This document shows positions 1 to 48,119 of a stretch of 48,119 nucleotides of DNA, in pieces. Below the pieces are notes generated by a model. It worked only from the letters and a program-made list of their open reading frames with translations. It had not been told where the DNA came from and made no database searches. Where the stretch lies: NCBI GenBank assembly GCA_028824715.1, contig JAPPCV010000124.1, positions 1 through 48,119 on the forward strand, read 5' to 3'. Source of the stretch: Boseongicola sp. Lineage in GTDB: Bacteria; Pseudomonadota; Alphaproteobacteria; Rhodobacterales; Rhodobacteraceae. The position numbers and the translations under genes were made by a program. Positions within the stretch are counted from its first letter, which is position 1; every line of letters begins with the position of its first letter.

Positions 1-17
1 CGCGAGGGCGGACAAAA

Positions 18-455
18 TCAAGGCGCGGGCGTAACGTCGTGCTTTAACCGCTTACACATCAGCAGGTGAACGATCCGCTCGAGCTGCTCCCGGACCGTCC
101 TCTCGCCGTCCTCCGTCGCGGCCTCGTCCGGCCCGGCCGCGCCGCCGGTCCCTGCGGCGGGCTCCAGGTCCGGCGCCGTCGCCGCCACGATGCGGTCGGC
201 AAGCCCGGTGACAGTCTCCTCCAGCTCCTCCCGCGTCATCGGCTCCGTCCGGACGGACACCGCCTCGGCGACGCCTTCCAGGAGCTTCGTGCCCCAGGCC
301 TCCAGTTCCTCCCGGGTCGCCGGATCGGGGCGTCCGGCCTGTGCCTCGCCGAGCTTCGCGACATCGCGCCTCATGGCCTCCAGCGCCGCGCCGGCGCCCG
401 GCCGCGTCGCCATGAGGTCCGGCTTGCGCCGGCCCCCGTCACGTGTCCCGCTCAT
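18..455 (-). CDS. Hypothetical protein at the end of a mobilisation-like gene cluster
   Basis: A 145-residue protein that I do not recognise. The ATG at 455 is supported by a strong Shine-Dalgarno (GGAAGGAG, 6 bases upstream), and the gene overlaps the end of the preceding gene by 17 bases. The sequence is rich in Ala, Glu and Arg, with a long predicted helical stretch (around residues 20-95) and a Gly/Ala/Asp-rich linker near 100-115. The last 30 residues resemble the EQ...I..LL helix seen in the two upstream paralogues. It is the last of four co-directional, very GC-rich genes that look like relaxosome accessory genes. Anything further downstream lies outside the window. No function is claimed. 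Confidence 0.55.
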   Translation of the reverse strand: MSGTRDGGRRKPDLMATRPGAGAALEAMRRDVAKLGEAQAGRPDPATREELEAWGTKLLEGVAEAVSVRTEPMTREELEETVTGLADRIVAATAPDLEPAAGTGGAAGPDEAATEDGERTVREQLERIVHLLMCKRLKHDVTPAP

Positions 456-930
456 GCGTCACTCCTTCCGTTCCGTCCGTCGCCGGAGGTTCGGCCACCA
501 CGGCCGTGTCGCGTCCCGGGCCTCGCGCCAGCCGGGCCATGTCCGCCCGCGCCTGCCTTTCGCCGCGCACCGCGACCAGCGCGGCACGGAGGTCCTCCTC
601 AAGGCCCGACTCCAGCATGTCGCCCGCCCAGGCCGCGAACCGGACCGCGACCCGGTCCTGCATGTCCTGCACCAGGGGAACCGGGTCCTTGCCGCCCGAC
701 AGCAGTTTGCGGATCTCGCGGATGCCCTCCAGGATCTCGCGCTGCTCCGCAGGGTTCAGCGCCATGATCGGGGCCGACCCGTCCCTCTCGCGCCCGTCAC
801 GCTCGACCAGGCCGACGAGGTAGCGGTTGATCGGAAGCCCTCGCCGGGCGGCGTGGTCGCGCACGGTGTCCCACTCCGCGTCCGTCGCGGAGACCGACAG
901 GTGCCTTGGAGGCGTCGCCGCGCCCGTCAC
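439..930 (-). CDS. Ribbon-helix-helix-like protein, third tandem copy (MobC-like accessory protein candidate)
   Basis: A 163-residue protein starting with GTG at 930, whose first bases overlap the stop of the upstream gene (GTGA). Residues about 10-40 carry a short beta strand followed by ATDAEWDTVRDHAARRGLPI and NRYLV, the spacing typical of ribbon-helix-helix DNA-binding and MobC-type relaxosome proteins. A second conserved helix (AEQREILEGIREIRKLL) aligns with the equivalent helix of the upstream gene. A C-terminal extension of about 75 residues is unique to this copy. Tandem, translationally coupled paralogues suggest a multi-subunit DNA-binding assembly. The relaxosome role is inferred from fold resemblance only. 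Confidence 0.55.
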   Translation of the reverse strand: MTGAATPPRHLSVSATDAEWDTVRDHAARRGLPINRYLVGLVERDGRERDGSAPIMALNPAEQREILEGIREIRKLLSGGKDPVPLVQDMQDRVAVRFAAWAGDMLESGLEEDLRAALVAVRGERQARADMARLARGPGRDTAVVAEPPATDGTEGVTHERDT

Positions 931-1235
931 GGCGTCCGGTCCCTGGCCATGAGGGAGATCGCCGACAGGAGGCTCTGGCCGCTGCCGCCGGGAAGCTCGT
1001 CCCGCAGCAGGCGCACGATGTCCCGGACCTCGACCATGCCGTCGAGAAGAGCGAACTGCCCCTCCTCGTCAATCGCGAGCGGATGGACGTCCGGATCGTC
1101 CTCCAGCGCCAGGTCGAGCACGTATCGCGAGATCGTCTTGCCCGCAGCCCTGGCCTGCGCCCGGATCATTTCCTGCTCCTCCGGCGGGCAGTGCAGGCTG
1201 CGCTGCCGCCGTCCGCCGCGGGCCTCGTCGCTCAC
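927..1235 (-). CDS. Ribbon-helix-helix-like protein, second tandem copy
   Basis: A 102-residue protein. The GTG start at 1235 was chosen because it overlaps the stop of the upstream gene as GTGA, and the resulting N-terminus (MSDEARGGRRQRSL) parallels that of the upstream paralogue. Residues about 15-42 (CPPEEQEMIRAQARAAGKTI then SRYVLDLAL) form the ribbon-helix-helix-like segment. Residues about 55-80 hold the second shared helix, EEGQFALLDGMVEVRDIVRLL. It is coupled to both neighbours. The most likely role is DNA binding in a mobilisation complex or autoregulation of the cluster, which is an inference from architecture. Confidence 0.55.
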   Translation of the reverse strand: MSDEARGGRRQRSLHCPPEEQEMIRAQARAAGKTISRYVLDLALEDDPDVHPLAIDEEGQFALLDGMVEVRDIVRLLRDELPGGSGQSLLSAISLMARDRTP

Positions 1236-1591
1236 GACGGATCCTCCGCAACGATGCCCGCGCCCGCGGCCTTCCAGCGGTTCGCCGCGCCGGGATCGGT
1301 CAGCCGGTCGAGCATGCCCTCCCGGTCCATCCACGCGTCCACCGCGTCGCAGGCGTCGTCCCACGCCGCGCCCGCCCCGGCCTCGCGCAGGCGCCGCTCC
1401 TCCAGCTTCGAGAGCACGAGCGCCTCGCGCACCGCGCGTCGCAGGACCTCCCTCGGGAGGCCGTCGGGCGCCAGGGCGCGCGAGACGACGTACCTGGAGA
1501 TCTCCATTCCGCTCGCCCCGGCGGCCTGCGAGATTCGCTCCCACTCGGCGTCCGTGGCCATCAGGCCGCGCTGCCTGCGGACGGCGCTCAC
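1232..1591 (-). CDS. Ribbon-helix-helix-like protein, first tandem copy
   Basis: A 119-residue protein. The frame stays open to an ATG at 1690, but GTG at 1591 is preferred: it yields MSAVRRQRGL, parallel to the next copy, and the sequence upstream of about 1630 drops in GC and shows no ribosome site for the ATG. Residues about 11-38 (ATDAEWERISQAAGASGMEI then SRYVVSRAL) give the conserved helix-turn-helix of the family. A charged helical C-terminus with Trp-Asp-Asp and Trp-Met-Asp motifs follows. It is the promoter-proximal gene of the four-gene cluster. The start codon is uncertain. Confidence 0.5.
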   Translation of the reverse strand: MSAVRRQRGLMATDAEWERISQAAGASGMEISRYVVSRALAPDGLPREVLRRAVREALVLSKLEERRLREAGAGAAWDDACDAVDAWMDREGMLDRLTDPGAANRWKAAGAGIVAEDPS

Positions 1592-1883
1592 GGCGCCCGT
1601 CCGGGCCGGTTCGCCGCCTCCGGCATCGACACAAGCCACGGATCCTGCATTTTGCAACCTCGAGACTTCCTGACATGCATCTTGTGCCATGAACGCGCCA
1701 CTGATGCAAACCTGTCATTTGCGAATGTTCCCCAACTGCAACTTTTTTCCGCAAGCGCTCAGCCAGTCGATCGCAGCAATGTTGCTTGACCTTCCAAGCC
1801 GGAACCTTGTAAGCAAGGGACATGAAGGAGAAAGCAACAGGCATTCGGAGTGGTTTGAGCCACGTGACCCTTTTTTTGGAAGA
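1592..1883. other. Intergenic boundary between the mobilisation-like cluster and the ABC operon
   Basis: This stretch of 292 bases has no supported gene. Base composition falls sharply from the very GC-rich cluster on its left to ordinary or AT-richer sequence, so the four left-hand genes look like a separate acquisition. The promoter of the leftward cluster should lie here. Around 1721-1745 there is a CGAATGTTCCCCAA core that also occurs in the arms of the inverted-repeat element at 11845-12114. No convincing terminator for the lacI gene was found. Confidence 0.4.
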
Positions 1884-2912
1884 TCACACCGAGCTTCGCG
1901 GTGCGGCAGTGCTGCCCCGCGCAACCAGCGTTGGCGGGATGATCTCGGGCTCGGTGGCACCAGGTTCGTTGTCGAGAATCGAGATCAGCTTCTTGCACGC
2001 CATACGGCCCCATTCGCGGCGGGGCAACCGGACGCTCGAAAGACCCGGAGAGAAGACCGCTGCGTATGGCATGTCGTCATAGCCGATTACCGAGATATCT
2101 TCCGGGACGCGAATTCCGGCTCTCACGAGCCCATGCATGAAACCCGTGGCCGTCTCATCGTTATGAGCGAAGACCGCGGAAGGCAGATCGCCGGACTCGA
2201 TCAATTTCGTTGCCGCTTGCAGCCCGAAATCGACCGAGAGCGTGCCGATGAGATCGCGATCGCCTTGGCGCGGAATGCCCGCGTCCACCAGTGCCTCGTT
2301 GAACCCGCGAAACCGGCGCTCGAAGCCATTCATGTGCAAGGGCCCGCAGACCTGAACGAGATTCCGGTGCTCTAGCTCGATGAGATGTTCCGCCGCCAAC
2401 CGTCCGCCCAAGACGTCATCAGTCCGCACCGTTGGAAGCTCGATCTCCTTATGGCCTCCGCAGGAGACCACTGGCGGTCCGAAATATGCACCATCCACGC
2501 CGCTTGGCAACAGACCCTCCCGGAAACCGTTTGTGTTCAGGATCAATCCATCCGCCTGGTTCAGCAACAGCATGTCCGAGAACGCGCGCTCGGAGTCGGC
2601 ATCCTCGGACGTATCGCCAATCAGCAGAACATATCCATGCGACCGTGCTGCCTCTTCAATGCCTTTGAAGAACTCTGCGTAGAATGCATTGGTGATCTCG
2701 GACACAAGAACGAGCAGCCTCCTGCTTCTGCCGCGTCGCAATTCGGCCGCGGCGTGGTTGGCCCGATAGCCAAGGCGTTTCATCACGCCGATGACGCGGT
2801 CGCGGGTCTCGGCCTTCACGCTTTCGGGGAGCGACATCACGCGCGACACCGTGGCATTCGACACTCCGGCCACACGTGCAACATCGTTCACAGTTGGTCT
2901 CTTGGCGTTCAT
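1884..2912 (-). CDS. LacI-family transcriptional regulator of the adjacent ABC operon
   Basis: A 342-residue LacI/GalR repressor. Residues about 5-30 are the helix-turn-helix (TVNDVARVAGVSNATVSRVM), followed by the hinge helix with HAAAELRRGRS. The remainder is the periplasmic-binding-protein-like effector domain, ending with the usual ISVIGYDDMPYAAVFSPGLSSV region. It starts 21 bases after the ATPase gene and is the last gene of the importer operon, so it is probably autoregulated. The likely targets are the paired palindromes at 8133-8169 in front of the operon. The effector is unknown, probably the imported sugar or sugar acid or a metabolite of it. Confidence 0.9.
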   Translation of the reverse strand: MNAKRPTVNDVARVAGVSNATVSRVMSLPESVKAETRDRVIGVMKRLGYRANHAAAELRRGRSRRLLVLVSEITNAFYAEFFKGIEEAARSHGYVLLIGDTSEDADSERAFSDMLLLNQADGLILNTNGFREGLLPSGVDGAYFGPPVVSCGGHKEIELPTVRTDDVLGGRLAAEHLIELEHRNLVQVCGPLHMNGFERRFRGFNEALVDAGIPRQGDRDLIGTLSVDFGLQAATKLIESGDLPSAVFAHNDETATGFMHGLVRAGIRVPEDISVIGYDDMPYAAVFSPGLSSVRLPRREWGRMACKKLISILDNEPGATEPEIIPPTLVARGSTAAPRSSV

Positions 2913-2933
2913 CTTCTCGCTGCCCGTCTTCGG

Positions 2934-3938
2934 TCAGGCCGCAATCGGCCGTCCGCTTTCGTCGAATCTATGGATGTATTCCAGCTGTGGGCGCAGATGC
3001 ACAATGTCGCCCACTTGATGCGCATGCTGACCGTCCAGGCTGACGGTCAGAGCACCTGCGTCAGGAACGTTCACATGGAGGATCGTGTCATGACCAAGCC
3101 GTTCGACCAAGGTGACGCGACCCTCCCAAGTGTCGTCGCCCCGCCCGATGGCGAAATGCTCGGGACGAACGCCCAAGGTCTTGGCGTCAACGGCTTCCGC
3201 GTATCGGCCCTTGATGAAGTTCATCTTGGGAGAGCCGATGAACCCTGCCACGAACTCTGACTCTGGATGATTGTACAAGTCCATCGGGCTGCCAACCTGC
3301 TCGACATTGCCGTCGTTCAAGACCACGATCCGATCCGCCATGGTCATCGCTTCCACTTGATCGTGAGTCACATAGACCATCGTTGTGTTCATGCGCTGGT
3401 GCAGTTCGCTGATCTCGACCCGCGTTTCCGAACGCAGCGCGGCGTCGAGATTCGACAAGGGCTCGTCCAGCAAGAACACTTGCGGGTTGCGCACGATCGC
3501 GCGGCCAATGGCTACGCGCTGGCGCTGCCCGCCAGAGAGCTGCCCGGGCTTGCGATCCAGAAACGGGCCGAGTTTCAACGCGTCGGCCGCTTCCTTCACC
3601 TTTCGCGCAATTTCGTCCTTCGAGCGGCGCTCAAGACTCAGCGAGAAACCCATGTTTTGCGCCACGGTCATCTGCGGGTATAGCGCGTAGGACTGGAATA
3701 CCATCGCAATGTCACGCTGGCGCGGCGACAGGTCGTTGGCGCGCTTGTCGCCGATCATGACATCGCCGCCGGTTACCTTTTCCAGCCCTGCGATCATGCG
3801 CAGCAGTGTGGATTTTCCACATCCGGAAGGTCCGACGAAGACGACGAATTCGCCATCAGCAATCGAGAGATTGATGTCGTGCAGAACTTCGACGTCGCCA
3901 TAGGCCTTCGACAGCTTGATCAAGTCAACACCGGCCAC
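2934..3938 (-). CDS. ABC transporter ATP-binding protein, MalK/UgpC type
   Basis: A 334-residue importer ATPase. The GTG at 3938 was chosen because GGAGGGG sits 5 bases upstream, whereas the more upstream ATG would run into the preceding gene. Walker A is GPSGCGKST (residues 36-44), the signature LSGGQ is at 134-138, and Walker B VFLLDEP is at 154-160, followed by the H-loop in YVTHDQ. The C-terminal 100 residues form the OB-type regulatory domain with the GVRPEH motif of CUT1 carbohydrate importers. It energises the two permeases encoded just upstream in the same operon and has normal length for the family. Confidence 0.93.
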   Translation of the reverse strand: MAGVDLIKLSKAYGDVEVLHDINLSIADGEFVVFVGPSGCGKSTLLRMIAGLEKVTGGDVMIGDKRANDLSPRQRDIAMVFQSYALYPQMTVAQNMGFSLSLERRSKDEIARKVKEAADALKLGPFLDRKPGQLSGGQRQRVAIGRAIVRNPQVFLLDEPLSNLDAALRSETRVEISELHQRMNTTMVYVTHDQVEAMTMADRIVVLNDGNVEQVGSPMDLYNHPESEFVAGFIGSPKMNFIKGRYAEAVDAKTLGVRPEHFAIGRGDDTWEGRVTLVERLGHDTILHVNVPDAGALTVSLDGQHAHQVGDIVHLRPQLEYIHRFDESGRPIAA

Positions 3939-3940
3939 TT

Positions 3941-4978
3941 CTACCCCTCCTGCAGCGCGACCTGCGACGCGCATATGACTTTGCGGATCTTGTCCAGCGA
4001 CGCGACCTGCAGGTGCCGCGTCCGTGAACCGGAGAGGATCGCCCGCACGTCATGGACGATCATGTCTCCAATTTGGTGGCGCCCGCCCTCAACGGCGGCT
4101 GCCCGATGTGGCGACCAGATGACATTCCGGGCTTGTCGCCATGTAGCCTGCTTGGAAACGGGCTCGCTGGGGAAGACGTCGCTGGCCAGACGGATGTGCC
4201 CGGCCGCGGCGGCTTCCACCAGGGCATCGAAATCCACCAAGTGCGAGCGGCTGATGACGACGACCAAGGCGCCATGCGGAATCTTCTCGATCAGGCCACG
4301 GGAGACGAGCTGACGGTTCTCGTCAGTAGGCACTGCCGCTATCACTACGCAACGACAGGTCGTGAGCACTTCCTCCAGCTCAACGAAACAGACCCCTTCA
4401 AACGACGCGCCCGACGACATGAGCCAAGGGTCGAACGCGCGGATCTGCGGCGCGAATGGCTGCAACAGGCGCATGCACTCCTGCGCGATGGACCCAAATC
4501 CCACAAACCCGATGGTCTGCCCGTAGAGCGAGAAATCGGTGCCGACATTGTCGTTGAACCAACGCTCCAAACCCGCCCGGAACCGCTCGTGCTCGTCCAC
4601 GATGCCGCGCCCGCCTGCAATCATGAGACCCAACGCCATCTCGGCCACCGGGCGGCGGAAACCCGGTGCGCAGGACAACACCTCGATGCCGCGTTCCATG
4701 CACGCGTCATAGTCGAGGCCCGCTTGAAAGGTGCCGGACACCTCGATCACGGCCTTGAGTTCGGGGGCGCTGTCCAGCTCCGGCCGCGTCAATTCCGGCC
4801 TGGCCGCGACCACGAACTCTGCCGTTGGCAGCGCGCCCAGAAACGCGTCGCGGTCCATTGGCCGGTTCGCACCGCCGAGAATCTTGCAGAGCGTTCCAAG
4901 CTCGGCAAATGCGCCAGGGCGAAACAGCTCTTCGACCTGTCGAAAATGCTGATCCATGACGAGAAGCGGTTTTGGCAT
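3941..4978 (-). CDS. D-isomer-specific 2-hydroxyacid dehydrogenase family protein
   Basis: A 345-residue NAD(P)-dependent oxidoreductase. The nucleotide-binding motif is GFVGFGSIAQ near residue 157. The catalytic triad of the family is visible as Arg in VVVISRSHLVD, Glu in SDVFPSEP and His in WSPHRAAAV. It probably interconverts a 2-hydroxy acid and a 2-keto acid derived from the imported compound. It lies between the inner permease gene (8 bases) and the ATPase gene (2 bases) in the operon, so the importer substrate may be a sugar acid or a compound converted to one. Substrate specificity cannot be read from the sequence. Confidence 0.88.
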   Translation of the reverse strand: MPKPLLVMDQHFRQVEELFRPGAFAELGTLCKILGGANRPMDRDAFLGALPTAEFVVAARPELTRPELDSAPELKAVIEVSGTFQAGLDYDACMERGIEVLSCAPGFRRPVAEMALGLMIAGGRGIVDEHERFRAGLERWFNDNVGTDFSLYGQTIGFVGFGSIAQECMRLLQPFAPQIRAFDPWLMSSGASFEGVCFVELEEVLTTCRCVVIAAVPTDENRQLVSRGLIEKIPHGALVVVISRSHLVDFDALVEAAAAGHIRLASDVFPSEPVSKQATWRQARNVIWSPHRAAAVEGGRHQIGDMIVHDVRAILSGSRTRHLQVASLDKIRKVICASQVALQEG

Positions 4979-4986
4979 GTCGACCT

Positions 4987-5796
4987 CTACTTCACGGCGC
5001 CTGCTGTCATCCCGCGCACAAAGTGCCGCTGGAAGAACAGGAACAGCGCGACCACGGGGATCGCCATGATCACTGTCCCGCTGGAGAGGCCCGTGACGTC
5101 GCGCGTCATCGTGCCCTGGAAGTTCAGGAGCCCCACTGAAAGCGTGCGCATTTCGTCCCGCGTCAGCAGAAGCAGACGCAGCAGCAAGTCATTCCAGCTC
5201 CACAGGAATTCCAGCAGCGCCGTCGTCACCACGGCGGGTGTGGCAATCGGCATGACAACCCGGCGATAGATCTGGAACTCGGTGGCGCCGTCGATGCGGG
5301 CGGCATCGTGCAGTTCCTTGGGAACCCCGACGAAGTAAGACGAGAACATGAACACAAAGATCGACACGGCAAGCGCGAGATCAGCGAAGATCACGCCGAG
5401 ATGCGCGTTCACAAGGCCGAAACCACGCACGATCTGGAAGAGCGGCAGCACGATCGCCGTCACCGGGATCATGAGCCCGATCAAGAACAGCACCCGCAGC
5501 ACCAGCTTGCCGCGGAACTCCATGAAGACCATGGCATAGGCTGCCAGCGAGGCGATCACGATCATCACTACCGCGTCCACCGTCGAGATGACCAACGTGT
5601 TGAAGAAATACCGGCTGAAGCCGGCCTCGGTCCAGACGCGAACATAGTGCTCGAAGGTCAGGCTGACCGGTGGCGCCCAAGGCGGGTTCACCAACTCGGT
5701 CGTGGGCTTGAACGAGGTGAAAACCGTCAGGATCAGGGGCGAAACCATCAGGATGGCAATGACGCCGAGGACAAAGAGAAGGAGCCAGCGTCCCAT
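4987..5796 (-). CDS. Carbohydrate ABC transporter permease, MalG type
   Basis: A 269-residue inner-membrane protein with six predicted hydrophobic segments, beginning with WLLLFVLGVIAILMVSPLIL. The cytoplasmic EAA loop is visible as ELHDAARIDGATEFQIYRRVVMP, which docks on the ATPase. The ATG follows directly on the stop of the partner permease (TAG ATG), giving tight coupling. Together with the partner at 5797-6684 it forms the channel of a CUT1-type importer. Length and topology are standard for MalG-like subunits. Confidence 0.93.
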   Translation of the reverse strand: MGRWLLLFVLGVIAILMVSPLILTVFTSFKPTTELVNPPWAPPVSLTFEHYVRVWTEAGFSRYFFNTLVISTVDAVVMIVIASLAAYAMVFMEFRGKLVLRVLFLIGLMIPVTAIVLPLFQIVRGFGLVNAHLGVIFADLALAVSIFVFMFSSYFVGVPKELHDAARIDGATEFQIYRRVVMPIATPAVVTTALLEFLWSWNDLLLRLLLLTRDEMRTLSVGLLNFQGTMTRDVTGLSSGTVIMAIPVVALFLFFQRHFVRGMTAGAVK

Positions 5797-6684
5797 CTAG
5801 CGGTCCTCCTTGCTTTGGATCTGCATGTAGATGACCGTGGCGAGGCTGACGATGACGAGCAACGCGACACCGATTGCCGAGCCATAGCCGTACTGGTTTT
5901 CCAGGGCGCCGCGCTTGTACATGTAGGTCGAGAGGATCTCGCTGAAGCGGACGGGTCCGCCCTGCGTCGTTGCCCAGACGATATCGAACACCTTGAAGGA
6001 CTGCGTCAGTGTCAGGATGAAGACGACCGCCGTGACAGGGCGCAAGGCGGGCAGAGTCACGTGGCGGAAGGCCTGGAAAGCGTTCGCGCCGTCAACATGT
6101 GCCGCCTCATAGAGGTTCTCGTCAACGGCCTGCAGTCCCGCAAGGAAGATGACAACGCTCAGCCCGATGGTTGACCAGCTATGCGCCACCGCGAGCGCGT
6201 ACAGCACCGCGTCCGGGCTGCCGAGCCATGGCGTCGCAAGACCGCCAAGGCCGACGCCTTCAAGGACCTGGTTGATTACGCCCGTTGGCTGGTACATCCA
6301 GCGCCAGATCGTCGCGACCGCCATGGGCGAGATGACCACTGGCAGAACGATGCAGGTTTGCATCAGCAGGCGCGCCTTCCAGACTCGCGCCAACATTGCC
6401 GCGATCACCAGGCCGAGCCCTACGTTGATGACGATGATCACCGCGGACCAGACAAAGGTGTTTCGGAAGGCGGCCCAGAAGATCTTGTCGGTGAACAGCC
6501 GCTCGTAGTTCGCAAGTCCGACAAAGCTGCGTTCCGGGCTGATGCCGTCCCAATCCGTGAAGGAATACTCCACGACTGAAATGGTCGGGTAGATTGCGAA
6601 GACGATGTAGATCGTCAGAGCGGGCAGCAGAAACAGGAACAGGTTCAGCCGCTGCGCCCATCTGGACTCCGGATCAAGAAACAT
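5797..6684 (-). CDS. Carbohydrate ABC transporter permease, MalF type
   Basis: A 295-residue inner-membrane protein with about six transmembrane segments. The first is LNLFLFLLPALTIYIVFAIY near residue 15. It has an EAA loop, NLYEAAHVDGANAFQAFRHV. This is the short MalF form without the large periplasmic loop, as in most CUT1 importers of alphaproteobacteria. GGGAG lies about 8 bases before the ATG. A hairpin separates it from the binding-protein gene upstream, and the MalG-type gene follows without a gap. Confidence 0.93.
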   Translation of the reverse strand: MFLDPESRWAQRLNLFLFLLPALTIYIVFAIYPTISVVEYSFTDWDGISPERSFVGLANYERLFTDKIFWAAFRNTFVWSAVIIVINVGLGLVIAAMLARVWKARLLMQTCIVLPVVISPMAVATIWRWMYQPTGVINQVLEGVGLGGLATPWLGSPDAVLYALAVAHSWSTIGLSVVIFLAGLQAVDENLYEAAHVDGANAFQAFRHVTLPALRPVTAVVFILTLTQSFKVFDIVWATTQGGPVRFSEILSTYMYKRGALENQYGYGSAIGVALLVIVSLATVIYMQIQSKEDR

Positions 6685-6732
6685 CTCGCCACTCCCGGTG
6701 GATGGATGAGTGTCGGGTCGTTGAGACCTGCC

Positions 6733-6759
6733 CCCGGCGGAGAATCGGGTCTCGCCGGG
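6733..6759 (-). promoter_or_regulatory. Intercistronic hairpin between binding-protein and permease genes
   Basis: A perfect 7-bp stem (CCCGGCG / CGCCGGG) with a 13-base loop lies in the 102-base gap after the binding-protein gene. No T run follows it. Such hairpins commonly stabilise the upstream mRNA or cause partial termination, so that the binding protein is made in excess over the permeases. That role is inferred from position. Confidence 0.5.
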
Positions 6760-6786
6760 AGCGATTCGGGAGCATGCGACAGACTG

Positions 6787-8097
6787 TTAGCGCTCTGCGA
6801 TGCCTCCAGGCAGCATGATTTCGCCCGCTGCCTTCGAGGCGGCCCATGCGTCCTGCATCTCGGCGGTGAATTCCTCGGGCGTCATGTAGTCGATCAGCAA
6901 GGCCTGCAAGCCGTCATAGGACACGGTCGTCAGGCTGCCGGGCGTGATCGTGTCCAGGAATGCAGGGACGGTGCCGTTGGCCGCGTGATCATCCGACGTC
7001 TTCCAGATGTCGACAGCCAGTGGCGGCATTTCCGCGGTCGCGAGTGCTGCATCCAGCGAGCCGACCGGGACGGTGCCGGCGTTCAGCAGGGAGACGCGCC
7101 CCTCTATGGACACAAACATGAAGTTCATGAAGTCAATGGCCGCGTCCTTGCTCTCTGAGCTTTCGCGAATGTACCAGCCGCTGCCGATGGAGTTTGTCGG
7201 GTGGATCTGCTGGTCGTCTTCGAAGGGTGGCACAGCGAATACGCTGTAGTCGCCGACCCGATCTCCGGCGGCCGCTATCCCGCCGCCGATCACCCAAGGC
7301 CCGGTGAAGGTCATCGGCACCTCTCCGGCCCAAAACCGATCCATCAACTCGCCATACCCGATGGCCACGGGCGTCGGTCCAAACCATCCGGACTTGCCCA
7401 TTTCCTGCAGCTTGGTCGCTGCGGCGACAAAGGGTGCATCCGTCCACGCACCGTCACCAAACAGGACGTTCTCGATCCCCTCTGGCCCGGCATAGCGCCC
7501 GAACATCATCGACTGCCAATGCGACACCGGCCACTTGTCTGCAGCACCCAGGCCGATGGGCGTGTCAAAGCCCGCCTCCATGAGCGTTGCGACAGCGGCT
7601 TCCATCTCGGGCCAGGTGGTCGGCACCGAAATTCCGTGCTCGGCGAAAATGGCCTTGTTGTAGAACATCCCCGTCGTCTCGACCTCATTGCCGAAGGCCC
7701 ATAGCTTTCCGTCGCTGGATGTCTGCATCACGATGCCCTCGGGGATCGTGTCGCTCCAGTTGTGCTCGAAATATGCGTCGGTCAAGTCAGCGACCAGGCC
7801 GCCTCCTATCAGCGCCGCCGGTTGCCCCGGTCCGGTCCCGAAGGAGAACAGATCCGGGCCCTCGCCGGCGGACAATGCCGGTATCAGCGCAGGATTGAAG
7901 AGGTCGGACGAGTTCTTGACCACGGTGATGGTAATGTCCCCGCTCTGCGCGTTGTACGCCTCGGCAAGGTCGTCATAGACGTTCGTCTGTCCGGGTTCGC
8001 CAGCAACCCAGACAACCACTTCTGTTTGCGCAATCGACGTGATCGGAAACGCCAGGGACACCGCAAGGACTGCGCCGGCGCTCGCAAGGTCTTTCAT
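6787..8097 (-). CDS. Extracellular solute-binding protein of a carbohydrate ABC importer
   Basis: A 436-residue periplasmic binding protein (family 1, MalE-like). Residues 1-24 are a Sec signal peptide (basic start, hydrophobic core, cleavage likely after SIAQ). The mature protein shows typical family features: an early VVVWVAGEPGQTNVYDDLAEAYN segment, GEGPDLFSFGTG, and FTGPWVIGGG near the hinge. The ATG has a strong ribosome site (GGGAGGAG, 4 bases upstream). It is the first gene of the operon, directly downstream of the paired LacI-type operators. Mono-/oligosaccharides or sugar acids are likely ligands given the CUT1 partners, but the ligand is unknown. Confidence 0.92.
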   Translation of the reverse strand: MKDLASAGAVLAVSLAFPITSIAQTEVVVWVAGEPGQTNVYDDLAEAYNAQSGDITITVVKNSSDLFNPALIPALSAGEGPDLFSFGTGPGQPAALIGGGLVADLTDAYFEHNWSDTIPEGIVMQTSSDGKLWAFGNEVETTGMFYNKAIFAEHGISVPTTWPEMEAAVATLMEAGFDTPIGLGAADKWPVSHWQSMMFGRYAGPEGIENVLFGDGAWTDAPFVAAATKLQEMGKSGWFGPTPVAIGYGELMDRFWAGEVPMTFTGPWVIGGGIAAAGDRVGDYSVFAVPPFEDDQQIHPTNSIGSGWYIRESSESKDAAIDFMNFMFVSIEGRVSLLNAGTVPVGSLDAALATAEMPPLAVDIWKTSDDHAANGTVPAFLDTITPGSLTTVSYDGLQALLIDYMTPEEFTAEMQDAWAASKAAGEIMLPGGIAER

Positions 8098-8132
8098 GAT
8101 TCTCCTCCCATAGGGCTGTTCTCGTAGTTTCG

Positions 8133-8169
8133 ATGTATACGATTACATATCTCATGTAAACGTATACAT
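8133..8169 (-). promoter_or_regulatory. Tandem LacI-type operators in the ABC operon promoter
   Basis: Two near-palindromic 16-mers, ATGTATACGATTACAT (8133-8148) and ATGTAAACGTATACAT (8154-8169), share ATGTA-N6-TACAT arms around a central CG, the hallmark of LacI-family operators. Their centres are 21 bp apart, two helical turns, so two dimers could bind the same DNA face. They lie 36-72 bases before the binding-protein ATG. On the minus strand TTTACA and TATACA elements overlap them (spacing 15). The LacI gene at 1884-2912 is the obvious candidate ligand. Confidence 0.75.
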
Positions 8170-8393
8170 GTTGAGTGCAGATCGGGTGATCGCATTCCCT
8201 TCTCGCGTGGAAGACATCGGATCAACTGTCAGGCCGACCGCAAAAAGGTTCCGACAAGCAGCGAGGGAAGTCCTTGCGCGCGACCCTGCGGTCCAACGAA
8301 GAACTGTGTAGGCTCAACCCGGATGTCCGCAACATTGCATGCACGGCAAGGGGGCGCCGGTCACTGAACGTGCCAGTTCTGCGCCAAGGGTTG

Positions 8394-8437
8394 TTGCGAG
8401 AATCGGCTGGCTTCGCTGCAACGAAGAAGTCTCGCAA
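8394..8437. repeat. Nested inverted repeat downstream of tRNA-Phe
   Basis: A perfect 8-bp outer repeat TTGCGAGA (8394-8401) / TCTCGCAA (8430-8437) encloses an inner CTTCG-CTGCAA-CGAAG hairpin. It lies about 25 bases beyond the tRNA 3' end. It could be a processing or termination structure, or part of an attachment-site arm region. The rest of 8170-8460 holds no gene I can support. Confidence 0.4.
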
Positions 8438-8460
8438 GTTATCGCTTTACATGAGTTTAA

Positions 8461-8535
8461 TGGTGCCCGGGGGCGGAATCGAACCACCGACACGAGGATT
8501 TTCAGTCCACTGCTCTACCCCTGAGCTACCCGGGC
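8461..8535 (-). tRNA. tRNA-Phe (GAA)
   Basis: A 75-base cloverleaf with encoded CCA. The acceptor GCCCGGG pairs with CCCGGGC, the D arm is GCTC-AGGGGTA-GAGC, the anticodon loop CTGAAAA has GAA at 8501-8503, and the T arm is GGTGG-TTCGATT-CCGCC. One oddity is that the anticodon stem (GTGGA / TCCTC) has a U-U opposition at positions 28-42. The gene sits at the end of the core block (yacG side), with its 3' end facing the ABC operon and mobilisation-like genes. Confidence 0.95.
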
Positions 8536-8618
8536 ACGGATGCGGCGCTTGACGCTTGATCAGGTCGGTGCCTTCTAATGTCCGTGCGAGTGCCTGTCCA
8601 GTGCATCGCGCCAAAATT

Positions 8619-8804
8619 CTAGTGCCCCGTATCCCCGGCCTCCGAAGGCCGATCGGCACACTCGGTCTCCTCCGAGAATCCGTCGTCGCAGGGAACGGAA
8701 TAGGCGCCGTTGAGCCAGCGCCACAGGTCCAGGTCTGCGCAGCGCTTCGAGCAGAACGGGGCATAGCCTTTCCTTGCCGGCTTCTGGCAAATTGGGCAGC
8801 TCAA
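8619..8804 (-). CDS. yacG: DNA gyrase inhibitor YacG (zinc-binding)
   Basis: A 61-residue protein. The TTG start at 8804 overlaps the RNase G stop (TTGA), and the resulting [10 protein letters not shown]-terminus matches the family. An earlier ATG in the same frame would add a non-homologous extension lying inside rng. The zinc knuckle is CPIC near the start and FCSKRC about 12 residues later, followed by DLWRWLNGAYSVP, the conserved YacG signature that contacts GyrB. The acidic C-terminal tail is usual in this order. It is the last gene of the infA-maf-rng-yacG run. Confidence 0.92.
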   Translation of the reverse strand: MSCPICQKPARKGYAPFCSKRCADLDLWRWLNGAYSVPCDDGFSEETECADRPSEAGDTGH

Positions 8805-9829
8805 GCCAGGACCTCGTGCAAGGGAAGGCGCTCGCGCTTGCGCAGGAACTCCATGTGACCGAGAGGCGTCCATCCCGCAAATGCCGTGTCAACCGGACAT
8901 GCGCGAAACGCCGACTTGGCCGCGTCCTCGACGCGGCGGCGCTCTCGCTTTGCGAGAGGAGCAAGATCAACCGAGATCTGACCGCCCAGGCCGCGCAAGC
9001 GAAGCGCGCGCGGAAGAGCGCGAAGGGCCGCGAGATTCGTCTTGAGCCCCGCCGCGGTCGAGCTGCTCCCCGCGGCATTCACGTCCACCGCCACGAGGGC
9101 GCGAGTGGGTTCCACTGCAACCGATCCCTCGCCAAGCATGACATGCGGAGATCGCAGCGCGTCGATCATCTCGTCCACGCCGAACCGGTCAAAGCTGCCC
9201 GGACTGTCGTCAAGATCTCTTGATCGCGGCCAGTCCCGAAGAGCCAGCTCCGGCGCCGAGGGACCGTCGAGAAGCCTTGCCGGCCCGCCCGACCGTGGCT
9301 CGTTCAGGACCATGCCGGCAATGTCGGCCAGGCGGGCGATTTCTTCCCTGACGTCCACGTCCTCTGCCGCGTCAGCCGCAGTCCGAAGGACAATGCCCAG
9401 GCCCTCGGGAAGTTCGGCTTCATCCAGAATCTCCTGGAGCGCCGCCCTGCGCTCTTGATTCATGATCGCCCTGGAGATGTTTCGCCCGGGCGCGCCAGGA
9501 GTCAGCATCGCATGCCGGCCCTTGAAGAGAATCCTTTGCGTCGCAGGTGCGGCCTTTTCCCGCTCGGCATAGGTCGAAGCCTGCACGAACACGGCATCAC
9601 CCTGGGCGATTCCCTTCGCGCTGCGAAGAAACAGGGGCCCGTCCGGCGTCTCGAGGATCATGCCGCCCTGCCCCTTCATGGGTCGGCCGGCCTTCGCGCG
9701 GTAGATGGCGCCCGGGCGCACTCGATCGTCCGGCGGGTCAATCAGGAGGTCGTCAAGTTCCCCGTCGACGATCCTGGCCGCCGCCTGGCGTCCAAGGATC
9801 CGGTCCATGGCAATCACGCTGCCTTTCAT
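8801..9829 (-). CDS. rng: Ribonuclease E/G family protein, short form
   Basis: A 342-residue endoribonuclease of the RNase E/G family. The ATG at 9829 overlaps the maf stop (ATGA). It is shorter than the roughly 490-residue E. coli RNase G, as in related Rhodobacterales proteins, and the early S1-like region is reduced. Catalytic metal-binding aspartates are visible in VAVDVNAAG and, about 40 residues later, ISVDLAPL. The FLR motif of the active domain is present in [10 protein letters not shown]. It probably acts in rRNA maturation or mRNA decay. It is translationally coupled to both maf and yacG. Confidence 0.88.
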
Positions 9830-10416
9830 GACCGGTTCGGCACCGGAATTCCGGCTGCCTTCAGCAATCTTGCCGTTTCGTGAGCCGGCAACCCCATGAT
9901 CGCCGTGTAGGATCCCGCGATCCACGGGATGAACGCGCCAGCGGGACCTTGTATTGCGTAGGCGCCGGCTTTCCCTTTCCAGTCCCCGACATCAAGATAC
10001 CCCGCGACGTCGATCTCGTCCAAACGCTGCATTCTGACCGTGCACACCACGTCCCGCATCTTCAGGCCATCGTCGGACAAGACCGCAATTGCCGTGTGGA
10101 CCTTGTGGCGCCGGCCGGAAAGCAGGCGCAGAAAGGTCCCTGCCTCACAGCGATCCCTGGGCTTGCCAAGTATGCGGCGCCCGACTGCCACGACGGTATC
10201 GGCCGCAAGCACGACCTCGCCGTGCGAGCGGGCAACGGACTTCACCTTCTCTTCCGTCACGCGCAGGCAGTAGGCGCGCGGCAGTTCGCCCACCTTCGGT
10301 GTCTCGTCGATGTCTGCGGGACGCACGTCCTCCGGAGTCACGCCAAGCTGCGCGAGCACCTCGAGCCGCCTTGGCGAGGCCGACCCGAGAACGAGGCGCG
10401 GGTGCGAAGCGTTCAC
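9826..10416 (-). CDS. maf: Maf-family nucleoside triphosphate pyrophosphatase
   Basis: A 196-residue house-cleaning nucleotide pyrophosphatase. The N-terminal signature [14 protein letters not shown] (residues 9-22) is the phosphate-binding motif of the Maf family. [19 protein letters not shown] supplies the catalytic Asp, and the C-terminal [25 protein letters not shown] motif is intact. It hydrolyses non-canonical or modified NTPs to NMP. The start overlaps the infA stop (ATGA), so it is coupled to IF-1 synthesis. Confidence 0.95.
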
Positions 10417-10631
10417 TTGAATCGATAGTTGATCCGGCCTTTCGACAGATCGTAAGGCGTCATTTCCACCTGTACCCGGTCGCCGGCAAGAACCCGGATT
10501 CGGTTCTTGCGCATCTTGCCTGCCGTATGCGCGATGATCTCATGGCCATTCTCTAGCTCGACCCGGAATGTCGCGTTCGGCAGGAGTTCCTTCACAACAC
10601 CGGGAAATTCGAGCAATTCCTCTTTGGCCAT
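10413..10631 (-). CDS. infA: Translation initiation factor IF-1
   Basis: A 72-residue S1/OB-fold protein of standard length. It begins [16 protein letters not shown] and includes the [32 protein letters not shown] and [13 protein letters not shown] family motifs. AGGAGG lies 5 bases before the ATG at 10631. The frame is open further upstream, but that part is non-coding leader with the promoter at 10672-10700. It binds the A site of the 30S subunit during initiation. It heads the infA-maf-rng-yacG transcription unit. Confidence 0.98.
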
Positions 10632-10650
10632 GATTCCTCCTGTTTTGACT

Positions 10651-10700
10651 GCCTGATTGTCAGGCGCGGCGACTATGTGTGGCGACCGGGCGTGAATCAA
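10651..10700 (-). promoter_or_regulatory. Candidate infA promoter with leader hairpin
   Basis: On the minus strand TTGATT (10695-10700) and CATAGT (10672-10677) are separated by 17 bases, each matching four of six sigma-70 consensus positions. Just downstream GCCTGA-CAA-TCAGGC (10651-10665) forms a 6-bp hairpin before the infA ribosome site. This is a visual match only. Confidence 0.45.
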
Positions 10701-10773
10701 GCCCCAAATCGCAAGATTGCCAGAGTGACTGCTCCCGGTCCCGGAAGACGGGGCCAGGCAGCGCGGTCCATGG

Positions 10774-11247
10774 TCATGTGGTCGTGCCCGCCGGCGGAAC
10801 AGTGGGGGGACCGAACCGCTCAAGCATCCGCGCCCTGATCTGGTCGCGTGTCTCGCGATAGCTCTTGAGCTTCTCGTCTCTTGCCTCGCCAAGCCCGGTG
10901 GGATCCAGCACCGGCCAGTATTCGACTTCAAGATGAAAATACCTGGTCAGTTCCAGGGCCCGTCTCTGCGAGGCCGGGCTCAACGCGACGACAAGATCGA
11001 ACGCCGCGAGGTCGTCGCCCCAATCCTGCATTTCGTCGAAGCTTCGCGAGCGATGGCGGGCAAGCTCGATGCCGATTTCCTCGCACACGGCGATCGAGAA
11101 CCCGTCAATCTCCATGTCGTTGTAGACGCCGGCGGACTGCACGTAGATTTCCTGGCCGTAGAATTTCTTCATCATTCCCTCAGCCATGGGCGAACGGACC
11201 GCATTGTGATCGCAGCAAAAGAGGACCGACGTGGGGTGGTCCGCCAC
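10774..11247 (-). CDS. Low-molecular-weight protein tyrosine phosphatase / arsenate-reductase-like protein
   Basis: A 157-residue protein of the LMW-PTP fold. The P-loop CX5R-S is CDHNAVRS at residues 12-19, with a preceding Cys. The general-acid Asp is in WPVLDPTG near residue 114. Proteins of this subfamily in Rhodobacterales are conserved between UPF0262 and infA, and are annotated either as phosphatase or as arsenate reductase-like. Nothing arsenic-related lies nearby, so the phosphatase reading is preferred. The gene starts 4 bases after the UPF0262 gene ends. Confidence 0.85.
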
Positions 11248-11251
11248 CAGC

Positions 11252-11731
11252 TCAGCCTCCGAAGTGGAGAACGCAGATCAAGGTGAACAGGCGACGCGCG
11301 GTGTCGATGTCAAGTTCGACCTTGCCGTCAAGACGTTCCTCAAGAATGCGTGCGCCTTCGTTGTGGATGCCTCGCCTCGCCATGTCGATCGCCTCGATCT
11401 GGCCCGGAGGAAGCCGCTTGACCGCATCGAAGTAGCTCTCGCAGATCTGGTAGTAGTCTTTCACGACCTGGCGAAACGGCCCCAGAGAGAGGCGGAATTC
11501 GACGGCAGGCTTGTCCGATTCCGTGCGAACGTCGAAGACGAGAAGCCGGTCATAGATGGCCAGTTGAAGTCGATAGGGTCCCGTCGGCGCCTTTCGCGAA
11601 TCCGACGCCGTGATCGTGAACGAATTGTCCTCCAGCAAATCGAATATCGCGACCCGACGCTCCTGCTCGATCTCTGGCGTCGGCGGCGGAAGCGCACTGT
11701 CGTCAATCTCTATGTGTACGATCCGGGACAT
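11252..11731 (-). CDS. UPF0262 family protein
   Basis: A 159-residue conserved alphaproteobacterial protein of unknown function. The ATG at 11731 gives the family-typical start MSRIVHIEIDDS followed by LPPPTPEIEQERRVAIFDLL. The frame extends upstream, but without homology. Later landmarks are FRLSLGPFRQVVKDYYQICESY and the terminal ARRLFTLICVLHFGG. It normally follows hisD directly. Here a 580-base gap with an inverted-repeat element lies between them. Confidence 0.9.
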   Translation of the reverse strand: MSRIVHIEIDDSALPPPTPEIEQERRVAIFDLLEDNSFTITASDSRKAPTGPYRLQLAIYDRLLVFDVRTESDKPAVEFRLSLGPFRQVVKDYYQICESYFDAVKRLPPGQIEAIDMARRGIHNEGARILEERLDGKVELDIDTARRLFTLICVLHFGG

Positions 11732-11844
11732 GTTGGCCGAGATACGGGAAGCGCCGGCTTTTTCAATAGCAAACCAACCGCAACCCTTGATCGGCACTCC
11801 TGTGAACGGCGGTCACAACGAGTGTTCAGCGCCTGATCTGGCAG

Positions 11845-12114
11845 GCAAATTGGGGGAACATGCAGTCGACTGAAACGGTGGAACATGACGCTTTGCGCGC
11901 AAGCCGGAAGGGCGGGTTTCCCGCCGATCCGCGACACGGCGGTGCGCGGCCTGGCCGCGACGCCCTGATGTCAGGGCCATGCAGGACGAGGCGTCCGGGA
12001 TCGACGCATCTGCACGGCAAGGCGTCTGCGTTGGCAACCTCCACTGACCCGTGAAATCAGCCGCAGGCTGGAACGCACCGCGTTTCAGTCAACCGAATGA
12101 TTCCCCAAGTTTGC
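11845..12114. repeat. Inverted-repeat element of about 270 bp between hisD and UPF0262
   Basis: The left arm (11845-11877) reads GCAAATTGGGGGAACATG and ends GTCGACTGAAACG. The right arm (12081-12114), read on the opposite strand, begins GCAAACTTGGGGAATCATTC and ends GTTGACTGAAACG. About 27 of 34 positions match, and both arms point inward around roughly 200 bases of GC-rich sequence without a supported gene. This looks like a decayed small non-autonomous element (MITE-like) or a paired regulatory site. The remainder of 11732-12293 shows no gene. Confidence 0.5.
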
Positions 12115-12293
12115 GCACAGCGACGGGCCGCCGGACGCGACGGTCATGCCGAACGATTCGGATCTCCATGCGACACCACGGCACTTTGGCAGCTGCAGTG
12201 CCTCGCGGTGCGACAGCAAGTCCCGGACGATCAGCAACCGGCTGAAAGCGGTCGACCACCGAGGCTGCGGGCAAGCGGGGTTCGCATCCCCCC

Positions 12294-12309
12294 GCGCCAA
12301 TCTTGGCGC
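12294..12309 (-). terminator. Hairpin directly after hisD
   Basis: GCGCCAA-GA-TTGGCGC is a perfect 7-bp inverted repeat starting two bases past the hisD stop. No U run follows, only a G run on the transcribed strand. It may be a weak terminator or a 3'-end stabiliser. Confidence 0.4.
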
Positions 12310-12310
12310 A

Positions 12311-13612
12311 CTATCGGTTCAACCGGTCCAGCCTGGAACTGACGCTCAACCCATGCGCCTGGAGCCCTTCGCTTTCCGCGAGCGTCACCGCCGCGGGACC
12401 GATCTCCCGAAGCGCCTCGGGAGTCATCTGCGCCAGCGTCGTGCGTTTCATGAAGTCGAGGACCGACAGGCCGGACGAAAACCGTGCCGTGCGTGCGGTC
12501 GGCAGAACATGGTTCGGACCTCCGACATAGTCACCGATCGCCTCGGGGGTCCACGCGCCGAGAAAGATCGCACCGGCGTGCCTTAGGTTCGGGATCAATG
12601 GCTCTGGGTCGCTGACGCAGAGTTCCAGATGCTCCGGGGCAATGTCATCTGCCAGTGCGGCCGCCTCTCCCAGGTCCTGCACCAGAACGACTGCACCGTT
12701 TCGCTCCCAGCTCGCGGCCGCGATGTCGCGCCTGTCGAGCAGCTTCAGATGCTCCTCGATTGATTCGAGCACCAGTTCGGCCAGCATTGGATCGGTCGTA
12801 ATCAGAATGGCCTGCGCGCTTTCGTCATGCTCCGCCTGGCTCAGCAGGTCGAGCGCGATCCAGTTCGGATCACTTGACTTGTCCGCGATGACGAGAATCT
12901 CCGACGGACCTGCAATCATGTCGATTCCGACCTGCCCAAAGACCTGCCGCTTTGCTGCAGCCACATATGCGTTGCCAGGCCCGGTGATCTTGTCGACGGG
13001 CATGACGGTTTCCGTCCCGTAGGCGAGGGCTGCAACGGCCTGAGCGCCCCCGAGCCTGAGGATCGTGCCGATGCCGGAAATCCTGGCGGCCAGGAGCACC
13101 AGCGGGTCGAGCTCGCCGTGCGGCGCAGGAACGGTCATGACCAGTCGCTCGACTCCGGCAACCTGCGCCGGGATGGCATTCATCAAGACCGACGAAGGAT
13201 AGCTCGCCTGCCCGCCAGGCACGTAGAGTCCCGCCGATTTCACGGGCGTCCAGCGCCAGCCGAGCGTTGCGCCGACCTCGTCGGTCCAGAGCGCATCTTC
13301 CGGTCGCTGCCGCTCGTGATATGCACGGATGCGCGATGCAGCGAGCTGCAGCGCCTCAAGCTCGTGCGTACCTATCCCCGAAACCGCGGACTCGATTTCC
13401 TCCTCGGAAACGGTGAATTCGTCCGGTGTCAGCTCCAGACCATCGTACTTGGCGGTGAGTTCCACCAAAGCCCTGTCGCCACGCGCACGCACGTCGGCAA
13501 TGATTCCGGCCACTGCCTGATTCACGTTCAGCGCGTCCTCGCGCTTCAAGGACAGGAGCGCACGAAACCTGCTCTCGAACTCCGGATCCGTCGTGTTCAG
13601 AAATTGCGCCAT
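12311..13612 (-). CDS. hisD: Histidinol dehydrogenase
   Basis: A 433-residue zinc-dependent NAD enzyme that oxidises L-histidinol to L-histidine in the last two steps of histidine synthesis. Zinc ligands and catalytic residues are visible: Gln and His in LLSQAEHDESAQA, the Glu-His pair in DIAPEHLEL, Asp in AIGDYVGGPNH, and His in EGLQAHG. AGAGGT lies 5 bases before the ATG. It follows the DUF2948 gene by 60 bases, in the usual murA-DUF2948-hisD order. A second, catabolic paralogue is present at 33521-34831, and the SQAEHDES motif marks this copy as the biosynthetic one. Confidence 0.97.
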   Translation of the reverse strand: MAQFLNTTDPEFESRFRALLSLKREDALNVNQAVAGIIADVRARGDRALVELTAKYDGLELTPDEFTVSEEEIESAVSGIGTHELEALQLAASRIRAYHERQRPEDALWTDEVGATLGWRWTPVKSAGLYVPGGQASYPSSVLMNAIPAQVAGVERLVMTVPAPHGELDPLVLLAARISGIGTILRLGGAQAVAALAYGTETVMPVDKITGPGNAYVAAAKRQVFGQVGIDMIAGPSEILVIADKSSDPNWIALDLLSQAEHDESAQAILITTDPMLAELVLESIEEHLKLLDRRDIAAASWERNGAVVLVQDLGEAAALADDIAPEHLELCVSDPEPLIPNLRHAGAIFLGAWTPEAIGDYVGGPNHVLPTARTARFSSGLSVLDFMKRTTLAQMTPEALREIGPAAVTLAESEGLQAHGLSVSSRLDRLNR

Positions 13613-13672
13613 TGATGACCTCTTGCCGACTCATAGCTGCATGCAAAGGAGGGCTCCAGCCAGAGTCCGATG

Positions 13673-14158
13673 TCACTCCGGGTGCTCGGGCGTTCGTTGA
13701 GAGCGCGCTTCATAAGTGCACGTGACATCCTGCAACGTGATGTTGATTGTCTCGACCTCGACCTCAACGGCCGCGCCACCCGCAAAAGTCAGCTCTACGC
13801 GACCCGTTCCATTCCCATCAGGCTGGAAGCCGAGCATCAGCAAGGACAGAACGATGTCCTGCGACACCTCCGGTGCTGGCCCCTGCTGCCTGACCGCGAT
13901 CACGTCATCCACTGCGAGAACTGCCTGCACACGTTCCAGATGCGGGTCGCGCTGCTCGCCCTGCTGCACGGCCTCCCAACGGAATCGATTGATCAGGCAC
14001 GCGAATCGCCGCCTCTTTTGGTCCCAGGTCATCTCGCTGGCCGACAGAACCGCGTCCTGGGCAAGTGCAGACACGATCTGCAGATCCTCGACGTCGTCCG
14101 CTCGCAGCTTCAGCGGCCGTTCCGAACCTCCCTGAACACTCGCAGCGCTCGCCATCAA
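13673..14158 (-). CDS. DUF2948 family protein
   Basis: A 161-residue conserved alphaproteobacterial protein of unknown function. It is recognised by [20 protein letters not shown] near the start, [15 protein letters not shown] in the middle, and a C-terminal [20 protein letters not shown] segment. The ATG at 14158 overlaps the murA stop (ATGA). A second Met codon follows directly and could also be used. It belongs to the murA-DUF2948-hisD unit. No enzymatic motif is apparent. Confidence 0.88.
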
Positions 14159-15420
14159 TTCTGGATCCTCTCGATCTTCGCACCCACCGAACCCAGCTTC
14201 TCTTCCACGTGCTCGTACCCCCGGTCCAGGTGGTAGACACGGTTGACCACAGTCTCGTCCTCGGCGCCAAGACCCGCCAGGATCAGCGACACCGACGCGC
14301 GAAGATCCGTTGCCATTACAGGGGCGCCCTTCAAGCGCTTGACCCCCGTAACCGTCGCCGTGCCGCCCCGCACGTCAATGTCCGCGCCCATACGCATCAG
14401 TTCCGGCGCATGCATGAAACGGTTTTCGAAGATTGTCTCTTCGAGCCTGCTCTCGCCATCCGCGATGCACAGCAGCGCCATCATCTGCGCCTGCAAGTCG
14501 GTCGGAAACCCTGGATACGGCTCGGTCCTGACGTTGATCGGGCGGATGCGATCGTTTCCGCGTGCAACCCTGATTCCTCGCCCCGTCTCTTCGACCGATA
14601 CGCCAGCCTCCGCCAGCCTTTCCGCAACGGTCCTGACAAGCTCAATCCGCCCACCGAGGCACTCGACCTCGCCACCACAGATTGCAGGAGCCATCATGTA
14701 GGTCCCGAGCTCAATCCGATCTGCAATAACCGTGTGGCTGGCCCCTCCCAGCCGGCTTGCGCCTTCAATGGTGATGGTCGATGTGCCTGCGCCCGCGATT
14801 CTCGCGCCCATCGCCACCAGGCATTCAGCCAGATCCACGATCTCTGGCTCGCATGCCGCGTTTTCGATGACCGTCGTGCCCTTGGCTAGCGTTGCAGCCA
14901 TCAGGACATTTTCGGTCGCACCGACGCTCGCAATCCTGAGCATCACCTTTGCGCCCTTCAATCCCGTTGGCGCTGTTGCGTGCAGGTATCCTTCCTTCAA
15001 CTCGATTCTTGCGCCCAGAGCCTCAAGCGCAGCGACGTGAACGTCCATCGGGCGCGCCCCGATGGCGCATCCGCCGGGCAGGGACACCGTCGCCCGACCC
15101 TCGCGCGCAAGAAGCGGGCCTAGCACAAGGTTCGAAGCACGCATCTTCCGCACAATGTCATACTCGGCCATTGTGGAGACCGGGCCATTGGAGGACATGG
15201 TGATGACCTTGCCGTCTTCGGAAGCCTGTACATGCACTCCCAGAGATCGCAGCAGCAGGCCCATCGCGTCGATGTCCGAAAGGCGCGGCGCATTCATCAG
15301 GACAAGAGGCTCTTCGGTCAGCAATGTCGCCGGCATCAATGCCAGGCACGAGTTCTTTGCGCCCGCGATTGGAATCTGGCCCTTGAGCCTGACTCCTCCA
15401 GTAACGACGATGGAATCCAT
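14155..15420 (-). CDS. murA: UDP-N-acetylglucosamine 1-carboxyvinyltransferase
   Basis: A 421-residue cytoplasmic enzyme that transfers enolpyruvate from PEP to UDP-GlcNAc, the first committed step of peptidoglycan synthesis. The N-terminal [24 protein letters not shown] contains the substrate-binding Lys-Asn pair. The active-site loop reads [15 protein letters not shown], with the catalytic Cys that is the fosfomycin target. The ATG shares one base with the stop of the 50-codon gene upstream (TAATG). Length is standard. Confidence 0.97.
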
Positions 15421-15572
15421 TATTCTGCCTGCCCTTCGGACTTGACCTTGTCCTTCCGTGCCCGAGCCTGAGCCTTGCGCCTCTTCAGATTGGCCCTGAG
15501 CGCCGCCTTCAGGCGGTCGGCCCGGGCTTCAGTCCGCCTGCGCTCGCTTCCGGAAGGTGCTTTTCCGCCCAT
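15420..15572 (-). CDS. Small basic protein coupled to murA
   Basis: A 50-residue, Lys/Arg/Ala-rich protein beginning [20 protein letters not shown] and continuing with [20 protein letters not shown]. Its TAA stop overlaps the murA ATG by one base (TAATG), a typical translational-coupling arrangement. Codon use matches its neighbours. I recall short proteins with an ALRANLxRRKAQAR core upstream of murA in related genomes, so it is probably genuine. The function is unknown. It is highly basic and predicted to be mainly helical, so nucleic-acid or ribosome contact is possible. Confidence 0.75.
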
Positions 15573-15664
15573 CCAGACTGCTTATCCCAGCCTCAAGTGA
15601 CCGTCCAGATCATGCTTGCGTGGCTCGACGATTGCCATTATCCCCCGCGCATTCGTCGACTGGC

Positions 15665-15739
<75 letters not shown>

Positions 15740-15882
15740 CCATCTCGTCGACACGCCGCCTCCACGCTGACACCACAGCCTCAACTGCCGGATTGCCGGT
15801 GAACGCGGAGCCGTGGCGCCAAAGGCGCTTGCCCCGCCATCCTGCACCGGGCAAGAGCGATCAACGAGAATGGAACACTCCC

Positions 15883-16602
15883 ATGATCCTTTACCCAGCA
15901 ATCGACCTGAAAGACGGCCAATGCGTCAGGCTGCTCAAGGGCGACATGAGCGAAGCCACGGTATTCAATGACGATCCGGGCGCGCAAGCGGCCACATTCG
16001 AGGCGGCCGGGGCCGAATGGCTGCATCTCGTCGACCTGAACGGCGCATTTTCGGGACATCCAGTCAACGCGTCCGCCGTCGAATCGATCCTTCGCTCGAT
16101 TTCCATCCCTGCCCAGCTTGGCGGCGGCATTCGCGACATGGCAACGATCGAGAACTGGCTTGAGAAAGGGCTCGCCAGGGTCGTGCTCGGCACTGTCGCC
16201 GCCGAGAACCCCGATCTTGTACGCGAGGCCGCGCGAGCGTTCCCTGGCATGATTGCGGTCGCCCTCGATGCACGTGACGGGAATGTCGCGACACGCGGCT
16301 GGGCCGAGGCAACCGAGATGACGGTGACGGATCTCGCCCAAGCCTACGAGGGTGCCGGAATTGCCGCCATCATCCACACCGACATTGACCGCGACGGCGC
16401 CATGGGCGGCCCCAATGTCAACGCGACCGCTGCGCTGGCGCGCCAGACACAAGTCCCGGTCATCGCAAGCGGGGGCGTCTCGTCCCTGGAAGACCTGATC
16501 CGACTCCACGATACGAAAGTCATTGCCGGCGCGATCTCGGGCCGTGCGCTCTATGACGGTGCGATCAACCTGCGGGACGCATTGGCCGCCCTTGCGACCT
16601 GA
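15883..16602 (+). CDS. hisA: ProFAR isomerase of histidine biosynthesis
   Basis: A 239-residue (beta/alpha)8 barrel. It catalyses the Amadori isomerisation of ProFAR to PRFAR, the fourth step of histidine synthesis. The catalytic Asp in [14 protein letters not shown] (residue 8) and the second catalytic Asp in [14 protein letters not shown] are present, as are the phosphate-binding loops QLGGGIRD and VIASGGVSS. The ATG at 15883 gives the standard MILYPAIDL start. It is isolated here: hisH and hisF, often linked, are not in the window. Confidence 0.96.
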
Positions 16603-16775
16603 GCGGGATTGGCACGAAGGAAACCTCCAGGCAACGCCCACTTTCGTTCGCCTCCCGTCCGGGATGGAGCGATGCAGGCCATGCCTTCACGCGGTGCACC
16701 GCTGGCCGGTCTGAATGCGGAGTGCCCCGGCGCAGCCTGTCCGGCAATGACCGGGACCGCGGTCATGGCAAATGT

Positions 16776-17015
16776 TCACCTTGTGCGGTCCTTGTCCCCG
16801 TCGGTGCCCGGATCCGCCTTGCCGATGCCCCGGAACACGGCACGAAAAGGCAGGACCCACAGGATGCCCAAGGCCAGATAGATCAGGAGTTCGACCCAGA
16901 CCGGCGGACGGTCAAGCGCACTCACAGCCTTTGCCGCAACAGCAATGTAGACCGGCAGCCCGAGTAGCAGGATCACCAGGGCCCACCGCCTCCGCGCCTT
17001 CCAAGACAAAGCCAT
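16776..17015 (-). CDS. DUF2842 family membrane protein
   Basis: A 79-residue protein with two predicted transmembrane helices (about residues 12-34 and 42-60) separated by DRPPVWVE, and a polar charged C-terminus. The ATG at 17015 gives the family-typical MALSWKARRRWALVILL and has GTGGAG just upstream. DUF2842 proteins are restricted to alphaproteobacteria and have no known function. It starts 13 bases after purA ends and is probably co-transcribed with it. Confidence 0.85.
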   Translation of the reverse strand: MALSWKARRRWALVILLLGLPVYIAVAAKAVSALDRPPVWVELLIYLALGILWVLPFRAVFRGIGKADPGTDGDKDRTR

Positions 17016-17028
17016 CTCCACCCCTTCG

Positions 17029-18321
17029 TCAGTCCGCAAAGGGGTCAGTCACGAGGATCGTGTCGTCCCGTTCGGGGCTCGTTGACAGCAGCGCAACGGG
17101 ACATTCGATCAATTCCTCGATCCGCCGCACGTACTTTACTGCCGAACCAGGCAGGTCGGTCCAGCTTCGTGCACCGGCCGTCGATTCCGACCATCCTTCC
17201 ACGACCTCGTAGACAGGCCTCACTTGCGCCTGCTTGTCCGCGGCTGTCGGAAGATGATCAAGGAATTCATCGCCAAGCACGTAGCCCGTGCAGATCTTAA
17301 GCTCCTTGAATCCGTCCAGCACGTCCAGCTTCGTCAGCGCGATGCCGGAAACACCGGACGTCGCGCAGGTCTGCCGGACAAGCACCGCGTCAAACCATCC
17401 GCAACGACGCTTCCGGCCCGTCGTGGTTCCGAATTCATGGCCACGCTCGCCAAGGCGCTGGCCGTCAGCATCGTGGAGCTCGGATGGAAACGGACCCTCG
17501 CCAACCCGGGTCGTGTACGCCTTGACGATGCCAAGGACAAAGTCCACCGAGCCGGGCCCGATTCCCGTGCCCGTCGCCGCCTGCCCGGCGATGACGTTTG
17601 ACGAGGTCACGAACGGATAGGTTCCGAAATCGATGTCCAGAAGCGCGCCCTGCGCCCCTTCGAACAGGATTCGATCTCCCCGTTTCTTGCGATCGTTCAG
17701 GACCTTCCAGGCGGGCGCCGCATACTCCAGCACCTTCGGAGCAACATCGTTCAGGCTGGACAGCAGCGAATCGCGGTCAACCGGATCGAGCCCGAGGCCG
17801 CGTCTCAGCGCATCGTGATGCACCAACAGGCGATCCACTCGCTTTTCCAGCGTCCCCGCATCCCCCAGATCGGCCACGCGCACCACGCGCCTGCCGACCT
17901 TGTCCTCGTACGCCGGACCGATGCCGCGCCCGGTCGTGCCGATCTTGACGATGCTGTTCTGACTTTCGCGTGCCCGGTCCAACTCCCCGTGAAGCGGAAG
18001 GACCAAGGGGGCGTTTTCCGCAATCATCAGCGTATCAGGACTGATCTCGATTCCCTGCTGGCGGACAGTCTCGATCTCGTCGATCAGATGCCACGGATCA
18101 AGGACGACTCCGTTTCCAATGACCGACAGCTTTCCACCCCTCACAACGCCGGACGGAAGTGCGTGAAGCTTGTAGATCTCATCGTCGACAACCAGGGTAT
18201 GGCCAGCATTGTGTCCGCCCTGAAACCGGCAGATGACATCTGCACGTTCGCTCAGCCAGTCGACGATCTTGCCTTTGCCTTCGTCGCCCCACTGAGTGCC
18301 GACCACGACCACGTTTGCCAC
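17029..18321 (-). CDS. purA: Adenylosuccinate synthetase
   Basis: A 430-residue GTP-dependent ligase that converts IMP and aspartate to adenylosuccinate. The GTG at 18321 is chosen because AGGAGGT lies 4 bases upstream and it gives the canonical [19 protein letters not shown]-terminus. The frame stays open further upstream, but that part is leader. The GTP-binding GDEGKGK loop, the QGGHNAGHT motif and the [11 protein letters not shown] segment are intact. On the minus strand a TATAGA box about 25 bases upstream may be the -10 element. It is divergent from glpX. Confidence 0.97.
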
Positions 18322-18550
18322 GGGCACCTCCTGCCAAACGTCCGCTCTATAGCGAGACCACGCGCTGCGAAAAAGGGCGAATGTGCTGCGCTTGAGAATG
18401 ACGTCGACTCCAGGTCGCCCATTCCTTGTCGAGTTCAACGCGCCCAGTCTCCAGATCTCCGGCTGACGGAGGCCTGCACCCGCACCGATTGATCTTGTCC
18501 AGACGACGGCACCTCGCTAGGCAGATGAGGAATGCAGCAAGGATTCTGAG

Positions 18551-19516
18551 ATGCCTGACATTCCGGAATTTCATGACAGGATGCTGTCCCTGGGCCTGGC
18601 CCGCGTGAGCGAGGCGGCTGCATTGGCTTCCGCCCGCCTGATCGGTCGAGGAAGCGAGAAGGCAGCGGACCAGGCAGCCGTGGACGCGATGCGGACGCAG
18701 CTCAACCAGCTCGAAATCCAGGGCGTTGTCGTCATCGGCGAAGGCGAACGCGACGAGGCGCCCATGCTGTATATCGGCGAAGGCGTCGGCACGGGTTCGG
18801 GTCCCGCAGTGGACATCGCGCTCGATCCGCTCGAGGGCACGACGCTCACGGCCAAGGACATGCCGAACGCGCTGGCCGTGATCGCGATGGGTCCGCGCGG
18901 GACGATGCTTCATGCTCCGGACACCTACATGGAGAAGCTCGCGATCGGCCCGGGATTGCCGGAAGGCATCGTCAGCATGGACATGAGTCCGTCCGATCGC
19001 GTCGCCGCAATTGCCGAGGCGAAAGGCTGCTCAACCGAAGACATCACGGTTTGCGTTCTGGAGCGTCCTCGGCACGAGGACATGATCGCAAACATCCGAA
19101 CCACAGGGGCCGCCGTACGCCTGATCACGGATGGAGACGTTGCCGCCGTGATCCATTGCGCGGAACCGGACACCGGCATCGACATGTACATGGGTGCAGG
19201 CGGAGCGCCGGAAGGCGTGCTGGCTGCCGCCGCGCTGAAATGCATGGGCGGGCAGATCCTTGGCCAACTGCGGTTTCGAAACGATGCAGAGAAGGAACGA
19301 GCCAGAAAGGCCGGCATCGAGGATCTCGACAGGGTATATTCCAGGGACGAAATGGTGCAGGGCGACGTGATCTTCGCGGCAACCGGCGTCACGGATGGTT
19401 CGATGCTGCCCGGAATCAAGCGTGAGCCGGGCTGGCTGACAGCCGAGACGATTCTCATGCGCTCGAAGACCGGTTCCATGCGACGGATGACATACCGCCA
19501 CCCAATGGAGAGTTGA
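18551..19516 (+). CDS. glpX: Class II fructose-1,6-bisphosphatase
   Basis: A 321-residue GlpX-type phosphatase that dephosphorylates fructose-1,6-bisphosphate for gluconeogenesis. Some alphaproteobacterial members also act on sedoheptulose-1,7-bisphosphate. Metal-binding motifs are visible: VVVIGEGERDEAPML near residue 60 and DIALDPLEGTTL near 95, with GAGGAPEGVLAAAALKC typical of the family. AAGGA lies 9 bases before the ATG. recJ follows 158 bases later on the same strand, the usual glpX-recJ order of this group. Confidence 0.96.
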   Translation: MPDIPEFHDRMLSLGLARVSEAAALASARLIGRGSEKAADQAAVDAMRTQLNQLEIQGVVVIGEGERDEAPMLYIGEGVGTGSGPAVDIALDPLEGTTLTAKDMPNALAVIAMGPRGTMLHAPDTYMEKLAIGPGLPEGIVSMDMSPSDRVAAIAEAKGCSTEDITVCVLERPRHEDMIANIRTTGAAVRLITDGDVAAVIHCAEPDTGIDMYMGAGGAPEGVLAAAALKCMGGQILGQLRFRNDAEKERARKAGIEDLDRVYSRDEMVQGDVIFAATGVTDGSMLPGIKREPGWLTAETILMRSKTGSMRRMTYRHPMES

Positions 19517-19674
19517 CGGCATCGGCGCGAGGGTCCGGCCGGATGCGCGAGGCCGCGTGAAACGTGATTCGAGATTCGATCATCCAGGAATCGTAGGTCA
19601 ACGCCCGGAAGCGGGCTTTCACCTTCCGGCCCGCTCGGGTATCCATTTCCAAGCCCGCCTGATCCAGGAAGACC

Positions 19675-21453
19675 TTGTCCAGAGACGACCCGATAGACCC
19701 TCCGGCGCCAGCCTTTCTCAATGTCGAAGATTCCCTGACTGGCAGACGATGGGTCGGTCCGGACGGTGCTGCCCTTCGCATGGCGGACGCGCTTGGGCAA
19801 CAGACCGGGTTGCCCGACGCCCTTTGCCGCATTCTGGCGGATCGGGGCATTTCGGCCGAAAACGCAAGGCAATTCCTTGATCCAAGGCTCCGCGACCTCC
19901 TTCCCGATCCCAGGAAGTTCCGGGATGTCGACATCGTTGCGGCACGGCTGGTTCGTGCCATGGCCGACAGGGAACGGGTCGCTGTCTTTGCAGACTACGA
20001 CGTGGATGGCGGCGCATCTGCCGCACTGCTCCTCGACTGGATCGGACAACAAGGTCACGACGCGACTCTCTACGTGCCAGATCGAATTGCCGAGGGCTAC
20101 GGTCCCAATCCGTCCGCCATGCGCAGGCTCGCCAAGTCTCACGACCTCATCGTTTGCGTGGACTGCGGCACCCATGCGTTCGAGGCGATTGCCGCAGTCC
20201 CGGAAACCGATGTCGTGGTCATTGACCATCATCTCGCAGACGAGACCCTGCCGTGCGCGCTTGGAATCGTGAACCCCAGTCGCCAGGACGAAAGCGGAGA
20301 CTTCGCGCATCTTTGCGCTGCCGCGGTCACGTTCATTGTCCTTGTCGAGGCAAATCGGCAGCTCCGTGACGAAGGGCGTGAAGGGCCCAACCTCCTGGAA
20401 ATGCTGGACCTCGTCGCGTTGGCAACTGTTGCCGATGTGGTGCCGTTGCGTGGCGTGAACAGGGCAATTGTCCGCCAAGGCCTGCATGTCATGCGAGCAC
20501 GCAGAAGACCCGGACTTGCCGCGCTTGCGGACGTGGCGAGGTTGACCGCTCCACCGAGCGCCTACCATCTTGGCTACATTCTGGGGCCGTGCGTCAATGC
20601 GGGAGGGCGCGTCGGGCGCTCCGATCTTGGTGCGCGATGCCTGTCGGCTCGCGACTCCGATGAGGCCCGGGCGTTGGCAGACCGTCTTGATCAGTTGAAT
20701 CGCGAGCGCCGCGAGATCGAGACGCGAGTGCGCGAGGCGGCCTTTGCCCAGGCTGACGAGCGGGGCCTTGACGGTCCCCTGATCTGGGCGGCGGGCGACA
20801 ACTGGCATCCCGGCGTGGTCGGGATCGTCGCGGCGCGCTTGAAGGAGGAGACGCGGCGACCCGCAGTCGTCATCGGGTTTGACGGGCGGTTCGGCAAGGG
20901 TTCGGGTCGATCGATCCGGGGTGTCGATCTCGGCTATGCAATACAGCGTCTGCAGGCGGACGGGCTGCTCGTGAAGGGTGGCGGCCACAAGATGGCCGCA
21001 GGCTTCACGGTTGAACGCGGCAAGCTGGCCGACGCGATGGATCGCCTCACGGACTACGTGGCCCGTCAGGCAACGGCCATTGAGAGTGCGAGGGAACTCC
21101 GAATCGACTCGGCTCTCATGCCAGCGGCGGCGACAATCGAACTCATGCAGGAGATCGAAAAAGCAGGCCCGTTTGGACAGGATGCCCGAGCGCCGAGATT
21201 CGCGTTTCCGGACGTGGCAATCCACTATGCCCGACCGGTTGGAAACGGCCACCTAAGGCTCTCGTTCGGCGATCAACTTGGAACGCGCCTTGACGCAATT
21301 GCATTCAACGCATTCTCTGGACCCCTGGGTCCCGCGCTAGCCGCAAAGAGGGGACAGCGCTTTCATCTGGTCGGTCATGTCGAAGTCAATCATTGGGGCG
21401 GTCGGCAATCCGTGCAACTCCGGCTGCAAGACGCCGCCTTGGCGCACGCCTGA
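19675..21453 (+). CDS. recJ: Single-stranded-DNA-specific exonuclease RecJ
   Basis: A 592-residue 5'-3' exonuclease of the DHH family, used in recombination and mismatch repair. Motif I is FADYDVDGGASAALLL, motif II is CVDCGTHAFE, and motif III is VVIDHHLADE. The DHHA1 domain motif is KGGGHKMAAGFTVERG. The start is a TTG at about 19675 with AGGAAG a few bases before it; no ATG fits better. Its length is close to E. coli RecJ (577). In motif I the second Asp is in DVDG, as expected, and no key residue is missing. Confidence 0.95.
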   Translation: MSRDDPIDPPAPAFLNVEDSLTGRRWVGPDGAALRMADALGQQTGLPDALCRILADRGISAENARQFLDPRLRDLLPDPRKFRDVDIVAARLVRAMADRERVAVFADYDVDGGASAALLLDWIGQQGHDATLYVPDRIAEGYGPNPSAMRRLAKSHDLIVCVDCGTHAFEAIAAVPETDVVVIDHHLADETLPCALGIVNPSRQDESGDFAHLCAAAVTFIVLVEANRQLRDEGREGPNLLEMLDLVALATVADVVPLRGVNRAIVRQGLHVMRARRRPGLAALADVARLTAPPSAYHLGYILGPCVNAGGRVGRSDLGARCLSARDSDEARALADRLDQLNRERREIETRVREAAFAQADERGLDGPLIWAAGDNWHPGVVGIVAARLKEETRRPAVVIGFDGRFGKGSGRSIRGVDLGYAIQRLQADGLLVKGGGHKMAAGFTVERGKLADAMDRLTDYVARQATAIESARELRIDSALMPAAATIELMQEIEKAGPFGQDARAPRFAFPDVAIHYARPVGNGHLRLSFGDQLGTRLDAIAFNAFSGPLGPALAAKRGQRFHLVGHVEVNHWGGRQSVQLRLQDAALAHA

Positions 21454-21615
21454 CAGCAGTCCGCCAGACGGGAAACTCGGACGACAGGTCGATGATGCGA
21501 AACGGGCGGATTTGCGTGTCACGAGTGCATGCTGACGAGCGGAATGCGTGCGGTCATGTCGTTCGAAGAAGTCCCTTGCTCTCGTGACCGACATTGCCTA
21601 ATTAGCAGCGACGCT

Positions 21616-21690
21616 GGCCCGTTCGTCTATCGGTTAGGACGCCAGGTTTTCAACCTGGAAAGAGGGGTTCGATTCCCCTACGGGCTACCA
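21616..21690 (+). tRNA. tRNA-Glu (TTC)
   Basis: A 75-base cloverleaf with encoded CCA. The acceptor GGCCCGT pairs with ACGGGCT (first pair G-U). The anticodon stem-loop CCAGG-TTTTCAA-CCTGG carries TTC at 21649-21651, and the T arm is AGGGG-TTCGATT-CCCCT. It lies downstream of recJ on the same strand. Confidence 0.95.
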
Positions 21691-21814
21691 TCGTCCGTTC
21701 AGATCGGGCACTCGCGTTCCTGTGCCGTTCAAACGTCGCGAGAACGCACTTTCCGACCCTGCCATCGCACGGCGGCCGATGTCATTGTCGCGATTCGCTT
21801 TGCATGCAGCTCAA

Positions 21815-21830
21815 CAGGCCAGTTGGCCTG
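21815..21830 (-). terminator. Weak hairpin downstream of the Rpn nuclease gene
   Basis: CAGGCC-AACT-GGCCTG on the minus strand is a perfect 6-bp stem with a 4-base loop, 60 bases after the nuclease stop, followed by TTG. It is a possible terminator. Nothing else is visible in 21691-21891. Confidence 0.35.
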
Positions 21831-21891
21831 ACGACGTGCAGCGACTGGCAATGTTGCGACTTTCTGCGGATTCGGCACGGGTATCGCCAGA

Positions 21892-22965
21892 TCAGCGCCT
21901 TGGAGAGCTTTCAAAGACGGCATCAAGGTCATCGGCGGTGATCATGGCGTCCAGCCACCGGTCGAGGTCCTCGTTGGTCGCACCGCGCAGACGCGTCGCC
22001 AGGCTTCGCGGAATGGCGCCGAACTTCAGCCTCGCCAAGCGTAAAAGAGTTTCGACCTTGCCTTCCACGCGGCCTTCCGCACGGCCTTCTTCGTGGAGGG
22101 TTTCAGCTATTGTCATGACGAGTTCTTTCCTTTGCGTTCTGTCGCGTGAGTCAGTCGACCGCCGCTGTATCGCCGCATTCAGATCGTCTTGCGTCACGTT
22201 GAGGTGCCACACTGTGTAGTTCAGGAGATAATGTCCAAACTCGGTATCGACAAGCCCTGCAACCAGCATGTCCGCAGTCTCCTCGGACAACGCGACGCCA
22301 CCTGCCAACGCGAGGGCGGCAATTCCAGCGCGAGTTGCCGGATCTCGCGACCATTGTTCCGGTGAAACCGCCTTGAGATCGACAAGAATGTAGTTGCCTG
22401 AAGGACAGACGAAGAGTTCCCGACCTTGGGGACCGGTTTCGACGATGTCCTCGGTCGAACGCGCAGTCGTCCAGTTCCCCTTGCCGTGGAAAATGACGAC
22501 GGGAATGACAAGAGGCAGCTTGCCGCCAGGCAAATTTCCTTCATCAATCGCGGCCAACCAAATCCGCGCCATGTAGCGTACAAGCTGCAGAGACGTTCTA
22601 GCATCAGCGTAGGACTTGTGCTCAAGGACAACGAATGCCCATTTCTCGGCGTCCGTTTGAAGTCGGATCCGGAATATCGCGTCGGCTTGCGTGGCCCGCC
22701 CTGTTCCGTCAATTGCAGATCCTTCAACCTGCTCCGGCACCCGCTCAAGGTCGAGCCAGCGGACGTATTCCGGCGGGAGGTGATCCTGCAGCAGCGCCCG
22801 AGCGCGTTCTGGATTCGAGATGATCTGCCTGAACAGGGCGTCGTGCTTCCTGAACGGCAGGGCCTTGTCCGACTTCCGTCCGATTCGGACCGTAACGCCG
22901 CCTCCACCGGATTCTCGGTTCGTGCTGCCCTCCGTTGCTTCGGCACCCTCTTTCCTTCTCGACAT
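21892..22965 (-). CDS. Rpn-family recombination-promoting nuclease / putative transposase
   Basis: A 357-residue protein of the Rpn (YhgA-like, PDDEXK) family. The ATG at 22965 is preferred because the upstream part of the frame is not family-like. An N-terminal HDALFRQIISNPERARALLQ motif is followed by the nuclease core: Asp in TQADAIFRI, then Glu and Lys in FVVLEHKSYAD. The C-terminus has the usual short charged repeats (EEGRAEGRVEGKVE). Such proteins cleave DNA and promote RecA-independent recombination, and they are often scattered as mobile or selfish genes. It stands alone between the core block and the catabolic locus. Confidence 0.88.
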   Translation of the reverse strand: MSRRKEGAEATEGSTNRESGGGGVTVRIGRKSDKALPFRKHDALFRQIISNPERARALLQDHLPPEYVRWLDLERVPEQVEGSAIDGTGRATQADAIFRIRLQTDAEKWAFVVLEHKSYADARTSLQLVRYMARIWLAAIDEGNLPGGKLPLVIPVVIFHGKGNWTTARSTEDIVETGPQGRELFVCPSGNYILVDLKAVSPEQWSRDPATRAGIAALALAGGVALSEETADMLVAGLVDTEFGHYLLNYTVWHLNVTQDDLNAAIQRRSTDSRDRTQRKELVMTIAETLHEEGRAEGRVEGKVETLLRLARLKFGAIPRSLATRLRGATNEDLDRWLDAMITADDLDAVFESSPRR

Positions 22966-23391
22966 CGACAATCCACCAAGTCCTTTACCGGGATGGCAAA
23001 GCCATCGGATGCGTGACGCGGGCATCCTCGTCAGGCCAGCGCCTCTCGAAATTCCACTCCGAAATCACTCAGACGGACTTTCCGCTCGTCTGCAGAGCCG
23101 TGAACAATACATGAACATGTGCTTCCCGGTCAAGCCCAAACTTTCGCCAAGGCGTTGCTGGGCTCCATTTTGGCAGCACCGCGCCTGCGGCTTGTGACAA
23201 CGCTCACTTTGGCCCATGTGCGTGGGCGCAACGCTGCGTCCGGAGATCCCGAATTTGACCGTGGAGACGGCAACGACTGGTACGGCCAATCACGCGCGTC
23301 CTTGGCCGTCATCGCCCTGGCAGCCAGGCAACAAGATCGTCGCGCGGCATTCAATTTCTGCCTCGCGACAATTCGATCCTCGCCAATTTCG
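22966..23391. other. Intergenic stretch without a supported gene
   Basis: A 426-base stretch between the start of the nuclease gene and the end of the sulfatase gene. The open frames here lack ribosome sites and family-like content. A short CCTGG-CAG-CCAGG hairpin occurs near 23317-23329 and could mark the 3' end of the sulfatase mRNA, but no T run follows. The promoter of the nuclease gene should lie in the left part. Confidence 0.4.
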
Positions 23392-24960
23392 TCAGGCCAT
23401 CAAGGTCGCTCTGGGACTCTCGTCCATCTGGCACGTCAAGTGATGCGCCAACCGCAGCGCAAGTCGCCCACGCAACGATTCGTGCTCGGGACTCTCCCAG
23501 AGATTCCGGGTCTCGTCCGGGTCGGCCTGAATGTCATACAGTTCGCCCCAGTCCTCGCCCGCGTAGATCGTGTATCGCCACTCCTTGGTCCTGAGCGTGC
23601 GCACCCGCGCAGGACGATCAAATCCAAGCTTGGCGGCCCCGTCGTTGAACTCGATCAACAGTTCGTCTCGGTGTCGATCCGAGCCCTTTGCGCAAGAAAG
23701 GAAGCTCTTCCCCTGCACGCCCCGGTAAGGCGTCAGTCCGGCCCTGTCGATGATCGTGGGTCCGATATCAATGCTTGATGCCAGCGCGTCGGACACGCGA
23801 GCGCTCCTGTCAGCCGGGTCGAACCAGATCATCGGCGCCTGAGTAAGCGCGCGAAACGGCATCGCCCCCTTTAGAAGGAGCCCGAAGTCTCCGAGGTAGT
23901 CACCATGATCGGAAGTGAACAGGATGACAGTGTTCTCGTAGAGGCCGCGCTCCTTGAGGCCATTGACGATTCGGCCAACGTGGTCATCAATCATCGTTAC
24001 CATGCCGGCAGTCAGAGCCATTGCCTCGCGGAGTTCCTGGTCTCCGACACGCATCGCTGTCTGCTTCGTGAACTGCCCGCCGCCTTCGCGGAAATTGCGC
24101 TCGAGCCAAGCCAGCGGAGGAGGCGGATTCTGATGCGCCTCGTATGGCAGGCGCAACTCGAACTGGTCCGGAGAGTACATGTCCCAGTACTTCCCTGGCG
24201 GATTGAACGGATGATGCGGATCCGGAAACGAGACAAGGGCCAGAAACGGCGCATCCGCACGTGACGTATCGCTCAGGTAGTCGATTGCCCGGTCCGCGAC
24301 CCATGTCGTCGGATAGAGGTCCTCGGGAACCGGGGTCCGGTACGCCTGCGGACAGGAATAGTTGTGCGGCAACTCGTTCGCGTCGTCCCAGAGCGCCTGC
24401 CAGTCCGGCGCCTGTTTCCGGAGCCATTGCTGGTAATGTCCCCGGCATCGGTCTCCGTGCGCGGACGCAAACTCGACGTGATTGAAGCCGAAATACGGCG
24501 CGCCGATCTCGTATTCCTCTCCCTCGTAGAGGTCGGGGTCCTCCTGCGAAAGTTCCTCTGCAAGCGGCTTCCAGGCCTCTTCGACCGGGCGTGGCGGAAG
24601 ACCGTCAGCGTCTGGCGGGTGCCGTGCCGGGTCGTGGGTGAAGGGCTGCAAATGGCTCTTGCCAATCAACGCCGTATCGTAACCCGCTGCCGCGAGAACG
24701 TCTGCAAACGTGTTGGCCGAGGTCGGAAGAGTGCATCCGTTGTAGCGAAGCCCGTGCCGCGAAGGCATCCGGCCCGTCATGATTGAGGCGCGGTTCGGCA
24801 TGCAGATCGGGGCTGCCACATGAAAGTCCGCGAACCGGGTGCCGCATGACGCAAGGGAGTCGACATTGGGCGTCTCGACGACAGGATGGCCATAGCAGCC
24901 TAGCCAGTCGGAACGCTGCTGGTCGGTGATCAGGAACAGGAAGTTCGGGCGGCCCGTCAT
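23392..24960 (-). CDS. Sulfatase family hydrolase (formylglycine, cysteine type)
   Basis: A 522-residue alkaline-phosphatase-superfamily hydrolase. The ATG at 24960 overlaps the stop of the TRAP permease (ATGA). Metal ligands appear in FLFLITDQQRSDWLG at the N-terminus and in LFTSDHGDYLGDFG. The sulfatase signature CMPNRAS (C-x-P-x-R) carries the cysteine that is matured to formylglycine, so an FGE-type enzyme is needed elsewhere in the genome. No Sec signal is seen, which suggests a cytoplasmic enzyme acting on an imported sulfate ester or phosphonate/phosphate ester. Coupling to the TRAP importer supports that. Confidence 0.9.
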   Translation of the reverse strand: MTGRPNFLFLITDQQRSDWLGCYGHPVVETPNVDSLASCGTRFADFHVAAPICMPNRASIMTGRMPSRHGLRYNGCTLPTSANTFADVLAAAGYDTALIGKSHLQPFTHDPARHPPDADGLPPRPVEEAWKPLAEELSQEDPDLYEGEEYEIGAPYFGFNHVEFASAHGDRCRGHYQQWLRKQAPDWQALWDDANELPHNYSCPQAYRTPVPEDLYPTTWVADRAIDYLSDTSRADAPFLALVSFPDPHHPFNPPGKYWDMYSPDQFELRLPYEAHQNPPPPLAWLERNFREGGGQFTKQTAMRVGDQELREAMALTAGMVTMIDDHVGRIVNGLKERGLYENTVILFTSDHGDYLGDFGLLLKGAMPFRALTQAPMIWFDPADRSARVSDALASSIDIGPTIIDRAGLTPYRGVQGKSFLSCAKGSDRHRDELLIEFNDGAAKLGFDRPARVRTLRTKEWRYTIYAGEDWGELYDIQADPDETRNLWESPEHESLRGRLALRLAHHLTCQMDESPRATLMA

Positions 24961-27308
24961 GCCGTGCCCGCAGACCTTCCACGTGCGCCGAAACGATGCC
25001 ACGCCAGGATCGCGACACCGGCTATGGCGGCCGGAACATGAACCGCCGGATTGCCGGACATGACGAACAGGGCGAGCGCGAGGCGAAGGCCCCAATCCCA
25101 TGTCGCCAGCGAGGTCCGGTCAAACCGTGCCAATGCACTGGCAAGCAGGACAAGCGCAAGCACCAGCCGAGCAAGTATCAGGGCCAGTGCGCCCAAATCC
25201 ACCGTGCCGTCATACCCGGGAAGGTAGCTGCCGTCGGTCGCGCCGGGATCGAGGAACGCAGCCTCGATCAGCAGCAGTTCGGGATTGAACGCGAACACGA
25301 ACGGAATCACGAACATCACGATCCCGATCCTGACGGCCGCAAATCCGGTCTGCATGGGATCCTGCTTGGTTATCGACGCCGCAGCAAAGGCCGCCAGGGC
25401 AATGGGAGGCGTGATCGCAGATGCAACCGCAAAGTAGAAGACGAACATGTGCGCCGTGAACACCGCCATGCCCAGGCCGGACAGGACCGGTCCCATCAGG
25501 AGGGCGACGTTCACGTAGGCGGGCACGGCGGGCATGCCCATGCCGAGCAAGACAGCCAGAACCATCGTGGCAACCAGCGCCAGGAGCTGGAAGAGAAGCG
25601 ATCCTCCCGCGCCCAGCCCGAGACTCTTTAGCCATCCGAGCACGTCAAGCGCGATGAACACCGGCAGCCCCGTGAACTTCAGGCAGAAGTCGATGATCGT
25701 CACCGCGAGGAACATGAGATAGAGGGTCGAGATCAGGTATCCTGCATCCGCCAAGGCGTCGACCAGCTTGCGGGGCCGCGCCCTCATCTTCGGATCCAGG
25801 AACAGGAGGATCACCAGAAACGCGACTGCCCACCAGCCTGCGCTGCCTGCATCGCCGGCCGAATTCTGAACGATCTTGAGCACCCAGGGCAGCGAACTGA
25901 CCTGGCACCCGGCCTCGGAGATCACGCGCTCGGCTCCGAGCAGCCAGCCTGCCAGTCCGCAGCCCACTTCTTCCTTGGTCGTAAGGAGCAACACGAGGAT
26001 CAAGAGGATCGGTCCGAATATCATGCACAGATTCAGAATGTCCTGGCGATCAAGCTCCATCTCGGGCGTAAGCTGACCCAAGGCCCTGATCTTCTGCTTG
26101 CGCGCCTGAAACACCACGGCCAGGAACAGGCACAGGAAATAGGCAAGGGCCGGAATCGCGGCCGCGATGATGACCTGGCTGTACGGCACACCGGTCAGGG
26201 CGGCCAGCACGAAGGCGGCGACGCCCATCACTGGCGGCATGATCGAGCCACCGGAGGAGGCCGCCGCCTCCATGGCGCCGGCAAAGACCTTCGAGAAGCC
26301 GCGCTTCACCATCATCGGGATTGTCAGCACGCCCGTCGAAAGCACGTTCACGATCGGACCGCCGGTGATCGTTCCGAACATGGCCGAGGAAACGATCGCG
26401 GCATGCGCAGGGCCGCCCGCCATGTTGCGGGTCCAGCGAAACGCGAGCTTGATCAGCGACTGCCCGCCGGCCGACGCCCCGAACAGCGATCCCAGGATCA
26501 GGTACGGGAAAATGGTGTTGAGGATGATGTCCATGAAACGGCCCAAGAGGCCGCTCCCGTTGTTGACGAGAATGTCGTGCACCTTCGGGCGGCCGTCGCT
26601 CAGCAGTCTCGGTTCGCCAGCAAGCTTGGTCATCAGGTACTTGTTGATGTCGTCCGGGCCGTGAAAGTACCAGACCATGACGGTGAGGAACGTGTACGTC
26701 GCCACTCCGAGCGCCACGAGCACCAGAGGCAATCCCCAGACCTTGATGTTGTAGCAAAGGAAGACAAGGATCGAGAGGCCCACTATCAGCACCAGCCAGC
26801 CTCCGGTCGTGCCGACACATTGCGGGTCCTCCACCGTCGTGGGCTCCGGCAATCCGTAGAGTTCGGCGAATTCCTTCTCCGCCTTCAGGCTTTCCGCGAT
26901 CAGGCGCTCCCGCTCACCGGTGATCTGGTCGATGAGGCAGATGGCCTCGAACTCGATCAGGAAAGTCGTCGAGATCATCAGCGCAGTGACGACCAGCGCG
27001 ACGTCCATGAAAAGCCCGAACCAGCGGCGGTGGGGAGACTTGCCGCGCCAGTCCCGCCACATCGAGTGCTTCAGCGCCACGATGAGCATCATCAGCGCGA
27101 AAATTATCGGGAAGAACCATTCGCGGGGAAACTTGCGGACCGTGATCCAGTCGAGGCCGGTCATGCTGCGCAGGGAATGCTCCAGCCCGGGTATGCCCGG
27201 GGTGGCGTTGAGCAGCCCGGCGATGACAAACACGACGGCCAGCACGTAAAGCAACCGCTCGGCGAAGGTTCGTGATGCCTCTTCAGATCCGGCGTTCGCT
27301 TCGGCCAT
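24957..27308 (-). CDS. TRAP transporter fused permease, TAXI type
   Basis: A 783-residue inner-membrane protein with a small DctQ-like part fused to a large DctM-like part. The ATG at 27308 has GAGGAGGGAGGGG upstream. There are many hydrophobic segments, and the DctM signature regions include GGPAHAAIVSSAMFGTITGG and AAASSGGSIMPPVMGVAAF. An unusual soluble stretch between the first helices (about residues 125-175) contains ICLIDQITGERERLIAES and Glu/Pro-rich sequence. Together with the TAXI binding protein it forms an Na+-coupled importer. The sulfatase gene follows in the same operon. Confidence 0.92.
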   Translation of the reverse strand: MAEANAGSEEASRTFAERLLYVLAVVFVIAGLLNATPGIPGLEHSLRSMTGLDWITVRKFPREWFFPIIFALMMLIVALKHSMWRDWRGKSPHRRWFGLFMDVALVVTALMISTTFLIEFEAICLIDQITGERERLIAESLKAEKEFAELYGLPEPTTVEDPQCVGTTGGWLVLIVGLSILVFLCYNIKVWGLPLVLVALGVATYTFLTVMVWYFHGPDDINKYLMTKLAGEPRLLSDGRPKVHDILVNNGSGLLGRFMDIILNTIFPYLILGSLFGASAGGQSLIKLAFRWTRNMAGGPAHAAIVSSAMFGTITGGPIVNVLSTGVLTIPMMVKRGFSKVFAGAMEAAASSGGSIMPPVMGVAAFVLAALTGVPYSQVIIAAAIPALAYFLCLFLAVVFQARKQKIRALGQLTPEMELDRQDILNLCMIFGPILLILVLLLTTKEEVGCGLAGWLLGAERVISEAGCQVSSLPWVLKIVQNSAGDAGSAGWWAVAFLVILLFLDPKMRARPRKLVDALADAGYLISTLYLMFLAVTIIDFCLKFTGLPVFIALDVLGWLKSLGLGAGGSLLFQLLALVATMVLAVLLGMGMPAVPAYVNVALLMGPVLSGLGMAVFTAHMFVFYFAVASAITPPIALAAFAAASITKQDPMQTGFAAVRIGIVMFVIPFVFAFNPELLLIEAAFLDPGATDGSYLPGYDGTVDLGALALILARLVLALVLLASALARFDRTSLATWDWGLRLALALFVMSGNPAVHVPAAIAGVAILAWHRFGARGRSAGTA

Positions 27309-27424
27309 AGCGACCCCTCCCTCCTCGCGGGGCGTGGTGCCGCCCGCCTCGGTGGCACGAATGCCGGACCGTCCGCGTCCGGACGGTCCGGTCAGCATCT
27401 CGCTTGGTCAAGCCGGAGGCGGCG

Positions 27425-28474
27425 TCACGGCTTGGCGCAGTCCGGCACGGTGTAGCCCGCCTCCTCCCAGGCGCGCACGGCGCCGGGATGGTATTTCAGG
27501 GGCATCGCACCGCACATGCCGGTCGTCGACGTGTCCTCGATCTCGCCCAGGGAAACGTTCGGCAGGAACGGCGTCTTTGACTTGATTGCGTCAAGGTTGT
27601 CGAGAACGGCCTTCGTCAACTGGTAGGCCGTCTCCTCGTCCATTTCCTTGCGCACGATCTCGCCGCCGACCGTGGCTATGCCGCGAAACATGCCGTCTTC
27701 CGAAACGACTGTCACGCCTTCAGCCTGCACGGCCTCGCTGAGCGGGATCTCGACGCGGCCCGAGCCGGGAGCTCTCATGTATTTCTGTGCCGCCTCACCC
27801 TCGAAGACGTCCTTCGGCATCGACCACATGGTCATGGCCCCGGCTGCCACGGCCTGTGTATGCCGGCCATCGGGGAAACTCGACGGAAGCACGAATGCAT
27901 CTGCCGAGCCGTCCGTCATGGTCTTGACCCCCTGGTCCCAGTTCACCTGCACGCCGGTATAGTCCTCGCCGTCGACAAGACCTGTCACAATCTTGACAAC
28001 GCCGCGGGCATTGGTCAGCGCAGCCCCCCGCGGCGGACCGTTGTAAACCGTCTTGCCCATGAGGTCATCCCAGCCCTTGACGGAAGAGCTGTTGTACGCC
28101 GACAAGGTGAACGCCCCCAGCCGATACGTGTAGAGAACTGCAAGACGGTCCACGTACTCCGCTCCGGTTTCCGCTCCGAGCTTGGCGTAGGGTCCCGCTC
28201 CCCTGGACAGCAGGAACGGCAGAATGAATGGCGTGGCCGTGATGTCCGTCTTCCCCTCCGCCACGTTCTGGACCGAGTTTGTCAGTGTCTGGCCGGTGGC
28301 CACCTGGATGTTCGCAATGCCGGCGGCCGAAGCGAACTCGCCAAGCGACAGAACGGTGTTGCCGGGCACGCCGGTGGCGTTTGCCGTCTCCGCCGTCAGG
28401 TTCTGCTGCGCGGCTGCCGTGCCAGCAAGCAACCCCGTCGCGGCCAGTGCAGCCGCAATTCTCGTGAACTTCAT
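27425..28474 (-). CDS. TAXI-family TRAP transporter solute-binding protein
   Basis: A 349-residue periplasmic protein. The ATG at 28474 has GGGAGGA upstream and gives a clear Sec signal peptide (KFTRIAAALAATGLLAGTAAAQ). The mature part shows TAXI features: early GNTVLSLGEFASAAGIANIQ and QNVAEGKTDITATPFI, and a C-terminal YHPGAVRAWEEAGYTVPDC. It captures an unknown, probably anionic organic solute for the permease encoded 116 bases downstream. It is transcribed divergently from the ThDP enzyme gene. Confidence 0.9.
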   Translation of the reverse strand: MKFTRIAAALAATGLLAGTAAAQQNLTAETANATGVPGNTVLSLGEFASAAGIANIQVATGQTLTNSVQNVAEGKTDITATPFILPFLLSRGAGPYAKLGAETGAEYVDRLAVLYTYRLGAFTLSAYNSSSVKGWDDLMGKTVYNGPPRGAALTNARGVVKIVTGLVDGEDYTGVQVNWDQGVKTMTDGSADAFVLPSSFPDGRHTQAVAAGAMTMWSMPKDVFEGEAAQKYMRAPGSGRVEIPLSEAVQAEGVTVVSEDGMFRGIATVGGEIVRKEMDEETAYQLTKAVLDNLDAIKSKTPFLPNVSLGEIEDTSTTGMCGAMPLKYHPGAVRAWEEAGYTVPDCAKP

Positions 28475-28494
28475 CTTGTCCTCCCGATCAAAAG

Positions 28495-28518
28495 CTGGCC
28501 AATTCAGCACGTGGCCAG
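28495..28518. promoter_or_regulatory. Palindrome in the divergent TRAP / ThDP-enzyme promoter region
   Basis: CTGGCCA (28495-28501) and TGGCCAG (28512-28518) form a perfect 7-bp inverted repeat with a 10-base spacer, centred in the 110-base gap between two divergent starts. This is a typical position for an operator controlling both directions. The cognate regulator is unknown. A separate TGCAAGCG half-site near 28555 resembles half of the operator at 32305. Confidence 0.55.
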
Positions 28519-28584
28519 TTCTGGGGAAGAGAACCTACCCATCCCCATCGATCATGCAAGCGAATATTGGAGCGCCTGAAACAC

Positions 28585-30312
28585 ATGCAGGGAACTGACA
28601 ATGCGGCACTCATGACGGCCGGCGGGGCGCTGTTCGGCAAGCTGAAGGCGCTTGGCGTCAGTTACGTGTTCGCGAATTCCGGAACGGACTTCCCGCCAAT
28701 CATCGAGGGACTGATCGAGGCGCGCAGCAGGGGGGTCGACCTGCCCCGGGCTGTGACCGTGCCCCACGAACATGTCGCGGTCGGCATGGCGCACGGATAC
28801 TACCAGATCTCGGGTCACGCCCAAGCCGTGCTGCTGCACACGAATGTCGGGCTTTCCAACGGCGCGACCGGCGCCATCAACGCCGCCTGCGACCAGGTTC
28901 CGATGTTCCTGATGTCGGGGCGGACGCCCGTGATGGAAGGCGGCCGCTTCGGCGCGCGCACCGTCCCGATCGGCTGGGGGCAGGAGATGCACGACCAGAC
29001 GGCCCTAGTGCGCGAAGCCTGCAAATGGACCTACGAACTGCGGTTCCCGGACCATCTGGCGGCAGTGCTGGACCGCGGCTGGACCATCGCCAACTCGTTT
29101 CCCAAGGGACCGGTCTACCTGAGCCTGCCCCGGGAGGTGCTGTGCGAACCCTGCCCGCTTGACGGGCTCGACGCAGGCTCGAACATGGCGCCTGTCGCCG
29201 CTGCGCCTGACCGCGCTGCGCTGGCCACTGCGGCAACACTCCTGGCCAGGGCCGAGCGGCCGCTTGTCATCGCTCAACGGGGAGCGGGGTCGGAGGAGGC
29301 CTTCATGGCGCTCGCCGGGCTGGTCGAGGATTGGGCCATTCCGCTGTCCCATTACTGGGCCAACCAGATCGCCATTCCCATGACGAGCCCGAGCCACGTC
29401 GACTGGTCCCCGGACGCGCTTGTCCGGGAGGCGGACGTCATTCTCGTCATCAACGCCCTCGCGCCCTGGTGGCCCGATCGCGCTGCCCCGTCACCGACGG
29501 CCAAGATCATCCAGCTCGGCCCCGACCCGCTCTTTGCGAGATCGTCTCCCATGCGAACGTTCCGTTCGGACGTCACGCTCGCCGGCGACACGGCAGCCGC
29601 GCTTCTCGAACTCGTTGCCGCCACGCATGCCCAGGCCAGGAACGAAGAGGATGTCGCCGAGCGTCGCGCCAGGATTTCCGCCCTTGCCGAGGACAACCGC
29701 AACGCGGTCCGAGATGCGGCTCGAGCGGGGAACGGTTCGCCCATGTCAAAGGAGTGGGTCAGCCATTGCCTCGGACAGGCTGTCAATGGCCGCAAGTCAA
29801 GCGTCTTCCACGAACTGGGCTGCCCGCTGCCGCCCCTCGAACTGGAGCATCATCTCTCCTACTTCCAGGAGCCGCATTCCGGCGGACTCGGCTGGGGCCT
29901 GCCTGCCGCCATGGGCGCGCAGCTCGCGGATCCTGAACGGCTCGTCTTCGCAACGGTCGGTGACGGCAGCTACATGTTCGCGAATCCGGTCGCGTGCCAT
30001 CAGGTCTGCGAGGCGCTTGGCCTGCCCGTCATCACCCTGGTCCTGAACAACGAGGAATGGGGCGCCGTGCGCAGCTCCGTCACGGGGCTCTACAAGGACG
30101 GGCTGGCCGCGAGGTCGAACGACGTGCCCCTTACGTCGCTGAGCCCCAGTCCGGACTTTGCGGCGATTGCCGAGGCCAGCCGCGCCTATGCCGAAACGGT
30201 TGTCGACGGAGCGGAACTGCCGGGCGCGCTGGAGCGGGCAATCGCCGTCGCGACCAAGGAGCGGCGACAGGTCCTGCTGAACATCTCGATAAGGAAGTCC
30301 GGCCTGCACTGA
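28585..30312 (+). CDS. Thiamine diphosphate-dependent enzyme, acetolactate-synthase-like
   Basis: A 575-residue three-domain ThDP enzyme. The start is ATG 28585 (an upstream TTG is possible). The catalytic Glu is in VPHEHVAVGMAHGY near residue 60. The ThDP/Mg motif is VGDGSYMFANP with LNNEEWGAV about 25 residues later (GDG-X-NN). The central domain resembles those of acetolactate synthase and sulfoacetaldehyde acetyltransferase relatives, but an FAD site is not evident. It probably decarboxylates or ligates a 2-keto acid made from the TRAP-imported substrate. It is monocistronic and divergent from the TRAP operon. Confidence 0.88.
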   Translation: MQGTDNAALMTAGGALFGKLKALGVSYVFANSGTDFPPIIEGLIEARSRGVDLPRAVTVPHEHVAVGMAHGYYQISGHAQAVLLHTNVGLSNGATGAINAACDQVPMFLMSGRTPVMEGGRFGARTVPIGWGQEMHDQTALVREACKWTYELRFPDHLAAVLDRGWTIANSFPKGPVYLSLPREVLCEPCPLDGLDAGSNMAPVAAAPDRAALATAATLLARAERPLVIAQRGAGSEEAFMALAGLVEDWAIPLSHYWANQIAIPMTSPSHVDWSPDALVREADVILVINALAPWWPDRAAPSPTAKIIQLGPDPLFARSSPMRTFRSDVTLAGDTAAALLELVAATHAQARNEEDVAERRARISALAEDNRNAVRDAARAGNGSPMSKEWVSHCLGQAVNGRKSSVFHELGCPLPPLELEHHLSYFQEPHSGGLGWGLPAAMGAQLADPERLVFATVGDGSYMFANPVACHQVCEALGLPVITLVLNNEEWGAVRSSVTGLYKDGLAARSNDVPLTSLSPSPDFAAIAEASRAYAETVVDGAELPGALERAIAVATKERRQVLLNISIRKSGLH

Positions 30313-30350
30313 CTCGGCATGCGCTGCATGGCCACGAGTTGCGCATCCAG

Positions 30351-31235
30351 TCACGGGCCGCTGCGCACCTTGCCGAACCCGTAGAAGGCGGAGGCCGTGC
30401 CCCCGAAGACCGCCGTGTGCGCCTCGTCGGGCACCAGGCTCTCGTACGCTTCCACGATCGCGCGGTAGTCCGAATACAGGCTGTCCACGGGAAAGTTCGA
30501 TCCGAACATGCATCGTGCCGCGCCGAACTGCTCCAGGCAGGCCGCGACGACGGGCCGAACGCTGTCCCGCGTCCAGTCATGCTCGAACATGCCAAGCCCC
30601 GAGAGCTTGACCGAGACCTGCGGAAGCCCGCTCAGCCGCCGCAGCCCGCCGGCCCATGCATCGAGTCCGTCCGGCGTCCGGTCATGCGGCGAGCCAGCAT
30701 GGCAAAGGGCAACCCGCGTCCCGGGAACGTCCGAGAGCACGTCCGCCATTGCGCCGTAGAGTTCGGGGATCAGTTGCAGGTCAAAGCTCAGCCCCCTTTT
30801 CCCGACTTCGCGCAGGCCCTCGACGAAGCGCGGGTCGTCCAGCAGATCGTTCGTGCCCGTCGCCCGGTCCTCTTCCGGTGCGCGGCCCACGATCTGGCGC
30901 ACGCCGCGCACGGTGGGGAGTTCCTGCATCCGGTCGAGTTCCTTCCCGAGGCGTTCCGATGCGAGATCGGCAAAGACGACCTGCGCCATGGGCCATTCCG
31001 GATTTGCACCCGCCACGTCCTGCACCCACGACGCCTCCGCGAACGCGTCCTCGGCGCCCACCTGGATGTGGACGGACGCTTCGATCCCGCGTGCAGCCGC
31101 GCGAAACTCCTCAAGAAGGTAGTTCCGCTGGATCGGCCCCGGATCGCCGAAGAACCGCCTGACGCCCTTGGCCATCAGCCACGGATAGTGCACGGCGGAA
31201 AGGTCCCAGAGATGGTGATGCGCGTCGATTCTCAT
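30351..31235 (-). CDS. Amidohydrolase 2 family hydrolase (lactonase-like)
   Basis: A 294-residue TIM-barrel metal hydrolase of COG3618. The metal site begins at RIDAHHHLWDL (residues 2-12). Further ligand motifs are VALCHAGSPHDRT and FGSNFPVDSLYSDY, the catalytic Asp being in the last. Relatives hydrolyse sugar lactones, 2-pyrone-4,6-dicarboxylate or similar cyclic esters, so a lactone intermediate is a reasonable guess. The ATG overlaps the stop of the upstream NTF2-like gene (ATGA) and also has GGAGGAGG before it. It converges on the ThDP enzyme gene, with 38 bases between. Confidence 0.88.
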   Translation of the reverse strand: MRIDAHHHLWDLSAVHYPWLMAKGVRRFFGDPGPIQRNYLLEEFRAAARGIEASVHIQVGAEDAFAEASWVQDVAGANPEWPMAQVVFADLASERLGKELDRMQELPTVRGVRQIVGRAPEEDRATGTNDLLDDPRFVEGLREVGKRGLSFDLQLIPELYGAMADVLSDVPGTRVALCHAGSPHDRTPDGLDAWAGGLRRLSGLPQVSVKLSGLGMFEHDWTRDSVRPVVAACLEQFGAARCMFGSNFPVDSLYSDYRAIVEAYESLVPDEAHTAVFGGTASAFYGFGKVRSGP

Positions 31236-32224
31236 GCTGCCTCCTCCGGGAGCGTGTCGATGCCCTGCGTCTTCCAGAAATGCGGCAGGTCGATGAAGAT
31301 CCAGTTTTCGGCGAGCAGGTCACCCTCGCGGCGATAGATGTCGATGACGCGAAACTCGCCCGTTCGGCCGGTCGGTGCGCGCGCCATGAATTCGCCGGTC
31401 AGGCGCGCGGTAAAGTTTGGCCAGCCGAAGAAGCCGCCATAATTCCCTTCCGCCAGGCGCGCGATGTGGCCGGTTCGCGTCCGGTTTCCGAATGCGGCCC
31501 GAAACGGTCCGGCGTGCTGCCTTGCGTAACGCTCGATCGTGTAGCTCGCCCCGATTCCCGTCGGGCCCCACCATAGCATGTCATCGTGCCATGTCCGCTC
31601 GAGCTCCTCCTCAAGCGGCAGGCCCAGGTCCCAGTTGCCAAGGTCGGCAACCATGGCGTTGATCAGGCTTAACGTACGGACCCCCTCGGATTCGGGCTGG
31701 GGCTCCAGGAGCAGCCCGTCATGGGTCTGCGGCCCTGGCTGCACGAGATGCTGTGCCGTCGCATTCGGAAACGGGTTCTGGCCCGCCTGGGCCATGAGAT
31801 GCGGGATGTCGAAATACATCGCGGTCTCCGCGATCCCGTCGCCTTCCACCCGATGGAAGGTGCAGTAGCGCAGCATCACGATCTTCCCGGACGGTCGAAT
31901 GCCCAGCCAGGGCTCGTCGAAGAGGCCGAGAAGATGCCCCATCGAGACCACCCAAACGGACCTGAAACCGTCAACTTCGTTCCGGCCGGCGAAGAAGATG
32001 TCCTCGCGCCGCTGCAGTCCGGACAGTGATCGCTTCAATGGCTTCCAGAAGCGGTCGGAAACGTCCAGGACATCGTCCAGAAGGCCGAACGGATGATACC
32101 CGCGCCACAGGAAGCCGGCGGTCGAGAACGCCTGGAGCACCGCAGTGATGCCGTCGCCTTCCGCCCCGTCCAGGGCGGCATGAAACGACCGAACCACGTC
32201 TTTCTGCCTCTGGAAGCCGTCCAT
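31232..32224 (-). CDS. Two-domain SnoaL/NTF2-like protein, paralogue 1
   Basis: A 330-residue protein made of two SnoaL/NTF2-like alpha+beta barrels. The ATG at 32224 has AGGGGAA upstream. Domain 1 ends with KIVMLRYCTFHRVEGDGIAE and FDIPHLMAQAG. Domain 2 includes MLWWGPTGIGASYTIERYAR and ends with FRVIDIYRREGDLLAENWIF. It is clearly homologous to the proteins at 34831 and 36883. The fold supports cyclases, isomerases, hydratases and dehydratases, and the reaction here is unknown. It is the first gene of a two-gene operon with the amidohydrolase and is preceded by the palindrome at 32305. Confidence 0.8.
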   Translation of the reverse strand: MDGFQRQKDVVRSFHAALDGAEGDGITAVLQAFSTAGFLWRGYHPFGLLDDVLDVSDRFWKPLKRSLSGLQRREDIFFAGRNEVDGFRSVWVVSMGHLLGLFDEPWLGIRPSGKIVMLRYCTFHRVEGDGIAETAMYFDIPHLMAQAGQNPFPNATAQHLVQPGPQTHDGLLLEPQPESEGVRTLSLINAMVADLGNWDLGLPLEEELERTWHDDMLWWGPTGIGASYTIERYARQHAGPFRAAFGNRTRTGHIARLAEGNYGGFFGWPNFTARLTGEFMARAPTGRTGEFRVIDIYRREGDLLAENWIFIDLPHFWKTQGIDTLPEEAA

Positions 32225-32304
32225 TTCCCCTGCCCCCACGATCCTTGTCCGCGATCGCCTGCAACAAAGACCTTGCTTGCAATCGCCGCGCGAGTCTACA
32301 GTGC

Positions 32305-32320
32305 TTGCAAGCGTATGCAA
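32305..32320. promoter_or_regulatory. LacI-type operator in the divergent catabolic promoter region
   Basis: TTGCAAGCGTATGCAA has perfect 5-bp outer arms (TTGCA / TGCAA) around a central CG, a typical LacI/GalR operator. It lies in the 121-base gap between the divergent SnoaL-like gene and the ABC ATPase gene. On the minus strand TTGCAT and TAGACT (spacing 16) overlap it. TTGCTTGCAA at 32273-32282 may be a second, partial site. The LacI protein encoded at 35871-36896 is the likely ligand. Confidence 0.65.
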
Positions 32321-32345
32321 ACGCGAGGCTCTGGGGGAGGTTTCA

Positions 32346-33395
32346 TTGGCCGAGATTCAATTGAATGGCGTCTCGAAGCGCTGGGGGTCGTTTGTCGGCG
32401 TCGAAAATTTCAACCTGACCATTCCGGATCGCGAGTTTCTGGTGCTGCTTGGTCCTTCCGGCTGCGGCAAGACGACAACGATGCGGATGATCGCGGGACT
32501 GGAGGACCCGACCGAGGGAGACATCCTGATCGACGGCAAGATCGTCAACGACCTCGAGCCCAAGGACCGGGACGTGGCCATGGTGTTCCAGAGCTACGCC
32601 CTCTACCCGAACATGAACGTCTACGAGAACATCCGTTTCCCGCTCAAGGTCAGGGGAACGGATCCCGGCAGCCACGAGGACAGGGTCATGCGCGCAAGCG
32701 CGATGGTGGAGCTGGACGAGTTCCTGCATCGCAAGCCGGCGGAGCTCTCCGGCGGCCAGCGCCAGCGCGTGGCGCTGGCCCGTGCCATCGTGCGCGAACC
32801 CAACGTGTTCCTGATGGACGAGCCGCTGTCGAACCTCGACGCCAAGCTCAGGGTGTCGACCCGCGCCCAGATCAAGAATCTCAGCCACGAGCTTGCGGTA
32901 ACCACGATCTACGTGACCCATGACCAGATCGAGGCAATGACGCTTGCCGACCGCGTGGTGGTGATGGAGCGCGGCGTGGTCCAGCAGGTAGGCTCGCCGA
33001 CCGAAATCTACGACAATCCTGCAAACACCTTCGTGGCAGGCTTCATCGGCAACCCGGCCATGAACCTGATCGACGGCACGGTCGAGGGTGGCGTCTTCCG
33101 CACCGAACGCACCGAGATCGGCGGTCTCGACGCGCCCGACGGCGACGTGACGGTCGGCTTCCGCGCGGAGGACGCCGAGGTCTCGACGGAGGGCGGGCAG
33201 ATCACCGCGCCCATCTACACGCTTGAGCTCCTGGGAGACGCGGTAATGGCCAGCCTTCGCATCGGCGGCACGCTCGTCAGCGCCAGGACCGAAAAGACGT
33301 TCCGGGCAGAGATCGGGGACACCGTCTCGATCCGGATCGAGAATTCGCATTGTCACCTGTTTGACAGCGAGACGGGAGCGCGCATCGGAGGCTGA
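32346..33395 (+). CDS. ABC transporter ATP-binding protein, UgpC/MalK type, without adjacent permeases
   Basis: A 349-residue CUT1-type ATPase. The TTG at 32346 is chosen because GGGAGG lies 6 bases before it and no ATG fits. Walker A is GPSGCGKTT, the signature is [10 protein letters not shown], Walker B is VFLMDEP, and the H-loop is in YVTHDQ. A C-terminal OB-type domain follows. No permease or binding protein accompanies it; the complete ABC set at 2934-8097 has its own ATPase. It may energise permeases encoded elsewhere. It is the first plus-strand gene of the LacI-linked locus. Confidence 0.93.
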
Positions 33396-33403
33396 CCCGG
33401 ACA

Positions 33404-33427
33404 CCCTCGGGCCCGGAGGGCCCTCGA
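33404..33427 (+). terminator. GC-rich hairpin after the orphan ATPase gene
   Basis: GGGCCC-GGA-GGGCCC, extended by flanking CTCG/CGAG, forms a strong stem in the 125-base gap before the dehydrogenase gene. No T run follows. It is a possible attenuator or mRNA-processing site separating ATPase expression from the downstream catabolic genes. Confidence 0.4.
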
Positions 33428-33520
33428 GAGGATGCGTCGTTGCGATGCGCGTCCCCCAGACGAAACTCGGAAGCAGGCCGCGAAGGGCGCCAGGTCCCAA
33501 GATGCCGGAAGGGCGACAAC

Positions 33521-34831
33521 ATGACAATTGACTACCTGAAACGTTCCAAGCCAGAAGCCGAAAAGGCCGAAGACGACGCGAAAGTGCGCGCCAGCGTCGA
33601 GGCCGCGCTTGCGGACATCGAGGCTCGCGGCGACGACGCTGTCCGCGAAATGTCCGCCAGGTTCGACAGCTACGAACCCGCCAGCTTCCGCCTGTCCGCT
33701 TCCGAAGTCGAGGCCGCCATGCAAAAGGTTGGCGCGCGCGACATGCAGGACATCACGTTCGCGCAGGCGCAGATCCGGCGCTTCGCCGAAGCGCAGCGCG
33801 CGTCGATGACGGACATCGAGATCGAGACGCTCCCGGGCGTGGTGCTGGGGCACAGGAACATTCCCGTCCAGTCCGTTGGCTGCTACGTGCCGGGCGGCAA
33901 GTTCCCGATGGTCGCCAGCGCGCACATGTCGGTCCTGACCGCCTCCGTTGCCGGGGTGCCGCGAATCATCGCCTCTGCGCCACCCGTCGACGGCGCGCCG
34001 CATCCGGCGATCGTCACCGCGATGAAGCTGGGCGGCGCTCACGAGATCTACGTCATGGGCGGGATCCAGGCCGTGGGCGCCATGGCTCTCGGCACGGAAT
34101 CCATCGATCCCGTCCACATGCTCGTCGGACCCGGCAACGCCTTCGTGGCCGAGGCCAAGCGCCAGCTCTACGGTCGCGTCGGCATCGATCTCTTCGCCGG
34201 ACCGACCGAAACCATGGTCATCGCCGACGAAACGGTGGACGCCGAACTCTGCGCCACCGACCTGCTAGGCCAGGCCGAGCACGGCTACAACTCGCCGGCC
34301 TGCCTCGTCACGAACTCTCGAAAGCTCGCGAACGAAACCATGGCCGAAGTCGAACGCCTGCTCCGGATCCTGCCGACGTCCGGGACCGCCAGCGCATCCT
34401 GGCAGGACTACGGCGACGTCATACTCTGCGATTCGCATGACGAGATGCTGGCGGTCGCCAACGACCTGGCCTACGAGCACGTCCAGGTCATGACGGACCG
34501 GGATGACTGGTTCCTGGAGAACATGCATTCGTATGGCGCCCTCTTTCTCGGCCCGCGCACCAACGTCGCCAATGGCGACAAGGTCATTGGCACCAACCAT
34601 ACGCTGCCGACGAAGAGGGCGGGGCGCTACACGGGCGGACTCTGGGTGGGCAAGTTCCTCAAGACTCATTCCTACCAGAAGGTCACGACCGACGAGGCCG
34701 CCGCGTTGATCGGCGAATACGGTTCGCGTCTCTGCATGCTGGAAGGGTTCGTCGGACATGCGGAGCAGTGCAACATCCGCGTGCGACGCCACGGCGGGCG
34801 CAACGTGCCCTTTGGCGCGGCCGCCGAGTAG
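33521..34831 (+). CDS. Histidinol dehydrogenase family protein, catabolic paralogue (HpsN-like)
   Basis: A 436-residue zinc-dependent dehydrogenase paralogous to HisD. All metal and catalytic residues are kept: Gln251 and His254 in [10 protein letters not shown], Glu319-His320 in LAYEHVQVM, Asp353 in [13 protein letters not shown], and His413 in GFVGHAEQ. The QAEHGYNSP motif replaces the biosynthetic QAEHDESAQ and resembles what I remember of HpsN, which oxidises 2,3-dihydroxypropanesulfonate to sulfolactate. The substrate is therefore probably a small polyol or hydroxy compound, possibly sulfonated, and not histidinol. AAGGG precedes the ATG. The next gene starts inside its stop codon (TAGTG). 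Confidence 0.85.
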
Positions 34832-35874
34832 TGGCCGCGCCCTCGGACATCAGGGCCGGCATCGCCGGCTACCGCGCGGCCAGCGCGACATTCGCGCCTG
34901 GCGCGGTCAAGGCTGCGCTTGCCGCGACCTTCGACAACGAGGCATCCCTGCGTCTTTGTCACCCGTTTGGCGACCAGGTCGGGCCGGATGCCCTTTTTGC
35001 CGCCTGCCTCGGCCCGCTGCACCATTCCATGCCCGATCTCGAGCGCCGCGACATGATCCTGGTTGCCGGCACCACCCCGGAAGGCCAGGACTGGATCGGC
35101 GCCATGGGCAACTACATGGGCACGTTCACGAGTTCCTTCCTGGGCGTTCCGCCGACCGGCCACCTCGCCCACATGCGCTACCACGAGTATTTCCGGCTTG
35201 AGGGCGGACGCGTCACCGAAATGCAGATGATCTGGGACATCCCCGAACTCATGATGCAGGCCGGCGCCTGGCCCATGGCCCCGCAGCTCGGAAAGTTCCT
35301 CTGCACGCCCGCGCCGATGTCAGGCGACGGCCTGACCGCGGCAGGTTCCGGCGATGCAGCGCTCAAGATCGTGACAGACATGCTTGCCGACCTTTGCCGC
35401 CATCCGGCGGAAGGCGGCCCGGACGTCATGAATCTCGCGACGCACTGGCATCCGCGCGTCAACTGGTACGGGCCGGCCGGCATCGGCACGACGCGCGGCC
35501 TGGCCGGCTTCCGGCATTGGCACCAGATCCCGTTCCTTCGCGCCATGCCCGACCGGAAGCTCGACGCCATGGGCGACCTGATGTCCCATTGGCTGGCCGA
35601 GGGCGACTATGTCTGCGAAACCGGCTGGCCCAACATGCGGGTCACGATCACGGGCGACGGATGGATGGGCATTGCGCCCGCAGGCCAGAACGTGTTTCTC
35701 CGTTCCCTGGATTTCTGGCGCGTCGAAGATGGCCTCATCCGCGAAAACTGGGTCCTCGTGGATCTCCTCGACGTTTACGACCAGATCGGCGTCAACGTTC
35801 TCGATCGCATGGCGGAGTTCAACAAGGCACGCAATGCGGGACCGGTCGCGCTGAGCGACGGACTGGCTGAATGA
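34831..35874 (+). CDS. Two-domain SnoaL/NTF2-like protein, paralogue 2
   Basis: A 347-residue protein of two NTF2-like barrels. The GTG at 34831 shares one base with the upstream TAG stop, and no better start exists. It aligns along its length with the 31232-32224 protein: HLAHMRYHEYFRLEGGRVTE with WDIPELMMQAG in domain 1, and VNWYGPAGIGTTRGLAGFRH plus LDFWRVEDGLIRENWVLVDL in domain 2. The function is unknown; the fold fits a cyclase, isomerase or dehydratase acting on an intermediate of the dehydrogenase reaction. It is coupled to the dehydrogenase upstream and to lacI downstream (ATGA). Confidence 0.8.
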   Translation: MAAPSDIRAGIAGYRAASATFAPGAVKAALAATFDNEASLRLCHPFGDQVGPDALFAACLGPLHHSMPDLERRDMILVAGTTPEGQDWIGAMGNYMGTFTSSFLGVPPTGHLAHMRYHEYFRLEGGRVTEMQMIWDIPELMMQAGAWPMAPQLGKFLCTPAPMSGDGLTAAGSGDAALKIVTDMLADLCRHPAEGGPDVMNLATHWHPRVNWYGPAGIGTTRGLAGFRHWHQIPFLRAMPDRKLDAMGDLMSHWLAEGDYVCETGWPNMRVTITGDGWMGIAPAGQNVFLRSLDFWRVEDGLIRENWVLVDLLDVYDQIGVNVLDRMAEFNKARNAGPVALSDGLAE

Positions 35875-36896
35875 CGGGCAAGGTGACATCTTCGGAAGTG
35901 GCCGCCCGCGCCGGCGTCAGCCAGTCTGCCGTCAGCAGGGTGTTCACGCCAGGCGCATCCGCGTCCGCGAAGACGGCGAAGAAGGTGCGGGAGGCGGCAC
36001 GGGAACTCGGCTACCGCCCGAACTCGCTCGCGCGCGCGATGGTGTCCGGAAAGAGCCGCATCATCGGTCTCGTGGTCGCCTACCTGGAAAACCAGTTCTA
36101 CCCGGTGGCGCTCGAACTGCTCTCGAACGCGCTGCAGGCCCGCGGCTACCACCTGCTCGTCTTCACGGCCCCGAACACGGCCGAGAGCGTGGACGGAGTC
36201 GTCCAGGATCTCATGGACTACCAGGCGGACGGGATCATCGCGGCGTCGGTGTCCATGAGCTCGGATCTTGCAGGGCGGGCGCGTCAAGCTGGGATACCGG
36301 TGGTCCTCTTCAACCGCGCCCAGGAAGGCGAGGGACTCGTGAACGTCACGTCGGCCAATGTCGACGGCGGCCGGAAGATCACGGAGTTCCTGATCCGGGG
36401 CCGGCACGAGCGAATCGCGCACATCGCGGGCTGGCAGGGAAGTTCGACTGGCCGGGACCGCCGCGAGGGATTCCTTGAGGCGATGGAAGCCGCCGGGATG
36501 GAACCGTTCGCGCTGGTCGACGGCATGTACAAGCGTCCGGTGGCAATGGAGTGCGCACGCCAGCTCGTCGCGGGCCGAGCCCGGCCGGACGCGATCTTCG
36601 TCGGCAATGACCACATGGCGTTCGGCGTGCTTGACGCGCTTCGACGAGCCGGCATCGAGCCGGGCAAGGACATTTCCGTCGTGGGCTACGACGACGTGCC
36701 GCTGGCAGCCTGGGACGCCTATGCCCTGACCACCTTTCGCCAACCCGTCAATCGCATGGTCGAGGCGACGGTGAACATCCTCATCGACCAGATCGAGACC
36801 GACGTGGCCGAGCCCGAATCCATTCAATTCGAGGGCGAGCTCGTCCTCAGGACGTCGGCCCGAATTCCAGAAGGACTTGCCAATGAAGGGCTTTGA
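35871..36896 (+). CDS. LacI-family regulator of the catabolic locus
   Basis: A 341-residue LacI/GalR regulator. The helix-turn-helix is TSSEVAARAGVSQSAVSRVF (residues 6-25), followed by the hinge YRPNSLARAMVSGKS and the effector domain with DAIFVGNDHMAFGVLDALRR and ISVVGYDDVPLAAWDAYALT. The ATG overlaps the stop of the upstream SnoaL-like gene (ATGA), and the following SnoaL-like gene starts inside it. A regulator embedded between two paralogous enzyme genes is strongly tied to this pathway. The likely target is the palindrome at 32305-32320. Confidence 0.9.
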   Translation: MTGKVTSSEVAARAGVSQSAVSRVFTPGASASAKTAKKVREAARELGYRPNSLARAMVSGKSRIIGLVVAYLENQFYPVALELLSNALQARGYHLLVFTAPNTAESVDGVVQDLMDYQADGIIAASVSMSSDLAGRARQAGIPVVLFNRAQEGEGLVNVTSANVDGGRKITEFLIRGRHERIAHIAGWQGSSTGRDRREGFLEAMEAAGMEPFALVDGMYKRPVAMECARQLVAGRARPDAIFVGNDHMAFGVLDALRRAGIEPGKDISVVGYDDVPLAAWDAYALTTFRQPVNRMVEATVNILIDQIETDVAEPESIQFEGELVLRTSARIPEGLANEGL

Positions 36897-37866
36897 TACC
36901 CGTTTCGCCGACTTCCCGGACTACATCCTCGGGATCACCAGGGAGATCTGGGAAGATCGTGGCATTGCCACGCTGCACGAATACTACACCGAGAACATCG
37001 TCGTTCGCAGCCCGGCATCTGTGGTCATCGGAAACAGGGGCGTGATCGCGGCCACGATGGCGACATTGGCCGAATTCCCGGATCGCCAGCTTCTCGGGGA
37101 AGATGTCATCTGGTCCGGGTCGCCGGAGGAGGGCATGCTCAGTTCGCACCGCCTCCTTTGCATCACGACGCATGCGGGCGACGGAGTCTATGGCGCGGCG
37201 ACCGGCACCAGGCTTGCCTACCGGGCCATCGCCGACTGTCACGCCATCAACAACCAGATCGACGACGAATGGCTGATCCGTGACCAGACGGCGATCGTCA
37301 GGCAGCTGGGCTGGGACCCCAAGGACTATGCGCGCGACCTGATCGCCCGCGAGGGCGGGCCGGAAAGCTGCGTCCGGCCGCTTTCCCCGGCGACCGACGT
37401 GGATGGCCCGTATTCCGGGCGCGGCAACGACAACGAGTGGGGCGCGCGCCTCGGGGACATCCTGACGCGCATGATGAATGCCGACATGGCCGCGATACCC
37501 CGGGAGTACGACCGTGCGGCGCAGCTGGAACATCCGGGTCTCGTGACCGGCCACGGGCACGGAGATGCCGACCGATTCTGGATGGGCCTGCGCGCGGCCT
37601 TCCCGTCAGCCGAATTCTGCATCCATCACCGGATCGGTCGCGACGATCCGATGATGCCCCCACGGGCCGCCGTCCGATGGAGCCTGACCGGAAAGCATGA
37701 CGGCTGGGGCGCCTATGGAACTCCGACGGGCGCCGATGTGCACGTGATGGGCATCACCCACGCCGAATTCGGAACGCCAGGCAAGGCCCCGCCCCGCCTC
37801 CGAAGGGAATGGACCTTGCTCGACGAAACCGCGATCTGGAAGCAGATCTTGCTAGGCACCGGGTGA
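36883..37866 (+). CDS. Two-domain SnoaL/NTF2-like protein, paralogue 3
   Basis: A 327-residue protein with two SnoaL-like halves, more diverged than the other two copies. The ATG at 36883 has GAAGGA 8 bases before it and overlaps the lacI end by 14 bases. Domain 1 has ITREIWEDRGIATLHEYY and NIVVRSPASVVIGNRGVIAA. Domain 2 has AHPGLVTGHGH-like sequence, then FWMGLRAAFPSAEFCIHH and REWTLLDETAIWKQIL. Acidic and His residues line the predicted pockets, but no catalytic assignment is possible. It is coupled to lacI and 3 bases from the SRPBCC gene. Confidence 0.78.
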   Translation: MKGFDTRFADFPDYILGITREIWEDRGIATLHEYYTENIVVRSPASVVIGNRGVIAATMATLAEFPDRQLLGEDVIWSGSPEEGMLSSHRLLCITTHAGDGVYGAATGTRLAYRAIADCHAINNQIDDEWLIRDQTAIVRQLGWDPKDYARDLIAREGGPESCVRPLSPATDVDGPYSGRGNDNEWGARLGDILTRMMNADMAAIPREYDRAAQLEHPGLVTGHGHGDADRFWMGLRAAFPSAEFCIHHRIGRDDPMMPPRAAVRWSLTGKHDGWGAYGTPTGADVHVMGITHAEFGTPGKAPPRLRREWTLLDETAIWKQILLGTG

Positions 37867-37869
37867 AGC

Positions 37870-38334
37870 ATGCAAAGCACGTCGGCAACGATCAAAGTCA
37901 CTCGCGCGTTTCCGCATCCCGCGGAATCGGTCTTCGCACACTGGATCAGTCCCGAGACACGCCTGCGATGGGAAGCCGGGCCGGACACCGGCATGACCTA
38001 TGACGCATTCGACACCCGCGAAGGAGGCGTCGAAACGGTTCGGATCGTGCAGGACGGCAAGGAAATCGGCCACATGTTCCAGAACACGCATCGACTGGTC
38101 GAGGGCCAATTGATGGCCTACAGCCTGACGGGGGTCTTCGGGGGCGTCCTGACGACGCTCATGCAGATCGCGATCGAGTTCCAGCCGACCGACGAGGGGT
38201 GCAGGCTTGACGCGACCGCGCAGGTCATCGACCTGACGGGCGGCGACGTCCAGACTCAGCACGAGGCCGGCTGGGACTGGATTCTCGACCGGTTCGAGGC
38301 CGACATCGCGGAGCACGGGCTGGTCACGGGATGA
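37870..38334 (+). CDS. AHSA1/SRPBCC-domain protein
   Basis: A 154-residue START-like (Bet v 1 fold) protein. The family pattern is visible as VTRAFPHPAESVFAHWISPETRLRW at the N-terminus. The central TREGGVETVRIV follows, and the C-terminal helix is QTQHEAGWDWILDRFEADI. Such proteins bind hydrophobic or aromatic ligands, and some act as cyclases or hydrolases. The role here is unknown, but its place as the fifth gene of the tightly packed dehydrogenase-SnoaL-lacI-SnoaL run implies work on the same substrate. A 240-base gap follows. Confidence 0.85.
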   Translation: MQSTSATIKVTRAFPHPAESVFAHWISPETRLRWEAGPDTGMTYDAFDTREGGVETVRIVQDGKEIGHMFQNTHRLVEGQLMAYSLTGVFGGVLTTLMQIAIEFQPTDEGCRLDATAQVIDLTGGDVQTQHEAGWDWILDRFEADIAEHGLVTG

Positions 38335-38417
38335 GGGCGTCGCAGTCATGCCCGGCGCCGCCGCATGCCGATCTCGGCTCGATTCCGGTCACGGCGTCGG
38401 CATTCGGCGATCCTGTT

Positions 38418-38535
38418 CCTGCCCGAACTCCGGGCAGGGAGCGAACGACGAGCCTGGAAAGCACGCGCTTTGGCAGGATTCCCTTACATTTCCCGAGCGC
38501 GCAGGCGCGTTCCGGATTCCATCGCCGGAATCCGG
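38418..38535 (+). promoter_or_regulatory. Two strong hairpins in the gap before the cupin gene
   Basis: CCTGCCCG-AACTC-CGGGCAGG (38418-38438) is an 8-bp perfect stem. CCGGATTCC-ATCGCC-GGAATCCGG (38512-38535) is a 9-bp perfect stem, 40 bases before the cupin ATG. Neither is followed by T residues. The first may end the upstream transcript. The second could be a dyad operator or leader structure for the cupin gene. Confidence 0.45.
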
Positions 38536-38575
38536 CAGGCGGCCAGCGCCCAACATTGCGCAAGGAAAGATGCCC

Positions 38576-39535
38576 ATGACCGACCTAAACGACCGAATCG
38601 TCCGCTATGGCGAGCTCAAGCCGTGCAAGACGGCCTTCATTGACGCCCATACTCCGGGCTCCGACCAGAAGGAGAATTTCACGATCATCGGCGGCGGCGT
38701 CTCGGAAAGCCCGGACCAGCACGTCCACATCAATCTCCCCCATGGATTCAACATCGGCGCGGCGGGGCAGCCGCCAAAGTGCCGAAACTCGCTTCACGTG
38801 CACCGGACCGCCGAAGTCTTCTTCGTCCTCTCCGGCCGCTGGAGGTTCTTCTGGGGCCGCTGGGGCACGGCCGGCGAGGTCGTGCTGGACGAAGGCGACA
38901 TCATTGACATCCCCACCGGCATCTTCCGGGGCTTCGAGAACGTCGGCACCGAATACGGAATGATCAAGGCGATTCTCGGAGGCGACGACGCGGGCGGCGG
39001 CGTCGTCTGGGCGCCGCAGGTTATCGAGGACGCGGCTGATCACGGGCTGGTGCTTGCCGAGACCGGCAAGCTCTACGACACGAAAAAGGGCGAAGAGTTG
39101 CCGGACGGCGTCGGACCGATGCGCAAGCTTTCCGAGGACGAAGCCAACAGCCATCCGGAACCGACGACCCGGGAAGTCGTTGGCGGATACGTCCGCCGCT
39201 ACCGGGACATGGTCGCGCTCGCGGACAAGGCGCCCTGCAAGGTCATTGGCGAATCGGCCATCATCCGCGACAGGCCCGGCTTCGAGGTCGACCTGGTCAC
39301 GCGGGCCTCCGCAAGCGACGCCATGCACAGCCACGAGCACCCGTCAGTGCTGATGCCGGTCAAGGGACATTGGCGCGTTGCATGGAAGGACGGCGAAACC
39401 GTCCTGGCGCCGGGCGACACCATGAGCGTTCCGGAAGGGCTTGACCACTCCGCCGTGCCGTCGATGTCCGGCGAGGCAGCGCTCTATCACGTCGTCGGGA
39501 CGGACGATCCCGCGGGTGCCACATGGACCGGCTGA
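38576..39535 (+). CDS. Double-cupin protein
   Basis: A 319-residue protein with two cupin barrels. The ATG at 38576 (or 38570) follows AAGGA. The first cupin carries HVHRTAEVFFVLSGRWRFFW, with metal-ligand His, His and Glu, and later DEGDIIDIPTGIFRGFENVG. The second has MHSHEHPSVLMPVKGHWRVA and APGDTMSVPEGLDHSAV. Both barrels keep histidine ligands, so it may be a dioxygenase or isomerase. Between them lies a charged linker (DTKKGEELPDGVGPMRKLSED). It lies between the SRPBCC gene and the MetE-like gene, in the same direction. The substrate is unknown. Confidence 0.83.
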   Translation: MTDLNDRIVRYGELKPCKTAFIDAHTPGSDQKENFTIIGGGVSESPDQHVHINLPHGFNIGAAGQPPKCRNSLHVHRTAEVFFVLSGRWRFFWGRWGTAGEVVLDEGDIIDIPTGIFRGFENVGTEYGMIKAILGGDDAGGGVVWAPQVIEDAADHGLVLAETGKLYDTKKGEELPDGVGPMRKLSEDEANSHPEPTTREVVGGYVRRYRDMVALADKAPCKVIGESAIIRDRPGFEVDLVTRASASDAMHSHEHPSVLMPVKGHWRVAWKDGETVLAPGDTMSVPEGLDHSAVPSMSGEAALYHVVGTDDPAGATWTG

Positions 39536-39653
39536 GGCTAGACGGCACCCTGCACCTGCGACATGTCCTGACTTTGGGCAGCCTTGACGGGACCGGCCGC
39601 CGGAGCGCCGGAACCCTGGCGATTCCAGTAGCAATCACGAAAGCGAGACGAGC

Positions 39654-40784
39654 ATGACCCGCATCCTGACCACGCACGTGGGCTCCCTGCCCCGAACCCA
39701 GAAGGTCGTCGACTTCATCTTCGCCCGCGAAAGGAACGAACCGTTCTCGCAGGACGACTTCGACGCGGCCATGGCCGAGGCGGTCATGGAAACCGTGAAG
39801 AAGCAGGTTGATGCAGGCGTCGACATCGTCTCCGACGGAGAGACCTCGAAGATCAGCTATGCCACCTATGTCAAGGACCGCTATACCGGGTTCGACGGCG
39901 ACAGCCCCAGGAACGCGCCCGAAGACCTGAAGCGGTTTCCCGGCTTTCTGAAGCGCCTGGCCGACGACGGCGGCACGCCGCAATATGCAAGGCCCCTCTG
40001 CGTCGGAGAGGTCAGGTCCAAGGGCCAGGGAGAGTTGCAGAAGGACATCGCGAACCTGAAGGCCGCCATGGAGGCGCACGGGGCCAGACGCGGCTTCATG
40101 AACGCAGCGTCGCCCGGCGTGATCTCCCTCTTTCTGCAGAACGAATTCTATCCCAGCCGCGAGGCCTATCTGGCCGCGCTGGCCGACGCGATGAAGGAAG
40201 AGTACGAAACGATCGTTGCCGCCGGACTTGACCTTCAGCTCGATTGCCCGGACCTGGCGTTGTCGAGGCACATGCTCTTCACGGACCTCTCGGACGAGGA
40301 GTTCGTGAAGGTTGCGGGCATGCACGTGGAGGCGCTGAACGGCGCGCTGAGGGACATTCCAGAAGACCGGATCAGGGTCCACATCTGCTGGGGCAATTAC
40401 GAAGGCCCGCATGTCTGCGACATTCCGATGGCAACGATGTTCGACACGCTCATGTCGGCCCGGGCGCGCCATGTGCTGTTCGAGACCTCCAATCCACGCC
40501 ACGGCCATGAGTGGACCGTGTTCAGGGATCGCAAGGCCGACATTCCCGACGACAAGCTGCTGGTGCCGGGCGTTGTCGACACGACAACCAACTTTGTCGA
40601 GCATCCTGACCTCGTCGCGCAACGCATTGAGCGGTTCGTCGACATCGTCGGAGCCAAGCGGGTCATCGCGGGAAGCGATTGCGGGTTTGGCACCTTCGCC
40701 GGTTTCGGCGCGGTCGACCCGGACATCGCATACGCGAAGCTGGCCGCGCTTTCGGAGGGCGCCGCGAAGGTCGGGCAGGAGTAG
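39654..40784 (+). CDS. MetE C-terminal-domain-like zinc methyltransferase, stand-alone
   Basis: A 376-residue cobalamin-independent methionine-synthase-family protein consisting of only the catalytic barrel, about half the length of MetE. HVGSLPRT (residues 8-15) is the folate-binding-type motif. The zinc ligands are preserved as HIC (about 241-243), Glu in LFETSN (about 276) and Cys in GSDCGFG (about 343). It could transfer a methyl group from, or to, the substrate of this pathway. Biosynthetic MetE activity is less likely because the N-terminal domain is absent and the neighbours are catabolic. The RraA-family gene follows after 3 bases. Confidence 0.85.
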   Translation: MTRILTTHVGSLPRTQKVVDFIFARERNEPFSQDDFDAAMAEAVMETVKKQVDAGVDIVSDGETSKISYATYVKDRYTGFDGDSPRNAPEDLKRFPGFLKRLADDGGTPQYARPLCVGEVRSKGQGELQKDIANLKAAMEAHGARRGFMNAASPGVISLFLQNEFYPSREAYLAALADAMKEEYETIVAAGLDLQLDCPDLALSRHMLFTDLSDEEFVKVAGMHVEALNGALRDIPEDRIRVHICWGNYEGPHVCDIPMATMFDTLMSARARHVLFETSNPRHGHEWTVFRDRKADIPDDKLLVPGVVDTTTNFVEHPDLVAQRIERFVDIVGAKRVIAGSDCGFGTFAGFGAVDPDIAYAKLAALSEGAAKVGQE

Positions 40785-40787
40785 AAC

Positions 40788-41486
40788 GTGATGGATGACG
40801 CGCTGCTGGCACTCCTTCGCTCGGTTGACACGCCGACGGTCTGCAACGCCATAGAGGTTGCGGAAGGGAAACGCGGCTTCGACCGCTTCACGCGTGGAAC
40901 CGTGCTGTGCAGCGATCCGGATGCCGGCGCGCTCGTCGGCTTCGCGCGGACCGCGAAGATCGCGGGCGCCTTGCCGCCTGAAGTGGCGCCCGAGACCGTC
41001 AGGTCAATTCGCATGGACTACTACCGCCACATGGCAAGCGGGGCCCGCCCCGCGCTTGCGGTCATCGAAGACCTTGATGGCGAGGAGGCCGTCGGAGCCT
41101 ATTGGGGCGAGGTGAATGCGACCGTGCACAAGGGATTCGGCCTTTGCGGTGCCCTGACAAACGGGGTCATGCGCGATCTTGGCGATCTTCCTGAGGGCTT
41201 TCCGGTGATCGCGGGATCCATCGGACCCAGCCATGGATTCGTGCATGTGAGGGAAGTCGGAACGCCGGTCACGGTCTTCGGGTTGACGATTTCGGACGGC
41301 GACCTCGTCCACTCAGACCGCCATGGCGCGCTTGTCGTCCCCGAGGACTGCGTTGAAGGGCTCGCGGACGCGATCGGGAAGATGCAGGAGACAGAACAGA
41401 TCGTCCTTTCCGCGGCCCGCGCGCCCGGCTTTGACTTCCAGGCATTCGAGGAGGCCTGGGCGGCGTTCGAGAGGGCCCGCGTCTAG
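40788..41486 (+). CDS. RraA-family protein (4-hydroxy-4-methyl-2-oxoglutarate aldolase / oxaloacetate decarboxylase-like)
   Basis: A 232-residue protein starting with GTG 40788 or the ATG directly after it, with AGGAG 6 bases upstream. The family motif is visible as GALTNGVMRDLGDLP (G-x3-NG-x2-RD), preceded by FGLCGAL. The metal-site motif is DLVHSDRHGALVVPED. Members are aldolases or decarboxylases that split 4-hydroxy-2-oxo acids to pyruvate, or bind RNase E. In this catabolic setting a lyase role at the end of the pathway is more plausible than RNase control. It is the last gene of the locus. Confidence 0.85.
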   Translation: MMDDALLALLRSVDTPTVCNAIEVAEGKRGFDRFTRGTVLCSDPDAGALVGFARTAKIAGALPPEVAPETVRSIRMDYYRHMASGARPALAVIEDLDGEEAVGAYWGEVNATVHKGFGLCGALTNGVMRDLGDLPEGFPVIAGSIGPSHGFVHVREVGTPVTVFGLTISDGDLVHSDRHGALVVPEDCVEGLADAIGKMQETEQIVLSAARAPGFDFQAFEEAWAAFERARV

Positions 41487-41648
41487 ACCGGCCGAAGCAC
41501 TTCTCCGATCTGCCTTCGACACTTGGACAAGGATTCAGGCCGGAGCGCGACCCCCATCAGGCCATGCGATGGCATCAACGACCCAGCGTAGGCAAGGGAA
41601 GCGGGTGACCAAACAAGGGCAACCCTTCCGCGAAACCAAGGGCCAGTC
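41487..41648. other. Gap after the catabolic locus
   Basis: There are 162 bases without a gene or a clear terminator between the RraA-family gene and the gene remnant on the opposite strand. Composition shifts from the very GC-rich catabolic genes to a less ordered mix, consistent with a junction. Confidence 0.3.
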
Positions 41649-41869
41649 TCACGCGTTGCTCACCGGCGGTTCCAGGGTTCTCGGCGTTGCCACGAATTGA
41701 GGTTTCTCAAGCGCAGTCAGCGCCTCGGAAATTGAGCCGCGCATGCCGACCAGATGGTTGAATTGCACCCGGACACGGGAACCGGGTAGCTGCGGATTTC
41801 GGTCTCTATCAGCTGCCGTGCGCTCTCGAGCTTCTCGGTCGCGGAGGCCAGGCACTCCTGATAGGTTAT
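41649..41869 (-). pseudogene. Frameshifted remnant of a short conserved protein
   Basis: Two frames together spell one protein of about 73 residues. The first part reads ITYQECLASATEKLESARQL then IETEIRSYPVPVSGC. After a frame change near 41765-41775 it continues VQFNHLVGMRGSISEALTAL and ends FVATPRTLEP. I recall intact relatives with SYPTPISGCDAQFNHL in this order, so a few bases are probably missing after SGC. The codon at the expected start (41867-41869) is ATA, although GGAAGGAG lies 7 bases before it, which suggests the start has also been lost. The function of the family is unknown to me. About 300 bases on the right side (41870-42170) show no gene. Confidence 0.6.
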
Positions 41870-42156
41870 GGCCGTGCTCCTTCCAACATCTTGACGGCCG
41901 AATGTATCAACGCGTGCCAACCCAAGTCCAACATCTTCTTGCAGGATCGCGCGGAATTGCAATCGGCTTCCAGCACTTTCCCGACTCGGCCTGCTGAACT
42001 TCCGGTGACTTGAGTCGACGGCGACTTGGAGCGACCTGCGTCGACCGCGGCAGGCCCGACTCCTGAGCGACTTCGGAAATGGAAGAGCCGGACTCGTGGA
42101 GCGGTGACCCTTGGGCATGCGCCTGTCCGCAACACGGAAGGCTGCGGTGAATATTC

Positions 42157-42200
42157 CCGACTTAAATTGTCGGATTGACAAACCTGAGTAATTTGATCAG
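42157..42200 (+). promoter_or_regulatory. Iron-responsive promoter/operator of the hemP operon
   Basis: A perfect -35 hexamer TTGACA (42175-42180) is followed at once by CTGA-GTAATTTGA-TCAG (42184-42200), which fits the TGA-N9-TCA pattern of RirA/IRO-type iron boxes of alphaproteobacteria and occupies the promoter spacer. A second dyad CCGAC-TTAAATT-GTCGG (42157-42173) sits just upstream. The -10 element is weak (TCAGTT near 42197). Repression under iron sufficiency is inferred from position and gene content. Confidence 0.6.
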
Positions 42201-42271
42201 TTTTGTGAAGATTAAGCCAGCCACCGAATCAGGGGTGAGCCAAGAACTCGGAACCTCGAAGGAACGGGCAG

Positions 42272-42424
42272 ATGGAGTCTCCCTGCGAAAGGACAGAATT
42301 CGCCACCGTCGACTGGCGCGAAGTTCTGCTGGTCGCGCTCGAATTCGGGCTGCCGAGCCCCTTCAGCATCGAATGCCTGATCGACAGGGCTGAAATTGGT
42401 GAATTGGGCGGGCCATGGTGGTGA
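42272..42424 (+). CDS. Candidate small protein overlapping hemP
   Basis: A possible 50-residue protein (starts MESPCERTEFATVDWREVLL, ends IGELGGPWW) in the 5' leader of the iron operon. The ATG is preceded by AAGGA at 8 bases, third codon positions are mostly G or C in the middle part, and its stop overlaps the hemP start region. It has an amphipathic centre and two terminal Trp residues. I do not recognise it. It could be a genuine microprotein or a leader ORF affecting hemP translation. Confidence 0.4.
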   Translation: MESPCERTEFATVDWREVLLVALEFGLPSPFSIECLIDRAEIGELGGPWW

Positions 42425-42591
42425 GCGCTTCCGAATTGGCCCAAGTTGCTGTAGTCCCCCCGAGCGACACGCCGCCCCTGCATGAGGCGAAGGAACTCAC
42501 GAATGGTGGCGTCCTCGCCCGCATCAAGCTTGAGGATCAGCTGTACTTCCTGCGGATCACCCGCGCAGGGAAGCTGATACTCACCAAATGA
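42415..42591 (+). CDS. hemP: Hemin uptake protein HemP
   Basis: A 58-residue protein (ATG 42415 after GGGCGGG; GTG at 42418 or 42421 is also possible). The C-terminal half is diagnostic: ELTNGGVLARIKLEDQLYFL followed by RITRAGKLILTK, the conserved HemP ending. HemP/HmuP proteins are small cytoplasmic factors needed for haem-uptake gene expression in several proteobacteria. The stop overlaps the next start (ATGA). Its position directly behind the TGA-N9-TCA promoter marks the operon as iron-regulated. Confidence 0.88.
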   Translation: MVVSASELAQVAVVPPSDTPPLHEAKELTNGGVLARIKLEDQLYFLRITRAGKLILTK

Positions 42592-43055
42592 CCATGACCG
42601 TCCCAGATCGCGACGGCGCGCCTGTTGGATACGTGGCCGAGCTAGGACCGGTCGAGGCTGCAGCGGTGATCTGCCTGCGCCTCTGGTGTGACGGGCCCGC
42701 ATCGCAGAAACTAGTGCGGAAGGACTTTGCATCGGCCTTTGGCGCCCGACGCGGCCATGAAGCCCTGAGTTGCTTCGAGACGCTCTGCGATCTTTGCGTT
42801 CGGCACGGCCGTCGCCCCCTGATGCGCCATCAAGTGGCGTGCAGGTCCCTCGGGGCGGACGAGTCCTGCTTTGCCAACTTCATCGGCTACGCCAGCGAAG
42901 GAGAGCAGGAAGACGCCCTGATGATCGCCACCACCATCGTGAACCCAAGCATGGCCCCCGCCCTGATTGGGCTGGCACAGGAGTTCGGCCTTGCTCTCCG
43001 TCGCATGGCCATCAAGGCCGACCGACGACCGGAAATTTCAACTGCCATTCACTGA
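42588..43055 (+). CDS. Conserved hypothetical protein of the iron operon
   Basis: A 155-residue protein whose ATG overlaps the hemP stop (ATGA). It starts MTMTVPDRDGAPVGYVAELG. Notable are six Cys residues (VICLRLWCDG, SCFETLCDLCVRHGR, VACRSLGADESCF) and a helical C-terminus with NPSMAPALIGLAQEFGLALR. The His/Cys pattern could bind iron or haem, but no known motif is complete. I recall similar proteins between hemP and imelysin genes in related bacteria. A function in iron or haem handling is inferred from context only. Confidence 0.75.
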   Translation: MTMTVPDRDGAPVGYVAELGPVEAAAVICLRLWCDGPASQKLVRKDFASAFGARRGHEALSCFETLCDLCVRHGRRPLMRHQVACRSLGADESCFANFIGYASEGEQEDALMIATTIVNPSMAPALIGLAQEFGLALRRMAIKADRRPEISTAIH

Positions 43056-43071
43056 AAGAGGACTGTGAACA

Positions 43072-44352
43072 ATGAAGAAATCCAAGAACCTGACCCTTGC
43101 CACGACCGCCTTGGCCCTCGGCCTCGGCAACGCAGCCATGGCAGGCGAAAGCGCAAGCAAGTCGGCAGTGCTCAACACATATGCCGACATTGCAGAGGCC
43201 AAGTACGCGGACAGCCTGATCACGGCGCAGCGCCTTCAGGCCGCGGTGGACGCCCTGCTTGCAAGCCCGTCCGCGGAAGCCCTGGAGGCCGCGAAGGCCG
43301 CCTGGCTTGCGGCACGGGTGCCCTACCAGCAGACCGAGGTCTATCGATTCGGAAATGCAATCGTCGATGACTGGGAAGGCAAGGTGAACGCCTGGCCGCT
43401 GGACGAGGGCTTGATCGACTACGTTGACGCCTCCTATGGCGGGCCGACGGACGAAAACGAGGCGGCGGCCCTGAACGTCGTCGCCAACACGAGCTTCATG
43501 CTTTCTGGCGAGACCGTCGATGCCTTGATGATCACGCCCGCATTGCTGGAGGAGACGCTGCAAGAGGCTGACGGCGTCGAAGCCAACGTCGCAACCGGCT
43601 ATCATGCCATCGAATTCCTGCTCTGGGGCCAGGACCTTAACGGGCACGGGTCCGGGGCAGGCAACCGGCCGTGGACCGACTACGCCGAAGGAAGCGCCTG
43701 CACCGGCGGCAACTGCGACCGACGCGGCGAGTATCTCAAGGCAGCAACCGACCTGCTGGTCTCCGACCTCGAGTGGATGTCCGCACAATGGTCTGCTGGC
43801 GGCGACGCAAGGGGCGGGCTGCTGGCCGACGAGGATGCAGGCATCGCCGCAATCCTGACCGGCATGGGATCGCTCTCCTACGGCGAACAGGCCGGCGAGC
43901 GAATGCGGCTTGGCCTCCTGCTGAACGACCCGGAAGAGGAGCACGACTGCTTCTCGGACAACACGCACAACAGCCACTACTATGACGGCCTCGGCATCCA
44001 GAACGTGTACCACGGCGAGTACGTGCGAATAGACGGCTCCGTGGTTTCCGGCCCCTCCCTTGCCGATCTTGTTGCGGAAGCCGACGCCGGTCTCGATGCC
44101 GAGATGGCGGGCAAGCTCGCGTCAACAATGATGGCCCTGGGTCGAATCAAGACCGCAGCCGAAGCCGGGTTCAGCTATGACATGATGCTCGAACGCGGGA
44201 ACGAGGCGGGCGAGGCGCTCGTGATGGGCGGCGTGAACGGCCTGATCGACCAGACCCGCAGCATCGAACGCGTCGTTGCGGCCCTTGGCGTCGAAGCCAT
44301 CGAGTTCGAGGGATCCGACAGCCTCGACAACCCCGACGCTGTCTTCCAGTGA
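43072..44352 (+). CDS. irpA: Imelysin (peptidase M75 family) iron-regulated protein
   Basis: A 426-residue periplasmic protein. Residues 1-24 are a Sec signal (KKSKNLTLATTALALGLGNA, cleavage near AMA). The imelysin GxHxxE motif is intact as GYHAIEFLLWG (176-186). Other family landmarks are KAAWLAARVPYQQTEVYRFG and, near the end, FSYDMMLERGNEAGEALVMG. Such proteins take part in iron uptake, probably binding iron rather than cleaving protein. GAAAGAGG lies upstream of the ATG. It is the third gene of the hemP operon and is followed by bfd. Confidence 0.92.
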   Translation: MKKSKNLTLATTALALGLGNAAMAGESASKSAVLNTYADIAEAKYADSLITAQRLQAAVDALLASPSAEALEAAKAAWLAARVPYQQTEVYRFGNAIVDDWEGKVNAWPLDEGLIDYVDASYGGPTDENEAAALNVVANTSFMLSGETVDALMITPALLEETLQEADGVEANVATGYHAIEFLLWGQDLNGHGSGAGNRPWTDYAEGSACTGGNCDRRGEYLKAATDLLVSDLEWMSAQWSAGGDARGGLLADEDAGIAAILTGMGSLSYGEQAGERMRLGLLLNDPEEEHDCFSDNTHNSHYYDGLGIQNVYHGEYVRIDGSVVSGPSLADLVAEADAGLDAEMAGKLASTMMALGRIKTAAEAGFSYDMMLERGNEAGEALVMGGVNGLIDQTRSIERVVAALGVEAIEFEGSDSLDNPDAVFQ

Positions 44353-44371
44353 GCTGCCGAGGTCCGCTGCC

Positions 44372-44644
44372 ATGATCGTCTGCCATTGCAAGAACATCAC
44401 CGATCAAGACATCCATGCGTCTATCGACTGGATGCGGGCAGCGGACCCCGAAACCCTGATTACCCCGGGAAAGGTCCGCCGCGCGTTGGGCAAGCCCGCT
44501 GACTGCGGCGGATGCATGACCTTGTTTCTAGGAACCATGCGCAACAGTCCCAACCTGGAAGTACCCATGCAAATCCGCGATCTTCGCGGACCTACACAGG
44601 AAACCAGAAAATGCAAGGCGACAGCAAAGTCATCGACTACCTGA
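44372..44644 (+). CDS. bfd: Bacterioferritin-associated ferredoxin
   Basis: A 90-residue [2Fe-2S] protein. Four cysteines are placed as in Bfd: CHC at residues 4-6 and CGGC near 46-49, with the usual [12 protein letters not shown] and [17 protein letters not shown]. It reduces the haem of bacterioferritin so that stored iron is released. The start follows the imelysin stop by 19 bases. It is longer than E. coli Bfd (64) by a polar C-terminal tail that lies mostly over the bfr start; the two genes overlap by 34 bases. Confidence 0.9.
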
Positions 44645-45096
44645 ACCGGGCGCTCCGCAGCGAACTGACCGCGATAAGCCAGTACTGGCTGCACCACAAG
44701 CTGCAAGAGGACTGGGGCCTTGGTCACATGGCCCGAAAGAGCCGCGAAGAGAGCATCGAGGAGATGAACCACGCGGACAAGATCATGGGCCGCATCATCA
44801 CGCTCAGCGGCCACCCAAACCTGCAGAAGCTCGATCCCCTTCGGATCGGCCAGAGTCCCCGGGAAACGCTGGAATGCGACCTTGCCGCCGAGGAAGAGGC
44901 ACAGGCCTTGTACAAGGAGGCGCGCGAACACTGCCGCGGGGTCGGCGACTACGTGTCGATGGCGATTTTCGAGGAACTCCTCTCCGACGAGGAAGGCCAC
45001 ATCGATTTCCTGGAGACGCAGCTTGAACTGCATGATCGCGTCGGTGCCGAGAACTATGCCAAGCTCAATGCCTCGAAGATGGACGAAGCCGAGTAA
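44611..45096 (+). CDS. bfr: Bacterioferritin
   Basis: A 161-residue haem-containing ferritin that stores iron in a 24-mer shell. Ferroxidase ligands are visible as Glu in [15 protein letters not shown], Glu and His in EEMNHADK, Glu in [10 protein letters not shown], and Glu and His in [12 protein letters not shown]. The haem-ligand Met is in [16 protein letters not shown] lies about 9 bases before the ATG, which is inside the bfd gene. It keeps all family residues and standard length. The next gene starts 29 bases before its stop. Confidence 0.94.
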
Positions 45097-46597
45097 GTTC
45101 TGTCTCTGCGTTGTCCTGTCCGGACCGGCCGCCATGGCAGGCCCGCTCGACGAACCGCATCTGAACGTCATTCCCCGGACAGCGGACGAGGCCTCCAGGA
45201 TTGCGGCGGTCACTGCCTTGCCGAAGCGCTTTGACGGCCCGCAGAGATTCGAGAACAGGCCGGCTGGAGCCGCGACCGTGCGAGTGACCCCGGACGCGGA
45301 CGCGTTTTCGCAGCCTTCCGGGAACATCACTTTCGAGGACGAGCTGAACTTCAGGGTGGGCGACGGGCTGTTCCGCAAGCTATGGGTCTCGTCGCCGTCT
45401 TCGACGCGGGCTTCCGACGGTCTCGGTCCGCTCTTCAACGCCCGATCCTGTCAACGATGCCATGTCAAGGACGGGCGCGGGCATCCGCCAAGCGGCCCGG
45501 ACGACAACGCAATCTCCATGTTCCTGCAAATCTCGATCCCCGGAACGCAGGACGATGGCATCGAAGAGATCGAGGGCTACTTGGCAACCCTGCCCGACCC
45601 CACCTACGGCACGCAGCTGCAGGACTTCAGCCTTGCGGGGCATCCTGCCGAGTACAGCCTGCAAATCGAGTATGAGGAGATCGAGGTTCCGCTTGCCGGC
45701 GGCGAGGTTGCCCACCTTAGGAGACCAACCTACACCGCCGCCAATCTGGGCTATGGTCCGCTGCATCCCAAAGCAATGCTGAGCCCCCGCGTTGCACCTC
45801 AGATGATCGGCCTGGGCCTTCTCGAGGCAATCCCTACGGCCGACATCCTGGCCTTGGCAGATCCGGATGATGCGGACGGCGATGGCGTTTCCGGCCGTGC
45901 CAATGTCGTCTGGTCGGTGGAGTTCGATCAGCCCATGCTGGGCCGGTTCGGGCACAAGGCAGGAACGCCGACCGTGCGCCAACAGGCCGCCGCGGCCTTT
46001 TCGGGTGACATTGGAATCTCCAGCCCGCTGTTTCCTGCACCTTGGGGCGAATGCACCGAAGTCCAGGCGGACTGCCGGGCTGCGCCACATGGCGATGCGG
46101 ACGACCGAGGCTTCGAGATCGACGCCGAAGGACTGGATCTCGTGACATTCTACAGCCGCAACCTGGGCGTTCCCGCGCGACGCGACGTTGGCGGCGCGAC
46201 CGTGCTGCGTGGCAAGGAGATCTTCTACGGCACTGGATGCACGTCCTGTCACCGGCCCGCCTTCGTGACGCACCGGCTGGCCGATCAGCCCGAGCAGAGC
46301 TTTCAGTTGATTTGGCCCTACTCGGACTTGCTCCTCCACGACATGGGGCCTGGCCTCGCAGACAATCGCTCCGAAGCTCGCGCGACCGGCTCGGAATGGC
46401 GGACGTCCCCTCTGTGGGGCATCGGTCTGACCAAACAGGTCTCCGGCCACACGAATTTCCTTCATGACGGGCGGGCCCGCTCGTTGCTGGAAGCCACACT
46501 TTGGCACGGCGGCGAGGCACAGCCGCATCGCGATGCAGTGGCGGGCATGGCCCCGGAAGACCGCGAAGCGCTCATCAAGTTCCTGGAGAGTCTCTGA
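45068..46597 (+). CDS. Di-haem oxidoreductase (DUF1111 / thiol-oxidoreductase-like)
   Basis: A 509-residue periplasmic cytochrome-c-type protein. The ATG at 45068 gives a signal peptide ([19 protein letters not shown], cleavage near AMA), and the gene overlaps the bfr end by 29 bases. Two CXXCH haem sites are present: CQRCH at 128-132 and CTSCH near 391. Family landmarks include [28 protein letters not shown] and TSPLWGIGL with FLHDGRA. In imelysin-linked operons these proteins may oxidise Fe(II) or pass electrons during iron uptake. That role is inferred from genomic context. Confidence 0.9.
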
Positions 46598-46598
46598 C

Positions 46599-47597
46599 AT
46601 GCGCATCTGGATTTCTGCAATCGTGATCCTGGCATCCGCCCCTGCCCTCGCGGACGCTCCCGACCTGAAGGCAATCGTCGAGGCGCATGTGCTGCCGGGA
46701 TATCGGATGCTTGACGAGGAAGCTGCAGACCTTGCGTCGGCGGCCTTGTCCGATTGCCGGCCCGACAATCCCGTCCTGCGGGCGGCATATCACGATGCCT
46801 TCGACGCATGGGTCCGGGTCAGCCACCTGCGCTTCGGTCCGTCCGAGCACGAAGACAGGGCGTTCGCATTGGCCTTTTGGCCCGATCCGCGTGGATCAAC
46901 GCCGAAATCCCTTGCCGCGCTGGTTCGGGATGAAGACCCGATCATTGGCTCTCGGGAGGGTTTCGCGACCGTCTCGGTCGCGGCACGAGGATTCTACGCC
47001 TTGGAATTTCTTCTTTTCGACGCGCATTACATCCGTATGGAAGGCGCCGTCGCAGACTACCGTTGCGCGTTGATCCAGGCAGTGAGCAATGACATCTCCA
47101 TCAATGCCGCACCAATCCTGGACGACTGGCAGAACGGATACTCCGACCTGATCGGAAATCCGGGCAACGACGTGTACAGATCTCCGAGAGAGGCTGCGCG
47201 CCAGTTCTTCACGGCGCTTTCCACAGGCCTCGAGTTCACTTCAGGCACCCGTCTCGGCAGGCCCATGGGCACGTTTGACAGGTCACGCCCCAAACGGGCC
47301 GAGGCTCGAAGGTCCGGCCGTTCGCTACGGCACGTCATATTGTCGCTGGAATCCACGCATGGGCTCGCCATGCTTCTCTCCGGAGGAGACGAAGGTCTCA
47401 AGAGAGCCTTCGGGACGGCGATCCGTCGGGCGACCGAACTGGACGATCCGGTTTTCGCAGGAGTTGCCGATCCCCAGGGACGCCTTCGCGTCGAAGTCCT
47501 GCAGCAGGACATCGATGACATCCGTCGGCTTCTTGCGGAAGGCCTCGGCCCCAGCCTTGGCATTGCAGCAGGTTTCAACGCATTGGATGGCGACTGA
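46599..47597 (+). CDS. Second imelysin-family protein with altered motif
   Basis: A 332-residue periplasmic protein with a Sec signal (RIWISAIVILASAPALA). It belongs to the imelysin fold, with AAYHDAFDAWVRVSHLRFGP near the start and ARGFYALEFLLFD in the position of GxHxxE, so Tyr replaces the motif His. The C-terminal region holds LSLESTHGLAMLLSGGDEGL and a terminal helix. It starts one base after the di-haem gene stop. The missing His suggests a different metal site or a structural role beside the first imelysin. Confidence 0.87.
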   Translation: MRIWISAIVILASAPALADAPDLKAIVEAHVLPGYRMLDEEAADLASAALSDCRPDNPVLRAAYHDAFDAWVRVSHLRFGPSEHEDRAFALAFWPDPRGSTPKSLAALVRDEDPIIGSREGFATVSVAARGFYALEFLLFDAHYIRMEGAVADYRCALIQAVSNDISINAAPILDDWQNGYSDLIGNPGNDVYRSPREAARQFFTALSTGLEFTSGTRLGRPMGTFDRSRPKRAEARRSGRSLRHVILSLESTHGLAMLLSGGDEGLKRAFGTAIRRATELDDPVFAGVADPQGRLRVEVLQQDIDDIRRLLAEGLGPSLGIAAGFNALDGD

Positions 47598-48119
47598 TGA
47601 CAGACCGACGATCGTTCATTGCCGGCATGCTTGCGGTGGGTCTCTGCCCCAGACCAACATGGGCGGAGGTCGGGAGCCCGGCATTCCTGTCGGCGGGAAT
47701 GACGCCGAACGGCGCTCATCTGCTTTGCGGCCTGACTGCCCAGGGACAGGTCTCGTTCGGACTTTCCCTGCCTGCCCGAGGCCACGCGGCAGCGGCACAT
47801 CCGATGCTCGCCGAAGCCGTCACCTTTGCGCGGCGGCCGGGAACCTTCGCCATCGTCATAGATTGTGCATCCGGCGAGGAAAGGGCCCGGATGCACGCTC
47901 CCGCTGGCCGCCACTTCTACGGCCACGGCACGTATTCCGCCGACGGCGATCTCCTGTTCACCACCGAGAATGACTTCGGGGCAGCCCGCGGGACAATCGG
48001 CGTATGGGACGCCAGGAACGGCTATAGGCGACTGGGCGAGCTTTGTTCTGGAGGGACTGGCCCGCATGACATCAAGCTGATGCCGGACGGGAATGCACTT
48101 GTCGTTGCCAATGGCGGCA
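47597..48119 (+). CDS. DUF1513 family protein (cut by window end)
   Basis: This is the first 174 residues of a longer protein; the gene continues past the window. The ATG shares one base with the upstream stop (TGATG). The N-terminus TDRRSFIAGMLAVGL contains an RRSF twin-arginine pattern, suggesting Tat export. The family core is clear: GRHFYGHGTYSADGDLLFTT then ENDFGAARGTIGVWDARNGY and GGTGPHDIKLMPDG, typical of the beta-propeller DUF1513 proteins found with imelysin and di-haem oxidoreductase genes. The function is unknown, probably in periplasmic iron acquisition. Confidence 0.88.
   Translation, partial: MTDRRSFIAGMLAVGLCPRPTWAEVGSPAFLSAGMTPNGAHLLCGLTAQGQVSFGLSLPARGHAAAAHPMLAEAVTFARRPGTFAIVIDCASGEERARMHAPAGRHFYGHGTYSADGDLLFTTENDFGAARGTIGVWDARNGYRRLGELCSGGTGPHDIKLMPDGNALVVANGG

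Follow-up and report, generated by a model that had tools for sequence, protein, structure and literature searches.

The Question Raised by the Locus

Does the 18-kb stretch at positions 23392-41486 of the window (the whole 48,119-nucleotide stretch of DNA analysed) encode one catabolic pathway, as an earlier note made from the letters alone proposed? The gene families named there are all present by Pfam and NCBIfam models. Judged by gene neighbourhoods in relatives, the 18 kb is not a single pathway but a conserved operon, a separate sulfatase/TRAP/TAXI module, putatively for a sulfated compound, and a ThDP enzyme gene as a third element. On the same evidence the right part, at about 30.4-41.5 kb, is part of a conserved catabolic operon of Rhodobacterales, with the order ABC ATPase-HisD-SnoaL-LacI-SnoaL-SRPBCC-cupin-MetE-RraA and a divergent AMH-SNO1 pair. 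Directly established are conservation, synteny, families, active-site segments, the replacement of parts and a predicted operator shared with an importer on another contig, C116. The features are listed below; fractions of 80 refer to cupin loci of the order.

23392..24960, minus strand: sulfatase, separate module (Pfam PF00884; reading frame to 25101, likely start 24960)
24957..27398, minus strand: fused TRAP permease, separate module (TIGR02123, 325 bits, cut-off 320.65)
27425..28510, minus strand: TAXI-like binding protein, separate module (over the cut-off of PF16868, under that of TIGR02122)
28567..30312, plus strand: ThDP-dependent enzyme of the PRK08327 family, outside the operon (NF006203, 639 bits, cut-off 456)
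30351..31235, minus strand: AMH, Amidohydro_2 family hydrolase, accessory, overlapping SNO1 (Pfam PF04909)
31232..32320, minus strand: SNO1, two-domain SnoaL-like protein (Pfam; 8/80)
32277..33395, plus strand: UgpC/MalK-type ABC ATPase (NF008653, 437.6 bits, cut-off 432; 39/80, within the stretch around the cupin)
32305..32320, no strand: predicted operator of LacI type, TTGCAAGCGTATGCAA, within the divergent promoter of SNO1 and the ABC gene
33440..34831, plus strand: HpsN-related dehydrogenase of the HisD superfamily with the motif GKFPM (start conserved near 33521; 68/80)
34768..35874, plus strand: SNO2, two-domain SnoaL-like protein (Pfam; 53/80)
35871..36896, plus strand: LacI-family regulator (Pfam/NCBIfam; 70/80)
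36877..37866, plus strand: SNO3, two-domain SnoaL-like protein (Pfam and structure model; 71/80)
37870..38334, plus strand: AHSA1/SRPBCC protein, local addition (counterpart of 30% identity in 1/80; 96% in the sister MAG L120)
38570..39535, plus strand: bicupin of a family with AFID..PGS, HxHxxxE and FRGF (domain models, fold comparison, relatives)
39654..40784, plus strand: stand-alone MetE-like protein (zinc-ligand segments conserved; 61/80)
40788..41486, plus strand: RraA-like protein, candidate pyruvate aldolase of class II (family models and an excerpt of PMC5065237; 46/80)

Conservation of the Operon

Of 244 genomes sampled from the order, this one included, 118 have the cupin, three of them in the distant form only, and relatives of the operon occur in Rhizobiales, Sphingomonadales and on a Klebsiella plasmid. 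Neighbourhoods were counted at 80 cupin loci of the 118, with identity thresholds of 40-70% by gene; a second set of 80 named loci includes L120. The recurrence outside this genome for which the earlier note wanted neighbourhoods compared was seen for the right part, where a HisD protein of at least 70% identity adjoins the cupin at 68 of the 80 order loci, and a coherent LacI-linked catabolic operon is supported. An SDR gene is present at 68 loci, permeases at 51-52 and some SnoaL-like gene at 73. At the thresholds used, HisD is missing from 12 loci, several cut by contig ends and others (such as the L030 type) not, neither RraA nor HpaI is present at 34, and no hydrolase at 43. The window's own operon is without SDR, hydrolase and permeases; the best α/β-hydrolase match of the genome is in two pieces, and its best SDR adjoins an HpsN-type gene. 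The coupling into operons previously described holds for 33440-38334 and 39654-41486, with gaps of -64 to +3 bp; the other junctions measure 44, 238 and 118 bp.

Regulation and Import

The predicted operator at 32305-32320 perfectly matches a palindrome derived from relatives; the loci that supplied this pattern are also those at which it was counted. The 5.24-Mb genome has two perfect sites only. The ABC ATPase probably begins at the TTG codon of position 32346, on the downstream side of the operator, and SNO1 probably near 32224. The second perfect site, on C116, is 60 bp before a blast match to the ATPase (79% identical), which is followed by a binding protein and two permeases. In relatives such a CUT1-type set of binding protein, two permeases and ATPase stands together; in this genome it is at C116, outside the window. 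Since the predicted operator is common to both places, the complete sugar-type importer on C116 explains, at the level of sequence, the local ATPase once called an orphan. The nearest solved relatives of the binding protein are weak, generic sugar binders, including a sulfoquinovosyl-glycerol binder, and give no hint of the substrate. Palindrome cores commoner than the predicted operator also exist, such as ACCGCGCGGT at 13 loci.

Enzymes of the Operon

The best solved relatives of the HisD-family protein are DHPS dehydrogenases (367-380 bits, against 259 bits for the best HisD); it passes TIGR00069 (421.6, cut-off 243.8), a model that cannot separate HisD from DHPS enzymes. Histidinol dehydrogenase proper was rejected, as the DHPS enzymes score higher and GKFPM is not the G-S-A-P-L of HisD; the window has another, higher-scoring HisD at 12329-13540. 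Like HpsN (R-DHPS 3-dehydrogenase), the protein belongs to the HisD superfamily, has a putative alcohol-oxidising catabolic role, and keeps the catalytic and zinc segments, the GDK segment among them: GQAEHG, AYEHV/ASEHV, GDKVIG and VGHAEQ (HpsN Gln248, His251, Glu318, His319, Asp352 and His411). HpsN is diagnosed by G-R-Y-A/S-H with the sulfonate-binding His126, according to an excerpt of PMC11382572. In contrast, G-K-F-P-M is found in all 141 matches of at least 70% identity (124 distinct), with Met at the His126 position, and no sulfolactate genes were recognised in the cluster. Because this histidine is absent, the protein should oxidise an alcohol other than sulfopropanediol, which agrees with the alcohol oxidation foreseen by the earlier note.

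The bicupin gene starts near 38570-38576, not at 38348. With quercetinase, salicylate 1,2-dioxygenase and oxalate decarboxylase the product shares the bicupin fold and the HxHxxxE of the first cupin, whereas TM values of about 0.5 or less and identities of 10-17%, among the 50 matches listed, set it apart. Arg replaces the fourth cupin histidine in 14 of 14 aligned sequences and 152 of 152 distinct relatives, and the 3-His-1-Glu metal site of the quercetinase type is incomplete. Because of this replacement, dioxygenase activity is doubtful.

The MetE-like protein shares with the cobalamin-independent methionine synthase core the zinc-ligand segments (HxC, E, C) and GS(L/M)PR. The ligands His, Cys, Glu and Cys are kept in HICWG, FE(T/A/S)SNPRH and (G/S)SDCGF in 119 of 119 distinct sequences, its own copy included, and the protein passes Pfam Meth_synt_2 (45.7, cut-off 21). 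It differs in falling below the NCBIfam methionine synthase equivalog cut-off (102.4 bits versus 406), in its catabolic operon and in having DCPD for the usual DEPA. With the zinc-ligand segments kept, the methyl chemistry once suggested for it is supported, as methyl or thiol chemistry. MetE and the hydrolase as alternative methyl removers were considered and rejected, there being no mutual exclusion (27/28/5/4 in 64 loci, p 1.0). The three SnoaL-like proteins do have two domains, as had been read from the sequence: SNO1 and SNO2 each have two SnoaL stretches, each half of SNO3 has one match, and the structure model of SNO3 has two SnoaL-like domains.

The End Step and the Otn Ending

The metal/catalytic motif of HMG/CHA aldolases of the RraA fold is D-X20-R-D. 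The R-D pair is present in 93 of 93 distinct RraA proteins, and the acid at -21 is Glu rather than Asp in 92 of them. The likeness to HMG/CHA aldolase (LigK/ProA) lies in the RraA-like family, the R-D pair, the position at the end of a catabolic operon and an HpaI type in relatives; the difference lies in this Glu and in a score far under the LigK/PcmE cut-off (30.6 bits versus 304.5). An HpcH/HpaI protein stands in place of RraA in L228 (the Klebsiella plasmid), L229, L219 and L220, and the RraA-fold aldolase is reportedly convergent with HpaI. Because an HpaI-type aldolase replaces RraA in these distant clusters, the end step is probably a pyruvate-releasing aldol cleavage, in keeping with the C-C cleavage to a 2-oxo acid proposed before. 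RraA-like proteins can carry other activities, FlDet being an example in an excerpt of PMC8563752.

At 22 loci with a distant cupin, HisD is found in 8, OtnK (3-oxo-tetronate kinase) in 7, both in none and neither in 7 (Fisher p 0.022; the relatives are not independent, 4 of the 7 OtnK loci, for example, being near-identical in layout). At the 80 close-cupin loci HisD is found in 68 and OtnK in none. OtnK and OtnC are above NCBIfam cut-offs in the loci scanned. In these parallel clusters the Otn genes stand with the same cupin family, the hydrolase and an HpaI aldolase, and two of the clusters have a close importer and SNO3 as well. The cluster in the window does not have the Otn tetronate pathway (OtnI/OtnK/OtnC) and has HisD instead.

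Proposed Pathway and Substrate

We slightly favour the view that the right part is a LacI-controlled operon for the import and degradation of one small, hydrophilic, polyhydroxylated molecule by the following steps. The C116-encoded importer, with the local ATPase, would bring the substrate in, and the SnoaL-like proteins may prepare it by removing a side chain, by dehydration or by isomerisation. With two NAD+, the HisD protein would oxidise a terminal CH2OH that has a neighbouring OH to the carboxylate, the MetE-like protein would remove a methyl group, and the bicupin with the α/β-hydrolase of the full operon would open the molecule to a 4-hydroxy-2-oxo acid. RraA would split this acid into pyruvate and a C4 acid, oxaloacetate-like if the CH2OH had been oxidised first. 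In the parallel clusters the CH2OH would stay unoxidised and the C4 product would be 3-oxo-tetronate, then handled by OtnK and OtnC. The operon probably serves many marine bacteria to import one particular small molecule and break it down to pyruvate, and a cupin marker carried by 118 of the 244 genomes sampled suggests that the substrate is common in the sea. The parts list, the predicted operator and the two interchangeable endings make that substrate searchable.

Possible, if rather doubtful, is an oxygen-free sugar or polyol route, in which HisD and the SDR would convert a terminal diol (-CHOH-CH2OH) to a 2-oxo acid, with the cupin as sugar isomerase or epimerase, the hydrolase as lactonase and the aldolase as a 2-keto-3-deoxy-sugar-acid aldolase. 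The sugar-type ABC importer and LacI regulator suit this route, the Otn enzymes are sugar-acid enzymes, the cupin is without the full dioxygenase ligand set, the hydrolases of the parallel clusters weakly resemble the enol-lactonase PcaD, and 2-dehydro-3-deoxyglucarate aldolase is among the HpaI relatives. A HisD protein also acts with other dehydrogenases in DHPS catabolism, as described in an excerpt of PMC11131964. Taken alone, however, the sugar or polyol route leaves the MetE-like gene (61 of 80) and the SnoaL-like genes (73 of 80) unexplained.

Within the favoured scheme of import and stepwise degradation, a tentative and rather unlikely substrate class is the mycosporine/gadusol-type sunscreens. 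These are C7 methoxy-cyclitols with the ring C1=O or N, C2-OCH3, C3-OH or N, CH2, C5(OH)CH2OH, CH2. The amino acid would be released by the SnoaL proteins or by the amidase of some relatives, and HisD would oxidise C5-CH2OH. The cupin and hydrolase, with MetE demethylation optional, would open the ring beside C2 to give 4-carboxy-4-hydroxy-2-oxoadipate, which RraA would cleave to pyruvate and oxaloacetate. The amidase was seen at just three loci in each set of 80 (order and named), which makes amide cleavage less likely as a general step. If HisD did not act, gadusol, with its extra ring OH, would yield pyruvate and 3-oxo-tetronate, the substrate of OtnK, and HisD-free distant-cupin clusters with OtnK (7 of 22 loci) match that product. 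The carbon count of 3+4=7 and the branched tertiary alcohol needed for a ketone product both fit. If this is true, the operon would contain genes by which microbes process a major class of algal sunscreens. No description of the operon was found in the titles and abstract starts searched, a literature in which mycosporine and gadusol were barely sampled, so printed accounts may exist.

The Sulfatase Module and the ThDP Gene

The fused TRAP gene adjoins the TAXI gene in 9 of 9 other loci, where operon genes are absent, and a sulfatase lies within 3 kb in 8 of the 9 (53-58% identity in three, 28-30% in five). The caveat of the earlier note that the TRAP/sulfatase half might be separate was therefore well placed, and desulfation as a first step is not supported. 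The TAXI search covered 196 genomes, of which 30 others have a TAXI match, 20 of them also a cupin; nine of these 20 carry the two on separate contigs, and in the other 11 the distance is 26.8 kb to 3.6 Mb. In the 10 genomes with both ThDP gene and cupin, they are on different contigs in 7 and more than 350 kb apart in 3, which leaves the ThDP enzyme unsupported as a member of the pathway. Sulfatase, TRAP and TAXI (at least 40-45% identity) are in none of the 80 order and 80 named cupin loci, counts that cannot speak for the module because these loci span about 10 kb and the window genes lie 10-15 kb off. It is the TAXI-cupin distances and the module's own contexts that tell against one 18-kb pathway.

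The view that this lineage alone has a single pathway spanning the whole 18 kb, with desulfation by the sulfatase ahead of the reactions of the conserved operon, is accordingly highly improbable. It has in its favour physical neighbourhood and L120, the one named locus of 80 where AMH and ThDP adjoin the cupin and ThDP-AMH-SNO1 is kept beside the operon, on a contig that begins at ThDP and leaves TAXI, TRAP and sulfatase out of view; among the 80 order loci none has AMH or ThDP beside the cupin (within about 10 kb, at least 45% identity). A sulfonate substrate, DHPS or another, with HisD as HpsN and the sulfatase and TRAP included, is scarcely credible even though HpsN is the nearest solved relative and the Lys of the GDK segment is retained: DHPS is rejected on the replacement of the HpsN histidine by Met in 124 of 124 distinct relatives and on another HisD of the genome, at C127, that bears GRYSH, and the sulfatase and TRAP stand apart.

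The ThDP enzyme has no PDB relative at 1e-30; five of the 8 loci examined have two ABC ATPase-like matches and none has operon genes. Weaker matches do occur in cupin loci: L030 has a sulfatase of 30% identity, and L036 has TRAP pieces of 37 and 44%.

Limits and conservation of the operon

The right half of the 18-kb locus is a widely shared, conserved and uncharacterised catabolic operon that lies beside a separate module. Gene calls and family scans found every gene family listed in the earlier note:

23392–28510, minus strand: sulfatase, fused TRAP permease and TAXI-like binding protein
28567–30312, plus strand: ThDP enzyme
30351–32320, minus strand: Amidohydro_2 protein and a two-domain SnoaL-like protein (SNO1)
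32277–41486, plus strand: ABC ATPase, HisD-family dehydrogenase, second two-domain SnoaL-like protein (SNO2), LacI regulator, third such protein (SNO3), SRPBCC protein, cupin, MetE-like protein and RraA-like protein

The plus-strand genes at 32277–41486 overlap by 4–64 bp at three junctions and are 3 bp apart at two. The true cupin start is at ~38570–38576, the onset of the conserved N-terminus. An Rpn-type transposase/nuclease gene (PF04754, 21892–23025) borders the separate module, immediately to the left of its sulfatase gene.

The cupin, the marker for neighbourhood comparison, is present in 118 of the 244 genomes of the order (own genome counted; three have the distant form only), and 15–20 kb around it was examined in 80 of the 118, with identity thresholds of 40–70% by gene. 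In these 80 close loci HisD occurs at 70% identity or more in 68, LacI in 70, SNO3 in 71, an SDR in 68, MetE in 61, SNO2 in 53 and RraA in 46, an α/β-hydrolase in 37, importer permeases in 51–52, the binding protein in 49 and the ATPase in 39; the ThDP enzyme and the amidohydrolase occur in none. A second set, the best 80 of 571 named loci in genome contigs, whose genomes are partly shared with the first, gave HisD 68, SNO3 75, MetE 66 and RraA 55 at 45% identity. Here the ThDP enzyme and amidohydrolase are found in one locus, that of the sister MAG Boseongicola sp. SB0665_bin_10, in which the gene order from ThDP to RraA is as in the window at 85–98% identity.

Because the cupin loci end ~10 kb from their marker gene, they could not include TAXI, TRAP or sulfatase genes spaced as in the window. 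TAXI and cupin are on separate contigs in nine of 20 genomes with matches to both and at least 26.8 kb apart in 11, while ThDP and cupin are on separate contigs in seven of ten genomes and >350 kb apart in three. Nine TAXI loci were examined for 10 kb on each side, enough to reveal the ATPase, HisD, SNO2, LacI and SNO3; the fused TRAP adjoins TAXI in all nine and a sulfatase is within 3 kb in eight, and no operon genes were found in these loci or in eight ThDP loci. These distances and neighbourhoods show that the sulfatase-TRAP-TAXI half is a separate sulfated-compound module and that ThDP is a third element. Thus, the observation in the earlier note is partly confirmed: the gene families and a conserved right-half operon stand, but a single 18-kb pathway is not supported.

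Variant operons in relatives

Fuller versions were taken from annotated plasmid records. Marinovum algicola has ATPase, binding protein, two permeases, short SnoaL, HisD, SNO2, LacI, SNO3, cupin, MetE, hydrolase and RraA, and a search of its operon found no SDR; Ruegeria has the same set with SDR and without RraA. Octadecabacter arcticus has HisD, SNO2, SDR, LacI, SNO3, cupin, MetE, hydrolase and RraA, with the ATPase preceding HisD, permeases ~4 kb further upstream and no binding protein within the stretch viewed. The window operon is without SDR, hydrolase, permeases and binding protein. MetE is absent from the operons of Paracoccus and of Martelella, Roseibium and Sinorhizobium medicae, the last three having an amidase together with a further ester cyclase; S. 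medicae has no annotated HisD, and its HisD match is divided into two pieces. A compact version on a Klebsiella michiganensis plasmid consists of LacI, HisD, SDR, MFS transporter, hydrolase, HpcH/HpaI aldolase and cupin.

A third arrangement (L030, L056, L078, L087) joins a close cupin (70–80%) and RraA to a different sugar ABC importer, with no close HisD. A SAM-dependent methyltransferase-like gene lies between cupin and MetE in 12 loci (e.g., L024:10432–11052), and an enolase-superfamily-like gene lies downstream in 12 (e.g., L028:13383–14615), both putative assignments from the appearance of the sequence. On the M. algicola plasmid pMaD9 the operon adjoins a group of genes with annotations for DMSP demethylase (DmdA) and for DMSP breakdown. 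In the own genome, another cupin-type cluster lies on contig C161 (L288:4852–10456); it comprises ATPase, LacI, a short cupin stretch and a two-piece hydrolase match, and looks decayed or badly assembled.

The HisD-family dehydrogenase and two proposed endings

The solved structures closest to the window HisD are sulfopropanediol (DHPS) dehydrogenases (367–380 bits), as against at most 259 bits for histidinol dehydrogenases. The DHPS dehydrogenases HpsN have the motif G-R-Y-A/S-H, whose His126 binds the sulfonate (PMC11382572). The segments with the HpsN catalytic residues are retained in window-type HisD, but the sulfonate-binding motif is replaced by G-K-F-P-M in 141 of 141 matches at ≥70% identity (124 distinct), and by G-K-Y-P-L in five distant cluster members; judged by this motif, the window enzyme is not a DHPS dehydrogenase. 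Because the catalytic segments are kept and the motif is not, the enzyme should work like HpsN on another substrate, a primary alcohol adjoining a hydroxyl, oxidised to the acid. Elsewhere in the own genome (C127:404–2477), another HisD (46%) with G-R-Y-S-H comes directly after an SDR (62% to that of the cluster), likely a true HpsN/DHPS locus.

An Ensifer plasmid pairs an annotated 3-oxo-tetronate kinase (OtnK) with a same-family cupin, after which Otn enzymes were expected in other distant clusters. An NCBIfam scan of two loci found the kinase in both (546 and 538 bits; cut-off 350), the decarboxylase OtnC in one (284 bits; cut-off 250) and an isomerase (OtnI) match below cut-off (288 versus 325 bits). 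Among 22 distant-cupin loci, eight have HisD, seven OtnK, none both and seven neither (Fisher p 0.022, with relatedness not removed), and of the seven with OtnK four closely resemble one another; in the 80 close loci HisD occurs in 68 and OtnK in none. One named locus holds the two together: in Primorskyibacter flagellatus (L155, 4170–20725) HisD/MetE/RraA and OtnK/OtnC clusters are adjacent, each with its own cupin. Two loci with the OtnK ending (L221, L231) keep SNO3 (61%) and an importer that closely resembles that of Marinovum (ATPase 72–73%, permease 1 70–71%, permease 2 70 and 45%, binding protein 58–59%). This exclusion, with the importer and SNO3 kept beside OtnK, seems to indicate one kind of substrate with two finishes, in which the CH2OH would be either oxidised early (HisD) or left, the 3-oxo-tetronate then being handled by OtnK/OtnC.

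The probable cleavage step

An RraA-fold aldolase is reportedly convergent with HpaI, according to a paper title as cited by others. In Klebsiella (L228), S. wittichii (L229), L219 and L220, RraA is replaced by an HpcH/HpaI aldolase next to a related cupin and hydrolase, and L218 has cupin, HpaI and hydrolase. Twenty distant-cupin loci have HpaI alone in 11, RraA alone in one, both in three and neither in five; the close loci have RraA in 46 of 80 and HpaI in none. HMG/CHA aldolases of the RraA fold are class II pyruvate aldolases (PMC5065237). Since unrelated pyruvate aldolases substitute for each other across clusters, the step is probably a pyruvate-releasing cleavage. The window's RraA-like protein, a candidate member of this aldolase family, retains the R-D pair, present in 93 of 93 distinct sequences; the residue at −21 is Glu in 92 of 93. 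Caution on the aldolase role comes from another RraA-like protein, characterised as a dehydratase/decarboxylase (PMC8563752).

Cupin, MetE-like and SnoaL-like proteins

The cupin model (pLDDT 78.6, poor at residues 15–50) matches the bicupins quercetinase, oxalate decarboxylase and salicylate dioxygenase (TM about 0.5). HxHxxxE is retained, but Arg stands in place of the usual fourth ligand, both in the 14 of 14 sequences aligned across cluster types and in all 152 distinct close sequences. The reaction may be an oxygenation, isomerisation or hydration. In the MetE-like protein the zinc-ligand segments are retained in 119 of 119 distinct sequences and mean column identity is 85% across 15 members, so that methyl or thiol chemistry is likely. 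The SNO3 model is a two-domain NTF2-type protein (pLDDT 92.2). Taken singly, its halves resemble SnoaL-type cyclases, IdmH among them (TM 0.78 by target length); its best E-values are to two-domain polyether epoxide hydrolases, but the whole chains superpose poorly (TM 0.31–0.39).

Candidate substrate

Oxidation, demethylation and then cleavage to a 2-oxo acid would be a plausible logic for the pathway, now sharper than in the first reading. Pyruvate plus 3-oxo-tetronate implies seven carbons in the substrate, and a ketone can arise by aldol cleavage only from a branched tertiary alcohol. Such a carbon, bearing OH and CH2OH, is present in the gadusol/mycosporine ring, along with methoxy and 1,3-dicarbonyl groups. 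A compound of this type is a candidate by chemical inference, albeit a rather unlikely one. The ecological fit is weak: the recorded sources include the red alga Rhodosorus marinus and the coral Galaxea fascicularis, and soil and legume hosts too. Evidence against gadusol/mycosporine comes from the rarity of amidases (3 of 80 loci), from the rhizobial operon versions without MetE, and from the OtnI isomerase that accompanies some OtnK and would also suit a 2-oxo-tetronate product; a sugar-acid route is a strong rival.

Predicted operator and the orphan ATPase

The pattern TTGCANRCGYNTGCAA was built from palindromes common to some relatives and the window's own promoter; its palindrome core has 17 matches in relatives over two orientations (9 and 8 loci), and the core ACCGCGCGGT is more frequent (13 loci). 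With up to two mismatches TTGCANRCGYNTGCAA occurs 76 times in 46 of 80 loci, against 15 matches in 14 loci after one mononucleotide shuffle per locus, a comparison that favours the pattern because it was drawn from the same loci. The nearest downstream gene is the ATPase, HisD or binding protein for 47 of the 76, all intergenic. The window has one match at this tolerance versus 0.71 expected; it is perfect and lies inside the SNO1/ATPase divergent promoter. Across the 5.24-Mb own genome the pattern has two perfect sites, in the window and at C116:22511, plus two sites with a single mismatch; its reversed control matches once. More importers of the same type occur in the own genome at C116:1–5600, with SnoaL genes, and on C175; the stretches examined there contain no operator match. 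The C116:22511 site is 60 bp upstream of an ATPase match 79% identical to the window's, followed by a binding protein, two permeases and a SNO2-like gene. Because a perfect site precedes this full importer with so similar an ATPase, an importer under the common predicted operator would account for the window's orphan ATPase, which suggests that the window and C116 form a two-locus regulon.
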